Made by a program: the position numbers and the translations under genes
NCBI RefSeq assembly: GCF_014490485.1
Contig: NZ_JACTVA010000044.1
Coordinates: 1-47,155, forward strand
DNA from: Teichococcus aerophilus
GTDB lineage: Bacteria; Pseudomonadota; Alphaproteobacteria; Acetobacterales; Acetobacteraceae
Length of the DNA: 47,155 nucleotides
Reading direction: 5' to 3'
The notes under the pieces: generated by a model
What the model was told of the DNA's origin: nothing
Seen by the model: only the letters and a program-made list of their open reading frames with translations
The model's database searches: none
Shown here: piece by piece, positions 1-47,155 of the stretch
How positions within the stretch are numbered: position 1 is the first letter of the stretch
How the letters are laid out: every line of letters begins with the position of its first letter

Positions 1-363
1 TCAGGCCGCCAGGGGAGGAGCGCGGGCGCCGAGGCCGGGGCGCAGGCGCGCCGCGGCCGGGGGAGGGCCGGTCTGTGCCGGCCGGGGTGCCCAGAGCGCC
101 ACCAGGCACGGCTGCGGCATGGCGATGCCCGGGCTGGCCGGGGCGGCAGGCAGGCGCAGCGCCGTGCCGCAGCCGAAGGTGCAGCAATCCGGCGGGTGCT
201 GGCTCTCGCCCGGTACACCGCCGCCGGCGCCATGGCCTTCATAGGAGCAGAGGGCGGAAAGCGGGTCGAACGCCACCGCGCGGTCCAGCGGCGCCGTGGC
301 GGCCAGGGCGGACTGCACCATCAGGGCGAGCATCAGCAGCGCGGCGAGCCAGCCACGCCTCAC
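1..363 (-). CDS. Small exported Cys-rich protein, DUF2946-like
   Basis: A 120-residue protein whose N-terminus ([21 protein letters not shown]) is a typical signal peptide or signal anchor, so the product probably acts in the envelope. The mature part has a Cys cluster (CSYEGHG, then DCCTFGCG) and an Ala/Pro-rich tail. This resembles small DUF2946-type proteins, often found near metal-handling genes, but the match is by eye only. A longer TTG start at 396 is possible. I chose the GTG at 363 because AAGGGA lies about 8 bases upstream and the signal peptide then begins properly. The TGA stop occupies the first three bases of the window, so downstream context is not visible. Confidence 0.6.
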
Positions 364-485
364 CGATGGATTCCCTTGTGCCGGCCGCCGTGGCAAACTG
401 GATTCTCCCGTGCTGCGGCGCGTTTCCGCCGCTTCACGCTGTAACGGGATGGCCGGAGGCTGGCCAGGGAAGAGTCGCTTGCTGG

Positions 486-514
486 TTGACAGTCGCCTCC
501 CCGCACCCTAAAGC
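486..514 (+). promoter_or_regulatory. Sigma-70-type promoter of rpmJ
   Basis: A perfect TTGACA at 486-491 is followed after 17 bases by TAAAGC at 509-514, about 25 bases before the rpmJ ATG. The -10 match is weak, but spacing and position fit a housekeeping promoter. Confidence 0.55.
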
Positions 515-539
515 CGGCCCCCTCGCGACGAGGTTGGTC

Positions 540-665
540 ATGAAGATTCGTAACAGCTTGAAGTCCGCCAAGACGCGCGACAAGAACTGCGTGCTGGTCC
601 GCCGCCGTGGTCGCTTGTACGTGCTGAACAAGAAGAACCCCCGCATGAAGGCCCGCCAGGGCTGA
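540..665 (+). CDS. rpmJ: 50S ribosomal protein L36 (zinc-free type)
   Basis: Encodes a 41-residue, highly basic protein beginning [16 protein letters not shown] and ending [10 protein letters not shown], the pattern of bacterial L36, a small protein of the large ribosomal subunit. Only one Cys (C17) is present, so the CxxC...CxxxxH zinc site of the classic form is missing. This is the C-minus paralogue type common in proteobacteria. It is a single-gene unit with its own promoter about 25 bases upstream and an intrinsic terminator about 50 bases after the stop. The ATG at 540 follows a modest GAGG-type ribosome site. Confidence 0.95.
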
Positions 666-710
666 TTGCGGGGTGCCTGGCCGCATTCGTGCGGCCCAGG
701 CATCTTCGGC

Positions 711-750
711 AAAAAACGGCGCCACGGGATTGCCCTGTGGCGCCCTTTTT
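711..750 (+). terminator. Intrinsic terminator after rpmJ
   Basis: GGCGCCACGGG (718-728) pairs with CCCTGTGGCGCC (733-744) with one bulged T, followed by TTTTT. Six A residues precede the stem (711-716), so it may also work on the minus strand. Confidence 0.85.
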
Positions 751-1260
751 GCGTTTGGCGGCTGTAGGTGGGTCTGGAGCGGAGCGTGATCGTCGCGCGA
801 CAATGTCCCGCGGCCTTGGAGGGCTTGGGCCAGCTACACGCAGTGCCGTGTCTGCACGCGGTGGGCGCGGCAGCCATGAGCCCCCGATTGCGCAGGTCTT
901 TTGTGCCAATGCCGGCCCAGGATGTTTCGGAGCAACTGGAAAAGCGGGGCTAGTTCAAAAACCGAATCGATGGTCCATCGCTCATCCTTGGTAGCCGCCA
1001 GCGAGCCGGTAGAGCTTGGGAAGCGACCTTCCTGTCAGCTATCCGATTCCACGCTTGAGCCCGCGCTGACCTTGCAGCTGAAGCCCCGACCTCCCCGAAC
1101 GCACAGCCCCGCACACCCCGGAAAAAGGAGGGGGCTTGGGGGAGTTCACTCCCCCCAACCTTCCGTCGCCCCATCTCCGGCAAAGCGCGAGGCGCTTGCC
1201 TGCCCCCCATCACCCGCCCCATCCTTTCCGCAAGGAAAACTCCAGGGGAGACGCCGCGCC
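751..1260. other. Gene-free leader upstream of glcD
   Basis: No reading frame here has a ribosome site or codon use like the neighbours. The glcD frame is open back to 901, but the translation there is irregular. The only clear structure is a hairpin at 1136-1158, listed separately. Promoters for glcD should lie here, but I could not pick one with confidence. Confidence 0.5.
1121..1165 (-). repeat. Solo hairpin end of the intergenic element family
   Basis: GAAAAAGGAGG (1121 on) leads into TTGGGGGAG (1136-1144), loop TTCA, CTCCCCCCAA (149-158 of this kilobase, one extra C), then CCTTCC. Order and flanks match the right end of the full elements (GAAAGAAGG, hairpin, CCTTCC), but both arms have changed together from CCGGGGAA/TTCCCCGG. 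No left partner is visible between 751 and 1120. Read on the minus strand, the stem is followed by a T-rich tract. Confidence 0.5.
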
Positions 1261-2724
1261 ATGATCGAACTGCCCGCCCCTGACCGCAGCGTGCTGGCGC
1301 GGCGCGAGGAGATTCTGGCCGCGCTGCGCACCCTGCTTCCCCCTGGCGCGCGCGGGGAGGGTGTGATCGGCGACCCGATTCGTCTGAAGCCTTATGAGAC
1401 CGATGGGCTCTCCGCCTATCGGCAGCCGCCGCTGGCCGTGGTGTTGCCGGAGACGACGGAGCAGGTGGCGGCCGTGCTGCGCTATTGCCACGCCAACCGC
1501 ATCCGTATCGTGCCGCGGGGCGCCGGTACCAGCCTCTCCGGCGGCGCCCTGCCGCTGGAGGACGGGGTGGTGATCGGCATGATGCGGATGAACCGCATCC
1601 TGGAGGTCGATTACGCCGACCGGCTGGCCGTGGTGCAGGCGGGGGTGACGAATATCGGCATCACCCAGGCGGTCGCCGCCGACGGCTTCTTCTATGCGCC
1701 TGATCCGTCCAGCCAGCTGGCCTGCATGATCGGCGGCAACGTCATGATGAATTCCGGCGGCGCGCATTGCCTGAAATACGGCGTCACCGCCAACAACCTG
1801 CTCGGCCTGACCTTCGTGACGATCGAGGGGGAGGTGATCCAGCTGGGAGGCGGCCATCTGGACGCCGCCGGGTATGACTGGCTGGGGTTGATCACCGGCA
1901 GCGAGGGGCAGCTGGGCATCGTCACCGAGGTGACGGTGCGCATCCTGCGCGCGGCGGAGGGGGCGCGGGCGATGCTGGGCGCCTTCCGCAGCAACGAGGT
2001 GGCCGGGCAGGTTGTGGATGCCATCATCGCCAGCGGCATCATCCCGGTGGCGCTGGAGTTCATGGACCGCCCGGCCATCCATGCCTGCGAGGCATTTGCG
2101 AACGCCGGCTACCCGCTGGATGCCGAGGCCATGCTGATCATCGAGGTCGAGGGCAACCTGGAGGAGCAGGATTTCCTGCTCGGCCAGTTGAAGGAGATCT
2201 GTGCGCGGTTCGACCCGATCAGCCTGCGGGTGGCGGAGACGGCGGAGGAATCGCTGGCGATCTGGAAGGGCCGCAAGGGGGCCTTCGGCGCCGTGGGCCG
2301 CATCAGCCCGGACTATCTGTGCATGGACGGCACCATCCCCACCGGGGAACTGCCGCATGTGCTGCGGCGGATGGGCGAGATGTCCGAGGCCTATGGGCTG
2401 AAGGTGGCGAATATCTTCCATGCGGGGGACGGCAATCTGCACCCGCTGATCATGTTCGATGCGAACGACCCGGTCAGCTTCGGCAAGGCCGAGGCCTTCG
2501 GCGCCGACATCCTGAAGCTGTGCGTGGAGGTCGGCGGTTGCCTGACCGGCGAGCACGGCGTGGGCGTCGAGAAGCGGGACCTGATGCCGGTGCAGTTCCT
2601 GCCGCATGAGCTGGCGCAGCAGCGCCGCATCAAATCCGCCTTCGACCCGCTATGGCTGCTGAACCCGGCCAAGGTGTTTCCGCTGGAGGGCAACCCCGCC
2701 TTCGCCCCCCAGGCGGTGGCATGA
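1261..2724 (+). CDS. glcD: Glycolate oxidase FAD-linked subunit GlcD
   Basis: A 487-residue FAD-dependent oxidoreductase that oxidises glycolate (or a similar 2-hydroxy acid) to glyoxylate as the catalytic subunit of the membrane-associated GlcDEF complex. An FAD-binding type 4 domain spans about residues 50-190 (RGAGTSLSGGALP; GLITGSEGQLGIVTEVT), followed by the FAD-oxidase C-terminal domain with the conserved His segments NIFHAGDGNLHP and TGEHGVGVEK. The ATG at 1261 follows GGGGAG about 14 bases upstream. Longer starts back to 901 lack a ribosome site and family-like sequence. glcE follows with an ATGA overlap, so the two are translationally coupled. Confidence 0.93.
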   Translation: MIELPAPDRSVLARREEILAALRTLLPPGARGEGVIGDPIRLKPYETDGLSAYRQPPLAVVLPETTEQVAAVLRYCHANRIRIVPRGAGTSLSGGALPLEDGVVIGMMRMNRILEVDYADRLAVVQAGVTNIGITQAVAADGFFYAPDPSSQLACMIGGNVMMNSGGAHCLKYGVTANNLLGLTFVTIEGEVIQLGGGHLDAAGYDWLGLITGSEGQLGIVTEVTVRILRAAEGARAMLGAFRSNEVAGQVVDAIIASGIIPVALEFMDRPAIHACEAFANAGYPLDAEAMLIIEVEGNLEEQDFLLGQLKEICARFDPISLRVAETAEESLAIWKGRKGAFGAVGRISPDYLCMDGTIPTGELPHVLRRMGEMSEAYGLKVANIFHAGDGNLHPLIMFDANDPVSFGKAEAFGADILKLCVEVGGCLTGEHGVGVEKRDLMPVQFLPHELAQQRRIKSAFDPLWLLNPAKVFPLEGNPAFAPQAVA

Positions 2725-3929
2725 ACGGCGTGATGGTGCCGGCCGACGAGGCCGGGGTGGTGGAGGCGGTGCGCCAGGCTGTGGCGGACCATGCGCCGCT
2801 GGCGGTGGAGGGGAACGGTACCAAGCGCGGCATGTTGCGGCCGGTGCAGGCGGCGCGGGGGCTTTCCACATCGGGGCTGCGCGGCATCACCTTGTACAAG
2901 CCGGCCGAGATGGTGCTGGCCGCCCGCGCCGGCACGCCGATCCCGGAGATCGAGGCCGCGCTGGCCGAACACGGGCAGATGCTGATCGGCGAGCCGCCGG
3001 ATTTCTCCGCGCTGTTCGGCACCAGCCTGCCGGCGACGCTGGGTGGCATCGTCGCCACCAACCTGACCGGGCCACGGCGCATCGCCTCCAGCGGCGCGGT
3101 GCGGGACCAGGTGCTGGGTGTACGGGCGGTGACGGGGCATGCCGAGCTCGTCCGCTCCGGCGGGCGGGTGCACAAGGATGTGACGGGGCTGGACCTGCGC
3201 AAGCTGCTGGCGGGCAGCCACGGCACGCTGGGGGTGCTGACCGAGATTACCCTGAAGGTGCTGCCGAGGCCGGGTGGGGCCCTGACCCTGGCGGTAGCGG
3301 TGGAAACGCTGGAACAGGCGGTGGCCGCGCTCTCCGCCGGGCTGGGCAGCCCGTTTGGTGTCAGCGGCGCGGCGGTGCTGCCGGATGGCGAGCCCGCCCT
3401 GGGGCTGCATGGCCCCACCGCGTTGCTGCGGCTGGAAGACGTGGCGGAATTCCTGCCCCACCGAAGCGCCGCCCTGCGCGGCGTGCTGGCCGGCTTCGGT
3501 GGCGTGACGCTGCTGGAGGGCGAGGCCTCCGGCATGCTGTGGCGCGCGGTGCGGGATGCCCGGCTGCTGCTGGGTGGCACGGCGGGGACGGAAGAGGCGG
3601 TCTGGCGGCTCTCCGTCCGGCCGAAGGCGGGGCCGGGCGTGGCGGCGGCGTTGCGCGCGGCCTTCCAGGCGCGGCTGCTGCTGGATTGGGGCGGCGGGTT
3701 GGTCTGGGTGGCGGGCCCGGCCACCGCGGCGGCGCATGAGGCTGTGGTGTGGGCGGCGCAGGCGGCGGGCGGGACCTTCACTTTGTTCCGTGCGCCGGAT
3801 TCGCTGCGTGCCAGCGTGGCGGTGCTGCCGGAGGAACCGGCGCCCCTGGCCGCGATCGGCGCCCGGGTGAAGGCGGCGATGGACCCGGGGGGGGTGCTGA
3901 ATCCCGGACGGATGCGCGCGGGTGGGTGA
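2721..3929 (+). CDS. glcE: Glycolate oxidase FAD-binding subunit GlcE
   Basis: A 402-residue protein homologous to the N-terminal half of GlcD. It has an FAD-binding type 4 domain over about residues 10-170 (GNGTKRG; GSHGTLGVLTEITLKVLPRP) and a shorter C-terminal domain that lacks the HxxGDGN motif, as GlcE does. It ends DPGGVLNPGRMRAGG, a typical ending for this superfamily. Its ATG overlaps the glcD stop by four bases. glcF should follow directly, but here it begins 1.2 kb later, after a repeat element 57 bases past this stop. Confidence 0.92.
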   Translation: MNGVMVPADEAGVVEAVRQAVADHAPLAVEGNGTKRGMLRPVQAARGLSTSGLRGITLYKPAEMVLAARAGTPIPEIEAALAEHGQMLIGEPPDFSALFGTSLPATLGGIVATNLTGPRRIASSGAVRDQVLGVRAVTGHAELVRSGGRVHKDVTGLDLRKLLAGSHGTLGVLTEITLKVLPRPGGALTLAVAVETLEQAVAALSAGLGSPFGVSGAAVLPDGEPALGLHGPTALLRLEDVAEFLPHRSAALRGVLAGFGGVTLLEGEASGMLWRAVRDARLLLGGTAGTEEAVWRLSVRPKAGPGVAAALRAAFQARLLLDWGGGLVWVAGPATAAAHEAVVWAAQAAGGTFTLFRAPDSLRASVAVLPEEPAPLAAIGARVKAAMDPGGVLNPGRMRAGG

Positions 3930-3986
3930 GGGCGCGGCGGCGGTGAGCCGCTAGGGCCGATCGGCGCTCGACCTGGGGGAGGGGGA

Positions 3987-4216
3987 GGAAGGTCAGGGGA
4001 AAGAGTTCCCCTGAAGCCTCATCTTTTTTCTGTCAATTGGTGTGGGGCTTCAGGACCTCGGGTGCCGCCATGAGCAAGATCGTGAGTTATCCGGGCTGAA
4101 TGATCGGCCTCCCGCGGTCGCGGACCTTCGGCGTAACCCTGGTCTGGGCGTAGAAGAACCGAGGCCCCCGCAGCCACACCCAAAAGACTCTCCGGGGAAT
4201 TCCTTCCCCGGCCCTC
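3987..4216. repeat. Hairpin-ended intergenic element, copy 1 (diverged)
   Basis: About 230 bp. The left end is GGAAGG, then TCAGGGGAA (3993-4001), loop AGAG, TTCCCCTGA (4006-4014), then a T-rich tract. The right end is CCGGGGAA (4192-4199), loop TTCC, TTCCCCGG (4204-4211), then CCCTCC. The left hairpin has changed on both arms relative to the family yet pairs perfectly over 9 bp. The interior is the least like the other copies and is probably in the same orientation as copies 3 and 6. It lies 57 bases after the glcE stop, so its left hairpin can act as that gene's terminator. Confidence 0.7.
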
Positions 4217-4474
4217 CTGCCCAAGCCTGAATGTCGATCCATCCTGGCAGCGGCAGCGGTTTTTCTGAGATGCTGGTGGGGTGCCGGCGTTTTGGGAGAG
4301 GCCACGCCGGGCCGCCCCACCTGGTGCGCCGGCTGCGTGGGGATGGCGGCAAGCGCTCTCCGTAATCGGACGATGCCCGGAGCCTGCGGCAGCAGCGCCG
4401 CCGGCATCGGGAAGCCCTGCGACTCGGCGCCAGTGCCGACATCAGGATACGGCTGGCGACTCGGGCCCCTGCTG

Positions 4475-4669
4475 CTACGGCTGGCCGCGCGGGATGGCGC
4501 GCAACGCGTCCTGGCGGGCGGCTTCGGCCGGGCCGCCCACGGTGCGGGATGCCGCCAGGGCTTCGAGCAACGGGCGGGCGGGGCGCAGGGCCGCCGGCGG
4601 CACATAGGCCACGACCATGGGCGTCCTGGGCAGGCTGTGGCGGCTGGCGGCGAGGGCGAGAGCGCGCAT
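4475..4669 (-). CDS. Possible 64-residue hypothetical protein
   Basis: ATG-started ORF on the minus strand (MRALALAASRHSLPRTPMVV...) with strong G/C bias at third positions, similar to real genes in the window. It is rich in Ala, Arg and Pro and has no membrane segment or motif I recognise. The upstream GGAAAG is about 11 bases from the ATG, so the ribosome site is only fair. It sits alone between glcE and glcF on the opposite strand and could be a fragment of a displaced gene or a chance ORF in G+C-rich DNA. Confidence 0.35.
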   Translation of the reverse strand: MRALALAASRHSLPRTPMVVAYVPPAALRPARPLLEALAASRTVGGPAEAARQDALRAIPRGQP

Positions 4670-4991
4670 GGTCAGGGGGTCTTTCCGTCAGGAAGCCCCT
4701 TTTGGGCCGGTTGGCGCGCCCATCCTGCCACGGAAAAGATTGAGGAATGGTTGAGAGCCGGCGGCGGCGTCCCTCCGCCCTGAGCGTCACCGGATCGGCC
4801 AACCCCCTGGGGGAAGGGCGGGCCAGCCGGCCCGGCTGCGGGCGGAGGGAGCCTGCCGCGTCGTCTTGCGGCGATCACCACTGTCGGGGCCCATGCTGGC
4901 ACTGGCAGGGCGGCATCGCGGCGGCATCGTGGCACCGGCAGCCAGGTTCATGCTGCGAACAGGGCGTCATCGCGCGGTGGCTGCAGCATGA

Positions 4992-5084
4992 CGCGTTCGC
5001 ATCCGTTCACGAACCACGCTCTACGCCTTTGTTTGGTCGTGTGATTCAGGCTTTCGGCGATTCCGCCTCAGGCCATCACGCTCC
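4992..5084. repeat. Second repeat family (R2), copy 1
   Basis: About 93 bp align by eye with 32275-32367 over nearly the whole length. Shared blocks include GCGTTC, CGTTCACG, TCAGGC or CCAGGC followed by TTTCGG, and CCGCCTCA. The right half contains an imperfect inverted repeat (TGAT...GGC with GCC.TCA). It ends about 60 bases upstream of the glcF ATG. There is no ORF in it. It is unrelated in sequence to the CCGGGGAA hairpin family. Confidence 0.6.
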
Positions 5085-5142
5085 AGCTTGCGTCGGGCGC
5101 CGCGCCCGCCCACGCTGGGGGCGGGAGACGGACAGAACCACC

Positions 5143-6465
5143 ATGCAAACCAGCTTCACTCCGGCGCAGCTCGCAGACCCGGATACACGCGAATCCAACA
5201 CCATCCTGCGGAGCTGCGTGCATTGCGGCTTCTGCACCGCCACCTGCCCGACCTTCGTGCTGCTGGGCGATGAGTTGGATAGCCCGCGCGGCCGCATCTA
5301 CCTGATCAAGGACATGCTGGAAGGCGGCAGGCCGGCCACCGAGCAGGTGGTGCGGCATGTGGACCGGTGCCTCTCCTGCCTTTCCTGCATGACCACCTGC
5401 CCCTCGGGCGTGAACTACATGCATCTGGTGGACCACGCCCGCAGCTATATCGAGCGTACCTATACCCGCCCCTGGCCGGAGCGGCTGCTGCGCCGCGCGC
5501 TGGGGCTGCTGCTGCCCTATCCCGGCCGCTTCCGCCTGGCCATGCGCGCGGCCGGCCTGGCGCGGCCGCTGCGGCGGCTGGTACCCGGTGCGTCCATGAC
5601 GGCGAAGCGGCTGCGGGCGATGCTGGCACTGGCCCCCACCCGCCTGCCGCCCGCCACCACCACCCAGGGCCCGCAGATCCACAAGGCCGAAGGTGAACGA
5701 CGCGGCCGCGTGGCGCTGCTGACCGGCTGCGCGCAGAAGGTGCTGGCGCCCTCCATCAACGAAGCCACCATCCGGTTGCTGACGCGCATGGGGCTGGATG
5801 TCGTGGTCACCACCGGGCAAGGCTGCTGCGGCGCCCTGAACCACCACATGGGCCAGCACGACCCCGCCATGGCCCTGGCCCGTGCCAATATCGACGCCTG
5901 GACACGCGAGATCGATGGCGAGGGGCTCGATGCCATCGTCATCAATGCCTCCGGCTGCGGCACCACGGTGAAGGATTACGGCTTCATGTTCCGCGCCGAG
6001 CCGGGCGAGCAGCCGGCGCGCGCCGCCGCCGTCTCCGCCCTGGCCAAGGACATTTCCGAGGTGCTGGTGCAGTTCGACTACGCCCCCACCCGCGCGGCGA
6101 ACGGGCTGGAAGTGGCCTACCACGCCGCCTGCAGCCTGCAGCATGGCCAGAAGATCACCGCCGCGCCAAAGCAATTGCTGGCCCGCGCCGGCTTCAAGGT
6201 GCGCGAACCCGCCGAGCCGCATCTCTGCTGCGGCTCCGCCGGCACCTACAACCTGATGCAGCCCGACATCGCCGCCCAGCTTCGCGCCCGCAAGCTGGAG
6301 AACCTGCGCCGGACCGGGGCAGGACTGGTGGCGGGCGGCAATATCGGCTGCCTGACGCAGCTGTCGGGAGAAGGCGGGCTGCCGGCCGTGCACACAGTGG
6401 AGCTGCTGGACTGGATGGCGGGCGGGCCCCGGCCGGACGGGGTGGTGGAACCACAGGTGGCGTGA
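5143..6465 (+). CDS. glcF: Glycolate oxidase iron-sulfur subunit GlcF
   Basis: A 440-residue protein that passes electrons from GlcD/GlcE towards the respiratory chain. Two 4Fe-4S ferredoxin motifs lie near the N-terminus (CVHCGFCTATCP and CLSCLSCMTTCP), followed by two CCG domains with GCCGALNHH and LCCGSAGTYN. The length fits GlcF. The ATG at 5143 begins MQTSFTPAQLADPDTRES. GGGAG lies about 16 bases upstream, further than ideal, but no better start keeps the family N-terminus. The gene is separated from glcDE and probably needs its own promoter. Repeat copy 2 begins 18 bases after the stop. Confidence 0.93.
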   Translation: MQTSFTPAQLADPDTRESNTILRSCVHCGFCTATCPTFVLLGDELDSPRGRIYLIKDMLEGGRPATEQVVRHVDRCLSCLSCMTTCPSGVNYMHLVDHARSYIERTYTRPWPERLLRRALGLLLPYPGRFRLAMRAAGLARPLRRLVPGASMTAKRLRAMLALAPTRLPPATTTQGPQIHKAEGERRGRVALLTGCAQKVLAPSINEATIRLLTRMGLDVVVTTGQGCCGALNHHMGQHDPAMALARANIDAWTREIDGEGLDAIVINASGCGTTVKDYGFMFRAEPGEQPARAAAVSALAKDISEVLVQFDYAPTRAANGLEVAYHAACSLQHGQKITAAPKQLLARAGFKVREPAEPHLCCGSAGTYNLMQPDIAAQLRARKLENLRRTGAGLVAGGNIGCLTQLSGEGGLPAVHTVELLDWMAGGPRPDGVVEPQVA

Positions 6466-6483
6466 CGGAGCGGGGGCGTGAAG

Positions 6484-6848
6484 GGAAGGCCGGGGAAGGA
6501 ATTCCCCGGACCCCATCTTCTCCTTTTCGAGTTTTTCGGCGGGGCTGTTGAGAGGGTGGTTCTGAGAACACGGCTGGGTACGCCGAAGGCCTAAAGGCGG
6601 TTATGAACCTACGTTTAAATATCTGATTTGAAACATTTTTATTCCCGTTGACGCGCCGAGAATGATGAATGAAGTCGGTGGTTTATGGGTGGTCCAAAAC
6701 AGCCTCTAGGACCTTCGACGGCTGAGGGCTCAGCCCGCGTGGCCCGTATTTGAAATCATCAAGCAGCGTCCGCTCCTAGTCTTGCAGCACCACGCCAAAC
6801 TCGCAGAAAGAAAAGAAGGGGCCCGGGAAATTCTTTCCCCGGCCTTCC
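6484..6848. repeat. Hairpin-ended intergenic element, copy 2, between convergent genes
   Basis: About 365 bp, the longest copy because it carries a nested insert (6594-6706). The left end is GGAAGG, CCGGGGAA (6490-6497), GGAA, TTCCCCGG (6502-6509), then CCCCATCTTCTCC. The right end is AGAAAAGAAGGGG, CCGGGAAA (6823-6830), TTC, TTTCCCCGG (6834-6842, one bulged C), then CCTTCC. The interior shares GGCTGAGGGCTCAGCCCGCG and AAATCATCA with copy 5, in the same orientation. It fills the gap between glcF (+, 18 bases away) and the lipid kinase gene (-, 4 bases away), where each end can terminate the gene reading into it. Confidence 0.8.
6594..6706. mobile_element. Nested 113-bp MITE-like insert with TA duplication
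   Basis: This insert has 20-bp inverted ends compared from the flanking C: CCTAAAGGCGGTTATGAACC on the left and CCTAGAGGCTGTTTTGGACC when the right end is reverse-complemented, 16 of 20 matching. A TA lies on each side (6592-6593 and 6707-6708). By hand count it is about 42% G+C, far below the surroundings. Removing it and one TA restores the palindrome seen in the other copies (CGAAGG with CCTTCG). It has no coding capacity. The TA target suggests an IS630/Tc1-like or IS5-group source, which is inference. Confidence 0.6.
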
Positions 6849-6852
6849 CCCT

Positions 6853-7797
6853 TCACACCCCCAGAACAGCCCCCCCATTCCGCGGTGGCGCATAGACCAT
6901 CAGCGCCCCTGGGCGGATGCGGTAGCGCAGGGGCGGGCGCATGGGCGTGACTTCGCCGTCGACGGAGACGCGGACCCAGCCGGAGAGGGAGCGGATTTCG
7001 ACTTCGGAGATCAGGTAGCTCTCGAAATCCCGTTCTTCTTTCAGGCGGCCCAGCATGGCGCGGATGGCGACGCGGATGAGGCCCCAGATGCGGCGGGGGC
7101 GGGCGATGAACAGGCACAGGCGGCCGTCATCCAGGACCGCGCGGGTGCCGGGGCGGGGCAGGCTGACGTCGTAGGCGTTGTTGCCGATGAAGATCAGCGG
7201 CGTTTTGTAGCGGCGGGTCCAGCCTTCGGTGCTGACGCTCAGCCGGCGTACCGGGAAGCGCAGGGCAGTCTTCAGGCTGGCCCAGACCATGGCGGGCCAT
7301 TTCCCCCAGCCGGCGCGGCGGCGCTGCCGGTCCCGTTCCGCCACCATGGTGGCGTAGAGGCCGAGAGAGGAATTGTTGACGAAGACATGCCCGTTCACCT
7401 CCGCCACATCCACCGCGCGGACCTGGCCGGCGGCGATGATGCCGATGGCGTCCTCGATCTCCAGCGGCAGGCCGAGATCCTTGGCGAAGTGGTTGAGGGT
7501 GCCGAGCGGCAGCACGCCGAAGGGCACGCCGCTCTCGGCCAGCACGCCGGCGATGGCGCCGATGGTGCCATCGCCACCGCCGGCCAGGATGGCGTCGTAG
7601 TCCTTGCCCGGGCCAGTGCGGGCCAGGGCCCTGGTGGCGGTCTCGACCAGGGCGGCACCGGGGCAGAGGTGGATCTCGGCCTGCAGCCCATGATGGGCGA
7701 AGGCGTCCCGCAAGGCCGGCAGCGGGTTGCGGCCCAGCACGGAGCCGCCCCCCTCATTGATGATGACGAAGAGGCGGCGGGGAGCTGCGGGCTGCAA
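6853..7797 (-). CDS. Diacylglycerol kinase-family lipid kinase
   Basis: A 314-residue member of the DAGK catalytic (NAD/DAG kinase-like) family, which phosphorylates diacylglycerol, sphingoid or related lipids with ATP. The N-terminal domain carries AGGGDGTIGAIAG near residues 70-85, the family nucleotide-binding signature, then PLGTLNHFAKDLGLP and VNNSSLGLYA. The C-terminal beta domain contains VSVDGE, typical of YegS/DagK-like proteins. The start is TTG at 7797 with AAGGAAA about 14 bases upstream, just past the stop of the membrane-protein gene, so the two form an operon. Substrate is not determinable. The stop is 4 bases from repeat copy 2. Confidence 0.88.
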   Translation of the reverse strand: MQPAAPRRLFVIINEGGGSVLGRNPLPALRDAFAHHGLQAEIHLCPGAALVETATRALARTGPGKDYDAILAGGGDGTIGAIAGVLAESGVPFGVLPLGTLNHFAKDLGLPLEIEDAIGIIAAGQVRAVDVAEVNGHVFVNNSSLGLYATMVAERDRQRRRAGWGKWPAMVWASLKTALRFPVRRLSVSTEGWTRRYKTPLIFIGNNAYDVSLPRPGTRAVLDDGRLCLFIARPRRIWGLIRVAIRAMLGRLKEERDFESYLISEVEIRSLSGWVRVSVDGEVTPMRPPLRYRIRPGALMVYAPPRNGGAVLGV

Positions 7798-7804
7798 GTG
7801 GGTC

Positions 7805-8188
7805 TCAGGTTTCCTTGAAGATGATGCCGTTCAATGTCCGGCAGGCGGCGACGATCGCCAGGAGCCAGAGGCCCTGCACGATGAGGCCCGTGGGCGTCAG
7901 AACGTGCCCGGCCGCGACCAGTTGCGTGGGGAAGGCCTCCAGCACCGGCTGCACCTCGGCGGGGACCGGCAGCTTGCCGATGATCTGCGAGGCCGCCCAC
8001 CACAGCCCGCCCAGCATCAGCAGCAGCGGGGCCACGACCTCGGCCACCAGCTCGACAAAGGTAAGGGCGAAGCTGACAAAGCCCCAAAAGACAATGCCGA
8101 TGCCGCGCAGCGCCATGGCACCCCAGTTGCGGCCGGTGCGCCGGTCCGCGTCGAAATCATACTCGTTGTGTGCCGAGTAGCCGGACAT
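7805..8188 (-). CDS. Small integral membrane protein of unknown function
   Basis: A 127-residue protein (MSGYSAHNEYDFDADRR...) with a short acidic cytoplasmic-like N-terminus and about three hydrophobic segments, one around residues 25-60 (IGIVFWGFVSFALTFVELV and the adjoining LLLMLGGLWW) and one near the C-terminus (LIVQGLWLLAIVAA). I do not recognise the family. The ATG at 8188 follows GGAGAGA 6-7 bases upstream. It lies directly upstream of the lipid kinase gene, only 7 bases apart, so a role in membrane lipid physiology is possible but unproven. Confidence 0.75.
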   Translation of the reverse strand: MSGYSAHNEYDFDADRRTGRNWGAMALRGIGIVFWGFVSFALTFVELVAEVVAPLLLMLGGLWWAASQIIGKLPVPAEVQPVLEAFPTQLVAAGHVLTPTGLIVQGLWLLAIVAACRTLNGIIFKET

Positions 8189-8535
8189 GGCAGTCTCTCC
8201 GTGCTCTTCCAGGCGCCCCTGGGCCTCGGCACGGGGGCATGAATGACCCCCTGAATAGACGATGCGACCGGGCGGCACATCCCTGCAATCGCTCGCAGTG
8301 TCCGGCTCACGGCTTCGGCATCTGGATTGATCTGGGGGAGCGTAAGGGAAGGTCACTTCCGGGACTTGAGCGGTTTCCAGCATACACGGTGTGGATTCTG
8401 CGCTGGAGCAACCTGTGTGCCGGTTTGGCAGAACACCGGCGTCCGGTCTTGCGGCCGACGCCAATCGCGGCGCACTGGCTACCGCTTACGCAAAGAAAAA
8501 GGCCTGGGGATGTGCTCCCCAGGCCTGTCCAGGCT
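8189..8535. other. Intergenic region
   Basis: About 350 bp between two minus-strand genes. The right part holds the terminator of the Tim44-like gene. The left part should hold the promoter of the membrane protein-lipid kinase operon. Open frames here have no ribosome site. Confidence 0.5.
8491..8525 (-). terminator. Intrinsic terminator of the Tim44-like gene
   Basis: A perfect 10-bp stem, GGCCTGGGGA (8501-8510) with TCCCCAGGCC (8516-8525), is followed on the minus strand by TTTTTCTTTG. It begins 11 bases past the stop codon. The stem resembles the repeat-family hairpins but lacks their flanks. Confidence 0.85.
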
Positions 8536-9522
8536 TCAGCTCGCCTGCTGCACGGCGGAGACGCGCCAGGCGCCGCCACCCTGGCGGGCGAAGGTCCACA
8601 GCTCCGTCACCGTCTGGCGGCGCTCCGGGTCGCCCTCGACCACCGCGTGGGTGGAGAGATCGCGCGTCACGTCCACCAGGCTGAAGCGCATGGCGACCGT
8701 GGCGTACTCGGTCGAACCCTCGCGCCAGGCTTCGGACAGGTCGCCCTGCTCCAGCTGCACGTCGCGCGTCTCGTTGTGCCAGTTGCGGCTGGCAAGGTCG
8801 CGCAGGTCGTTGGCGAAGTAGCCAGCCATCTCCGGCGTCGCCAGGCGGCCCAGCGCGGCTTCATCGCGGCGGGACCAGGCGGCGTTCACCTCCTTCAGCG
8901 TCCGCTCGAAGGCGGTGAAATCGGCGTCGGTGACCTGGATGGGGCTGGTGGCCACCGGGGCGCTGCCGCCACCATAGCCGCCGGCCGCCGGGTTGGTCGC
9001 CTGGCGGGCATAGGTGTTGCCCATCGGGCCGGCCGCGCCGCCCATGGCCGCACGCGGATTGGGGCCGCCGGCCATGGCGGGCTGGTTGCGCTGGCGCACC
9101 AGCTTCATGATGAAGCGCACGGCGAACACTACCAGCGCCACCTGCAGCAGCAGGCCCAGCAGGCCAGCGAAGCCGCTGATGCCACCGAACAGGCCGTTGC
9201 CGAACAGCAGGCCACCCAGGCCCACGCCGATCAGGCCGCCCATCATGCCGGCCATGAAGCCGCCGCCGAAGCGGCTGCCCTGCGCCTGCGGCACCGCCTG
9301 ACCCGGCGTGACCGGCGCGGCGGGGCGGGTGGGCTGCGTCGCGGTGCGGTCCATCTGGCTGGGCGCGGTCGGGGCCGTGCGGGTGGCGGGCGGGGCGCTA
9401 TAGGTACGGCTGCCGCGGCTGCCGGAGCTGAAGCCACCACCCGGCCGTGCATCGGCCATGGCGGGCGCCAGCACGAAGGCCAGGGCCGCGATTGCGGTCA
9501 GGAAACGGGCTTGGCGTCGCAT
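8536..9522 (-). CDS. Tim44-like domain protein
   Basis: A 328-residue protein with a signal peptide or anchor (about residues 1-26, ending APAMADARPGG), a Ser/Thr/Pro-rich stretch to about 90, a Gly- and Met-rich hydrophobic region (FGNGLFGGISGFAGLLGLL, then a membrane helix), and a C-terminal Tim44-like domain of about 120 residues (DADFTAFERTLKEVNAAWSRRD; WTFARQGGGAWRVSAVQ). Tim44-domain proteins of alphaproteobacteria are membrane-linked and of uncertain role, related to mitochondrial Tim44. The ATG at 9522 has GGAGA 7 bases upstream. An ATG at 9543 would add seven residues. Confidence 0.85.
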   Translation of the reverse strand: MRRQARFLTAIAALAFVLAPAMADARPGGGFSSGSRGSRTYSAPPATRTAPTAPSQMDRTATQPTRPAAPVTPGQAVPQAQGSRFGGGFMAGMMGGLIGVGLGGLLFGNGLFGGISGFAGLLGLLLQVALVVFAVRFIMKLVRQRNQPAMAGGPNPRAAMGGAAGPMGNTYARQATNPAAGGYGGGSAPVATSPIQVTDADFTAFERTLKEVNAAWSRRDEAALGRLATPEMAGYFANDLRDLASRNWHNETRDVQLEQGDLSEAWREGSTEYATVAMRFSLVDVTRDLSTHAVVEGDPERRQTVTELWTFARQGGGAWRVSAVQQAS

Positions 9523-9758
9523 GATGGGTCTCCGGTAGTCCATGATTTGTCCATGATATAGTAATGTTAGGGCCCAACGCCAATGCAGCCCCGCGTCGCA
9601 TCTGCAAGATGTCGTGCGCTCGGGGCGTTTTCCCAGGCCTCCGGGACCTGTGGACCCGTGTCTTTTCAAGGATCTGAGGGAGTGGCTGAGCCGGGGCGGA
9701 CAATCTGCTGCGAGCCGGATTCGCGGCAGGTGCGAGTGGGCCGCGCTGTTCGGTGGGA

Positions 9759-10007
9759 GGAAGGCCGGGGAAGAATTCCCCGGACCGCTTCTTTTTTTCT
9801 GCGAGTTTGGTGGAGCGCCTCAGAATCTGGGCCGACGCTGCTTGATGATTTGATCATGGGCCACGCCGGTTGAACCCTCATGCGCCGGAGGTCCAGAACT
9901 TCCGGCGCACCCAGCCGTCTCTCAGACCAGACTTCTCAACGGCCGCACCGGCAAAACCCGAAAAAAGAAAGAAGGGGGCCGGGGAATTCCTTCCCCGGCC
10001 CCCTTCC
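9759..10007. repeat. Hairpin-ended intergenic element, copy 3
   Basis: About 249 bp. Left end GGAAGG, CCGGGGAA (9765-9772), GAA, TTCCCCGG (9776-9783), then a T-rich tract. Right end: a perfect 13-bp stem, GGGGGCCGGGGAA (9974-9986) with TTCCCCGGCCCCC (9991-10003), loop TTCC. The central palindrome is TGCGCCGGAGGT (9881-9892) with ACTTCCGGCGCA (9898-9909), one mismatch. The interior is the reverse complement of copies 4 and 5 (TGATGATTTGATCATGGGCC). The right end, read on the minus strand, is hairpin then TTCTTTCTTTTTTC, a strong terminator 8 bases after bphP. Confidence 0.8.
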
Positions 10008-10015
10008 CATCGCAC

Positions 10016-12592
10016 TCACCCCAGCCGGCGTGTCAGGGCCACGCGGATATCCGCCTGGGTGTAGGGCTTCTTGATGACCACCGACTTGCGAAAGCGTTCG
10101 GGGAAGGCGCTGGTCTCGCCGTAGCCGGTGGCGAAGACGAAGGGGATGCCGCGGGCGGAGAGGGCATCGGCCACCGGGAAGCTGTTTTCCCGGCCCAGGT
10201 TCATGTCCAGCAGCGCGATATCCGGCGGTTCCCGCGCGATGATCTGCAGGGCGGATTGCACGCCCGAGGCCACTTCGACTTCTTTGGCCCCCATGCGGCG
10301 CAGTTGGTCCTCCGCGTCCATAGCGATCAGCAGGTTGTCCTCCACCAGCAGCACGCGGCGGGGGATGGGCGTCTCCTCCGCCTCCGGCACCATGGCGGGC
10401 TTCGGCGTCACGTGGGCGGAGGCCTCGGCCAGGTGGACATGGACGGCGGGCAGCACGAACCGGGCCTCGATACCGGCCAGGGCGTAGCGCAGTTCGGCCT
10501 CGCCCTTCAGGTCGTGCGGCACGGCGCGTTCGATGATGGTGGTGCCGAAGCCCTTGCGGCTGGGCGGCTTCACCGGCGGGCCGCCTTCCTCCGTCCAGAG
10601 GATTTCCAGGCTGCCGTCTTCCAGCGGCGTCCAGCGGATGCGGATGGTGCCGTGGCTGTCGCACAGCGCGCCGTACTTCGCGGCGTTGGTCATCATCTCG
10701 TGCATCACCAGCGCCAGGGTGGTGTGCGCCTGCGGCTCCAGCAGCACTGGCGGGCCTTCCAGGATGACGCGGTCGGCCTTGGCTTCCAGGTAGGCGGCGG
10801 CCTCGGCCAGCACCAGGTCGGCCAGCGGCGCGGGCTGCCACTTGTCGGCGGTGATCTGGTCGTGCGCGCGGGCCAGGGCCTGGATGCGGCCGCCGATCAT
10901 CGCCGCGAACTCCTCGACCGTCGCCGCATGGTCACGGCTCTGCCCGACCAGGCCACGGATCAGGCCGAGGATGTTGCGGACGCGGTGGTTCAGCTCCGCG
11001 ATGAGGATTTCCTGCCGTTCCTGGGAGGCGCGGCGCTCCCGCTCCGCCATGTCGGCCAGTTGCAGCACCACTTCCAGCAGGGTGATGCGGACGCGCTCGG
11101 CCATCTGCATGTCGCTGTCGGTCCAGGGCTGGCACTGGCCCTCTACCGTCTGGCGCCAGGCGGCGAAGCTCTTGCGCGGCGTCAGCCGTACGCCGTTGGG
11201 CCCGACGGCCATCGGCTTGTTCGGGTCGCCGGCCCAGGTGACGGAGCGGGAGACCTCCCGCCGGAAGAACACCAGGTAGTCGCGCGGCCCGCGGGAGAGC
11301 GGGATGGCGAGGATGCCGGCGGCGCGGTCCGCATAGTCGCGGGCCGGGGCGTGCACCTCGCCCAGGTTGTAGGTGGAATAGATGCTGCCGGAGGCGGTGC
11401 GGTTGAGGAACCGCACCAGCCCGGCGAATTCCTCGGTGCTCGGCGTGTGGCCGCGGAGCGCGGTGCCGCCGGCACTCCACAGGCCGATACCGTCGCAGGG
11501 CAGGACCTCGCCCAGCATGTCCAGGAAGTCGGTGAGGGAGCGGGTGCCCGGGCGCATGGCGCCGAGCGAGGCCATCAGGCGGTTATGGACCTTGTTGGCC
11601 TCGGCCACGCGCGCCAGCTCGGCATCCCGTTCCCGGCTTTCCAGCAGCAGGGAGAAGATCTGGCCGAACAACTCGGCGGCGGTGCGGCGCTCGAAGGCCA
11701 GGCGCAGTGGCTCGTTGTGGTGGCAGGCGATCAGCCCCCACAGCTTGCCCTTGCGGATCACGGAGATCGACATGGAGGCGTGCACCCCCATGTTGCCGAG
11801 ATACTCGATATGGATGGGCGAGACGCTGCGCAGCACGCTGATGGAGAGATCCAGCGGCTTGCCGCGCGAATCGAGCTGCGGCACCAGCGGCACCGGCTCG
11901 GCCTTGATGTCGCCGATCAGCCGCAGCCAGTTGCGCTCGTACAGCAGCCGCGCCTGCTTCGGGATGTCCGAGGCCGGGAAGCGCAGGCCGAGGAAGGAGC
12001 TGAGGAAGCTGGCGGCGGATTCCGCGATAACCTCGCCCGCGCCGTCATGGTCGAAGCGGTAGAGCATGACGCGGTGGAAGCCGGTCAGGCCACGGATCTG
12101 CCGCACGGCTTCCCGGCACAGGCCCTCGAAGCCTTCTGCCTGATGCAGCCGGGCGATCATGCCGCGCACGGTGGTGCCGGCTTCCAGCCCGTCCTCCAGG
12201 TCCGATGGCTCGGCCTCGATGACGATGGTGTCCTCCACCATGTGGATGGCGAGGTCGTAGGGCACGCCGCCATCCTGCAGCGGCACGCCGAACAGCCGTT
12301 CCATGGCGTTGGGGCCGCGCAGCAGGTGCAGGCGGCCGCCGATATCGTGCATCGCCTTATGGCTCAGCACGTCGTTCAGCAACTCGCCCAGCAGGTCGTC
12401 CGGCTCACGGCCGAGATGCGCGCCGATATTCGCGGAGACGCGGCGGATGCGCCAATCGTCGGAGGTCGCGATCAGGCAACCGGTGGGCTGGATGGCGCCG
12501 AGGAGATGGATCGGCTCCCGCTCGCAATTGGTAAGGTCGATCTGCTCGTTCAGTGCGAATTCGGCGGCGGGAATGATAGGGCTGTCAGACAT
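10016..12592 (-). CDS. bphP: Bacteriophytochrome hybrid histidine kinase (PAS-GAF-PHY-HWE kinase-REC)
   Basis: An 858-residue cytoplasmic red/far-red photoreceptor. The N-terminal PAS domain carries Cys23 in DLTNCEREPIHLLG, the position where bacteriophytochromes bind biliverdin. The GAF domain has RFPASDIPKQARLLY and HIEYLGNMGVHASMS. A PHY domain follows. The kinase is of the HWE type (ELNHRVRNILG with His536; ATPase part with HEMMTNAAKYGAL and WTEEGGPPV...KGFGTTIIE). A C-terminal receiver domain contains VEDN, phosphoacceptor Asp796 (LLDMNLG) and KKPY. The gene overlaps the 3' end of the heme oxygenase gene by 8 bases, so sensor and chromophore synthesis are coupled. The partner regulator is not in the window. 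Confidence 0.93.
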   Translation of the reverse strand: MSDSPIIPAAEFALNEQIDLTNCEREPIHLLGAIQPTGCLIATSDDWRIRRVSANIGAHLGREPDDLLGELLNDVLSHKAMHDIGGRLHLLRGPNAMERLFGVPLQDGGVPYDLAIHMVEDTIVIEAEPSDLEDGLEAGTTVRGMIARLHQAEGFEGLCREAVRQIRGLTGFHRVMLYRFDHDGAGEVIAESAASFLSSFLGLRFPASDIPKQARLLYERNWLRLIGDIKAEPVPLVPQLDSRGKPLDLSISVLRSVSPIHIEYLGNMGVHASMSISVIRKGKLWGLIACHHNEPLRLAFERRTAAELFGQIFSLLLESRERDAELARVAEANKVHNRLMASLGAMRPGTRSLTDFLDMLGEVLPCDGIGLWSAGGTALRGHTPSTEEFAGLVRFLNRTASGSIYSTYNLGEVHAPARDYADRAAGILAIPLSRGPRDYLVFFRREVSRSVTWAGDPNKPMAVGPNGVRLTPRKSFAAWRQTVEGQCQPWTDSDMQMAERVRITLLEVVLQLADMAERERRASQERQEILIAELNHRVRNILGLIRGLVGQSRDHAATVEEFAAMIGGRIQALARAHDQITADKWQPAPLADLVLAEAAAYLEAKADRVILEGPPVLLEPQAHTTLALVMHEMMTNAAKYGALCDSHGTIRIRWTPLEDGSLEILWTEEGGPPVKPPSRKGFGTTIIERAVPHDLKGEAELRYALAGIEARFVLPAVHVHLAEASAHVTPKPAMVPEAEETPIPRRVLLVEDNLLIAMDAEDQLRRMGAKEVEVASGVQSALQIIAREPPDIALLDMNLGRENSFPVADALSARGIPFVFATGYGETSAFPERFRKSVVIKKPYTQADIRVALTRRLG

Positions 12593-13217
12593 GCAGAGCC
12601 TGGCCTTCCGTGGCCTGAATGGAGGCGCGGCCGTCACGCGGCGCTTCGGCGGGAGCCTCGGCGGCCAATGCGGCGTGGAAATGGCGGAATGCGGCACGGG
12701 CGCCTTCGGCGGCCTCGGGCCAGCGCGCGGGGTCGGCCAGCCGCGCTTCCAGGCAAGCGAGGAAGGCGGGCCAGCCGGCCTTGTGGCCTAGATAGGCGGT
12801 CGCGGCGGCCATGGCGGGGTCGGCGGCTTCCCGCACCTGGCGCAGCAGCATGCCATTGCCGAAGCGGGACCCCTCCAGCACATAAGCGGCACCCAGCGCC
12901 GCGGCCTCGCCCGGCGGCAGGGTAGCCGGGGCGGCGGGGGGCGGAGCCTCGCCCAGCGCGGCGAGGTCGGCGGCCAAGGCGGCGCGGCGGCTGCGGGCCG
13001 GCCAGTCCGGCACCAGGGTGGCAATGCCGGCGGCTTCCAGGGCGTGCTCGACCCCAGGCAGTGCCCGTGCATGCGCCCGGAGGAAACGGCGGTATCCCTC
13101 GACGTCGCTGAGGCTGAAGCCGGAGCCCAGGCCATCGACCTCCTCATGGAGGGCGCGCGTGGCGTCCCGGAGGTGCCAGCGGATGCCTTGGGGCGCGGTG
13201 TCCGTCTCGTGAGCCAT
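12585..13217 (-). CDS. bphO: Biliverdin-producing heme oxygenase
   Basis: A 210-residue soluble protein of the bacterial heme oxygenase family, which cleaves heme to biliverdin, CO and iron. The region RDATRALHEEVDGLG contains His24, in the usual place for the proximal heme ligand. GAAYVLEGSRFGNGMLLRQV matches the distal-helix area of BphO-type enzymes (Gly-rich, EGSxxG). The ATG at 13217 gives MAHETDTAPQGIRWH. The stop overlaps the bphP start, so biliverdin is made in step with its apoprotein. Longer starts upstream run into noncoding sequence. Confidence 0.9.
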   Translation of the reverse strand: MAHETDTAPQGIRWHLRDATRALHEEVDGLGSGFSLSDVEGYRRFLRAHARALPGVEHALEAAGIATLVPDWPARSRRAALAADLAALGEAPPPAAPATLPPGEAAALGAAYVLEGSRFGNGMLLRQVREAADPAMAAATAYLGHKAGWPAFLACLEARLADPARWPEAAEGARAAFRHFHAALAAEAPAEAPRDGRASIQATEGQALHV

Positions 13218-13557
13218 GCGGGTCGGGGCTTTCCTTCGATTCAAAGGGCGCGCGAATGCAGCGCCGGCGTGGAAGGCGCCCGGCCGGGCGCCTGTTTGGG
13301 GCGGATGGTTGATAGGCCAGCCTGGGCACCGATGCAGCGCACAAAGCCGGCAAGGCATGGCCTGCATGATACAGCGTGGTGGCAACGGCGTACAAATCCC
13401 GGCTCCCGCTCAAGGTTGCACGCAAAGCCGTGCTTGGGGCTTCCGGCGTGCGGGGTGGCGCGGCGCTGCCCGCGTCACCATCTTGAGCCGGGCGCTTGCT
13501 TTGCGCTTGCGGGGCCTGCCCCCGCCTGTTTCCCACCCGACGCGTCAGGATGCGCCC
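13218..13557. other. Divergent promoter region, bphO / patatin-like gene
   Basis: About 340 bp between genes transcribed outward. It must carry promoters in both directions. I could not single out a convincing -35/-10 pair or operator, and no RNA gene is visible. Confidence 0.5.
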
Positions 13558-14727
13558 ATGGACGAGCACAGCCACCCGCCGAGCGCGACAGAGCGCGACG
13601 ACCCCTGGCGGCCGCAGGGCTGCCGGCGCGTTGCCCTGGTGTTGCAGGGCGGTGGCGCGCTGGGGGCGTACCAGGCCGGGGTGTACGAGGCGATGGAGGA
13701 AGCCGGCATCGGGCTGGACTGGATCGCCGGTGTCTCGATCGGCGCCATCAACGGTTCGCTGATGGCCGGCAACCCGCCGGAGCGGCGGCTGGCGGCCCTG
13801 CGCGCGTTCTGGGACACCGTAACCAACGAGCGGCTGTGGCCGCCGGGGGTGGAACTGCATGGCGGGGACCTGGCGCGGCAGTGGCGGCACGAGGCCTCGG
13901 CGGCGCTGACGATGGCGCTGGGGCAGCCTGGCTTCTTCAAGCCCAACCTGCCCAGCCCGTGGTTCTCCACCGCCGGCTCCCCCACCGCCACCGCCTTCTA
14001 CGACACCGCCCCGCTGCGGCAGACGCTGCGCCGGCTGGTGGATTTCGACCGGCTGAACGATGGCCGCATCCGCTTCTCGGTCGGCGCGGTGAATGTCGGC
14101 AGCGGCAATTTCGCGTTTTTCGACAGTGCGCGGATGCAGATCACGGAGGACCACATCCTGGCCTCCGGCGCGCTGCCACCGGCTTTCCCGATGATCCGGG
14201 TGGGCACGGACGACTACTGGGATGGCGGCCTCGTCTCCAACACCCCTTTGCAGCACCTGCTGGACAATCTGGAGGGGCACAACACCCTGGCCTTCCAGGT
14301 GGACCTGTTCAGCGCGCGCGGCGCCATCCCGCGCAGCATGCCGGCGGTGATGTCCCGCCAGAAGGACATCCAGTACAGTAGCCGCACCCGGCTGGTGACC
14401 GATGCGTATCGCCGCATCCGCTCGCTGGAGCGGGACCTGCAGCGGGCGCTGGACATGGTGCCGGAGGAGCGGCTGGACGACCGCCAGCGGGACCTGAAGC
14501 GCCGGCTGGCAAGGATGCCGGAAGTGGTGATCCTGCAGATGATCTACCAGCAGCAGACGCATGAGGGGCAGGCGAAGGATTACGAGTTCTCCACCACCGC
14601 CATGCGGGAGCACTGGCGCAGCGGGCTGGAGGATACCCGCGCCACCCTGCGCCAGGGCCACTGGCTGGCGATGCCGCCGCCGGGCAGTGAAATTGTGGTG
14701 CACGACGTGCACCGGACGCCCGCCTGA
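13558..14727 (+). CDS. Patatin-like phospholipase with DUF3734-type C-terminus
   Basis: A 389-residue predicted acyl hydrolase. The patatin fold shows the oxyanion loop LQGGGALGAYQAGV, the nucleophile elbow GVSIG (Ser60) and the catalytic Asp222 in DDYWDGGLVSNTP. The C-terminal third, with RSLERDLQRALDMVP and REHWRSGLEDTRATL, resembles DUF3734, which often follows bacterial patatin domains. No signal peptide is seen, so it probably acts in the cytoplasm or at the inner membrane face. The ATG at 13558 has an AGGA about 8 bases upstream. It faces away from bphO-bphP. Confidence 0.9.
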   Translation: MDEHSHPPSATERDDPWRPQGCRRVALVLQGGGALGAYQAGVYEAMEEAGIGLDWIAGVSIGAINGSLMAGNPPERRLAALRAFWDTVTNERLWPPGVELHGGDLARQWRHEASAALTMALGQPGFFKPNLPSPWFSTAGSPTATAFYDTAPLRQTLRRLVDFDRLNDGRIRFSVGAVNVGSGNFAFFDSARMQITEDHILASGALPPAFPMIRVGTDDYWDGGLVSNTPLQHLLDNLEGHNTLAFQVDLFSARGAIPRSMPAVMSRQKDIQYSSRTRLVTDAYRRIRSLERDLQRALDMVPEERLDDRQRDLKRRLARMPEVVILQMIYQQQTHEGQAKDYEFSTTAMREHWRSGLEDTRATLRQGHWLAMPPPGSEIVVHDVHRTPA

Positions 14728-14739
14728 GCGTTGTGCCCG

Positions 14740-14795
14740 GGATCACGATGCCATGTTCCGCCGGCCTCGTGATCCGGCTGTCCGGCCCGGACAGC
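14740..14795 (+). terminator. Tandem hairpins after the patatin-like gene
   Basis: Two perfect stems in a row: GGATCACGA (14740-14748) with TCGTGATCC (14767-14775), then GCTGTCCG (14777-14784) with CGGACAGC (14788-14795). No T tract follows, so termination is uncertain. They may act as RNA stabilisers or attenuators before the next gene. Confidence 0.35.
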
Positions 14796-14845
14796 ACCCT
14801 GGACAGCCTCTATGACGACCACGCTTTGTACGATTGGACGCCCCG

Positions 14846-15304
14846 ATGGCCCTGCTGCTGAACATCCTCTGGAACGTGCCCGGCCTGGGCTTCATCCCGG
14901 CCCTGATGTGGCTGTTGGCATCCGTGGTGATGGCGCTGACCATTGTCGGCCTGCCCTGGGCGCGGGCCTGTCTGATGATGGCCGGCTACAGCTTCCTGCC
15001 CTTCGGCAACACGCTGGTGACCAAGGAGGAGCTGACCGGGCGCCCCACCCTGGGCAGCGGCCCGCTGGGCTTCGTGGCCAACGTGCTGTGGTTCGTGTTG
15101 GCGGGCATCTGGCTGTGCCTCAGCCATTTGGCGCTGGCGGCGGCGGCGGCCGTCACCATCATCGGCCTGCCCTTCGCCTGGGCGCATCTGAAGCTGGCCG
15201 GGGCGGCGCTGTTCCCGGTGGGCAAGCGTGTGGTGCCGAATGCGGTGGGCGATGCCATCGCGCTCGGCCGCGGGCAGTCGGTGCTGGACCGGGTGCGGCG
15301 CTGA
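14846..15304 (+). CDS. YccF-domain inner membrane protein
   Basis: A 152-residue membrane protein with an internal duplication typical of YccF (DUF307). Each half has a hydrophobic segment ending in a matching motif (ALTIVGLPWARACLMMAGYS...FLPFG and TIIGLPFAWAHLKLAGAALFPVG). Function is unknown. A TTG at 14834 would add four residues. I chose the ATG at 14846, though the ribosome site is poor. The flavin oxidase gene starts 3 bases after the stop, so the two are cotranscribed. Confidence 0.85.
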   Translation: MALLLNILWNVPGLGFIPALMWLLASVVMALTIVGLPWARACLMMAGYSFLPFGNTLVTKEELTGRPTLGSGPLGFVANVLWFVLAGIWLCLSHLALAAAAAVTIIGLPFAWAHLKLAGAALFPVGKRVVPNAVGDAIALGRGQSVLDRVRR

Positions 15305-15307
15305 GCG

Positions 15308-16666
15308 ATGCCTGAACAGCCTGCTTCCCCTGTCGAGGCCAGCCTGGACGCCACCCGGGATGTGCCTGGGGCCGTCGCCGGTGCGCCGGTTGTGGACGTG
15401 GACGTGCTGGTGGTGGGGGCGGGTGCCGCCGGCATCGCCGCCGCGCGGGCGCTGCGCCAGGCCAACCTGACCTGCCGGGTGCTGGAGGCACGGGCCCGCC
15501 CGGGCGGCCGCGCCTGGACCGATTCGGCCACCCTGGCCGCGCCGTTCGACCTGGGCGCCACCTGGCTGCACGCCGCCAACCGCAACCCGCTGCGCCCGCT
15601 GGCCGAGGCGATGGGGATGGTGCCGTTCGACCACGGTGCCCACCGCATCTCCGCCTGCTTCGACGCCGGCCAGAAGGTGGGCGCGGCGGAGATGGCGGCC
15701 TATGACGCGGTATGGGAAGGCTTCCACGCCCGGCTGGCGGCGACGCCGGTGCAGGTGGGGGACAGTGCCGCCGCCCTGGCCGCGCGGGCCGGTTTCGGCA
15801 CCGGCTACTGGGATGCCACCGTGGCGCATTGGGAAGGGCCGGTGATCTGCGCCGCGCCGCTCGCCTCCATGGATGCGCGGGATTACCTGGATACCCAGCT
15901 GGAACCGCCGGACCTGCTGCTGCCGGAGGGCGCGGGCACCCTGCTGGCGCGGCTGGCCGAGGGCCTGAACATCACCTACGGCGCGGTGGTGACGCGGGTG
16001 GAATGGGGCGGCGCGTCGGTGGTGGCGGAGGGCGATTTCGGCCGCATCCGCGCCCGCGCCATCATCGTGACGGTGCCGACCGCCGTGCTGGCGGCGGGCG
16101 CCATCCGCTTCGACCCGCCGCTGCCGGTGGCGACGGAGCAGGCGCTGCACGACCTGCCGCTGGGGCTGCTGACCAAGATCGGCCTGCGCGCCGCAGGCGA
16201 CGACCGGCTGGACCTGCCGCCTTTCGCCGCGCTGGAGCGCCGGGTGGAGCGGGAGGAAGAAGCGGCGATGACCGCCATCGCCTGGCCCTTCGGCCATGAC
16301 CACCTGATGGGCTTCGTCGGCGGCAGTGCCGCCTGGGCGCTCTCGGCGGAAGGGCCGGATGCCACCGTGGCCTTTGCCATGGAGGAACTGGCGCGCAATT
16401 TCGGCAGCCGGGCCGCCGCCGCCATCCGCCGCCGTGGCGCCCTGGTCAGTGACTGGGGGCGGGACCCGTTCTCCCTCGGCGCCTACAGCCACGCGCTGCC
16501 GGGGCGGGCCGCAGCGCGCGGCGTGCTGGCGGCGCCGCTGGCGGAGGGGCGGCTGTGCTTCGCGGGCGAGGCCTGCCACCCCAGCCTGGCCGCCACCCTC
16601 GGCGGTGCGTGGGAGAGCGGGGCGGCGGCCGCTTGGCACGCGCGGCTCGCCTCGGCGGCGGGATGA
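15308..16666 (+). CDS. FAD-dependent amine oxidase-family protein
   Basis: A 452-residue flavoprotein of the monoamine oxidase family. A dinucleotide-binding motif, VVGAGAAGIAAARAL, near residue 37 is followed by LEARARPGGRAWT and DLGATWLHA, and the C-terminal FAD contact is CFAGEACHPSLAATLGGAWESG. The first 33 residues are a low-complexity leader without a clear signal peptide. These enzymes oxidise amines, polyamines or amino acids with O2, and the substrate cannot be read from sequence. The gene lies 3 bases after yccF and 22 bases before the Mla-type permease, so read-through into that operon is possible. Confidence 0.87.
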   Translation: MPEQPASPVEASLDATRDVPGAVAGAPVVDVDVLVVGAGAAGIAAARALRQANLTCRVLEARARPGGRAWTDSATLAAPFDLGATWLHAANRNPLRPLAEAMGMVPFDHGAHRISACFDAGQKVGAAEMAAYDAVWEGFHARLAATPVQVGDSAAALAARAGFGTGYWDATVAHWEGPVICAAPLASMDARDYLDTQLEPPDLLLPEGAGTLLARLAEGLNITYGAVVTRVEWGGASVVAEGDFGRIRARAIIVTVPTAVLAAGAIRFDPPLPVATEQALHDLPLGLLTKIGLRAAGDDRLDLPPFAALERRVEREEEAAMTAIAWPFGHDHLMGFVGGSAAWALSAEGPDATVAFAMEELARNFGSRAAAAIRRRGALVSDWGRDPFSLGAYSHALPGRAAARGVLAAPLAEGRLCFAGEACHPSLAATLGGAWESGAAAAWHARLASAAG

Positions 16667-16688
16667 CGCTATTGCGGCGCGGAAACAG

Positions 16689-17789
16689 ATGACCTCAGGC
16701 ATGACGGACGCGACCGAGCAACCGGGCTTCGAGCGCAACGGGGACACCCTGGCGTTGCGGGGCGAGCTGACGACGGCGCGCGTCGGCCCGCTGTGGAACC
16801 CGATGGTGAAGGCCGGGCAGGGGGCCGGCGTGGTCGACCTCTCCGCTGTCACGGCGCTCGACACCACCGGTGCCGCGCTGGTGCTGGACGCGGCGGGGGA
16901 GGCGCGGCTGGAAGGTGCCAGCGACTCCGTCACCGCCGTGCTGAAGCGGGCGCAGGATGCGCTGGCAGCGCCGCGGCCGGCGAGGCCGGGCAAGGGCCTG
17001 CCCTTCGTGGCTGCCATCGGCGCCGGGGCCATCGGCAAGCTGAAGGCCGCGCGCGCCGGCGCCAGCTTCATGGGGGAGGCGGTGGTGCTCAGCCTGGCGG
17101 TGCTGCTGCACCCGCGCCGGCTGCGCTTCGCCGACGTGCTGCGCCACCTGGACGAGGCCGGGCTGCGCGCCTTCCCGCTGACCGTGCTGCTGGGCACGCT
17201 GATCGGCGTCATTCTCGCCTTCCAGTCCTCCATCCCGATGCGGCAGTTCGGCGCCGAGATCTTCGTGCCCGCGCTGGTCGGCGTCTCCACGGTGCGGGAG
17301 CTGGGGCCGCTGATCGCCGCCATCATCCTCTCCGGCCGCACCGGCTCCGCCTACGCCGCCGAGCTCGGCACCATGACGGTGAACGAGGAAGTGGACGCGC
17401 TGCGCATCATGGGCGTGGACCCGGTGACCATGCTGGTGCTGCCGCGCCTGCTGGCGGCCATGCTGGTGATGCCGGTGCTGGCGCTGGTGATGAACCTGTC
17501 GGCGCTGGTCGGCATGGGTATCGTCATGGGCAGCCTGGGCTTCCCGGGCGCGCTGGTGATCAACCAGCTGCAGCAATGGCTGACCCTCGGCTCGCTGGCC
17601 GGCGGGCTGGGCAAGGCGGCGATCTTCGGCCTCGTCATCGCCGGTATCGGCTGCCGGGCCGGGCTTTCGGCCGGGCGAGGGCCGCGCGCGGTGGGCGATG
17701 CGGCAACCTCGGCCGTGGTGGGCGGCATCGTCGCCACCGTGCTGCTGGATGGCCTGTTCGCCGTGCTGTTCTTCCGGTTGGGGTGGTGA
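16689..17789 (+). CDS. mlaE: MlaE-family ABC permease with N-terminal STAS domain
   Basis: A 366-residue inner-membrane permease of an MCE/Mla-type lipid transporter. An N-terminal STAS-like domain (about 1-90, DLSAVTALDTTGAALVL) is fused to the MlaE domain (about 130-366) with the signatures ELGPLIAAIILSGRTGSAYA and MTVNEEVDALRIMG, and several membrane helices. In E. coli the STAS part is the separate protein MlaB; fused forms are common in alphaproteobacteria. Two starts are possible, 16689 (chosen, GGAAA upstream) and 16701. The ATPase gene begins 2 bases after the stop. Confidence 0.93.
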   Translation: MTSGMTDATEQPGFERNGDTLALRGELTTARVGPLWNPMVKAGQGAGVVDLSAVTALDTTGAALVLDAAGEARLEGASDSVTAVLKRAQDALAAPRPARPGKGLPFVAAIGAGAIGKLKAARAGASFMGEAVVLSLAVLLHPRRLRFADVLRHLDEAGLRAFPLTVLLGTLIGVILAFQSSIPMRQFGAEIFVPALVGVSTVRELGPLIAAIILSGRTGSAYAAELGTMTVNEEVDALRIMGVDPVTMLVLPRLLAAMLVMPVLALVMNLSALVGMGIVMGSLGFPGALVINQLQQWLTLGSLAGGLGKAAIFGLVIAGIGCRAGLSAGRGPRAVGDAATSAVVGGIVATVLLDGLFAVLFFRLGW

Positions 17790-17791
17790 GC

Positions 17792-18748
17792 ATGGATCAG
17801 CCGCGCGATGGCCAGGCGCCCATGAACCCCGGCGGAGCGCCACCCGTGAACCCTGGCGGCAAGCCGCCCACGGGCCACGCCGGCAGGCCGCCGGTGAACA
17901 ATGATGGCCGGGCGCCCGCAGGCACGGCCGCGCAGGCCGGGGCCGCCGGCGCGGCCACGCCTGTCGGCGCCGATGCACCGGATGTCACCACCCGCACGGT
18001 GCAAGACCCGGTGGTGGAGGCGCGGGGCGTCGCCATGGCCTTCGGCAGCAACACGCTGTTCCGCGACGTCAGCTTCCAGGTGGCCAAGGGAGAGGTGTTC
18101 GTTATCCTCGGCGGCTCCGGCTGCGGCAAGTCCACCCTGCTGAAGCTGATGATTGGGCTGTACGAGCCGACAGCCGGCGAGACCACCATCCTGGGCGAGG
18201 ACCTGCACGCCGCCGACGGCGATTCCCGCAAGCAATTGCTGGCCCGGCTGGGCGTCATGTGGCAGTCCGGCGCGCTGTTCGGCAGCATGACGCTGCTGGA
18301 GAACGTGATGCTGCCGCTGGAGGAGCACACCCGCCTACCACGCGCGGCGCGCGAGGAGGTGGCGCGGGTGAAGCTGGGGCTGGTCGGCCTCTCGGACGCC
18401 GCCAACCGGCTGCCGGCGGAAATTTCCGGCGGCATGGCCAAGCGCGCCGGCATCGCCCGCGCCATGGCGCTGGACCCGCCCGTGCTGTTCCTGGACGAGC
18501 CCAGCGCGGGCCTCGACCCCATCACCTCCGCCGGGCTGGACCAGCTCATCAAGGACCTGGCGCGCGACCTGGGTACCACCTTCGTGGTGGTGACTCATGA
18601 ACTGCAGAGCATTCTGGCCATCGGGGACCGTTGCATCATGCTGGACAAGCAGGCCAAGGGCATGATCGCCGAGGGCGACCCCCGCGAACTCCGCGACCAC
18701 GCGACGCACCCCACCGTGCGCGCCTTCTTCCGCCGGGAGGCGATGTAA
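17792..18748 (+). CDS. mlaF: MlaF-family ABC ATPase with a Pro/Gly-rich N-terminal extension
   Basis: A 318-residue ATPase that powers the MlaE-type permease. The ABC domain begins near residue 70 and shows Walker A (GGSGCGKST), Q-loop region (MWQSGALF), the signature ISGGMAKRAGIARA, Walker B (LFLDEPSAGLD) and the H-loop (VVTHE). About 65 residues before it form an unusual low-complexity leader with repeated units such as NPGGAPP, NPGGKPP, HAGRPP and DGRAPAG. The leader is in frame from the ATG at 17792, two bases after mlaE, and no better internal start is visible. Confidence 0.92.
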   Translation: MDQPRDGQAPMNPGGAPPVNPGGKPPTGHAGRPPVNNDGRAPAGTAAQAGAAGAATPVGADAPDVTTRTVQDPVVEARGVAMAFGSNTLFRDVSFQVAKGEVFVILGGSGCGKSTLLKLMIGLYEPTAGETTILGEDLHAADGDSRKQLLARLGVMWQSGALFGSMTLLENVMLPLEEHTRLPRAAREEVARVKLGLVGLSDAANRLPAEISGGMAKRAGIARAMALDPPVLFLDEPSAGLDPITSAGLDQLIKDLARDLGTTFVVVTHELQSILAIGDRCIMLDKQAKGMIAEGDPRELRDHATHPTVRAFFRREAM

Positions 18749-18753
18749 ACACC

Positions 18754-19776
18754 ATGGCGACATCCCGCAGCCTGTATGTCCGCGTCGGCGCCCTCATCCT
18801 GTTCGGGCTGGCGCTCGGCGTCGGCTTCATCCTGTTCCTCACCTCCGGCCGGCTCGGCGAGGGGGCGGAGACCTACGAGACCTATCTGAGCGAGAGCGTG
18901 ACCGGGCTGGAGGTCGGCGCCCCCGTGCGCTACCGCGGCGTGCGCATCGGCCAGGTGACGGAGGTGGGGCTGGTCAACGCCTCCTACCGTCCGGCTTCCC
19001 AGACCGAGGCGATCGCCGCCTTCCAGCTGGTGATGGTGCGCTTCGCGGTCGACCCCGCCCGCACTAACCTGCAGGACGACGACGCGGTGGTGAAGGCGGT
19101 GGAGATCGGCCTGCGTGCCCGGCTCTCCAGCCAGGGCATCACGGGCGTTTCCTATATCGAGCTGGATTTCGTCGACGCGACGCGCTTCCCGCCGCGCCCT
19201 GTGCCGTGGACGCCGCGCTACCAGATTATCCCCTCCATCCCCTCCACCGTCGCGCAGGTGCAGAACGCGGCGGAGCAGGTGATGCTGCGGATCCAGCAGG
19301 CGCCGATCGAGGAGATCATGAGCGACGTCGCCGGGCTGACCTCCGCGCTGCGCGAGCAGACCAGCAATGGCGGCGACGTCGCCCGCACTTTCCACGAGGC
19401 GGCCGAGACGCTGACGGCGCTGCGGCAGGCGGTGGTGGATGCGGACCTCGCCGGCACGATGCAGCAACTGCGCAGCGTCGCCACCAACCTGAACCAGCTG
19501 ACTGGGGGCGAGGATATGCGCCGTACCCTGGCCAGCATCTCCGCCGCCGCGAACGACCTGAAGGCCAGCATGGCGCGCCTGCCGGGTGCGATCGCCTCGC
19601 TGGAAGGCACCGTGCGCGCCGCGCGCGGCGTGACGCAGGATACCAACGCCGACCTGGCGCCCATCCTGCGGGACCTGCGCGCTGTGGCCAGCAACCTGCG
19701 CGACACCACCGAGTTGCTGCGCCGGGCGCCCGGCGCCGCCATCCTCGGCGCCCCGCCGCCACCCCCCAACCGTTGA
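18754..19776 (+). CDS. mlaD: MlaD-family MCE-domain protein
   Basis: A 340-residue periplasmic lipid-binding subunit anchored by one N-terminal helix (about residues 8-31, GALILFGLALGVGFILFLT). The MCE domain follows (about 40-150), with VTGLEVGAPVRYRGVRIGQV and GITGVSYIELDF. The long C-terminal part is predicted helical with many Ala, Leu and Arg residues, as in other MCE proteins that form hexameric tunnels. The ATG at 18754 is 5 bases after mlaF with GGGAGG upstream. The lipoprotein gene follows at once. Confidence 0.93.
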   Translation: MATSRSLYVRVGALILFGLALGVGFILFLTSGRLGEGAETYETYLSESVTGLEVGAPVRYRGVRIGQVTEVGLVNASYRPASQTEAIAAFQLVMVRFAVDPARTNLQDDDAVVKAVEIGLRARLSSQGITGVSYIELDFVDATRFPPRPVPWTPRYQIIPSIPSTVAQVQNAAEQVMLRIQQAPIEEIMSDVAGLTSALREQTSNGGDVARTFHEAAETLTALRQAVVDADLAGTMQQLRSVATNLNQLTGGEDMRRTLASISAAANDLKASMARLPGAIASLEGTVRAARGVTQDTNADLAPILRDLRAVASNLRDTTELLRRAPGAAILGAPPPPPNR

Positions 19777-19790
19777 TGAGGCAATCCCCG

Positions 19791-20414
19791 ATGAAGCGAC
19801 GCGCCCTGCTGCTGGCCCTTCCCATGACCGCCGGTCTGGCCGCCTGCGGCAGCGTGTTGCCGGACCGGCCCTATGTGGAGACGCTGCGCTTCCCCTTCAC
19901 CGCCACCCGCAACGGCCCGCCGGCCGGCGCCGGGCGCCGCGTGTTGCTGGTGCGGCTGATGCGCGCGGCCCCGGGCATGGAAACCCGCGGCCTGCGCAGC
20001 ATCCGCGCCGACGGTACCGAGGTGGTGGATTTCTACGCCGAGTGGACCGCGCCCCCGGCCGAGCTGGCCGAGGAATCGCTGCGCCGCTGGCTCTCCGCGT
20101 CCGGGCTGTTCGGTGCGGTGGTGGCCCAGGGCACCCGTGCGCCCAGCGACTTCACCCTGGAATGCGAACTGACCGGCCTGGTGGCCGATCTCGGCCGAAG
20201 CGAAGCCCGCGCCGGGCTTTCCGCCGTGCTGATGCGCGACGTGAACGGCGAATCGCGGCTGGTGCGCCAGCTTGCCGTCACCGGCCGCGCAGCGCTGCCC
20301 GCCGTGGCCGCCGACGCCACCCTGCCGCCAGCCGCCGTGGCCGCCGGCATGAACGCTGCCTTCGCCGCCGCCCTGGGCGCGCTGGAGAAAGGGCTGGCGC
20401 CGTTCGTGCGCTGA
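19791..20414 (+). CDS. ABC-type transport auxiliary lipoprotein (PqiC/LptE-like)
   Basis: A 207-residue lipoprotein with a type II signal (MKRRALLLALPMTAGLAAC; lipobox LAAC, so the lipidated Cys is residue 19). The mature protein resembles the family of auxiliary lipoproteins that accompany MCE transporters (VETLRFP near the start, FYAEWTAPPAELAEESLRRWL, LECELTGLVADL). It is the fourth gene of the Mla-like operon and probably links the system to the outer membrane. An ATG at 19776 overlapping the mlaD stop is possible, but the ATG at 19791 has GAGG 9 bases upstream and a cleaner signal peptide. Confidence 0.85.
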   Translation: MKRRALLLALPMTAGLAACGSVLPDRPYVETLRFPFTATRNGPPAGAGRRVLLVRLMRAAPGMETRGLRSIRADGTEVVDFYAEWTAPPAELAEESLRRWLSASGLFGAVVAQGTRAPSDFTLECELTGLVADLGRSEARAGLSAVLMRDVNGESRLVRQLAVTGRAALPAVAADATLPPAAVAAGMNAAFAAALGALEKGLAPFVR

Positions 20415-20474
20415 AACTGGGGCGGGCTTCCGACACTGGATCTGTGTTCGGAGTTGATCGCGTTTGGGAGACAA

Positions 20475-20697
20475 GGAAAGCCGGGGAAGGAATTCCCCGG
20501 ACCCCATCTTCTCTTTTTTCGAGTTTCGCCGTCGTGGCTGCTGAGGGCGCCAGAGGTCTCAGACCTCCGGCGGCTGAGGGTTCAGCGCGCGCGACCCAGT
20601 TACAAAATGGCTAAGCAGCGTTCGCTCTCAGTCTGCAGCGTCATGCCAAATTTGCAGAAAAAAGAAGGGGTCTGGGGAATTCATTCCCCAGCCTTTC
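20475..20697. repeat. Hairpin-ended intergenic element, copy 4
   Basis: About 223 bp. Left end GGAAAG, CCGGGGAA (20481-20488), GGAA, TTCCCCGG (20493-20500), then CCCCATCTTCTCTTTTTTC. Right end AAAAAAGAAGGGG, CTGGGGAA (20672-20679), TTCA, TTCCCCAG (20684-20691). The right arms differ from the family at the same position on both sides and still pair. Interior palindrome GAGGTCT/AGACCTC (20553-20567), then GGCTGAGGGTTCAGC and AAAATGGCTAAGCAGC, same orientation as copies 2 and 5. It starts 60 bases after the Mla-operon stop and probably terminates it. Confidence 0.8.
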
Positions 20698-20776
20698 TTT
20701 CGCTGGCGTCCTCCGATGAATGCTCTGGTCACCACCAGCAGCGCGGCGTCACACAAAACCGCCAGCCGCAGCGCTG

Positions 20777-20791
20777 TTAACCCCTCCCTAA
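20777..20791. promoter_or_regulatory. Possible CtrA-like box
   Basis: TTAA, seven bases, then CTAA: one mismatch from the CtrA consensus TTAA-N7-TTAA. It lies 85 bases before the ATG of the DUF2939-like gene in an otherwise G+C-rich stretch. Such near-matches arise by chance, so this is only suggestive. Confidence 0.25.
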
Positions 20792-20875
20792 CCTTCGTCG
20801 CGTTAGTCTCAAAACAGAGACGAAATGCCTGATCCGCTCGCGGTGTGAGAATTCAGGGAAGCATGAGGCGGCCGC

Positions 20876-21559
20876 ATGTCGAGCAGCATCGATTCATGGG
20901 ACGAGGTTTGGGACGACTACGAGGCGCGGCAGCCTGAGCCGGAGGCGCAGCGGGGTGCCCCGAGGCGGCGGCGTGGCGTGTGGCGCCGGGTTGTTGTGCC
21001 AGTATTGGCGGCGGTGGTGTTCCTGCTGGGGTGTCTGGCGGGCTCGGCCTGGCCGGTGCTGAATCTGTATGCGCTGGCGCTGCGGCAGGATGCGCCGGGT
21101 TTGCTGCGGCAGGTGGATCTGCGCGGAGCGCAGCCGGGCCTGCTGGCGGGGCTGCGGCGACATGCAGGGCTGGAAGCGGCGGCGACGGCACCTGGGCGTG
21201 GCAGCGCCGCGGAGGCTTTGCTGGGCGCAATGGCGGAGGAGATGGCCACGGCCCTGGCCCACCCCGGGGCCTTGGCGCAACTGGCGGTGGCGCGGCAGGG
21301 CGGGGCGGTGGTGCCGCTGGGGGGCGCCGTGGCGCCGCCACTGCAGGCGCCGGTGCTGGCCGGGCGGGGCGCGATGTCGCTGGATATCGGCGTGGCACGG
21401 GGTGTGGGCGGCTTTGGGCTGGACCTGGCGTGGCGGCAGGGCGGCTGGCACGCCGTGGCGGTCAGCCTGCTGGACCCGCCGGTGACGCTGGGGGCGGCCG
21501 GCGTGCGGGCGCAGGGTGCGCAGGCGGCGCTGGCGGTGCCGGGGCGGCGGTCTGGCTGA
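20876..21559 (+). CDS. DUF2939-like single-pass membrane protein
   Basis: A 227-residue protein with an acidic then Arg-rich cytoplasmic leader, one membrane helix at about residues 39-62 (VVVPVLAAVVFLLGCLAGSA) and a periplasmic domain opening with LNLYALALRQDAPGLLRQVD and LLAGLRRH. That arrangement matches DUF2939 proteins, whose function is unknown. The C-terminal part is rich in Ala, Gly and Val. Codon bias supports coding. The ATG at 20876 has only a weak ribosome site. fhs begins 68 bases after the stop. Confidence 0.7.
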   Translation: MSSSIDSWDEVWDDYEARQPEPEAQRGAPRRRRGVWRRVVVPVLAAVVFLLGCLAGSAWPVLNLYALALRQDAPGLLRQVDLRGAQPGLLAGLRRHAGLEAAATAPGRGSAAEALLGAMAEEMATALAHPGALAQLAVARQGGAVVPLGGAVAPPLQAPVLAGRGAMSLDIGVARGVGGFGLDLAWRQGGWHAVAVSLLDPPVTLGAAGVRAQGAQAALAVPGRRSG

Positions 21560-21627
21560 CGCACTGTCTTGCCGCTTTCGCCGCCGGGCGATAAGCCGGC
21601 CGCAGGCAGCAGCAGGGATGACACGGC

Positions 21628-23298
21628 ATGGCGACCGACCTGGAGATCGCGCGCGCGGCGCAACTCCGGCCGATCCGCGAGATCGCGGAGAAGGCTGGCA
21701 TCCCTGAGTCGGCGCTGGAGCCGTATGGCCGCCACAAGGCGAAGATCAGCCTGGATTTCGTCACGGCGCAGGAGAGCCGCCCGGATGGCGCCCTGGTGCT
21801 GGTGACCGGCATCAGCCCCACCCCGGCCGGCGAGGGCAAGACCACGACGACGGTGGGGCTGGGCGATGCGCTGAACAGCCTGGGCACGCGCGCGATGATC
21901 GCGCTGCGCGAGCCTTCGCTCGGCCCGTGCTTCGGCGTGAAGGGTGGCGCCACCGGCGGCGGTTATGCCCAAGTGCTGCCGATGGAGGAGATCAACCTTC
22001 ACTTCACCGGCGATTTCCACGCCATCACCTCGGCCAACAATCTGCTGGCGGCGATGGTGGACAACCACCTGTACTGGGGCAACGAGCTGGGGCTGGATGC
22101 GCGCCGCATCGTCTGGCGCCGTGCCATCGACATGAATGACCGCGCGTTGCGCAGCATCACCGCCGGGCTCGGCGGCGTGCCCAACGGCTTCCCGCGTGAG
22201 GATGGGTTCGACATCACCGTCGCCTCGGAAGTCATGGCGGTGTTCTGCCTGTCGCGCGACCTCGCGGACCTGCAGCGGCGGCTGGGGCGGATCATCGTCG
22301 GGCATACGCGGGATGGGCGCGCCATCACGGCGCATGACCTGAAGGCGGATGGCGCCATGGCAGCGCTGTTGCGGGATGCGCTGGCGCCGAACCTGGTGCA
22401 GACGCTGGAAGGCAGCCCGGCGCTGGTGCATGGCGGGCCATTCGCCAACATCGCCCATGGCTGCAACAGTGTCATCGCCACGCGGCTGGCATTGAAGCTG
22501 GCTGACGTGGTGGTAACGGAGGCGGGCTTCGGCGCCGACCTGGGCGCCGAGAAGTTCCTGGACATCAAGTGCCGCCAGGCCGGGCTCTCGCCCGCCGCCT
22601 GCGTCGTCGTCGCCACGGTGCGGGCACTGAAGATGCATGGTGGCGTGGCCAAGTCCGCGCTGGGGGCTGAGGATGTGGCGGCGGTGACGCGCGGCACCGC
22701 CAATCTGCGCCGGCATGTGCAGAACATGCAGAAATTTGGCCTGCCGGTCGTGGTGGCACTAAACAAGTTCGTCAGCGACACGCAGGCGGAGATCGAAGCG
22801 GTGCAGGCGGCGATGCGCGCGCTGGGTGTGGATGCCATTCTCTGCACCCATTGGGGCGATGGCGCCGCGGGCGCGCAGGAACTGGCCCGCGCCGTGCAGG
22901 CGATGATCGCCAGCGGCCGCGCGAAGTTCGAGCCGCTGTACAACGACCACGTCTCCCTGGCTGGAAAGATCGAGACGGTGGCACGCGAGATCTATCACGC
23001 CTCCGCCGTCAGCATCCCGCCGCCGGTGGCGGCGAAGCTGCGGAAGTTCGAGGAAGCGGGCTTTGGCGAGGTGCCGGTCTGCATCGCCAAGACGCAGTAT
23101 TCCTTCAGTGCCGACCCGACGATGCTGGGTGCGCCGGAAGGCCATGTGCTGCCGCTGCGCGAGGTGCGGCTTTCCGCCGGGGCGCAGTTCGTCGTCGCGA
23201 TCGCGGGGGAGATCATGACCATGCCGGGCCTGCCGCGCCGCCCGGCGGCGGAAGGCATCGGCCTGGATGCGGATGGCCGCATCGACGGGCTGTTCTAG
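21628..23298 (+). CDS. fhs: Formate-tetrahydrofolate ligase
   Basis: A 556-residue cytoplasmic enzyme that joins formate to tetrahydrofolate with ATP, giving 10-formyl-THF for one-carbon metabolism. The ATP-binding segment [19 protein letters not shown] near residue 62 and the following [19 protein letters not shown] are diagnostic, as are [14 protein letters not shown] and [14 protein letters not shown]. The length matches the family. The ATG at 21628 has AGGGA about 9 bases upstream. It appears to be a single-gene unit between a DUF2939-like gene and a methyltransferase gene on the same strand. Confidence 0.97.
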
Positions 23299-23422
23299 GC
23301 CGGCCGGATGCGTGCCGCCCCGCGATGCCGTGACGCCGTGCGCCTGGCGATGACGCACGGGCTGCGGCATCGCCGTCGTGGGGTGACTGTCCTGCCCCGG
23401 TCCGGACGGGGCTAGCCCGCGC

Positions 23423-24622
23423 ATGGCGAAGCCCGACCCGGATGCGCTGCTGCGGCAAGGCCTGGCCCGGCACCAGGCCGGCGATACCGCCGAGGCCGGG
23501 CGGCTGTACCGCCGCGTGCTGGCGCTGCGCCCGGCGGATGGCAATGCGCTGAACCTGCTGGGCCAGTTGGCCCGTGCCCAGGGCGACCTGAAAGCGGCGC
23601 TGGCGCTGACTGGCCGTGCCGTGGCGCTGCACCCGGGCGCACCGGTCTTCCTGGCGGCGCACGGCGCCACCCTGGCCGAGGCCGGGCGGCTGGACGAGGC
23701 CGTGGCCACCCTGCGCGCCACCGTGGCCGCGCGGCCTACGGACGCCGTCAGCCTGCGCAACCTGGGGCAGGCGCTGGCCGCGCTGGGCCGCACCGGGGAG
23801 GCTTTGGTGCCGCTGCGGCAGGCCGTGGCGCTGCACCCGGCCGCCGCCGAGGCGCAACTGGCCCTGGCCCATGCCTGCCGCGAGGCCGGGCTGCGGGAGG
23901 AAGCCGCCATCCATGCCCGGAATGCCGCGGCCGACCCGGCCCTGGCCGGGCAGGCGGGTTTCCTGCTGGCCGCGCTGGGTGCCGCCCCGGCGCCCGACCG
24001 CGCGCCCGCCGCCTATGTGCGCGACCTGTTCGACCAATACGCCCCGCGCTTCGATGACGACCTGACCGGGCGCCTCGGCTACCGCACCCCCGCCGCACTG
24101 GCCGAGCTGCTGCGGGATTCCGGGATCGCCGTCGATAGCAGCCTGCGAGTGCTGGATCTCGGCTGTGGCACCGGACTTTCCGGCGTCGCGCTGGCCCCCT
24201 TCGCCGCGCGGCTGGAGGGGCTGGACCTCTCGCCCCGCATGCTGGCGGCGGCGCGAGCGCGCGGCCTCTATCACGCGCTGCATGAGACCGACCTGCTGGA
24301 CGCCCTGCCGCGCCAGCCAGGCGCCTGGGACCTGATCGTGGCGGCCGACGTGCTGAACTACCTGGGCGACCTGGCTCCGGTGCTGCCAGCCCTGGCCGCC
24401 GCACTGGCCCAAGGCGGCACCGCCGCCTTCAGCGTGGAGGTGGGCGAGGTGGCGCCCTTCGCCCTTGGCCCCGGGCTGCGCTACCGCCACCAGCCGGCGC
24501 ATCTGCGCGGTCTGTTCGCCGGGGCAGGGCTGTCCGTCCTGGCGGAGCAGGATTGCGTGCTGCGGCAGGAACAGGGGCAGGCGGTGGCTGGGATGCTATG
24601 GGTGCTGCGCCGGCAGGGGTGA
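23423..24622 (+). CDS. TPR-repeat SAM-dependent methyltransferase
   Basis: A 399-residue fusion of about five tetratricopeptide repeats (residues 5-175; units such as QGLARHQAGDTAEAGRLYRR and ALAALGRTGEALVPLRQAV) and a class I methyltransferase (about 195-399). Motif I is LDLGCGTGLSG and the post-motif acidic residue lies in LEGLDLSPRML. VRDLFDQYAPRFDDDLTGRLGY just before the domain is typical of this TPR-methyltransferase group. The substrate is unknown; the TPRs suggest a protein target or partner. The gene has an ATG at 23423 with a weak ribosome site. Repeat copy 5 starts 23 bases after the stop. Confidence 0.88.
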   Translation: MAKPDPDALLRQGLARHQAGDTAEAGRLYRRVLALRPADGNALNLLGQLARAQGDLKAALALTGRAVALHPGAPVFLAAHGATLAEAGRLDEAVATLRATVAARPTDAVSLRNLGQALAALGRTGEALVPLRQAVALHPAAAEAQLALAHACREAGLREEAAIHARNAAADPALAGQAGFLLAALGAAPAPDRAPAAYVRDLFDQYAPRFDDDLTGRLGYRTPAALAELLRDSGIAVDSSLRVLDLGCGTGLSGVALAPFAARLEGLDLSPRMLAAARARGLYHALHETDLLDALPRQPGAWDLIVAADVLNYLGDLAPVLPALAAALAQGGTAAFSVEVGEVAPFALGPGLRYRHQPAHLRGLFAGAGLSVLAEQDCVLRQEQGQAVAGMLWVLRRQG

Positions 24623-24645
24623 CGGTGGTCTTCTCCTGTGAGGGG

Positions 24646-24895
24646 GGAAGGCCGGGGAAGGGATTCCCCGGACCCCTTCTTTTTTTCGAGTTCTACCGGG
24701 CGTGCTGTTGGATGCGGCGGTTCTGAGGGACGGCAGTGTGCGCCGGAGGTCATGGACCTCCGGCGACTGAGGGCTCAGCCCGCGCGGCCTCCTTATAAAA
24801 TCATCAGGCCGCGTCCCGCTCTCAGTCCCGAAGCGGCACGCCAAACTCACAGAAAGAAAAGAAGGGGGTCCGGGGAATTCCTTCCCCGGCCTTCC
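24646..24895. repeat. Hairpin-ended intergenic element, copy 5 (clearest copy)
   Basis: About 250 bp and the best example for defining the family. Left end GGAAGG, CCGGGGAA (24652-24659), GGGA, TTCCCCGG (24664-24671), CCCC, then TTCTTTTTTTC. Centre: CGCCGGAGGTC (24741-24751), loop ATG, GACCTCCGGCG (24755-24765), then ACTGAGGGCTCAGCCCGCGC and TATAAAATCATCA. Right end AGAAAGAAAAGAAGGGGG, CCGGGGAA (24870-24877), TTCC, TTCCCCGG (24882-24889), CCTTCC. It begins 23 bases after the TPR-methyltransferase stop, with a T-rich tract placed for termination. Confidence 0.85.
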
Positions 24896-25300
24896 TTTCA
24901 ACCCAGCATCGCCAACCCTGACTGAATCCCAAAAGGCTATGCCGAGGGCGTGAAGGCTTGGCGCCACACAGGTTCATGTTGCCTTAACTCTCATCCCCGA
25001 ATGTGACGCAGCCGCATGATGCGGGAGCGACCGGGCCGCATTGCCCGCTGGATGAGGGGAATCCCTGACCCTGGGACAGATCGCGAGGCAGGCCGCCCTG
25101 GGCGGCAGGTGGGGAAGGGTGGGGCCGGCGCCGGCAGCGTCCCGATTCGCTGTTCCCATGATGCCGTGCGGTGGCGCTGCCACCGGCCATGGCCTGGCCC
25201 CGCGATGCGCCGATGCCAAGCCTGACCCTGACCCCGCAAGGTGGCAGCCGGCTGATGGCCCGGGTGCCACCCGTCCCTAGCCGGAAAGCCCGAATGCCCA
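24896..25300 (+). other. Upstream region of flbT
   Basis: About 400 bp with no convincing ORF. It should hold the flbT-flaF promoter. I looked for a sigma-54 -24/-12 pair and found none with correct spacing. Confidence 0.45.
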
Positions 25301-25717
25301 ATGAGCACCCTCGTCCTTGAACTGCGCCATGGCGATATGCTGATCGTCAATGGCGCGCCCATCCGCTTCCGCAGCCGCACCCGCGTGGAACTGACCAGCC
25401 GGGCGCGCTTCCTGTTCGGCAAGCAGATCCTGCCCGCGGAGGCGGCGACCACGCCGGTCCGCCGCATCTATTTCGCCTTGCAGACAGCCTATGTCGGCAA
25501 TGGGGAGGAACGGCAGGGCGGGCTGGCATTGGCCCGGGACCTGGTGGCCGAATACCGCAGCCAGGACGTGGCCGAGGCCGCGAAGGATGCGGTGACCCGC
25601 GCGCTGGCCGCCGCCGAGGCCGATGAGTGCTACGAGGCGCTGAAGCTGGTGCGGCGCCTGATGCGCCAGGAAGACGAATCCGCCACCGTGGAAAGCGGCG
25701 CGGCATGCGTGGCCTGA
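25301..25717 (+). CDS. flbT: Flagellin biosynthesis regulator FlbT
   Basis: A 138-residue protein matching FlbT, which in Caulobacter binds flagellin mRNA and controls its translation and stability. The N-terminal half has the family pattern LVLELRHGDMLIVNGAPIRF followed by RARFLFGKQIL. The C-terminal half is helical (LARDLVAEYRSQDV; ALKLVRRLMRQED). The ATG at 25301 has GGAAAG about 12 bases upstream. flaF overlaps the 3' end. No flagellin, hook or basal-body gene is in the window, so the pair stands apart from the structural genes. Confidence 0.9.
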   Translation: MSTLVLELRHGDMLIVNGAPIRFRSRTRVELTSRARFLFGKQILPAEAATTPVRRIYFALQTAYVGNGEERQGGLALARDLVAEYRSQDVAEAAKDAVTRALAAAEADECYEALKLVRRLMRQEDESATVESGAACVA

Positions 25718-26103
25718 ACGCCGATGGTTCCGACACCCGGATGCGGGAAGCGGCGCTGTTCCGCGCCGTCAGCGCCCATCTGCGGCAGGTGCGGCCGGGC
25801 CACGGTGTCCCGGCGCTGGAGATGACGGATGGGCAGGCCCGCCAGCGTGCCCTGGCGGATGCCAGGCGGTTGTGGCTGGCGGTGGGGGCGGCGGTGGCGC
25901 GGCCGGATTGTGGTTTGTCCGAGTCCCTGCGCCTCAGCCTGTCCCGCCTGGGGCTGGCTGTGTTGAAGGAATTGCGGGCGCCGAGTCCCAACCTGGAGAT
26001 GCTGATCAACCTGAATGATCAGATCGCCGATGGCCTTGCGCCCCGTTACGGGTGGGACGCCGCCATGCCCCTGGACGAGGACGGTCGGCCACTCGAAACT
26101 TGA
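25705..26103 (+). CDS. flaF: Flagellar biosynthesis regulator FlaF
   Basis: A 132-residue protein that fits FlaF, the partner of FlbT needed for flagellin secretion and expression in alphaproteobacteria. Family-like segments are REAALFRAVSAHLRQV, ALADARRLWLAV, LSRLGLAVLKEL and LEMLINLNDQIADGLAP. Two starts are possible: 25705 (chosen), overlapping flbT by 13 bases, and 25741 (MREAALFR), which would be closer to the usual length and begins where similarity starts. Neither has a strong ribosome site, consistent with coupling to flbT. Confidence 0.85.
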   Translation: MRGLNADGSDTRMREAALFRAVSAHLRQVRPGHGVPALEMTDGQARQRALADARRLWLAVGAAVARPDCGLSESLRLSLSRLGLAVLKELRAPSPNLEMLINLNDQIADGLAPRYGWDAAMPLDEDGRPLET

Positions 26104-26187
26104 ACGTCCATTCAGATGAGCCTATAAAACCGTCGGGACGAGTTGCGAGCGATTCTCAATTCCTTCGCAACGCAGGAGAATGGTTGT

Positions 26188-26427
26188 ATGGGCAACGACT
26201 TCAGCCACATCACCCGCCGGTGCGAGCGGGCGGTGGTGACGGCGTATCGTGAACTCCGCGAGACCGGTAATGACGACCTGTCGTCGTTCCGTGCCTGTAC
26301 CGCCTTGTACCGAATCCACCACCCTGAGGCTTCGGTGAACGAGGCGCGGCGGCTGGTGTCCGAATGGATCGACCACCATCTGGTGCGCGGCGAGACCAGC
26401 CCGACCAATGGGTGCGAGTGCCCGTAA
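26188..26427 (+). CDS. 79-residue hypothetical protein
   Basis: A small soluble protein (MGNDFSHITRRCERAVVTAY...) with predicted helices, two His residues in a row (IDHHLVRGE) and a Cys-rich end (NGCECP). It has no signal peptide and I do not recognise the family. Expression looks real: AGGAGA lies about 8-9 bases before the ATG, TATAAA occurs 65 bases upstream, and a strong terminator follows 45 bases after the stop. It is a single-gene unit downstream of flaF, and a flagellar link is only positional. Confidence 0.75.
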   Translation: MGNDFSHITRRCERAVVTAYRELRETGNDDLSSFRACTALYRIHHPEASVNEARRLVSEWIDHHLVRGETSPTNGCECP

Positions 26428-26472
26428 CCTCCGGGTGCTGACGCCGGCTATCGGTTCAGGATTTTACGACGA

Positions 26473-26504
26473 AGGCCACCCCCATCCCTGGGCGTGGCCT
26501 TTTT
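26473..26504 (+). terminator. Intrinsic terminator after the 79-residue gene
   Basis: GGCCACCCC and CTGGGCGTGGCC form a stem (GGCCAC with GTGGCC outermost) followed by TTTTT. Confidence 0.8.
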
Positions 26505-26882
26505 CTATGCCTGTTTGCTGGTTGGCGCCTGATGTCGCGAGTGAGTGTCGGCAGGGGCGTCGCCGTCCGGGGCGAACAGGCGGCCAACGGTCCCGGAGGG
26601 CGTTATCCCGCCGAGCATGATCAGCGCCTGTCACGGTCGCGCGGATGGCCCTTTGCCAAGCCGTTTTGCCGGAAAGCAGGTCCGACACTGAGGGATGCGG
26701 TAGCTAGCCCCTAAACCTGTGCCGATGGCACGGTGCAGTCGTGGACCTGCTCGCCCTGCGACGATCACGCTTCAGTGGAATGGGTCACCCGCTGGCGCCG
26801 CCTGCTTTGATGCCTTGGCAGGCCTACCCGCCAGACAGCCGCAGCCCGCTGGAACCCAACCGCCGCCGCCACCTCCGCACTC
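26505..26882. other. Gene-free region
   Basis: About 380 bp between the terminator and the repeat end beside ggt. Short frames on both strands lack ribosome sites and consistent codon bias. I checked it for a left partner of the solo repeat end and saw none. Confidence 0.5.
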
Positions 26883-26885
26883 ACC

Positions 26886-26929
26886 GCAAAAAGAAAGAAG
26901 GGGCCCGGGGAATTCCTTCCCCGGCCTTC
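26886..26929 (-). repeat. Solo hairpin end of the intergenic element family, after ggt
   Basis: Right-end type: CAAAAAGAAAGAAGGGG, CCGGGGAA (26905-26912), TTCC, TTCCCCGG (26917-26924), CCTTC. Read on the minus strand it is a hairpin followed by CCCTTCTTTCTTTTTG, placed 29 bases after the ggt stop, so it probably terminates that gene. No element interior or left end is seen. Confidence 0.75.
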
Positions 26930-26958
26930 TCACCCCACCCGAAAAGGGCAGCCCTGGC

Positions 26959-28647
26959 TCAACGCCGCCCCACCTCAGGATTGAAGCGCACATCCGGCCG
27001 CGCCAGCCCGCCGGCGATGCCGACCGGCGTGCCGTCCGCCCGCCAGCAGGCGGCGCCTTCCAGCGCGCCGTCCGGCAGGAAGCGGATGGCGCCCATCCCG
27101 CCGCCGATATGCTTCGGGCGCACCGTCTTGTGGCCGCGCGCCTGCAGGCCGGCTTCGGTTTCGGCCGAAACGGTGGGTTCCAGTTCCAGCGTGTGGCCCT
27201 GGGTCCAGATGCGGGGTGCCTCTACCGCGTCCTGCAGGTCCATGCCGTGGTCGATCAGGTTGATGATCGCCTGCATGGCGGAGCCGAAGATGCGCAGGCC
27301 GCCCGGCAGCCCCAGCGCGAAGGCGGGCTTGCCGTCCTTCAGCACGATCGACGGCGCCATGGAGGTGAAGACCCGCTTGCCGGGCTCGACCGAGAGCGCG
27401 GTGTTCGGGTGCGGGTCGAAGTTGAACATGTAGTTGTTGGCGATCAGCCCGGTACCCGGAATGCTGAAGCGCGCCCCGAACAGGCTGTTGATGGTCTGGG
27501 TGGTGGCGACGACGTTGCCGAGCGAATCCGCCACCGTGACATGCGTGGTGTTGGCCGATTCGGCCGGCGGCACGCCCGGCGCCCAGTCCTGCGCCGCATC
27601 CAGCTTCAGCAGGGCGCGGCGTTCGGCGGCATAGTCCTTGGAGGTCAGACGCTCCACCGGCACCTTCACGAAGGCGGGGTCGGCGGTGGCGACGGCGCGG
27701 TCGGCGAAGGCCAGCTTCAGCGACTCGGCCAGCAGGTGGATGGTCTCCGCCGTGCCGAAGCCGAGGCCGGCGATGTCGTAGCCCTCCAGCACATTCAGCA
27801 TCTGTGTCATGTGCACGCCGGAGGATGAGGGCGGCGGCGGGGCCAGGACCTCGAAGCCACGATACTCACCACGGATCGGCTCCCGCTCGATCACCTCGAA
27901 GGCCTCCAGGTCGGCCATGGTGATCAGGCCGCCGCTGGCCGCCATATGCGCCGCCAGCGCCCGGCCGATGGCGCCGCCATACAGCGCCTTCGGGCCTTCC
28001 GCCGCGATCAGCCGCAGCGACTCGGCCAGCTCCGGCTGCTTCAGCAGGCTGCCCACCGCCGGGACCTCGCCGCCCGGCAGGAAGGTCGCGGCCAGGCCGG
28101 GGTCCCGCGCCAGCTCCGCCTTGCCGTCGGTGATCGCGCCGGCCAGGTAGGCGGTGACGCGGAAGCCCTCACTGGCGGCGCGGATGGCCGGGCGCAGCAC
28201 CTCGGCCAAAGGCAGGGTGCCGTGGTCGGCCAGCGCCTTGCACCAGCCGGCCAGGGCGCCGGGCACCGCCATGGCCAGCACGCCGATATTGTTCTCCCGG
28301 TCCACCGTCTCCTGGTAATCGGGCAGGGTGTCGCTGACGGTGCGGTACATGTCCCCCCGCGCGGCCAGGGGCGCGGTGGAAAGCCCGTCCAGCACCAGGT
28401 GACGGCCATCGGCCAGCCGGATATGCGCCACGCCGCCGCCCAGCGGGCCGACCATCATCGGCTCCACCACCGTCAGGGTGAACAGCGCTGCGATGGCGGC
28501 GTCGATGGCATTGCCACCCCCCAGCAGCATCTCGGACCCCGCGGCGGAGGCGACGGGATGGTTGGTGACGACCATGCCCTTGCTGCCCCGGGCCGGACCC
28601 TTCTCCAGGGCAAAGCTGCTGCCAGCGCGGGTTTTCCAGTCGGTCAA
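26959..28647 (-). CDS. ggt: Gamma-glutamyltransferase family protein, no signal peptide
   Basis: A 562-residue Ntn-hydrolase. The autoprocessing and catalytic Thr is Thr367 in SANTTHVTV, giving a large subunit of about 366 residues and a small one of about 196. LGLPGGLRI supplies the Gly-Gly that forms the oxyanion hole. Such enzymes move or hydrolyse the gamma-glutamyl group of glutathione and similar compounds. Unlike periplasmic GGT, no signal peptide is seen, so it resembles cytoplasmic YwrD-type members and may act on another amide. The start is TTG at 28647 with AAGGA 8 bases upstream. Confidence 0.92.
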   Translation of the reverse strand: MTDWKTRAGSSFALEKGPARGSKGMVVTNHPVASAAGSEMLLGGGNAIDAAIAALFTLTVVEPMMVGPLGGGVAHIRLADGRHLVLDGLSTAPLAARGDMYRTVSDTLPDYQETVDRENNIGVLAMAVPGALAGWCKALADHGTLPLAEVLRPAIRAASEGFRVTAYLAGAITDGKAELARDPGLAATFLPGGEVPAVGSLLKQPELAESLRLIAAEGPKALYGGAIGRALAAHMAASGGLITMADLEAFEVIEREPIRGEYRGFEVLAPPPPSSSGVHMTQMLNVLEGYDIAGLGFGTAETIHLLAESLKLAFADRAVATADPAFVKVPVERLTSKDYAAERRALLKLDAAQDWAPGVPPAESANTTHVTVADSLGNVVATTQTINSLFGARFSIPGTGLIANNYMFNFDPHPNTALSVEPGKRVFTSMAPSIVLKDGKPAFALGLPGGLRIFGSAMQAIINLIDHGMDLQDAVEAPRIWTQGHTLELEPTVSAETEAGLQARGHKTVRPKHIGGGMGAIRFLPDGALEGAACWRADGTPVGIAGGLARPDVRFNPEVGRR

Positions 28648-28874
28648 GCTGCGTATCCTTCACAGGCGGCGCCCAATGGGCGCGAAGTGGGCGCGAACAG
28701 GTGGCGGCTGTCGGGCACCGCCCAGGGCGCAACGGCCGCCAGGAAGCGGCGCGGACACGGTGGGCACCGACAGGAAGGGCAGCAGGCTCGCCCCGCCACG
28801 GGCGATTGTCCACCCGGCGGGGGCGGGGGAATGGGAGCGGCGCTTGATTTTGGTGCTGGGCGGGGACGGTAGGC

Positions 28875-29105
28875 GGAAGGCCGGGGAAAGAATTCCCCGG
28901 ACCCCATCTTTTCTCTCTGCGGGTTTGGCGTGGCGCTTGGAGTGGTGAGCGGACGCTCCTGATGATTTTTAAAATGGACCATGCGAGCTGACCAGTCGCC
29001 GCAGGTCTGGCGCACCCAGCCGTCTCTCCGGTCCTGCCCCACCAACAGCCAGGCCCGAAAAACCCGAAAAAGATAGGGGCTGGGGAATTCTTTCCCCGGC
29101 CTTCC
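28875..29105. repeat. Hairpin-ended intergenic element, copy 6, between divergent genes
   Basis: About 231 bp. Left end GGAAGG, CCGGGGAA (28881-28888), AGAA, TTCCCCGG (28893-28900), CCCCATCTTTTCTC. Right end GATAGGGG, CTGGGGAA (29080-29087), TTCT, TTCCCCGG (29092-29099), CCTTCC. Interior (GGGTTTGGCGTGG; TGATGATTTTTAAAATGG; CGCACCCAGCCGTCTCTC) runs in the same direction as copy 3. It is the only full copy not next to a stop codon. It lies 227 bases upstream of ggt and 173 upstream of the ligase-like gene, and no gene is visible on either side of it within the gap. Confidence 0.8.
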
Positions 29106-29278
29106 GCCTCCCCTCAGCCGACAACAGCGGAACCGGAAAAGCGCTTCCCCATGGCTGGCGTCATGCCGCCAAGTACGGCAGAGACAAGGCCCCCCATCAA
29201 TGATTGCAGGAGGCGGCGGGACGTGCGGGAGCGGAGCGGCAAGATCCATCGGGTTCACCAGCGGGCGGAAGGCGGGCG

Positions 29279-30712
29279 ATGAGCGCCGCCTCGATACCCT
29301 TCCTGTTGGAGACCGAGGCGAAGGAGCGGCCGGATGCCGTCGCCATTGCCAGCCTGAGCCGCCCGCCGCTGAGCTACGCCGCTTTCGCTGCCGCCACCCG
29401 CCGGGTGGCCGAGGGGCTGTCCCGCCAGGGCATCGGCCCGGGGGACCGGGTGGCGCTGCTGCTGCCCAACCGGGCCGAGGCCGCCATTCTGCTGCTGGCG
29501 CTGGCGCGGCTGTCCGCCATCGCGGTGCCGTTGGACCCACGCTTTGGGGTAGAGGATATCGCCGCATTGTTGTCCCGCGCCCGGGTCAGCGCGGTGGCGA
29601 CGCATTGGGGCCATGGCGAGGCGGTGTTGCCGGACAGGCTGGCGGCGGCGCTGCCGGATGTGCGCGCGCCGCTGCGCTTCATCGTCGGGCTGGATGCGGG
29701 CGGGGTGGAGAGCCTGGCCGGCCCGCCGGTGCTGCGCTGGCAGAGCCTGGATGCGATGCCGGAGCGGGAGGATGACGACGCCCAGGCCGAGGCTGCCTGG
29801 CTGGCGCTGCCGGCCACCGGCGGGCGCCTGGCACTGCACAGCCAGCAGGCCGTGGCCAGCCATGCCCGCGCTGTGGCGGAACAGCTGGGGCTGGAGGCAG
29901 GGCGCTCGGCCGTGCTGCCAGCCTTGCCGGTCGCGACGCCGACCGGAATGGCGGCGATGATGGCCGCCCTGCTCAGCGGCGCCCGGCTGCTGTGCCAGGA
30001 GGAAGACGGCGCCGCCGCGGCCGACGCGCTGGCCCGCGCCCATGGCGCCACGCATCTGCTGGGCTGGCCGGCGGTGCTGGCGGCACTGGCGCCGCTGGCG
30101 GCACGCCGGCCCTATGGCGCGCTAGGGCTGGTCGGCTGCAGCGGCGCCGTGCCGGCGGAGCTGGCCCTGCCGATGCGGCAGGTGTGGGGAACGGCGGAGA
30201 CGCAGGGCCTGTTCGCCATCGCGGATGGCGGCACGCTGCTGCCGGTGGCGCCGGCCGAATTGCGTATGGGCACGGGGCTGGAGATCCGCTCGCCAAGCCT
30301 GCTGACCGGCTGGCTCGGGGAGGAGGCCGGCGAGGGCTTGCCGGACGGCTTCCTGGCCACTGGCCTGCCCGCCACGCTGGAAGGCGGCGGCTTCACCCTG
30401 GGCGAGCCGCTGGCGGATGCGCCGTTCTGGCTGGATGACCTGTGCGTGCAGCCGGGCGATGCGGCGCGCTTCCTCTCGCGCCAGCCGGGAGTGGAGGCGG
30501 TGGCGATCACCGCCTCGCCGCCCGCCGGGGCGCTGGTGGGCTTCCTGCGCCCGGTGGCCGAAGCGGCGCTGGATACCGGCGCCCTGACCGCGCTGTGCCG
30601 GCAGGCATTGGCTCCGGCGCGCGTACCGGTGCGTCTGGCGGTGGTCGAGCAGTTGCCCGAGCCACCGGCGCTGGCCAACGCCGCCGCCGCGTTGCTGGCC
30701 GCGGAGGCATGA
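29279..30712 (+). CDS. Degenerate adenylate-forming (acyl-CoA ligase-like) protein
   Basis: A 477-residue member of the ANL superfamily by overall layout: N-terminal part with LSYAAFAAATRRVAEGLSRQ and GPGDRVALLLPNRAEAA, a middle region, and VWGTAETQGLF where active enzymes have YGxTE. Key motifs are lost. The P-loop (TSGTTGxPKG) is replaced by ATGGRLALHSQQ, the YRTGD segment by FLATGLP, and the C-terminal PxTxxGK with the catalytic Lys by LPEPPALANAAAALL. Only one Lys is present in the whole protein. The frame is intact with good codon bias, so it is probably a pseudoenzyme rather than a pseudogene. ATG at 29279 with GGAAGG upstream. Confidence 0.8.
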   Translation: MSAASIPFLLETEAKERPDAVAIASLSRPPLSYAAFAAATRRVAEGLSRQGIGPGDRVALLLPNRAEAAILLLALARLSAIAVPLDPRFGVEDIAALLSRARVSAVATHWGHGEAVLPDRLAAALPDVRAPLRFIVGLDAGGVESLAGPPVLRWQSLDAMPEREDDDAQAEAAWLALPATGGRLALHSQQAVASHARAVAEQLGLEAGRSAVLPALPVATPTGMAAMMAALLSGARLLCQEEDGAAAADALARAHGATHLLGWPAVLAALAPLAARRPYGALGLVGCSGAVPAELALPMRQVWGTAETQGLFAIADGGTLLPVAPAELRMGTGLEIRSPSLLTGWLGEEAGEGLPDGFLATGLPATLEGGGFTLGEPLADAPFWLDDLCVQPGDAARFLSRQPGVEAVAITASPPAGALVGFLRPVAEAALDTGALTALCRQALAPARVPVRLAVVEQLPEPPALANAAAALLAAEA

Positions 30713-30780
30713 GCGCCGCTCATGGCCCACGGGGGGCGGCCCCGGTGGCCGAGCCGCGGGGCGGGGCGTAACCTCCGGCC

Positions 30781-32256
30781 GTGCCCCAGGATCAACCGCT
30801 CCCCGACTCGGCGCCTTCGGGCGCACCGCAGCCTGCCTCGCCCCCGCCGCCTCCCGTGGCCCGCAACCCGGATGCCAGGCTGGTCGCCGCCATCGTCGCC
30901 AGCGCGCTGTTCATGCAGAACCTGGACAGCACCGTGGTCGCCACCGCACTGCCCGCCATGGCGCGGGACCTGGGCGAAGACCCGCTGACCATGGGCGTGG
31001 CCATCACTTCCTACCTGGTGGCGCTGACGGTGTTCATCCCACTCAGCGGCTGGATGGCAGATCGCTTCGGGGCGAAGCAGGTCTTCATGACGGCCATCGC
31101 CACCTTCACCATCGCCTCCGGCCTCTGCGGGCTGGCCCATGGGTTGGCGGAGATGGTGGCGGCGCGGGTGCTGCAGGGCCTGGGCGGCGCCATGATGGTG
31201 CCGGTGGGCCGCCTGCTGCTGCTGCGGCGGGTGAAGAAGGATGAGTTGCTGACGGCGACCACCTGGCTCTCCATGCCCGCCCTGCTGGGGCCGGTGATGG
31301 GGCCGCCGGTGGGGGGCTTCCTCACCGACCTCGTCTCCTGGCGCGCCGTGTTCTGGATCAACCTGCCGGTGGGGGTGCTGGGGCTGCTGCTGGTATGGCG
31401 CATCATTCCCACCCTGCCGAAGAGCCTGCCGCCGCCGCCGGACGTGCCGGGGCTGGCGCTGGTCGGCTCCGCGCTGGCCTGCCTGATGTTCACCTTCGAG
31501 ACGCTGGGCCGTGGCCTCGTGCCTGCCTGGATACCGGAGGCGGTGTTGCTACTGGGCGTGGTGCTGGTGGTGCTGGCGGTGCGGCACTGCCTGCGGGTGA
31601 AGAACCCGGCGCTGGATTTCAGCCTGCTCCAGGTGCCGGGCTTCAAGATCACGGTGGTGGCGGGCACGGCCTTCCGCGTCGGTGCCGGCATGGTGCCGTT
31701 CCTGGTGCCGCTCTCACTGCAGCTCGGCTTCGGGTCCAGTGCTTCGCAGAGCGGCATGGTCAGCTTCGCCACGGCGCTGGGCGCCTTCGCGATGAAGCCG
31801 ATGGCGCAATTCGCGCTGCGGCTGATCGGCTTCCGCAACGTGCTGATCTGGAACGCGGTGTGCGCGGCGCTGACGGTGGCGTTCTGCGCCGCCTTCCGCC
31901 CCGGCTGGCCGATGATCGCGGTGTTCATGGTGCTGCTGGTGGGCGGGCTGTTCCGCAGCCTGCATTTCACCACCACCAACACCCTGGCCTATGCGGACGT
32001 GCCGACTGAGAAGCTTTCCGCCGCCACCAGCTTCTACAGCACGGCGCAGCAGCTTTCCCTGGCGCTGGGCGTGGCGGTGGCGGCGGCGGTGCTGCAATCC
32101 AGCGTTGCCCTGTCCGGTCGCGCCTCGGCCGAGATGCCGGATTTCAGCCTGGGCTTCCTGGTGGCGGCGCTGCTGATGCTGCTTTCCGCCCCGCTCTCCA
32201 TCCGCCTGCCGGCGGATGCGGGAGAAGGGGTGGTGACGGGGCGGCGCAAGAAATAG
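30781..32256 (+). CDS. MFS multidrug exporter, DHA2 (EmrB/QacA) type
   Basis: A 491-residue inner-membrane transporter with a Pro-rich 28-residue cytoplasmic leader and about 14 hydrophobic segments. The DHA2 signs are LDSTVVATALPAMARDLG in helix 1 and the motif A region GWMADRFGAKQVF. The LGPVMGPPVGGFL segment matches the antiporter motif C of drug exporters. It would export toxic compounds by proton antiport, but the substrate is unknown. The start is GTG at 30781, with a poor ribosome site. The gene is 68 bases after the degenerate ligase gene on the same strand. Confidence 0.9.
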   Translation: MPQDQPLPDSAPSGAPQPASPPPPPVARNPDARLVAAIVASALFMQNLDSTVVATALPAMARDLGEDPLTMGVAITSYLVALTVFIPLSGWMADRFGAKQVFMTAIATFTIASGLCGLAHGLAEMVAARVLQGLGGAMMVPVGRLLLLRRVKKDELLTATTWLSMPALLGPVMGPPVGGFLTDLVSWRAVFWINLPVGVLGLLLVWRIIPTLPKSLPPPPDVPGLALVGSALACLMFTFETLGRGLVPAWIPEAVLLLGVVLVVLAVRHCLRVKNPALDFSLLQVPGFKITVVAGTAFRVGAGMVPFLVPLSLQLGFGSSASQSGMVSFATALGAFAMKPMAQFALRLIGFRNVLIWNAVCAALTVAFCAAFRPGWPMIAVFMVLLVGGLFRSLHFTTTNTLAYADVPTEKLSAATSFYSTAQQLSLALGVAVAAAVLQSSVALSGRASAEMPDFSLGFLVAALLMLLSAPLSIRLPADAGEGVVTGRRKK

Positions 32257-32274
32257 GCCTCCGCCCGGATGGGG

Positions 32275-32367
32275 TGCGTTCCCTTTCGTTCACGCGCCCC
32301 GCTTTGCGTCTTGGTTTGATCGGATGATCCAGGCTTTTCGGGGATCCCGCCTCAAGCCGTCAGGCGC
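32275..32367. repeat. Second repeat family (R2), copy 2
   Basis: Matches 4992-5084 over about 93 bp by eye, including CGTTCACG, GGTTTGATCGGATGATCCAG, GGATCCCGCCTCA and a final GTCAGGCGCT. It lies in the gap after the MFS gene and its last base touches the stop codon of the small ORF on the other strand. The right half can fold (AGGCTT with AAGCC). Confidence 0.6.
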
Positions 32368-32498
32368 TACCCCCGCACCACGATCAGGGTGATCAGCACC
32401 GCCGCGATGCCGCCGAACAGCACGACGGCGATGACGATGGTCTCCAGCGCCGCGAAGGACAGCCAAGTCCCCGCTACCTTGCCGACGACGTTGGCCAC
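32367..32498 (-). CDS. Possible 43-residue single-span membrane protein
   Basis: GTG-started ORF giving a short amphipathic start (VANVVGKVAGTWLSF) and a strongly hydrophobic helix (ETIVIAVVLFGGIAAVLITL) ending VVRG. The composition is what a small membrane protein would show, and G/C dominates third positions. It begins 26 bases after the RND pump stop. The gap between them is entirely an 11-bp-stem hairpin (32499-32524), which would hide or replace a ribosome site, so translation is uncertain. It might be an accessory peptide of the pump. Confidence 0.4.
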   Translation of the reverse strand: MANVVGKVAGTWLSFAALETIVIAVVLFGGIAAVLITLIVVRG

Positions 32499-32524
32499 GC
32501 CGCGCCGGGAACGCCCGGCGCGGC
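32499..32524 (-). terminator. Strong hairpin after the RND pump gene
   Basis: GCCGCGCCGGG and CCCGGCGCGGC pair perfectly over 11 bp with a 4-base loop, directly after the TAA of the pump gene. No T tract follows, so it may end transcription weakly or protect the 3' end. Confidence 0.4.
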
Positions 32525-35500
32525 TTATTCCGCCGGAGCCACCGCGTGGTCGCTGCTGCGGCGGTTGAAGCGGCGGGAAAGGCCTTCGAAGGCCAGGAAC
32601 AGCACCGGCGTCACGAACAGCGTCAGGGCCTGGGAGACGGCGAGGCCACCCAGCACGGCCAAGCCCAGCGGCTGCCGCAGTTCGGCGGCGGTGCCCCAGC
32701 CGGCCGCGATGGGCACGATGCCGGCGGCGGCGGCCAGCGTCGTCATCATGATCGGGCGGAAGCGGATCACGCTGGCATGACGCACGGCGGCCAGCGGCTC
32801 ATCCCCCAGTTTCATCCGTTCGATCGCGACGTCCACCACCATGATGGCGTTCTTCTTCACCAGCCCGATCAGCAGCAGCACGCCGATGATGGCGATGACC
32901 GAGAGGTCGAGGTCGAACAGCCAGAGCGTCGCCAGGGCGCCGACCGTCGCCGCCGGCAGGCCGGAGAGGATGGTCAGCGGGTGGATCAGGCTCTCGTACA
33001 ACACGCCCAGCACGACATAGACGACCAGGATGGCGGCCAGAAGCAGCATCCCCTGGCCGGCCAGCGCCTGCTGGAAGATCTGCGCCGTGCCGGCGTAGCC
33101 GGAGACGATGGTGGGCGGCAGGCCCAGCTCGCGCTCCATCTCGCCGATCATGCGGGTGGCATCGCCCAGCGCCACGCCGGGGGCGGTGTTGAAGCCGATG
33201 GTCACCGCCGGCAGCTGGCCCTGGTGGGCCACCGTCAGCGGGCCGACGGTGCGGGTGATGCTGGCGATGCCGGCCAGCGGCACCAGCCGGCCGGTGTTGC
33301 TGCGCAGGTAGATCTTGGACAGGCCGGTCTCGTCCTGCTGGTCGCGCGGCAATGCTTCCAGGATGACCGAGTAGCTGTCCGACGCGCCGAAGATGGTGCT
33401 GATCTGCCGGGCGCCGAAGGCGGAGTAGAGCGCCTGCCGTACCTGGTCCACCGAGACGCCGAGCGAGGCCGCGCGGTCCCGGTCCACGTTCACGGACATG
33501 ATGGGCGCGTGCAGCTGCAGGTCGGTGTTCACGTCCTGCAGGCCGGGCAGGCGGCGCAGGGAGGTCTCCATGCGCTGGGCCCAGCTATACAGCTCGTCCG
33601 CCCGCAGGCCCTGCAGCGTGTACTGGTACAGGGTGCGGGACTGGCGGGCGCCGAAGCTGATGTTCTGGATGGGGTTGAGGAAGACGCGCATGCCGGGCTG
33701 GCCGGCGGTGGCGCGGCGCAGCTGCTGCAGCACGTCCATCACCGCCGCACGCTCGGCACGCGGCTTGAGCTGCACGAACATGCGGCCCTGGTTGATCGAG
33801 GCGCTGCCGCCGCCGACGCCGAGGCTGGAGTTCACCTGGGTCACGGCAGGGTTGGCGCTGATGATCTCGGCGATGCGCGCCTGCCGGGCGCTCATGTCAT
33901 CGAAGGAGGTGTCCTGCGGCCCCTCGGTCGAGACGCTGATCAGGCCGGTATCCTCGATCGGGAAGAAGCCCTTGGGGATGGTGATGGCCAGCCAGACGGA
34001 GAGGCCAACCGAGGCGATGAAGGCCAGCCAGACGACGGAGCGGAAGCGCAGGCTGAGATCCAGCATCCAGGCATAGCCGCCCTCCACCGCCTGGAAGCCA
34101 CGCTCCAGGAAGGCATCGAAGCGGCTGGGCTTGCTGTGGGCGGGCAGGCGGCTGGCCATCAGCGGCGTCAGCGTCAGGGACACGACGCAGGAGACGATGA
34201 CGGCGAGGGAGACGGTGGCGGCGAAGGCGTTGAACACGCGGCCGACCACGCCGCCCATCAGCAGGATGGGCAGGAACACCGCCACCAGCGAGAGGGTGAT
34301 GGAGATGATGGTGAAGCCGACTTCCTTGGCGCCGCGGATGGCGGCGGCCATGGGCTTCATCCCGTCCTCCATGTGCCGGACGATGGCTTCCAGCATCACG
34401 ATGGCGTCGTCCACCACCAGGCCGACGGCCAGCGTCATGCCTAGCAGAGTGATGTTATCGATGCCGTAGCCCAGCGCGTACATGACGCCGAAGGTACCGG
34501 CCAGGGAGATGGGCACGGCGATGCCGGGGATGATGGTGGCCGAGATCTTCCGCAGGAACAGGAAGATGACCAGCACCACCAGCCCGATGGCGATCAGCAG
34601 GTGGTGCTGCACGTCATGCACCGCATCGCGGATGGAGACGGAGCGGTCCAGCATCACGGACAGCTCGGCACCCGGCGGCAGGGCGGCGGCGAGGCCGGGC
34701 AGGGCGGCGCGCACGGCGTCCACCACATCGACCGTATTGGCATCCGGCTGGCGCTGCACGGCCAGGGTCAGGCCCCGGGCGCCGTTCATCCAGGCGGCGC
34801 GGCGGTTGTCCTCCACCCCGTCCTGCACGCGCGCGACGTCGCGCACGCGGATGGGGGCGTTGGGGCGGCCGCCGATGACGAGGCCGCCGAATTCCTGCGC
34901 GTCCTGCAATTGGTCGTTGGCACGCAGCGTCAGTTGCTGGCGCGGGCCGTCCAGCGTGCCGACGGGGGTGTTGCCATTGGCGGCGGCGATGGCGCGCTGC
35001 GCCTCATCGAAGCCAAAGCCCATGGCGGCCACGCGGTCCGGGTCCAGCTGCACGCGCACGGCGTATTTCTGCTCGCCATAGGTCTGCACCTGGGACACGC
35101 CCTGGATGCGGGAGAGGGCGGGCGAGATGATGACCGAGGCGACCTCGTTCAGCCGGTAGAGCGGCACGTCGCCGCCGCGCAGGTTCAGCAGCACCACCGG
35201 CGCGTCGGCCGGGTTGGATTTGCGGAAGCTGGGCGGGCTGGTCATCTCCGCCGGCAGGCGCCGCTGAGCGCGGGAGAGGGCGGACTGTACGTCCAGCGCC
35301 GCGGCATCGATGCTGCGGCCCAGCACGAATTGCAGCGTCAGCTGCAGCGTACCCTGGCCGCTGATCGAGGACATCTGGTCGATGCCGGCGATGGTCGAGA
35401 ACTCACGCTCCAGCGGCAGCGCCACCGAGTTCGCCATGGTCTCCGGGCTGGCGCCGGGGAAGCTGGCGGAGACGGTGATGACCGGGAAGTCCACGCGGGG

Positions 35501-35611
35501 CATGGCGGCCACGGGCATCTGGAAATAGGCCACGACGCCGGCGAGCACCGCCGCCATGGCCAGCAGCCCCGTCATCACGGGCCGGCGGATGCAGAGTTCC
35601 GAGATGTGCAT
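32525..35611 (-). CDS. RND efflux permease, MdtB/MdtC-like
   Basis: A 1028-residue inner-membrane pump of the hydrophobe/amphiphile efflux family, driven by protons and working with a periplasmic adaptor and an outer-membrane channel. It has the two-fold layout of 12 helices and two large periplasmic loops. The N-terminus is MHISELCIRRPVMTGLLAMA. Helix 4 has GLVVDDAIVMLEAIVRH with the proton-relay Asp pair. RKSNPADAPVVLL in the porter domain is typical of MdtB/MdtC. The gene starts 8 bases after the adaptor gene. No outer-membrane channel gene is in the window. Confidence 0.93.
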   Translation of the reverse strand: MHISELCIRRPVMTGLLAMAAVLAGVVAYFQMPVAAMPRVDFPVITVSASFPGASPETMANSVALPLEREFSTIAGIDQMSSISGQGTLQLTLQFVLGRSIDAAALDVQSALSRAQRRLPAEMTSPPSFRKSNPADAPVVLLNLRGGDVPLYRLNEVASVIISPALSRIQGVSQVQTYGEQKYAVRVQLDPDRVAAMGFGFDEAQRAIAAANGNTPVGTLDGPRQQLTLRANDQLQDAQEFGGLVIGGRPNAPIRVRDVARVQDGVEDNRRAAWMNGARGLTLAVQRQPDANTVDVVDAVRAALPGLAAALPPGAELSVMLDRSVSIRDAVHDVQHHLLIAIGLVVLVIFLFLRKISATIIPGIAVPISLAGTFGVMYALGYGIDNITLLGMTLAVGLVVDDAIVMLEAIVRHMEDGMKPMAAAIRGAKEVGFTIISITLSLVAVFLPILLMGGVVGRVFNAFAATVSLAVIVSCVVSLTLTPLMASRLPAHSKPSRFDAFLERGFQAVEGGYAWMLDLSLRFRSVVWLAFIASVGLSVWLAITIPKGFFPIEDTGLISVSTEGPQDTSFDDMSARQARIAEIISANPAVTQVNSSLGVGGGSASINQGRMFVQLKPRAERAAVMDVLQQLRRATAGQPGMRVFLNPIQNISFGARQSRTLYQYTLQGLRADELYSWAQRMETSLRRLPGLQDVNTDLQLHAPIMSVNVDRDRAASLGVSVDQVRQALYSAFGARQISTIFGASDSYSVILEALPRDQQDETGLSKIYLRSNTGRLVPLAGIASITRTVGPLTVAHQGQLPAVTIGFNTAPGVALGDATRMIGEMERELGLPPTIVSGYAGTAQIFQQALAGQGMLLLAAILVVYVVLGVLYESLIHPLTILSGLPAATVGALATLWLFDLDLSVIAIIGVLLLIGLVKKNAIMVVDVAIERMKLGDEPLAAVRHASVIRFRPIMMTTLAAAAGIVPIAAGWGTAAELRQPLGLAVLGGLAVSQALTLFVTPVLFLAFEGLSRRFNRRSSDHAVAPAE

Positions 35612-35619
35612 GGCGGGGC

Positions 35620-36780
35620 CTAGCTCTGCGGGCGCGGAGGGGCGCCGTTCTGCTGCGGGTTCGGGTTACGCTCGGCCACGCGGGCACCGTCCGAGAGGAT
35701 CTGCGCGCCTTCGACGACCACTTTATCGCCCGCCTGGATCTCCGCCGCGATCACGGCGCGGCCGGAGACGACGCGCTGCATCTGGACCACCCGACGGCGG
35801 GCCCGGCTCTCGGCATCCACCACATAGATGTAGCGGCCGTCGCTGCCGGTCTGCACCGCCTGCACCGGCACGCTGATCGCCTGCGGCTCGACGCGCGGCA
35901 CCAGCACCACGTTCACGTACTGGCCGGGCCAAAGCTGGTTCTCGGGGTTGGTGAAGCGCGCCTTAAGCTGGATGGTGCCGGAGGTCGAGTCGACCTGGCT
36001 GTCCACGAACACCAACTGGCCCCGGGCGGGGGGGTGGCGGTCCCCAGGCGCGCGGGCGGTGACGCTGGGCGGCGTGATACCAGCCATGGCTTCCTGGATT
36101 TCCGGCAGCCAGCGCTCGGGCACCGAGAACTGCACCTGGATCGGGTCGGTCTGGGTGATGGTGCCCAGCGCCGTGCCCTCGCTGCCGCGCACCAGGTTGC
36201 CGGCGGTGACGGGCAGGGCGCCCAGGCGGCCATCGGCCTCGGCGCGGATGGTGGCGTAGTCGATGGTCAGGCGCGTCTGCGTCATCAGCGCCTCGGTCGC
36301 CTTGACGTTGGCGTCGGCGGTGGCGGCGTCGGCCTGGGCCTGCTCATACCGCTGGGTGGCGGTGAAGCCTTCCCCGCGCAGGGAGGCGTAGCGGGTGGCG
36401 TCGGCGCGGGCGCGGGCGGCCAGGGCGCGGTCCCGTACCAGCTGGGCTTCCTGCTGGGCCAACTGCGCCTCGGCCATGCGGGAGTCGAGAGTGAACAGCA
36501 CCTGGCCGCGCCGGACGCGCTGGCCTTCCTCGACATGGACTTCGCGGATCTGTCCATCAACGCGGCTGCGGATGGAGACGGTGGCCTCAGCCACCACATT
36601 GCCGTTGGCGGTGATCTCCAGCGGCATCGGCCCCCGCTGGGCGGGGCTGGTCACCACCGGCAGGCCGGCGGGGGCGTTGCTTTGCTGGGCCTGTGGCTGG
36701 CCAGGGACAGCAACGGTCAGGCCGGTGCCCAGCAGGGCAGCCAGCAGCATGGATGACGTCAACGCGCGCGATGCCTTCAT
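35620..36780 (-). CDS. RND efflux periplasmic adaptor (membrane fusion protein)
   Basis: A 386-residue HlyD/AcrA-family adaptor. An N-terminal signal peptide (to about residue 31, ending QPQAQQ) is followed by a first lipoyl half (GQIREVHVEEGQRVRRGQVL), an alpha hairpin rich in Ala, Gln and Arg (about 95-165), the second half and a beta barrel (LWPGQYVNVVLV), and a Pro/Asn-rich tail. It links the RND pump to an outer-membrane channel. ATG at 36780 was chosen; an in-frame ATG at 36792 adds four residues and is closer to AAGG. A 15-bp palindrome lies 44 bases upstream. Confidence 0.9.
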   Translation of the reverse strand: MKASRALTSSMLLAALLGTGLTVAVPGQPQAQQSNAPAGLPVVTSPAQRGPMPLEITANGNVVAEATVSIRSRVDGQIREVHVEEGQRVRRGQVLFTLDSRMAEAQLAQQEAQLVRDRALAARARADATRYASLRGEGFTATQRYEQAQADAATADANVKATEALMTQTRLTIDYATIRAEADGRLGALPVTAGNLVRGSEGTALGTITQTDPIQVQFSVPERWLPEIQEAMAGITPPSVTARAPGDRHPPARGQLVFVDSQVDSTSGTIQLKARFTNPENQLWPGQYVNVVLVPRVEPQAISVPVQAVQTGSDGRYIYVVDAESRARRRVVQMQRVVSGRAVIAAEIQAGDKVVVEGAQILSDGARVAERNPNPQQNGAPPRPQS

Positions 36781-36823
36781 GCCCCATGGCATTAAGCCTT
36801 GGCTGCGTTGCGGCATAGGCGCC

Positions 36824-36838
36824 GTTACATTCTGTAAC
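36824..36838. promoter_or_regulatory. Palindromic operator candidate upstream of the RND operon
   Basis: GTTACA-TTC-TGTAAC, a perfect 6-3-6 inverted repeat, 44-58 bases before the adaptor ATG, in a locally A+T-rich stretch. Position and form suit a TetR- or MarR-type repressor site on the efflux promoter. No such repressor gene is adjacent. Confidence 0.45.
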
Positions 36839-36884
36839 TATTTCGCGAGGATCGTAAGCGCTGCCATTACAATCGGGCGCGCAA

Positions 36885-36928
36885 AACGACGAAACCGCGG
36901 ATGGTGGGCCAGGAGGCCCACCCCGCGG
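36885..36928 (-). terminator. Intrinsic terminator after rpsU
   Basis: CCGCGG, AT, GGTGGGCC (36903-36910), AGGA, GGCCCACC (36915-36922), CCGCGG form a long stem with one 2-base bulge. On the minus strand it is followed by TTTCGTCGTTTTG. Confidence 0.8.
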
Positions 36929-36971
36929 TCATCGGCAACCTTGCTTCCGCCGGCCGGGGCCGGCGGACAGA

Positions 36972-37175
36972 TCAGAAGCCCTCGCGCTCCAGGCGCTTGC
37001 GCTCGACCTTGCGGGCGCGGCGAACGGCCTCGGCGGCCTCGCGGGCGCGGCGCTCAGACGGCTTCTCGTAGTGCCGGCGCAGCTTCATCTCGCGGAAGAC
37101 GCCTTCGCGCTGCAGCTTCTTCTTGAGGGCCTTGAGGGCCTGATCGATATTGTTATCCCGAACGACGACCTGCAC
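36972..37175 (-). CDS. rpsU: 30S ribosomal protein S21
   Basis: A 67-residue basic protein ([37 protein letters not shown]) matching S21, a late-assembling small-subunit protein involved in initiation. The start is GTG at 37175 with AGAGGA about 12 bases upstream, and the protein then begins exactly where the family does. It diverges from def and a COQ9-family gene; rpsU near COQ9 is a recurring arrangement in alphaproteobacteria, which I state from memory. It has its own terminator. Confidence 0.95.
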
Positions 37176-37376
37176 GCTGTGCGGTATCCTCTTTGCCTGG
37201 TCCCGGCAGCCGATGAATGCCGGATTGAATACGAACAGCACGGATCGGCCGGCAAGACACCGGCTCCATCCGTGCAGGGGTGCCCTGTTAGCATGGGCAT
37301 GGGCCGCAGGAAAAGCCCTTCCCCGCATCGCCGGCACAACCAATTCTATGGTCTGTCCTGATTTGAACGGTTTGCC

Positions 37377-37883
37377 ATGTCCATCCTGAAGATCGCCCGC
37401 ATGGGCCACCCTGTGCTGCTGCGCCGCGCCGCCGAGGTGGAAGACCCCACCGACCCGGAAATCCGACGCCTTATCATGGACATGGCCGAGACCATGCTGG
37501 ATGCCGGCGGGCTAGGGCTGGCGGCGCCGCAGGTGCATGTGCCGCTTCGCCTGTTTGTCTGGCGCAATGGGGACGAGGTGGCTGCCCTGATCAATCCGCA
37601 GATCGAGCTGCTGGGCCCGGCCGAGTCGTCCGGGTGGGAGGGGTGCCTCTCCATCCCCGGCCTGCGTGGTAGCGTGCCGCGTGCCGACCGAGTCGCCTTC
37701 AGGGGCCTGGATGTGCAGGGCGAAGCCGTGGAAGGCGAGGCGGAGGGCATGCTGGCGCGGGTGATGCAGCATGAGAACGACCACCTGGACGGCGTGCTCT
37801 ATCCGATGCGCATGACCGATTTCAGCCTGTTCGGCTTCAACGAGGAACTGGCCCGCGCCGCGGCCCGGGAGTCGCACCAGTGA
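37377..37883 (+). CDS. def: Peptide deformylase
   Basis: A 168-residue metalloenzyme that removes the N-formyl group from new proteins. All three motifs are present: GLGLAAPQV near residue 45-53, EGCLS with metal ligand Cys90, and HENDH (His132 and His136 as ligands, Glu133 as catalytic base). The ATG at 37377 begins [14 protein letters not shown], the usual family N-terminus. Its stop overlaps the start of the COQ9-family gene by one base (TGATG). Confidence 0.96.
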
Positions 37884-38464
37884 TGACCGGCAAGCCCGAG
37901 CGCAGCGAGGCGCGCGATGCCGCCCTGCGCGCCACCCTGCCGCATGTCGCCCAGCGTGGCTGGACCCTGGCCGCCCTCCGCGCCGGTCTGGCCGATCTGG
38001 GCGAGCCGCCCGAGGCCGCGGACTGGCTGTTCCCCAAGGGCCCGTCCAGCCTGGTGGAAGCCTGGTGCGACTTGGCCGACCGCGACATGGTGGAAGAGGC
38101 CGGGGACCTGGGCGCTTTGCGCATCCCGGCCCGCATCCGCCGCCTGATCGAGATCCGGCTGCGCCAGGCGGAACCGTGGCGGGAGGCGAAGCGGCGCGGC
38201 GTGGCCGTGCTCTCCCTGCCTTGGAACGCCGGCATGGCCGCGCGCTGCGCCGCCCGCACGGCAGATGCGATGTGGACGGCCGCCGGCGATACCTCGGACG
38301 ACATCTCCCGCCACACGCGGCGGCTGACCCTGGGCGCGATCCATACCGCCACCCTGGCCTTCTGGTTGCGGGAGCCGGCACCGGGGCTGGAGGCGACACT
38401 GGCCTTCCTGGACCGGCGGCTGGAAGGGCTGGCGAAGCTGCAGAAACGCAAGCGCGCGGCTTGA
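37883..38464 (+). CDS. COQ9-family protein
   Basis: A 193-residue protein of the COQ9 family, TetR-fold-like lipid-binding proteins required for ubiquinone synthesis in mitochondria and linked to it in alphaproteobacteria. Features are LPHVAQRGWTLAALRAGLADL near the N-terminus (the helix-turn-helix-like part) and AMWTAAGDTSDDISRHTRRL and LGAIHTATLAFWL in the C-terminal half, matching the COQ9 domain. ATG at 37883 overlaps the def stop; a GTG at 37880 is also in frame. GGGAG lies upstream within def. Confidence 0.88.
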   Translation: MTGKPERSEARDAALRATLPHVAQRGWTLAALRAGLADLGEPPEAADWLFPKGPSSLVEAWCDLADRDMVEEAGDLGALRIPARIRRLIEIRLRQAEPWREAKRRGVAVLSLPWNAGMAARCAARTADAMWTAAGDTSDDISRHTRRLTLGAIHTATLAFWLREPAPGLEATLAFLDRRLEGLAKLQKRKRAA

Positions 38465-38654
38465 TTCGGCGGCGTTCCGGCCTGCCGGGTGCCACCTTCA
38501 AGCTCTGTCTTGGCGCAGGCTTCCAAGCAACTGCGATCACGAGATTTCTTCGGATACAATCGAGTCTTCGCAGCGCCGCCCCTAATGGTGTAAGAGGCCG
38601 GCGGGGGAGTTTTTTGCTTTCCATGCGCAACCTTTGAGGGGGATCTCGGTCGCG

Positions 38655-39182
38655 ATGAAGTTTGTCCGGACTCTGGTGGCAGGTCTCGCGGCCGCCGCTA
38701 TCGCTACGCCCGTGCTGGCCGACAGCTGCCTGCAACCCGCCGAGCGGACCGCCATGGAAGTGCGCGCCCTGCAGAGCCAGCTGATGGTCGCCGCCCTGGC
38801 CTGTGGCCAGACCGACCAGTACAACGCCTTCGTTACCCGCAACCAGCGTGACCTGGGCGACGCCTACCGCACCGTCACGGCGCACTTCAAGCGCGTCCAT
38901 GGCAACGTGCAGGGCCAGCGCCAGCTGGATGGCTACATCACGCAGCTGGCCAATGCGCAGTCCCAGGACGGCATCGACCAGGGCACGTTCTTCTGCCCGA
39001 ACGTGACGCCGCTGTTCAAGCAGGCCCTGGCCGAGGGCGGCCTGGCCCGCCTGGCCAGCCTGTCCTACGAGCGGAACGTCGTTGTGCCGTACTCGCTGGA
39101 CACTTGTGGCGCGACTTCCACCTCCAGCAGCCCGTCCACGCCGGCCCGCCGCGCGAACCGGGCCCGCACCGCCAGCCGCTGA
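38655..39182 (+). CDS. Exported protein of unknown function
   Basis: A 175-residue protein with a clear Sec signal peptide (KFVRTLVAGLAAAAIATPVLA, cleaved before DSC). The mature part has four Cys (DSC, LACG, FFCPN, DTCG), likely two disulfides, a predominantly helical core (AMEVRALQSQLMVAAL; VTRNQRDLGDAYRTV) and a Ser/Thr/Arg-rich tail. I do not know the family. ATG at 38655 follows AGGGGG. It is a single gene with a strong terminator 32 bases after the stop. Confidence 0.8.
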   Translation: MKFVRTLVAGLAAAAIATPVLADSCLQPAERTAMEVRALQSQLMVAALACGQTDQYNAFVTRNQRDLGDAYRTVTAHFKRVHGNVQGQRQLDGYITQLANAQSQDGIDQGTFFCPNVTPLFKQALAEGGLARLASLSYERNVVVPYSLDTCGATSTSSSPSTPARRANRARTASR

Positions 39183-39214
39183 ACAGCGGAGGGCTTCGGG
39201 GGAAGCAGGACAAG

Positions 39215-39237
39215 GGCGCCGCGAGGCGCCCTTTTTC
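39215..39237 (+). terminator. Intrinsic terminator after the exported-protein gene
   Basis: GGGCGCC, GCGA, GGCGCCC and TTTTT: a textbook intrinsic terminator. Confidence 0.92.
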
Positions 39238-39652
39238 GTGCCTGGATGGCGGGCGGTGCGAGTGTGTTGCGCTCTTGAGAGGGCGCTGCCCCGAAACTCT
39301 CCGCGCCAAAGGCCTGAGGCGCTTGGGAACCGGCGTGCTGGTGGGGCCGCATCGGGGGAGCGAAACGCCGCTCCAGCAAGGTGGGCTTGCAGTGGACGGC
39401 GCATTCATATGCACCAGTCCTTCCTCAACCGAAGAGGCGAATCGTCGGATAGAGCCGAGGCATCACCAGGATTCACGTTAGGGCGCTGGTGCAGGTCCGG
39501 CGTAAGGGCTTGGCGCGACCTCAGCGGACGCAATCTGCCAGCGGCAGTGGCCTAAGCGAGTCGTCTGGAATCGGGTTTGCCGGCAGGGCATCCGAACAAC
39601 TCTGTCCGGGTCGTGGCGTGCTCGCGCCTCGGGCGCAGCGCGGACAAACGAA
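39238..39652. other. Gene-free region between convergent genes
   Basis: About 415 bp between two terminators. Frames on both strands are irregular in codon use and lack ribosome sites. I saw no copy of either repeat family here. Confidence 0.5.
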
Positions 39653-39676
39653 AAGGGGCGCCTTGCGGCGCCCCTT
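39643..39676 (-). terminator. Intrinsic terminator of the OmpA-like gene
   Basis: AAGGGGCGCC (39653-39662), TTGC, GGCGCCCCTT (39667-39676), perfect 10-bp stem, followed on the minus strand by TTCGTTTG. Confidence 0.85.
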
Positions 39677-39725
39677 CCGTAGCTGGTCATCCTGGTACCG
39701 GGTGGCGAACCACCCGGCGTCGCGA

Positions 39726-40829
39726 TTAGCGCAGGACGATTTCGACGCGGCGGTTCTGCGGCTCGCGCACACCATCGGCCGTCGGGACCAGCGGACGGCT
39801 CTCGCCGAACGCCTGGACGGTGATGGCGGAGCGGGCGATGCCCAGGCGGCCCAGCTCGGCGGCGACGGCGTCGGCGCGGCGCTGGGACAGACGCTGGTTG
39901 TACTGCGGCGAACCGGCGCGGTCGGCGTGGCCGGCCACTTCGATGCGCGTGGACTGCACGCGGCCAGCGTTCTGGGCGGCTTCGGCGATGATCTGGCGGG
40001 CGCGGTCCGTCAGGTCAGCACGGTCGAAGTCGAAGAACACCAGGTAGGTGCGGGCCGGAGCCGGAGCAGCGGCGGGAGCCGGCGCAACCGGGACAACCGG
40101 GGCCGCCGGGCGCGGCGCGTTGAACGCATAGCGCAGGCCGACGAACACGGAGTGGTTGTAGTTCTCCGAGTCAACGCTCACGCGGCTCAGAGCGCCGGTG
40201 TTACCGTTGCGGGACACGCCGCTGTAGGACGGGTCCAGCGTACCGAAGAAGCGGTACTCACCGGTCAGCGCCAGGCCGGGAACGGCGGCGATCGGGAACG
40301 CCAGGCCGGCGATGCCCTGGAAGGCGAACTGGCCGTCCGTGTCGTCGATGTTCACGGAGTTGCCGCCCGGGAAGGTGGCGCGGCTACGAACGGTGTCGTA
40401 CTCGCTCCAGGCATAACCAACACCGGCGCCCAGGTACGGGACGACGGGCATGCCGAAGTCGAAGTCGTACAGGGCGTTGGCCATCACGCCGTAGGTGCGG
40501 GCAGTGCCGCCGACGCCGGTGAGGGCGCCACCACGGGAGATCTTGGCCACGTCGTTCTGGCGGTAGTTGCCCTCGATCTCGGCGCGCAGGCCGTTGCCGA
40601 AGCCATAACCGACGCTCAGAACGCCGCCGAAGCCGTTGTCGAATTCAGCGGTCAGGCTGCGGGTCGTGCCCACGCCAGCGCCGAACGGGGCGTTGGAGGT
40701 GAGGTCCGAGTTCTGCAGGATGTTCAGGCCGGCGCCAGCGCCGACATAAACGCCCGTCACCGGCTGGGCCTGCGCGGCGAGCGGCAGAGCCAGAACCGTG
40801 GCGGCCAGAAGCGCCTTCTTGAAGTTCAT
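39726..40829 (-). CDS. OmpA-family outer-membrane protein
   Basis: A 367-residue protein with signal peptide (cleaved after LPLAAQA, residue 21), an N-terminal eight-strand beta-barrel region (about 25-240; VYVGAGAGLNI, PYLGAGVGYAWSEYD, FVGLRYAF), a Pro/Ala linker, and a C-terminal OmpA domain (about 262-367) with FFDFDRADLTDRARQI and AGHADRAGSPQYNQRLSQRR, which binds peptidoglycan. It likely ties the outer membrane to the cell wall. ATG at 40829 has a strong AGGAGA 9 bases upstream, so high expression is likely. Confidence 0.94.
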   Translation of the reverse strand: MNFKKALLAATVLALPLAAQAQPVTGVYVGAGAGLNILQNSDLTSNAPFGAGVGTTRSLTAEFDNGFGGVLSVGYGFGNGLRAEIEGNYRQNDVAKISRGGALTGVGGTARTYGVMANALYDFDFGMPVVPYLGAGVGYAWSEYDTVRSRATFPGGNSVNIDDTDGQFAFQGIAGLAFPIAAVPGLALTGEYRFFGTLDPSYSGVSRNGNTGALSRVSVDSENYNHSVFVGLRYAFNAPRPAAPVVPVAPAPAAAPAPARTYLVFFDFDRADLTDRARQIIAEAAQNAGRVQSTRIEVAGHADRAGSPQYNQRLSQRRADAVAAELGRLGIARSAITVQAFGESRPLVPTADGVREPQNRRVEIVLR

Positions 40830-40967
40830 CTTATAATTCTCCTCGATCCACCAGAGGCGTTCCGCGGCGTGAAACCCCGGAGAGACCCGGCCGGTAACGT
40901 CGCTGCGTTGGAGAGTGAATTAGCATTGTTGCTCGGGCGCTGCATTAACCTGCTGGGAGTTTCCTGG

Positions 40968-40993
40968 CCCCTGTGACCGGAAAGCCACAGGGG
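40968..40993 (-). terminator. Hairpin after purK
   Basis: CCCCTGTG (40968-40975) with CACAGGGG (40986-40993), 16 bases after the purK stop on the minus strand. No clear T tract, so termination is uncertain. Confidence 0.4.
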
Positions 40994-41009
40994 GTGTGGG
41001 GCATTTTGG

Positions 41010-42152
41010 TCACAGCATTGAGAGCAGCTGCGCCTCGGCTGTCCGCTCCAGCGTTGCCAGGGGGAATAGCCTGTTGGCATGGCCCATTTTCCGGCCTTCT
41101 CGGGCCGCTGCCTTGCCATACAGATGCACCGATGTGTCCGCCGCCCCATACAGTGCCGGCAGGCGAGCCATGCCCTCAGGGCCTACCAAATTCTGCATCA
41201 CAGCGTCCGAGTGACGGCTCGGGCTGCCGAGCGGCAGGCCGGCGACGGCGCGGATGTGCTGGTGGAACTGGCTGGACTGGCAGGCATCCTGCGTCCAGTG
41301 GCCGGAATTATGCGGCCGGGGGGCGATTTCGTTGCCCAGCAGGCGGCCATCCGGCAGCAGAAAAAGCTCCACCGCCAGCACGCCCACCAGTTCCAGCGCC
41401 GCGGCGACGCTCGCGGCATGGGCGCGGGCGGATTCGGCCACCGCCTCCGGCACCCGGGCCGGGGCGAAGGAGAGGTCGAGGATATGGTGGCGGTGCTGGT
41501 TCTCCACCGCGTCGTACACGGCCGTGGCGCCATCGGCCCCACGGGCTGCGATGGCGGAGAGCTCCAGCGTAAAGGGCACGAAGGCTTCCAGGATCAGCGG
41601 GCGGGGGGACAGCGTCTCCCACGCCCTGGCGATGTCGGCTTCCTTGCGCAGCACCGCCTGGCCGCGGCCGTCATAGCCGAGGCGGGTGGTCTTCAGCACC
41701 GCCGGCAGGCCGATTCGCGCCACGGCCTCGCGCAGTTCCGCCTCGCTGGTCACGGCGGCCCACGGGGCGACCGGGACGCCGGCCGACTCGAAGAACGCCT
41801 TTTCCTGCAGCCGGTCCTGGCACACCGCCAGCGCCTTGCGGCCGGGGCGGCAGGGCACCAGCGGCGCCAGGATCTCCAGCGTGCGGGCGGGCACGTTCTC
41901 GAACTCGAAGGTCACGGCATCCACGGCGGCGGCGAAGGCGGCCAGGGCCGCTTCATCCTCGTAGCCGGCGACGGTGCGGGCGGCGGAGACGAGCATCCCC
42001 GGCTCATCCTGACCCGGCGCATAGATGTGGCAGCGATAGCCCAGCTCCGCCGCAGCCAGGGCCGACATGCGGCCGAGCTGGCCGCCGCCGAGGATGCCGA
42101 TGGTGGCATTGGGCGGCAGCGGGAAGCGGCTGGCAAAGGGATCCACGCTCAT
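41010..42152 (-). CDS. purK: 5-(carboxyamino)imidazole ribonucleotide synthase
   Basis: A 380-residue ATP-grasp enzyme that makes N5-CAIR from AIR, bicarbonate and ATP in purine synthesis. The N-terminus [17 protein letters not shown], then [29 protein letters not shown] in the ATP-grasp core and [13 protein letters not shown] near the active site are diagnostic. Its ATG overlaps the purE stop by four bases (ATGA), and PurE uses its product next. Confidence 0.96.
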
Positions 42153-42655
42153 TCCGGGGTCTCCGCCACGGCGTTGGCCTGGTCCTCGCGGAATTTCTCC
42201 AGCCGGATGGCCAGGGCTGCGTCGGTGGTGGCCAGCATGGCGGCGGCCAGCAGCGCGGCATTCACCGCGCCGGCACGGCCGATGGCCAGCGTGCCGACCG
42301 GGATGCCGGCGGGCATCTGGGCGATGGAGAGCAGGCTGTCCATGCCCTTCAGCGCGTGGCTTTCGACCGGCACGCCCAGCACCGGCAGGCGGGTGAGGGA
42401 GGCGGTCATGCCTGGCAGATGCGCGGCGCCGCCGGCACCGGCGATGATGGTGCGCAGCCCGCGCGGCGCGGCGCCCTGGGCGTAGTCATACATGCGCTGC
42501 GGCGTGCGGTGGGCGGAGACCACCTTGCACTCATGCGGGATGCCGAGCTTCGCCAGCGTCTCTGACGCGTGGCGCATCGTCTCCCAGTCCGAGCGGCTGC
42601 CCATGATGATGCCGACCAGCGGCGCGGGAACGGCAGGGGGGGTGCTATGGGTCAC
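42149..42655 (-). CDS. purE: 5-(carboxyamino)imidazole ribonucleotide mutase
   Basis: A 168-residue class I PurE, which converts N5-CAIR to CAIR. The core is [41 protein letters not shown] and [16 protein letters not shown], all family signatures. The start is GTG at 42655 with AGGA 8 bases upstream, giving a short 12-residue leader. A longer frame upstream to 42772 is not family-like. Cotranscribed with purK. Confidence 0.95.
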
Positions 42656-42848
42656 GCGGCATCCTGCGAACACAAGGGGTTGTTCAAGGCGGCGGCTGTG
42701 CCGTGCCTTGCCCGTAATGTCCAGCGCGAATGTCCCAGGGGAGAGGCGCGGCGGCAGGCCGCGCCCCGGCATGGGTCGGGTGCCCAGAGCGGTGCCGAAA
42801 GCGGGGCACCAGAAGCGATGACGAAAGCGGCCGGGCCGGTTGGCTGGG

Positions 42849-43049
42849 CTAGGCGATGATGTCCGGCACCAGCCGGCTCTCCAGCCAGGCGATGTCGTCC
42901 TTCAATTTCAGTTTACGCTTCTTCAGCCGCTGCAGCTGAAGTTGGTCCACCGGTCCGTCTTCCAGGCGAGCAATCACGGTGTCCAGGTCGCGATGCTCGC
43001 TGCGAAGCTCGTGCAGACGGCGGAGGAGGCTGTCTCGATCGGCCAGCAT
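42849..43049 (-). CDS. DUF465 (YdcH-like) protein, copy A
   Basis: A 66-residue helical protein of the DUF465 family ([39 protein letters not shown]). The Leu/Lys/Glu pattern suggests a coiled coil. Function is unknown. The start is ATG at 43049 and it diverges from a second DUF465 gene 228 bases away. Confidence 0.85.
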
Positions 43050-43277
43050 CGGTGCGGGAATACTCGACGGTTAAGAGTCGCATCGGAGGGGAAAGACGCC
43101 ATATCATGTCGTAGCGCGGCCGCCCAGCGCACTGTCACGTCAAGGCACATTGTGCAGCGCGGGGCAGGGTTGCGGGCGATGCCGCGCCTCCTGGGGGCCA
43201 ACGCTCCCCACGGCCATGCGAGGGCATGGCGGGGAGGCATGGCCCACGGGTGTCACTCAACCGCGTGGAGGATAAGC

Positions 43278-43454
43278 GTGACCATGACGCACCAGCCCCG
43301 CCTCAATAGCCTTCAGGACCGGCACGCGACGCTGGACCGGCAACTTGCCGCTGAAGGCGCCCGCCCGGCGCCGGATACGGGGACCCTGGCCAAGCTCAAA
43401 CTGGCCAAGCTCCGACTGAAGGAAGAGATGGAGAAGCTGCGCGCCAGCCGCTGA
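43278..43454 (+). CDS. DUF465 (YdcH-like) protein, copy B
   Basis: A 58-residue helical protein with LQDRHATLDRQLAAEGARP and LAKLKLAKLRLKEEMEKLR, the DUF465 pattern, like the divergent copy A. GTG at 43278 has GGAGG with 6-base spacing; ATG at 43284 is in frame but further than ideal. Followed by a strong terminator. Confidence 0.82.
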   Translation: MTMTHQPRLNSLQDRHATLDRQLAAEGARPAPDTGTLAKLKLAKLRLKEEMEKLRASR

Positions 43455-43513
43455 GGCCCGGCCCGGTTGCCGCCGAGGACCCCTGGCACAGACCATGGGG
43501 CCCGGCGGGCCTG

Positions 43514-43543
43514 CCCTGCGGCCGACTGGCCGCAGGGTTTTTT
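43514..43543 (+). terminator. Intrinsic terminator after DUF465 copy B
   Basis: CCCTGCGGCC, GACT, GGCCGCAGGG and TTTTTT: perfect 10-bp stem plus T tract. Confidence 0.92.
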
Positions 43544-43618
43544 GTTTGAATGCCGATTGGGCAAGCCTGTGGGCGATGCGCCGTGGCGCGGCCGGGCACG
43601 GCGCCCGGCCAGCCGGTC

Positions 43619-44188
43619 TCAGACGGCGTCCTCGCCCTCTTCCAGCCCGGCGGCCGCCGGGGCGGCCGGGTTGCCGCCGGCGGCGATGACGGCGGCGTTC
43701 AGGTCACCCTGGCTGCACAGGCCGAGGATCACCGGGTCGCGCGGCTTGATGTTGGCGCTGTTCCAGTGGGTGCGGTCCCGCACCTTGGCGATCGTGTCCT
43801 TGGTGGTGCCCAGCAGCTTGCCGATCTGCGACTCCGTCAGCTGCGGGAAGTTCCGCAGCAGGAAGGCGATGGCGTCCGGCCGGTCGTTGCGCTTGGACAC
43901 GGGGGTATAGCGGGCACCCTTGCCGCGCCCCTTGGGCTGCGGCACCGCACTGGGCATCAGCCGCAGGCGGGCGTTCGGGTCGGCCTCGCAACGGGCAATT
44001 TCCTCGCGCGTCAGCTGGCTGTTCTGCACGGGGTCGTAGCCGACGATGCCCTGCGCCACTTCGCCATCGGCGATGGCCTGGACCTCAAGCGGATGCATGC
44101 CCACGAAGTCGGCGACCTGTTCGAAGGAGAGTGACGTCTTCTCGATGAGCCACACAGCGGTGGCCTTCGGCATCAGCGGCAGGGTCAT
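43619..44188 (-). CDS. trcR: DUF1013 transcriptional regulator (TrcR-like)
   Basis: A 189-residue protein of the DUF1013 family, conserved in alphaproteobacteria and named cell cycle regulator TrcR in current annotation (from memory). Early segment MPKATAVWLIEKTSLSFEQVADFVGMHPLEV reads as a helix-turn-helix, and a second such region is FPQLTESQIGKLLGTTKDTIAKV. Ala/Gly-rich tail ends in Glu and Asp. ATG at 44188 with AAGG 8 bases upstream. Probable DNA-binding regulator. Confidence 0.87.
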   Translation of the reverse strand: MTLPLMPKATAVWLIEKTSLSFEQVADFVGMHPLEVQAIADGEVAQGIVGYDPVQNSQLTREEIARCEADPNARLRLMPSAVPQPKGRGKGARYTPVSKRNDRPDAIAFLLRNFPQLTESQIGKLLGTTKDTIAKVRDRTHWNSANIKPRDPVILGLCSQGDLNAAVIAAGGNPAAPAAAGLEEGEDAV

Positions 44189-44340
44189 CGGAAACCTTAT
44201 GCGGGTCGTGTGGGCGGGTGCGCGGACCGCCCCGGAAAGCCCTGCATATAGAGAGAGGGAGGGAGGGGGTCAAAGGTTCGCAGGCGGCGGATGTCCGTTG
44301 CTTGGCGCATCCCGGGGCGTTCCCTATCGTTCCGGGTGGG

Positions 44341-45315
44341 ATGGGACAGGAGAATCAGGCCTTGGTGACACGGAAAGTGGCGGCGGTGTTCGGTGGTGCC
44401 GGCTTCATCGGGCAGCAGGTGGTGCAGCGCCTGGCCCGGCTTGGCTACGTGGTGCGGATCGTTGGGCGGAACCCGGAGGCAGCCCGCGTGCTGATGACGC
44501 AGGGCAATGTGGGGCAGGTCGTGCCCCTGGCGGCCGACTTGCGGGAGGACGCCGCCATCGGCCGTGCCGTGGCGGGCGCGGCCGTGGTGGTCAACCTCGT
44601 CGGCATCCTGGCGGAAGGCCGCAAGGGCGACTTCCAGCGGCTGCAGGGCGAGCTGCCGGGCCGGATCGGCGCGGCCGCCAGGGCGGCGGGGGTGCAGCGC
44701 ATGGTGCAGCTCTCGGCCATCGGTGCCGATGCCGGCAGCCCCAGCGAGTATGCCCGCACCAAGGCAGCGGGGGAGGCGGCGGTCAAGGCCGGCTTCCCGG
44801 GCGTGGTGATCCTGCGGCCCTCGATCGTGTTCGGGCCGGGGGATCAGTTCTTCAACCGCTTCGCCGGCATGGCGCGGATGCTGCCCTTCATGCCGGTGGT
44901 CTGTGGCGATACCCGCTTCCAGCCCGTCTATGTCGGCGACGTCGCCGATGCGGTGGTGGCCGGGCTGACGCAGGACGGCGTCGAAGGCCGCACCTTCGAG
45001 CTGGGCGGGCCCCGCGTCGCCAGCTTCCGCGAGCTGATGGCGATGGTGCTGGACATGACCGGGCGGCGGAAGCGGCTGGTGGAGATCCCGGACAGGCTGG
45101 TGCGGCTGCAGGCGCGGGTTGGCGAGCACCTGCCGGGCAAGCCGCTGACGCGCGACCAACTGGCGCAGCTGCGGCGGGACAATGTGGTGGCCAATGGGGC
45201 GGAGGGCTTCGCCGCGCTGGGCATCGAGCCGCGGGCGATGGAGTCGGTCGTGCCGGGCTACCTGTCACGGTTTCGGCGTGCGGGAAGGCAGGAGGGTACG
45301 GTTTCAGTCAAATAG
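44341..45315 (+). CDS. NDUFA9-like atypical SDR protein
   Basis: A 324-residue NAD(P)-binding protein of the complex I NDUFA9 subfamily of atypical SDRs. Nucleotide motif VFGGAGFIGQQVVQRL near residue 17, then VVNLVGILAEG, LSAIGADAGSPSEYARTKAAGE and LRPSIVFGPGDQFFNRFA, characteristic of this group. These are linked to ubiquinone or complex I in related bacteria. Start ATG 44341 was chosen; TTG at 44362 or GTG at 44365 would better use AGGAGA at 44348-44353. Confidence 0.88.
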   Translation: MGQENQALVTRKVAAVFGGAGFIGQQVVQRLARLGYVVRIVGRNPEAARVLMTQGNVGQVVPLAADLREDAAIGRAVAGAAVVVNLVGILAEGRKGDFQRLQGELPGRIGAAARAAGVQRMVQLSAIGADAGSPSEYARTKAAGEAAVKAGFPGVVILRPSIVFGPGDQFFNRFAGMARMLPFMPVVCGDTRFQPVYVGDVADAVVAGLTQDGVEGRTFELGGPRVASFRELMAMVLDMTGRRKRLVEIPDRLVRLQARVGEHLPGKPLTRDQLAQLRRDNVVANGAEGFAALGIEPRAMESVVPGYLSRFRRAGRQEGTVSVK

Positions 45316-45328
45316 TCCGAACCGGACT
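45314..45328. promoter_or_regulatory. Inverted repeat at the end of the NDUFA9-like gene
   Basis: AGTCCG-AAC-CGGACT, perfect 6-3-6, overlapping the stop codon and followed by TTAATAAA. It could be a short weak terminator or an operator for gltD. Confidence 0.35.
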
Positions 45329-45385
45329 TAATAAACTGGTGCCAATCTAAGCTCGCTGCGTTGGTTACGGATTGATTGCCTAAAA

Positions 45386-45404
45386 ACGTCAGTCTTACTG
45401 ACGT
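45386..45404. promoter_or_regulatory. Operator-like inverted repeat upstream of gltD
   Basis: ACGTCAGT-CTT-ACTGACGT, perfect 8-3-8, in an unusually A+T-rich stretch 156 bases before the gltD ATG. TTGATT at 45372-45377 could be a -35 element with the repeat over the -10. Suits a dimeric regulator binding site. Confidence 0.45.
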
Positions 45405-45451
45405 AAGGGCGAAAAAGTGCTGGCGAGGCTACCCCAGCCGTGTTTATGGTC

Positions 45452-45481
45452 CCGGCAGGACGGCGAAAGTCCTCCTGCCGG
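45452..45481 (+). other. Leader hairpin before gltD
   Basis: CCGGCAGGA (45452-45460) with TCCTGCCGG (45473-45481), 78 bases before gltD. No T tract follows. A leader-RNA structure is possible, but I match it to no known riboswitch. Confidence 0.35.
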
Positions 45482-45559
45482 TTTGCATGCCCGCCCGCAT
45501 GCCCCGGCCTCTGACAGAACCGCATCGTCTTTTCTTCCTGCCCCGTGGGAGCCCTCGCC

Positions 45560-46999
45560 ATGGCCGAACGCATGCTGCAATTCGTGCGCCTGTCGCAACA
45601 GACGCCCGAGAAGCGTGACGCGGCCGAGCGGCGGGACGATTTCGGCGAGATCTACCAGCGCTTCACCGCCGAGCGCGCCGGGGCCCAGGCCAGCCGGTGC
45701 AGCCAGTGCGGCGTGCCGTTCTGCTCGGTGCACTGCCCGCTGAACAACAACATCCCGGACTGGCTGAAGCTGACCGCCGAGGGGCGGCTGGAGGAGGCCT
45801 ACGAGGTCTCCGCCGCCACCAACACCTTCCCCGAGATCTGTGGCCGCGTCTGCCCGCAGGACCGCCTGTGCGAGGGCAACTGCGTCATCGAGAAGGGCTT
45901 CGACAGCGTCACCATCGGCGCCGTCGAGAAGTACATCACCGATACTGCCTTCGAGATGGGATGGGTCAAGCCGCCGATCCCGGTGCGGGAGGTGGATCGC
46001 TCCGTCGGCATCGTCGGTGCCGGGCCAGCCGGGATGGCGGCGGCGGAGCGGCTGCGGCTACGCGGCTGGAAGGTCACGGTCTATGACCGGTACGACCGCG
46101 TCGGCGGCCTGATGATCTACGGCATTCCCAACTTCAAGCTGGAGAAGGAAGTCGTGCTGCGCCGGCATGAGCAGTACGCCGCCGCCGGCATCGAGTTCAT
46201 TCTGAACTGCGCCATCGGCCAGGACATCACGTTGGAGCAGCTACGGGCGAAGCATGACGCCGTGCTGATCGCCACGGGCGTGTACAAGGCGCGCGACATC
46301 GGCGGCGAGGGCTCGGGCCTGGGCGGCATCGTGCCCGCGCTGGACTACCTGACCGCCTCCAACCGCGAGGGGCTGGGCGATGCGGTGCCGGAGTTCGAGA
46401 ACGGCGCGCTGAACGCCAGGGGCAAGAAGGTCGTCGTCATCGGCGGCGGCGATACGGCGATGGATTGCGTCCGCACCGCCATCCGCCAGGGCGCCACCGA
46501 CGTGACCTGCCTGTACCGCCGCGACAAGGCGAACATGCCGGGCTCGATGCGCGAGGTGAAGAACGCGGAGGAGGAGGGCGTGCGCTTCTCCTGGCTCTCC
46601 GCCCCCGAGGGCTTCGTGGGGCAGGGCGAGCATGTCTCCGGCGTGCGCGCGGTGCGGATGCATCTGGGCCTGCCGGACGCGACCGGCCGGCAGCAGGTGG
46701 AGGCCATCCCCGGCAGCGCCTTCGTCGAGCCGGCGGACCTGGTGATCAAGGCATTGGGATTCGACCCCGAGGATCTTCCGTCCATGTTCAACGAGCCGGC
46801 GCTGGCGGTCTCCCGCTGGGGCACGGTGCAAGTGGATCGGAGAACGATGATGACAAAGCTGCCGGGAGTCTTTGCCGCGGGCGATATCGTGCGCGGTGCA
46901 TCCCTGGTCGTGTGGGGCATCCGCGATGGCCGCGATGCCGCCGACCAGATCGAGACCTATGTGGCCGCGCAGGCCGCCAGCGCCCTGGCGGCCGAGTGA
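45560..46999 (+). CDS. gltD: Glutamate synthase small subunit
   Basis: A 479-residue NADPH- and FAD-dependent iron-sulfur protein that feeds electrons to GltB for glutamate synthesis. N-terminal Cys clusters CSQCGVPFCSVHCP and CGRVCPQDRLCEGNC, FAD motif VGIVGAGPAGMAAAERL, NADPH motif VVVIGGGDTAMDCVRTAI, and the end segment GVFAAGDIVRGASLVVW. ATG at 45560 with GGGAG 8-9 bases upstream; a GTG at 45545 is less likely. gltB is not upstream as is common, so it must lie elsewhere, perhaps downstream beyond the window. The next gene overlaps by one base. Confidence 0.95.
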   Translation: MAERMLQFVRLSQQTPEKRDAAERRDDFGEIYQRFTAERAGAQASRCSQCGVPFCSVHCPLNNNIPDWLKLTAEGRLEEAYEVSAATNTFPEICGRVCPQDRLCEGNCVIEKGFDSVTIGAVEKYITDTAFEMGWVKPPIPVREVDRSVGIVGAGPAGMAAAERLRLRGWKVTVYDRYDRVGGLMIYGIPNFKLEKEVVLRRHEQYAAAGIEFILNCAIGQDITLEQLRAKHDAVLIATGVYKARDIGGEGSGLGGIVPALDYLTASNREGLGDAVPEFENGALNARGKKVVVIGGGDTAMDCVRTAIRQGATDVTCLYRRDKANMPGSMREVKNAEEEGVRFSWLSAPEGFVGQGEHVSGVRAVRMHLGLPDATGRQQVEAIPGSAFVEPADLVIKALGFDPEDLPSMFNEPALAVSRWGTVQVDRRTMMTKLPGVFAAGDIVRGASLVVWGIRDGRDAADQIETYVAAQAASALAAE

Positions 47000-47155
47000 T
47001 GCGCGCGCTTCGCCACGGCCTGATGGCCGCGACGCTGCTGGCGACGCCCTTGCTGGGCAACGCCGTGCTGGCGCAGCCGACGCAGTTCGGCAGCGGCGGC
47101 ACCACGCCGCCGGCCGCCGGCACGCCACCCGCCGTGACGCCGCCGGGCACCGCCC
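46999..47155 (+). CDS. Exported protein, truncated by the window end
   Basis: Starts with ATG overlapping the gltD stop (TGATG). The first 52 codons give a signal peptide (RALRHGLMAATLLATPLLG...AVLA, cleaved before QPTQ) and a Thr/Pro/Gly-rich segment. The rest lies outside the window, so the family cannot be named. The overlap suggests cotranscription with gltD, which is odd for an envelope protein. Confidence 0.65.
   Translation, partial: MRALRHGLMAATLLATPLLGNAVLAQPTQFGSGGTTPPAAGTPPAVTPPGTA

Follow-up and report, generated by a model that had tools for sequence, protein, structure and literature searches.

A family of repeats, its location relative to genes and the covariation of all three tracts of its ends are established by the comparisons described here, which cover the window (the whole stretch of 47,155 nt of Teichococcus aerophilus DNA that was analysed) and related genomes. 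The elements are likely to be non-autonomous, and it is rather probable, judging from the sequences, that this is a repeat whose ends have been selected as DNA triplex hairpins, the G-rich strand of which could fold as a class I purine-motif intrastrand triplex.

The family in the window and in related genomes

In the end unit, which is about 50 nt long, a purine arm (R) and a pyrimidine arm (Y) form a hairpin, and about 3 nt of linker separate it from a third tract (H), the mirror of Y; the complementary strand has the order third tract, linker, R, loop and Y. This arrangement is seen at the left end of copy 5 (24646–24895, plus strand), a full element that was used as the search query and has a plus-strand gene, ending at 24622, 22 nt upstream. 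Here the R arm (GGGGAA, 24654–24659), the Y arm (TTCCCC, 24664–24669), the third tract after a 3-nt linker (CCCCTT, 24673–24678, mirroring the Y arm) and then a T-tract (24680–24686) all lie on the plus strand, and transcription from the flanking gene reads the hairpin and then the T-tract. The best conserved part of the interior is the central palindrome (24741–24765), and the corresponding region of the query (positions 96–145) occurs alone in some relatives. The consensus is 252 nt long, with the flank GGAAGG, and GGGGGGAA is one of the end variants of the family.

The copies and single ends listed in a preliminary description of this DNA are seen in direct reading as well as by repeat search, and all 14 of their ends are recovered at E ≤ 6.3e-7 by an end covariance model trained only on ends of other species. 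At E ≤ 0.1, this model gives 18 matches in the window; three of the four extra matches are the opposite strand of these same ends, and the remaining one is a weak hairpin at 8492–8531 (E 7.4e-4). Six paired copies do exist, as had been claimed, but not all are intact: the interior of copy 1 (3987–4216), which has family ends on both sides, is unrelated and cannot be aligned to the consensus (blastn aligns just 27 nt, at the right end, so that this copy shares the ends alone with the family), and copy 2 (6484–6848, plus strand), an otherwise full element between a plus-strand gene ending at 6465 and a minus-strand gene ending at 6853, carries an insert of about 119 nt within the central palindrome. 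Copy 3 (9759–10007, minus strand, with a minus-strand gene whose 3' end, at 10016, is 10 nt away), copy 4 (20475–20697, plus strand, with a plus-strand gene ending at 20414, 59 nt upstream) and copy 6 (28875–29105, minus strand, between divergent genes by our gene calls) are full elements, and the interiors run as described, one way in copies 2, 4 and 5 and the opposite way in copies 3 and 6. The single end at 1121–1165 (minus strand; 37.5 bits with the end model) has the hairpin, a third tract mirrored at 6/7 positions in the parse of the script and the T-tract, and that at 26886–26929 (minus strand) lies 28 nt downstream of a minus-strand gene ending at 26959, in the gene's own sense. The third tract has one mismatch in four of the 14 window ends and is lost in one, the right end of copy 1, with a score of 2/5. 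No end-model match is found beyond 29107, in agreement with the reported lack of copies after about 29.1 kb; this empty 18 kb is unremarkable because, by our own extrapolation, the genome holds roughly 400 elements (an estimated few hundred copies).

The profile search of the genome and its relatives that the preliminary description had proposed yields many further copies. There are 440 exact palindromic end cores in the own genome, compared with 0 in a reversed-pattern control; when 40 of the 568 first-look candidates were scored, every one of them aligned along almost the entire query with 80–100% identity; and 16 of the 17 genus genomes contain matches to the end model, up to 150 having been scored in each. 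The paired, hairpin-ended, intergenic elements without coding capacity are thus a real family, as had been proposed. Full copies are similar in the own genome and in G006 and more diverged in G013, a pattern that suggests dispersal and mobility. Inverted pairs with an interior span 97–459 nt; in the relatives sampled, 48 single ends are found beside 32 pairs, of which 16 are short (97–164 nt), and since single ends and short pairs are this common, the unit from which the family is built may be the single end. The main family is in Pseudoroseomonas, with relatives in other Acetobacteraceae; searches of plasmid, phage and E. coli collections gave short matches in two Pseudoroseomonas cervicalis plasmids only, and none in phages and E. 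coli. The family had been left unnamed, and this stands: no Rfam family reaches the gathering score in the window, and searches of the open-licence literature turned up neither an account of the family nor one of covariation over three strands in triplex repeats of bacteria.

Covariation of the three tracts

The CCCC noted earlier after the hairpin is present, but it is part of the third tract, whose mirroring of and covariation with the hairpin arm had been missed. The hairpin itself covaries in the 105 profile-selected ends described below, with 80 cells changed on both sides compared with 19.0 in shuffles (none of 500 shuffles reaches 80). When the third tract is compared with its own hairpin in 191 non-redundant T-tract hairpins (275 minus 84, being 66 duplicates, 17 without a purine arm and one too short), the mirror score is 0.838, and 2000 permutations give a mean of 0.764 (sd 0.006) and a maximum of 0.788. 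Similar results are obtained with profile-selected ends, which were chosen by sequence and not by structure: 0.911 compared with a permutation maximum of 0.872 for 102 of 105 ends (in the other three, the parser gave no arm), and 0.851 compared with 0.834 for the 61 distinct ends, all the permutation tests, that of the 191 hairpins included, ignoring the relatedness of the ends. Under a stricter rule, allowing T alone opposite A, the score of the 61 distinct ends is 0.717, below the permutation maximum of 0.723. The profile set holds 105 of 112 ends, seven having failed a score, edge or N filter, and the end model R1 was built from 88 of the 105. The alternative that the third tract and the arm pair in antiparallel fashion was rejected, as it gives no signal either in the 191-hairpin set (0.092 vs 0.101) or in the profile-selected ends.

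Two arm types dominate the 191 ends, GGGGAA (113) and GGGGGAA (61), and tract length varies from 6 to 14 nt, with variable sequence. Among the 113 elements, 75 have both ends parsed, and 14 of these have differing arms; in these 14 pairs, the third tract fits its own hairpin better in 13, with one tie and none worse. The letters were counted in 163 of the 191 ends with an offset fitted to the rule, 28 scoring under the cut: opposite G, the letter is C at 711 of 731 positions, and opposite A, it is T at 262 and A at 66 of 334 positions (Pseudoroseomonas-centred set), whereas A makes up 11 of 1304 letters in the next 8 nt after the third tract. In the outgroup ends, A is found opposite A at 54 of 134 positions. 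Read from sequence, this pattern, with C opposite G and T or A opposite A, is the letter rule of the purine-motif triplex. The architecture is kept with different letters in other genera (Roseomonas rosea, 14/14; Paracraurococcus, 14/14 and 13/13), and in all 11 finder hits with tracts of at least 9 nt, the linker is 3 nt.

Holder et al. define the motif by three tracts of 6–15 nt that follow GGC, AAT or TAT, with loops of 1–6 nt; tracts of 6 nt must be free of mismatches, and those of 7 nt or more may have a single one (PMC4666352). Ends having GGGGAA with CCCCTT or CCCCAT, a loop of 4 nt and a linker of 3 nt lie within this definition; some ends fall short of it, and the triplex finder used here differs from the program of Holder et al.

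Placement at gene ends and rival explanations

The preliminary description had also missed the placement of the copies at gene 3' ends. None of the 98 sampled elements has an overlap of over 15 nt with a called gene, 32 of the 34 copies between tandem genes are closer to the 3' end, and full copies lie at a median of 26 nt from the stop codon. Ten genes beside Paracraurococcus copies were considered as a possible autonomous partner: nine have Pfam families of metabolism, transport or the like, and one has none. The orientation of the interior is random with respect to tandem genes (14 same vs 13 opposite, counted for 27 of the 34 tandem copies, the interiors of the other seven being too diverged to orient), and an oriented role for the interior was rejected.

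It is quite possible, albeit somewhat less probable than not, that the ends are the intrinsic terminators of the genus (an RNA hairpin with a U-tract), amplified as a repeat, in which the third tract is incidental. As in an intrinsic terminator, a hairpin, which is stable in RNA folding, is followed by a T-rich tract downstream of stop codons, and a family end is found within 100 nt of 105 of 233 non-operonic gene ends, compared with five having a strict canonical terminator, in own-genome stretches that were chosen for family hits and with a strict definition that may undercount ordinary terminators. However, a mirrored tract lies between stem and T-tract, which begins 5–9 nt past the stem unless an outer stem forms, and many ends are unable to form this outer stem; the folding energies are 0.9–1.9 sd below those of shuffles, no more. 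The family also differs from terminators in its dispersed homologous interior and in occurring in both senses relative to genes: single ends of the relatives in tandem-gene settings are antisense in 20 cases and sense in eight (a hand count, in which the partner of some "single" ends may have escaped recognition), and a transcript-end role is weakened because the antisense ends exceed the sense ends. Neither the mirrored covariation nor the conserved 150-nt interior is predicted by amplified terminators.

An RNA triplex of the pyrimidine motif (class III, on the C/T-rich strand) is an unlikely alternative; in it, the hairpin of the transcript takes CCCCUU as the third strand, with the U-tract directly after. 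RNA forms pyrimidine-motif and not purine-motif triplexes, according to Holder et al. (PMC4666352). Such a structure fits the same covariation and would account for the 3' location and the T-tract, but it permits U alone opposite A, where A is found at the 66 and 54 positions of the Pseudoroseomonas-centred and outgroup sets, and antisense single ends are common. It would also need runs of four to six protonated cytosines, which are unfavourable at neutral pH.

Equally improbable is an ordinary MITE of a DDE insertion sequence, with the hairpin inside the terminal inverted repeats by chance. MITEs such as Correia, ERIC and RUP are intergenic inverted-repeat elements of 100–300 bp without coding capacity, which the family resembles in its size, its location, its many copies, its inverted ends of about 50 nt and the lack of visible coding capacity. 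Unlike these elements, it shows no excess of target-site duplication (mean match 0.74 vs 0.86 in shuffled pairs, for 74 of 81 elements, although old copies could have lost the duplication), single ends are common and exceed pairs in the relatives sampled, and no partner insertion sequence was found in the sequence read. This sequence, which covers the smaller part of the genome, has three wide inward end pairs (459, 595 and 864 nt), the widest enclosing a GNAT acetyltransferase ORF, and no autonomous copy was recognised there; the mirrored covariation is left unexplained by a MITE origin. In the sequence read, and with relatives that are diverged, no excision, no clean empty site and no candidate mobilising gene was found; four sampled copies of G000 have no counterpart in G006, where the flanks are too diverged for exact junctions.

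A longer bulged Watson–Crick stem, formed between the third tract and the purine flank that precedes the hairpin (GAAGG/CCTTC), is very unlikely: RNA folding finds this pairing for CCCCTTC ends (two of three ends folded), but the common CCCCAT and CCCCCAT ends cannot pair in full, and, by eye, the flanks in R. rosea and Paracraurococcus are not complementary to their own third tracts.

REPINs and BIMEs are short palindromic units, single or in inverted pairs, in many copies and without target duplication, and the REP hairpin has a conserved GTAG- or CGTC-type tag beside it. Although the family shares all these features but the tag, its flank being GGAAGG, an origin as REP pairs mobilised by a RAYT, a Y1 tyrosine transposase, is most improbable, as the family is larger, has three-tract ends and has no RAYT gene found with it: PF01797 gave no candidate in either the own genome, which is 99.9% complete, or G006 and, among 12 genus genomes searched, one partial match just at the cut-off (G005). 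This origin was rejected for the own genome; a Y1 protein below Pfam sensitivity is conceivable.

Relation to known triplex repeats and possible role

The closest known kind is the intrastrand triplex repeat BoxC/PIT element/TM_ECO of E. coli and other proteobacteria (Holder et al. 2015, PMC4666352), from which the family differs in class, sequence and location. With the repeats described there, the family shares three tracts capable of forming a purine-motif intrastrand triplex, the 3-nt linker between two purine tracts, the intergenic location in many copies, an inverted pairing (found five times in E. coli, between motifs that differ in type) and a copy number that differs among relatives. 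TM_ECO is of class II and more often upstream of ORFs, whereas the family is of class I (third tract, R and Y on the G-rich strand) and at gene 3' ends, its tracts vary in sequence and from 6 to 14 nt in length, a T-tract follows, and it is often arranged as an inverted pair of 97–459 nt with an interior. An exact search of the 5.66-Mb genome gave no match to the TM_ECO pattern, CCCTCNCCC N3-6 GGGNGAGGG N3 GGGNGAGGG.

If the ends are indeed selected as DNA triplex hairpins, selection would act on the triple helix formed while the strand is unpaired, as it may be at replication forks or in transcription bubbles. Some enzyme or fork-stalling process may recognise the folded ends, of which two often face inward, during spread, and copies may be retained at gene 3' ends since they would be harmless there and could supply transcript ends with a hairpin and a T-tract. 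For TM_ECO, the best-studied relative, a triplex is formed in vitro, but an in vivo footprint suggested no more than minor or temporary formation (PMC4666352). More tentatively, these may be mobile repeats for which the intramolecular triplex is the recognition structure, folded single-stranded DNA being recognised rather than sequence, with BoxC/PIT as a class II branch and with the three-strand covariation being its read-out across at least three genera.

Bacterial intrastrand triplex motifs have been catalogued, but the evidence given by Holder et al. for their formation in cells was weak (PMC4666352). Covariation is the type of comparative evidence that established RNA secondary structures, and over three tracts, it points to selection for a triple helix. 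The three tracts have changed together as a folded triplex would require, which makes a natural role of triple-stranded DNA testable; the rule of T or A opposite A distinguishes a purine motif in DNA from a pyrimidine motif in RNA, and the natural end variants in several genera are ready test molecules. The hundreds of copies at gene ends make both the mobiliser and a possible transcript-end role searchable.

Architecture of the element and of its ends

Each end of the element consists of AAGG, a hairpin, a linker, a C-rich third tract and a T-tract, in this order. In the 252-nt consensus, obtained from 48 of 81 pairs, the ends of ~50 nt are inverted repeats and the central palindrome is the best conserved portion of the interior. 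The hairpin is backed by compensatory change: among 103 distinct ends, 94.4% of the cells are paired, and changes on both sides are seen in 80 cells, compared with 19.0 in shuffles, none of 500 shuffles reaching 80. In some ends, a 20-nt palindrome (ATCAAACCTATAGGTTTGAT or similar, with changes matched in both halves) lies between the hairpin and the remaining third tract, being an additional hairpin at the linker position (L035:7588-7851, L040:9930-10193, L049:14118-14383, stretch L101 of genome G002 near 7565 and stretch L115 of genome G013 near 3267).

In the window (47,155 bases, 70% G+C, from a genome of 5.66 Mb in 140 contigs), all 14 ends of the preliminary description are recovered by an end model made from the ends of other species, and a repeat search shows that the ends of the copies are inverted, as described. 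The description of six full copies holds for the interior common to copies 2 to 6; copy 1 (3987-4216) has the family ends only, and copy 2 (6484-6848) carries an insert of ~119 nt. Unrelated inserts of about 100-230 nt are found in the central palindrome of long copies (window 6590-6710; L052:14635-15093), as if this palindrome were itself an insertion target. A further hairpin with a T-tract at window 8492-8531 (minus strand) matches the end model weakly (E 7.4e-4) and is probably an ordinary terminator.

The third tract and the type of the putative triplex

Changes in the hairpin are accompanied by changes in the C-rich tract. The arm GGGGAA is found mostly with CCCC(T/A)T, GGGGGAA with CCCCC(A/T)T, GGGGAAA with CCCCATT and GGGGGAG with CCCCCTC; similarly, GGGGGGAA is found with CCCCCCTT or CCCCCCAT (CCCCCCCT in one of three), GGGGGAGAA with CCCCCTC(T/A)T, and GGAGGGAGAA with CCACCCTCAT or CCTGCCTCTT. 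The third tract is the mirror of the arm and not its complement, and therefore the match is explained neither by base pairing nor by a protein reading one half-site three times.

The fit of the third tract to its own arm (C opposite G; T or A opposite A) gives a mirror score of 0.838 for the 191 of 275 T-tract hairpins that were retained, of 0.911 for ends picked without regard to structure (102 of 105 scored) and of 0.851 for 61 distinct ends picked in this way, compared with maxima of 0.788, 0.872 and 0.834, respectively, in permutations that take no account of relatedness. When T alone is accepted opposite A, the 61 distinct ends score 0.717, just below the permutation maximum of 0.723. In the 14 pairs with unlike arms (drawn from 75 pairs with both ends parsed, of 113 overall), the own hairpin fits better than that of the partner in 13, with one tie and none worse. 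A finder (tracts of at least 9, at most one mismatch), applied to the window and L001-L187, returns 11 mirror matches, all with a 3-nt linker, versus 3 in an antiparallel control. Of the window ends, roughly parsed at 5-7 positions each, 9 of 14 fit the rule fully, 4 have one mismatch and 1 fails.

Among the 163 of 191 ends that score high enough, and with the same rule used to choose the offset, C is found opposite G in 711 of 731 cases; opposite A, the third tract has T in 262 and A in 66 of 334, A being present in only 11 of 1304 positions of the next 8 nt. In outgroup ends, A is opposite A in 54 of 134 cases. A pyrimidine-motif triplex is disfavoured, as it disallows A opposite A, though A occurs there. 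Seen from the complementary strand, G of the third tract faces G, and A or T faces A; the predicted triads, GGC, AAT and TAT, are those of the purine motif. In the account of PMC4666352, the purine-motif triplex does not form in RNA, which, together with these triads and with A opposite A, favours a structure that would act in single-stranded DNA. Triplex formation, like mobility and any effect on transcription, is what we infer here.

Position relative to genes

With genes called by a simple purpose-written caller, whose start positions are approximate, none of the 98 elements surveyed in the T. aerophilus genome (81 pairs and 17 single ends) overlaps a gene by more than 15 nt. The settings of the pairs (38 convergent, 34 tandem, 7 divergent, 2 at an edge) differ in distribution from the gaps longer than 30 nt (55, 143 and 56 for the first three; chi-square p = 3.7e-8). 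Of the 34 pairs between tandem genes, 32 are closer to the 3' end of the upstream gene than to the 5' end of the next gene, the median distances being 25 and 126.5 nt. Of 48 single ends in relatives, 25 have the same sense as a gene whose stop codon they follow at -2 to 14 nt, and 20 of 22 other single ends have a gene 3' end on the T-tract side, at variable distance. That the ends are purely sense-strand terminators is spoken against by a hand count in the relatives, in which 20 single ends are antisense-only versus 8 sense-only (17 lie between convergent genes). At what seems to be the same orthologous gene junction in three species, a 130-nt pair (L106:8069-8198, genome G007), a single end (L103, genome G004) and a 240-nt pair (L116:10245-10484, genome G013) are found.

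Family size, relatives and spread

With a 250-nt copy as query, 568 first-look candidates are found in the T. aerophilus genome, and all 40 that were scored align over nearly the whole query. The genome-wide search proposed earlier yields 440 cores CCGGGGAAN0-5TTCCCCGG, the control pattern giving 0. The genome was sampled in stretches: a profile-of-end survey of 436 kb, being the window and 20 stretches picked for good matches, finds the 81 pairs and 17 single ends. About 105 of the 440 cores fall in these stretches, which make up 7.7% of the genome, an enrichment of about threefold; scaling from them puts the whole genome at an estimated ~340 pairs and ~70 single ends. The expected copies in related genomes are also found, with end-model matches in 16 of 17 Pseudoroseomonas genomes (16 to at least 150 per genome). 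When ten matches were scored per genome, G006 yielded full-length copies of 78-80% identity and G013 two near-full-length ones of 69-72%. In 60 stretches of relatives, partly picked for matches, 112 ends make up 32 pairs (97-253 nt) and 48 single ends.

The same architecture is seen in other genera. One of the finder's matches, in Roseomonas rosea, is GGGGAGAGGAAGAA with CCCCTCACCTTCTT (14 of 14 positions); this genome has 240 candidates, of which 40 were scored and resemble the query at 90-100%. About ten copies, with a linker of 3 or 4 nt, are present in Paracraurococcus sp. LOR1-02; several are inverted pairs with a different purine arm at each end, each arm matching the third tract of its own end (GGGAGGGGAG/CCCACCCCAC and GGGGGGAGAAGGAG/CCCCCCACAACCTC). 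In 34 hairpins with a T-rich tail from the loci of both, mostly closely related copies and including a few that are not family ends, the mirror holds at 390 of 426 positions, versus 277 in reversed order. At ~200 nt downstream of the end, many of the R. rosea copies listed (L189, L195, L197, L201, L204 and others) are followed by another conserved repeat, around GGGGTTCCAAGGGCCTCAGGCCCTTGGCGGG.

Among described repeats, BoxC/PIT/TM_ECO come closest. As described in PMC4666352, TM_ECO is of class II, with 9-nt tracts, intergenic and more often upstream of genes; its triplex folds in vitro and is weak or transient in vivo, and it is reported there as being without promoter or terminator activity and linked to genome instability. 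In structure, the Pseudoroseomonas family falls within the definition of intrastrand triplex motifs, but it has neither the sequence nor the class of TM_ECO.

Among 12 sampled elements, copies of one species (78-91% alike) generally resemble one another more than do the members of two between-species positional orthologue pairs (78.1% and 82.2%), which suggests possible turnover or homogenisation of copies. The flanks on both sides are purine-rich towards the element. Searches found no target duplication at the elements, no Y1 transposase in the T. aerophilus genome and no autonomous copy in the sampled sequence. Genome G008, the only one of the 17 genomes of the genus with 0 end-model matches, lends itself naturally to comparisons on gain or loss of both the family and its mobiliser.
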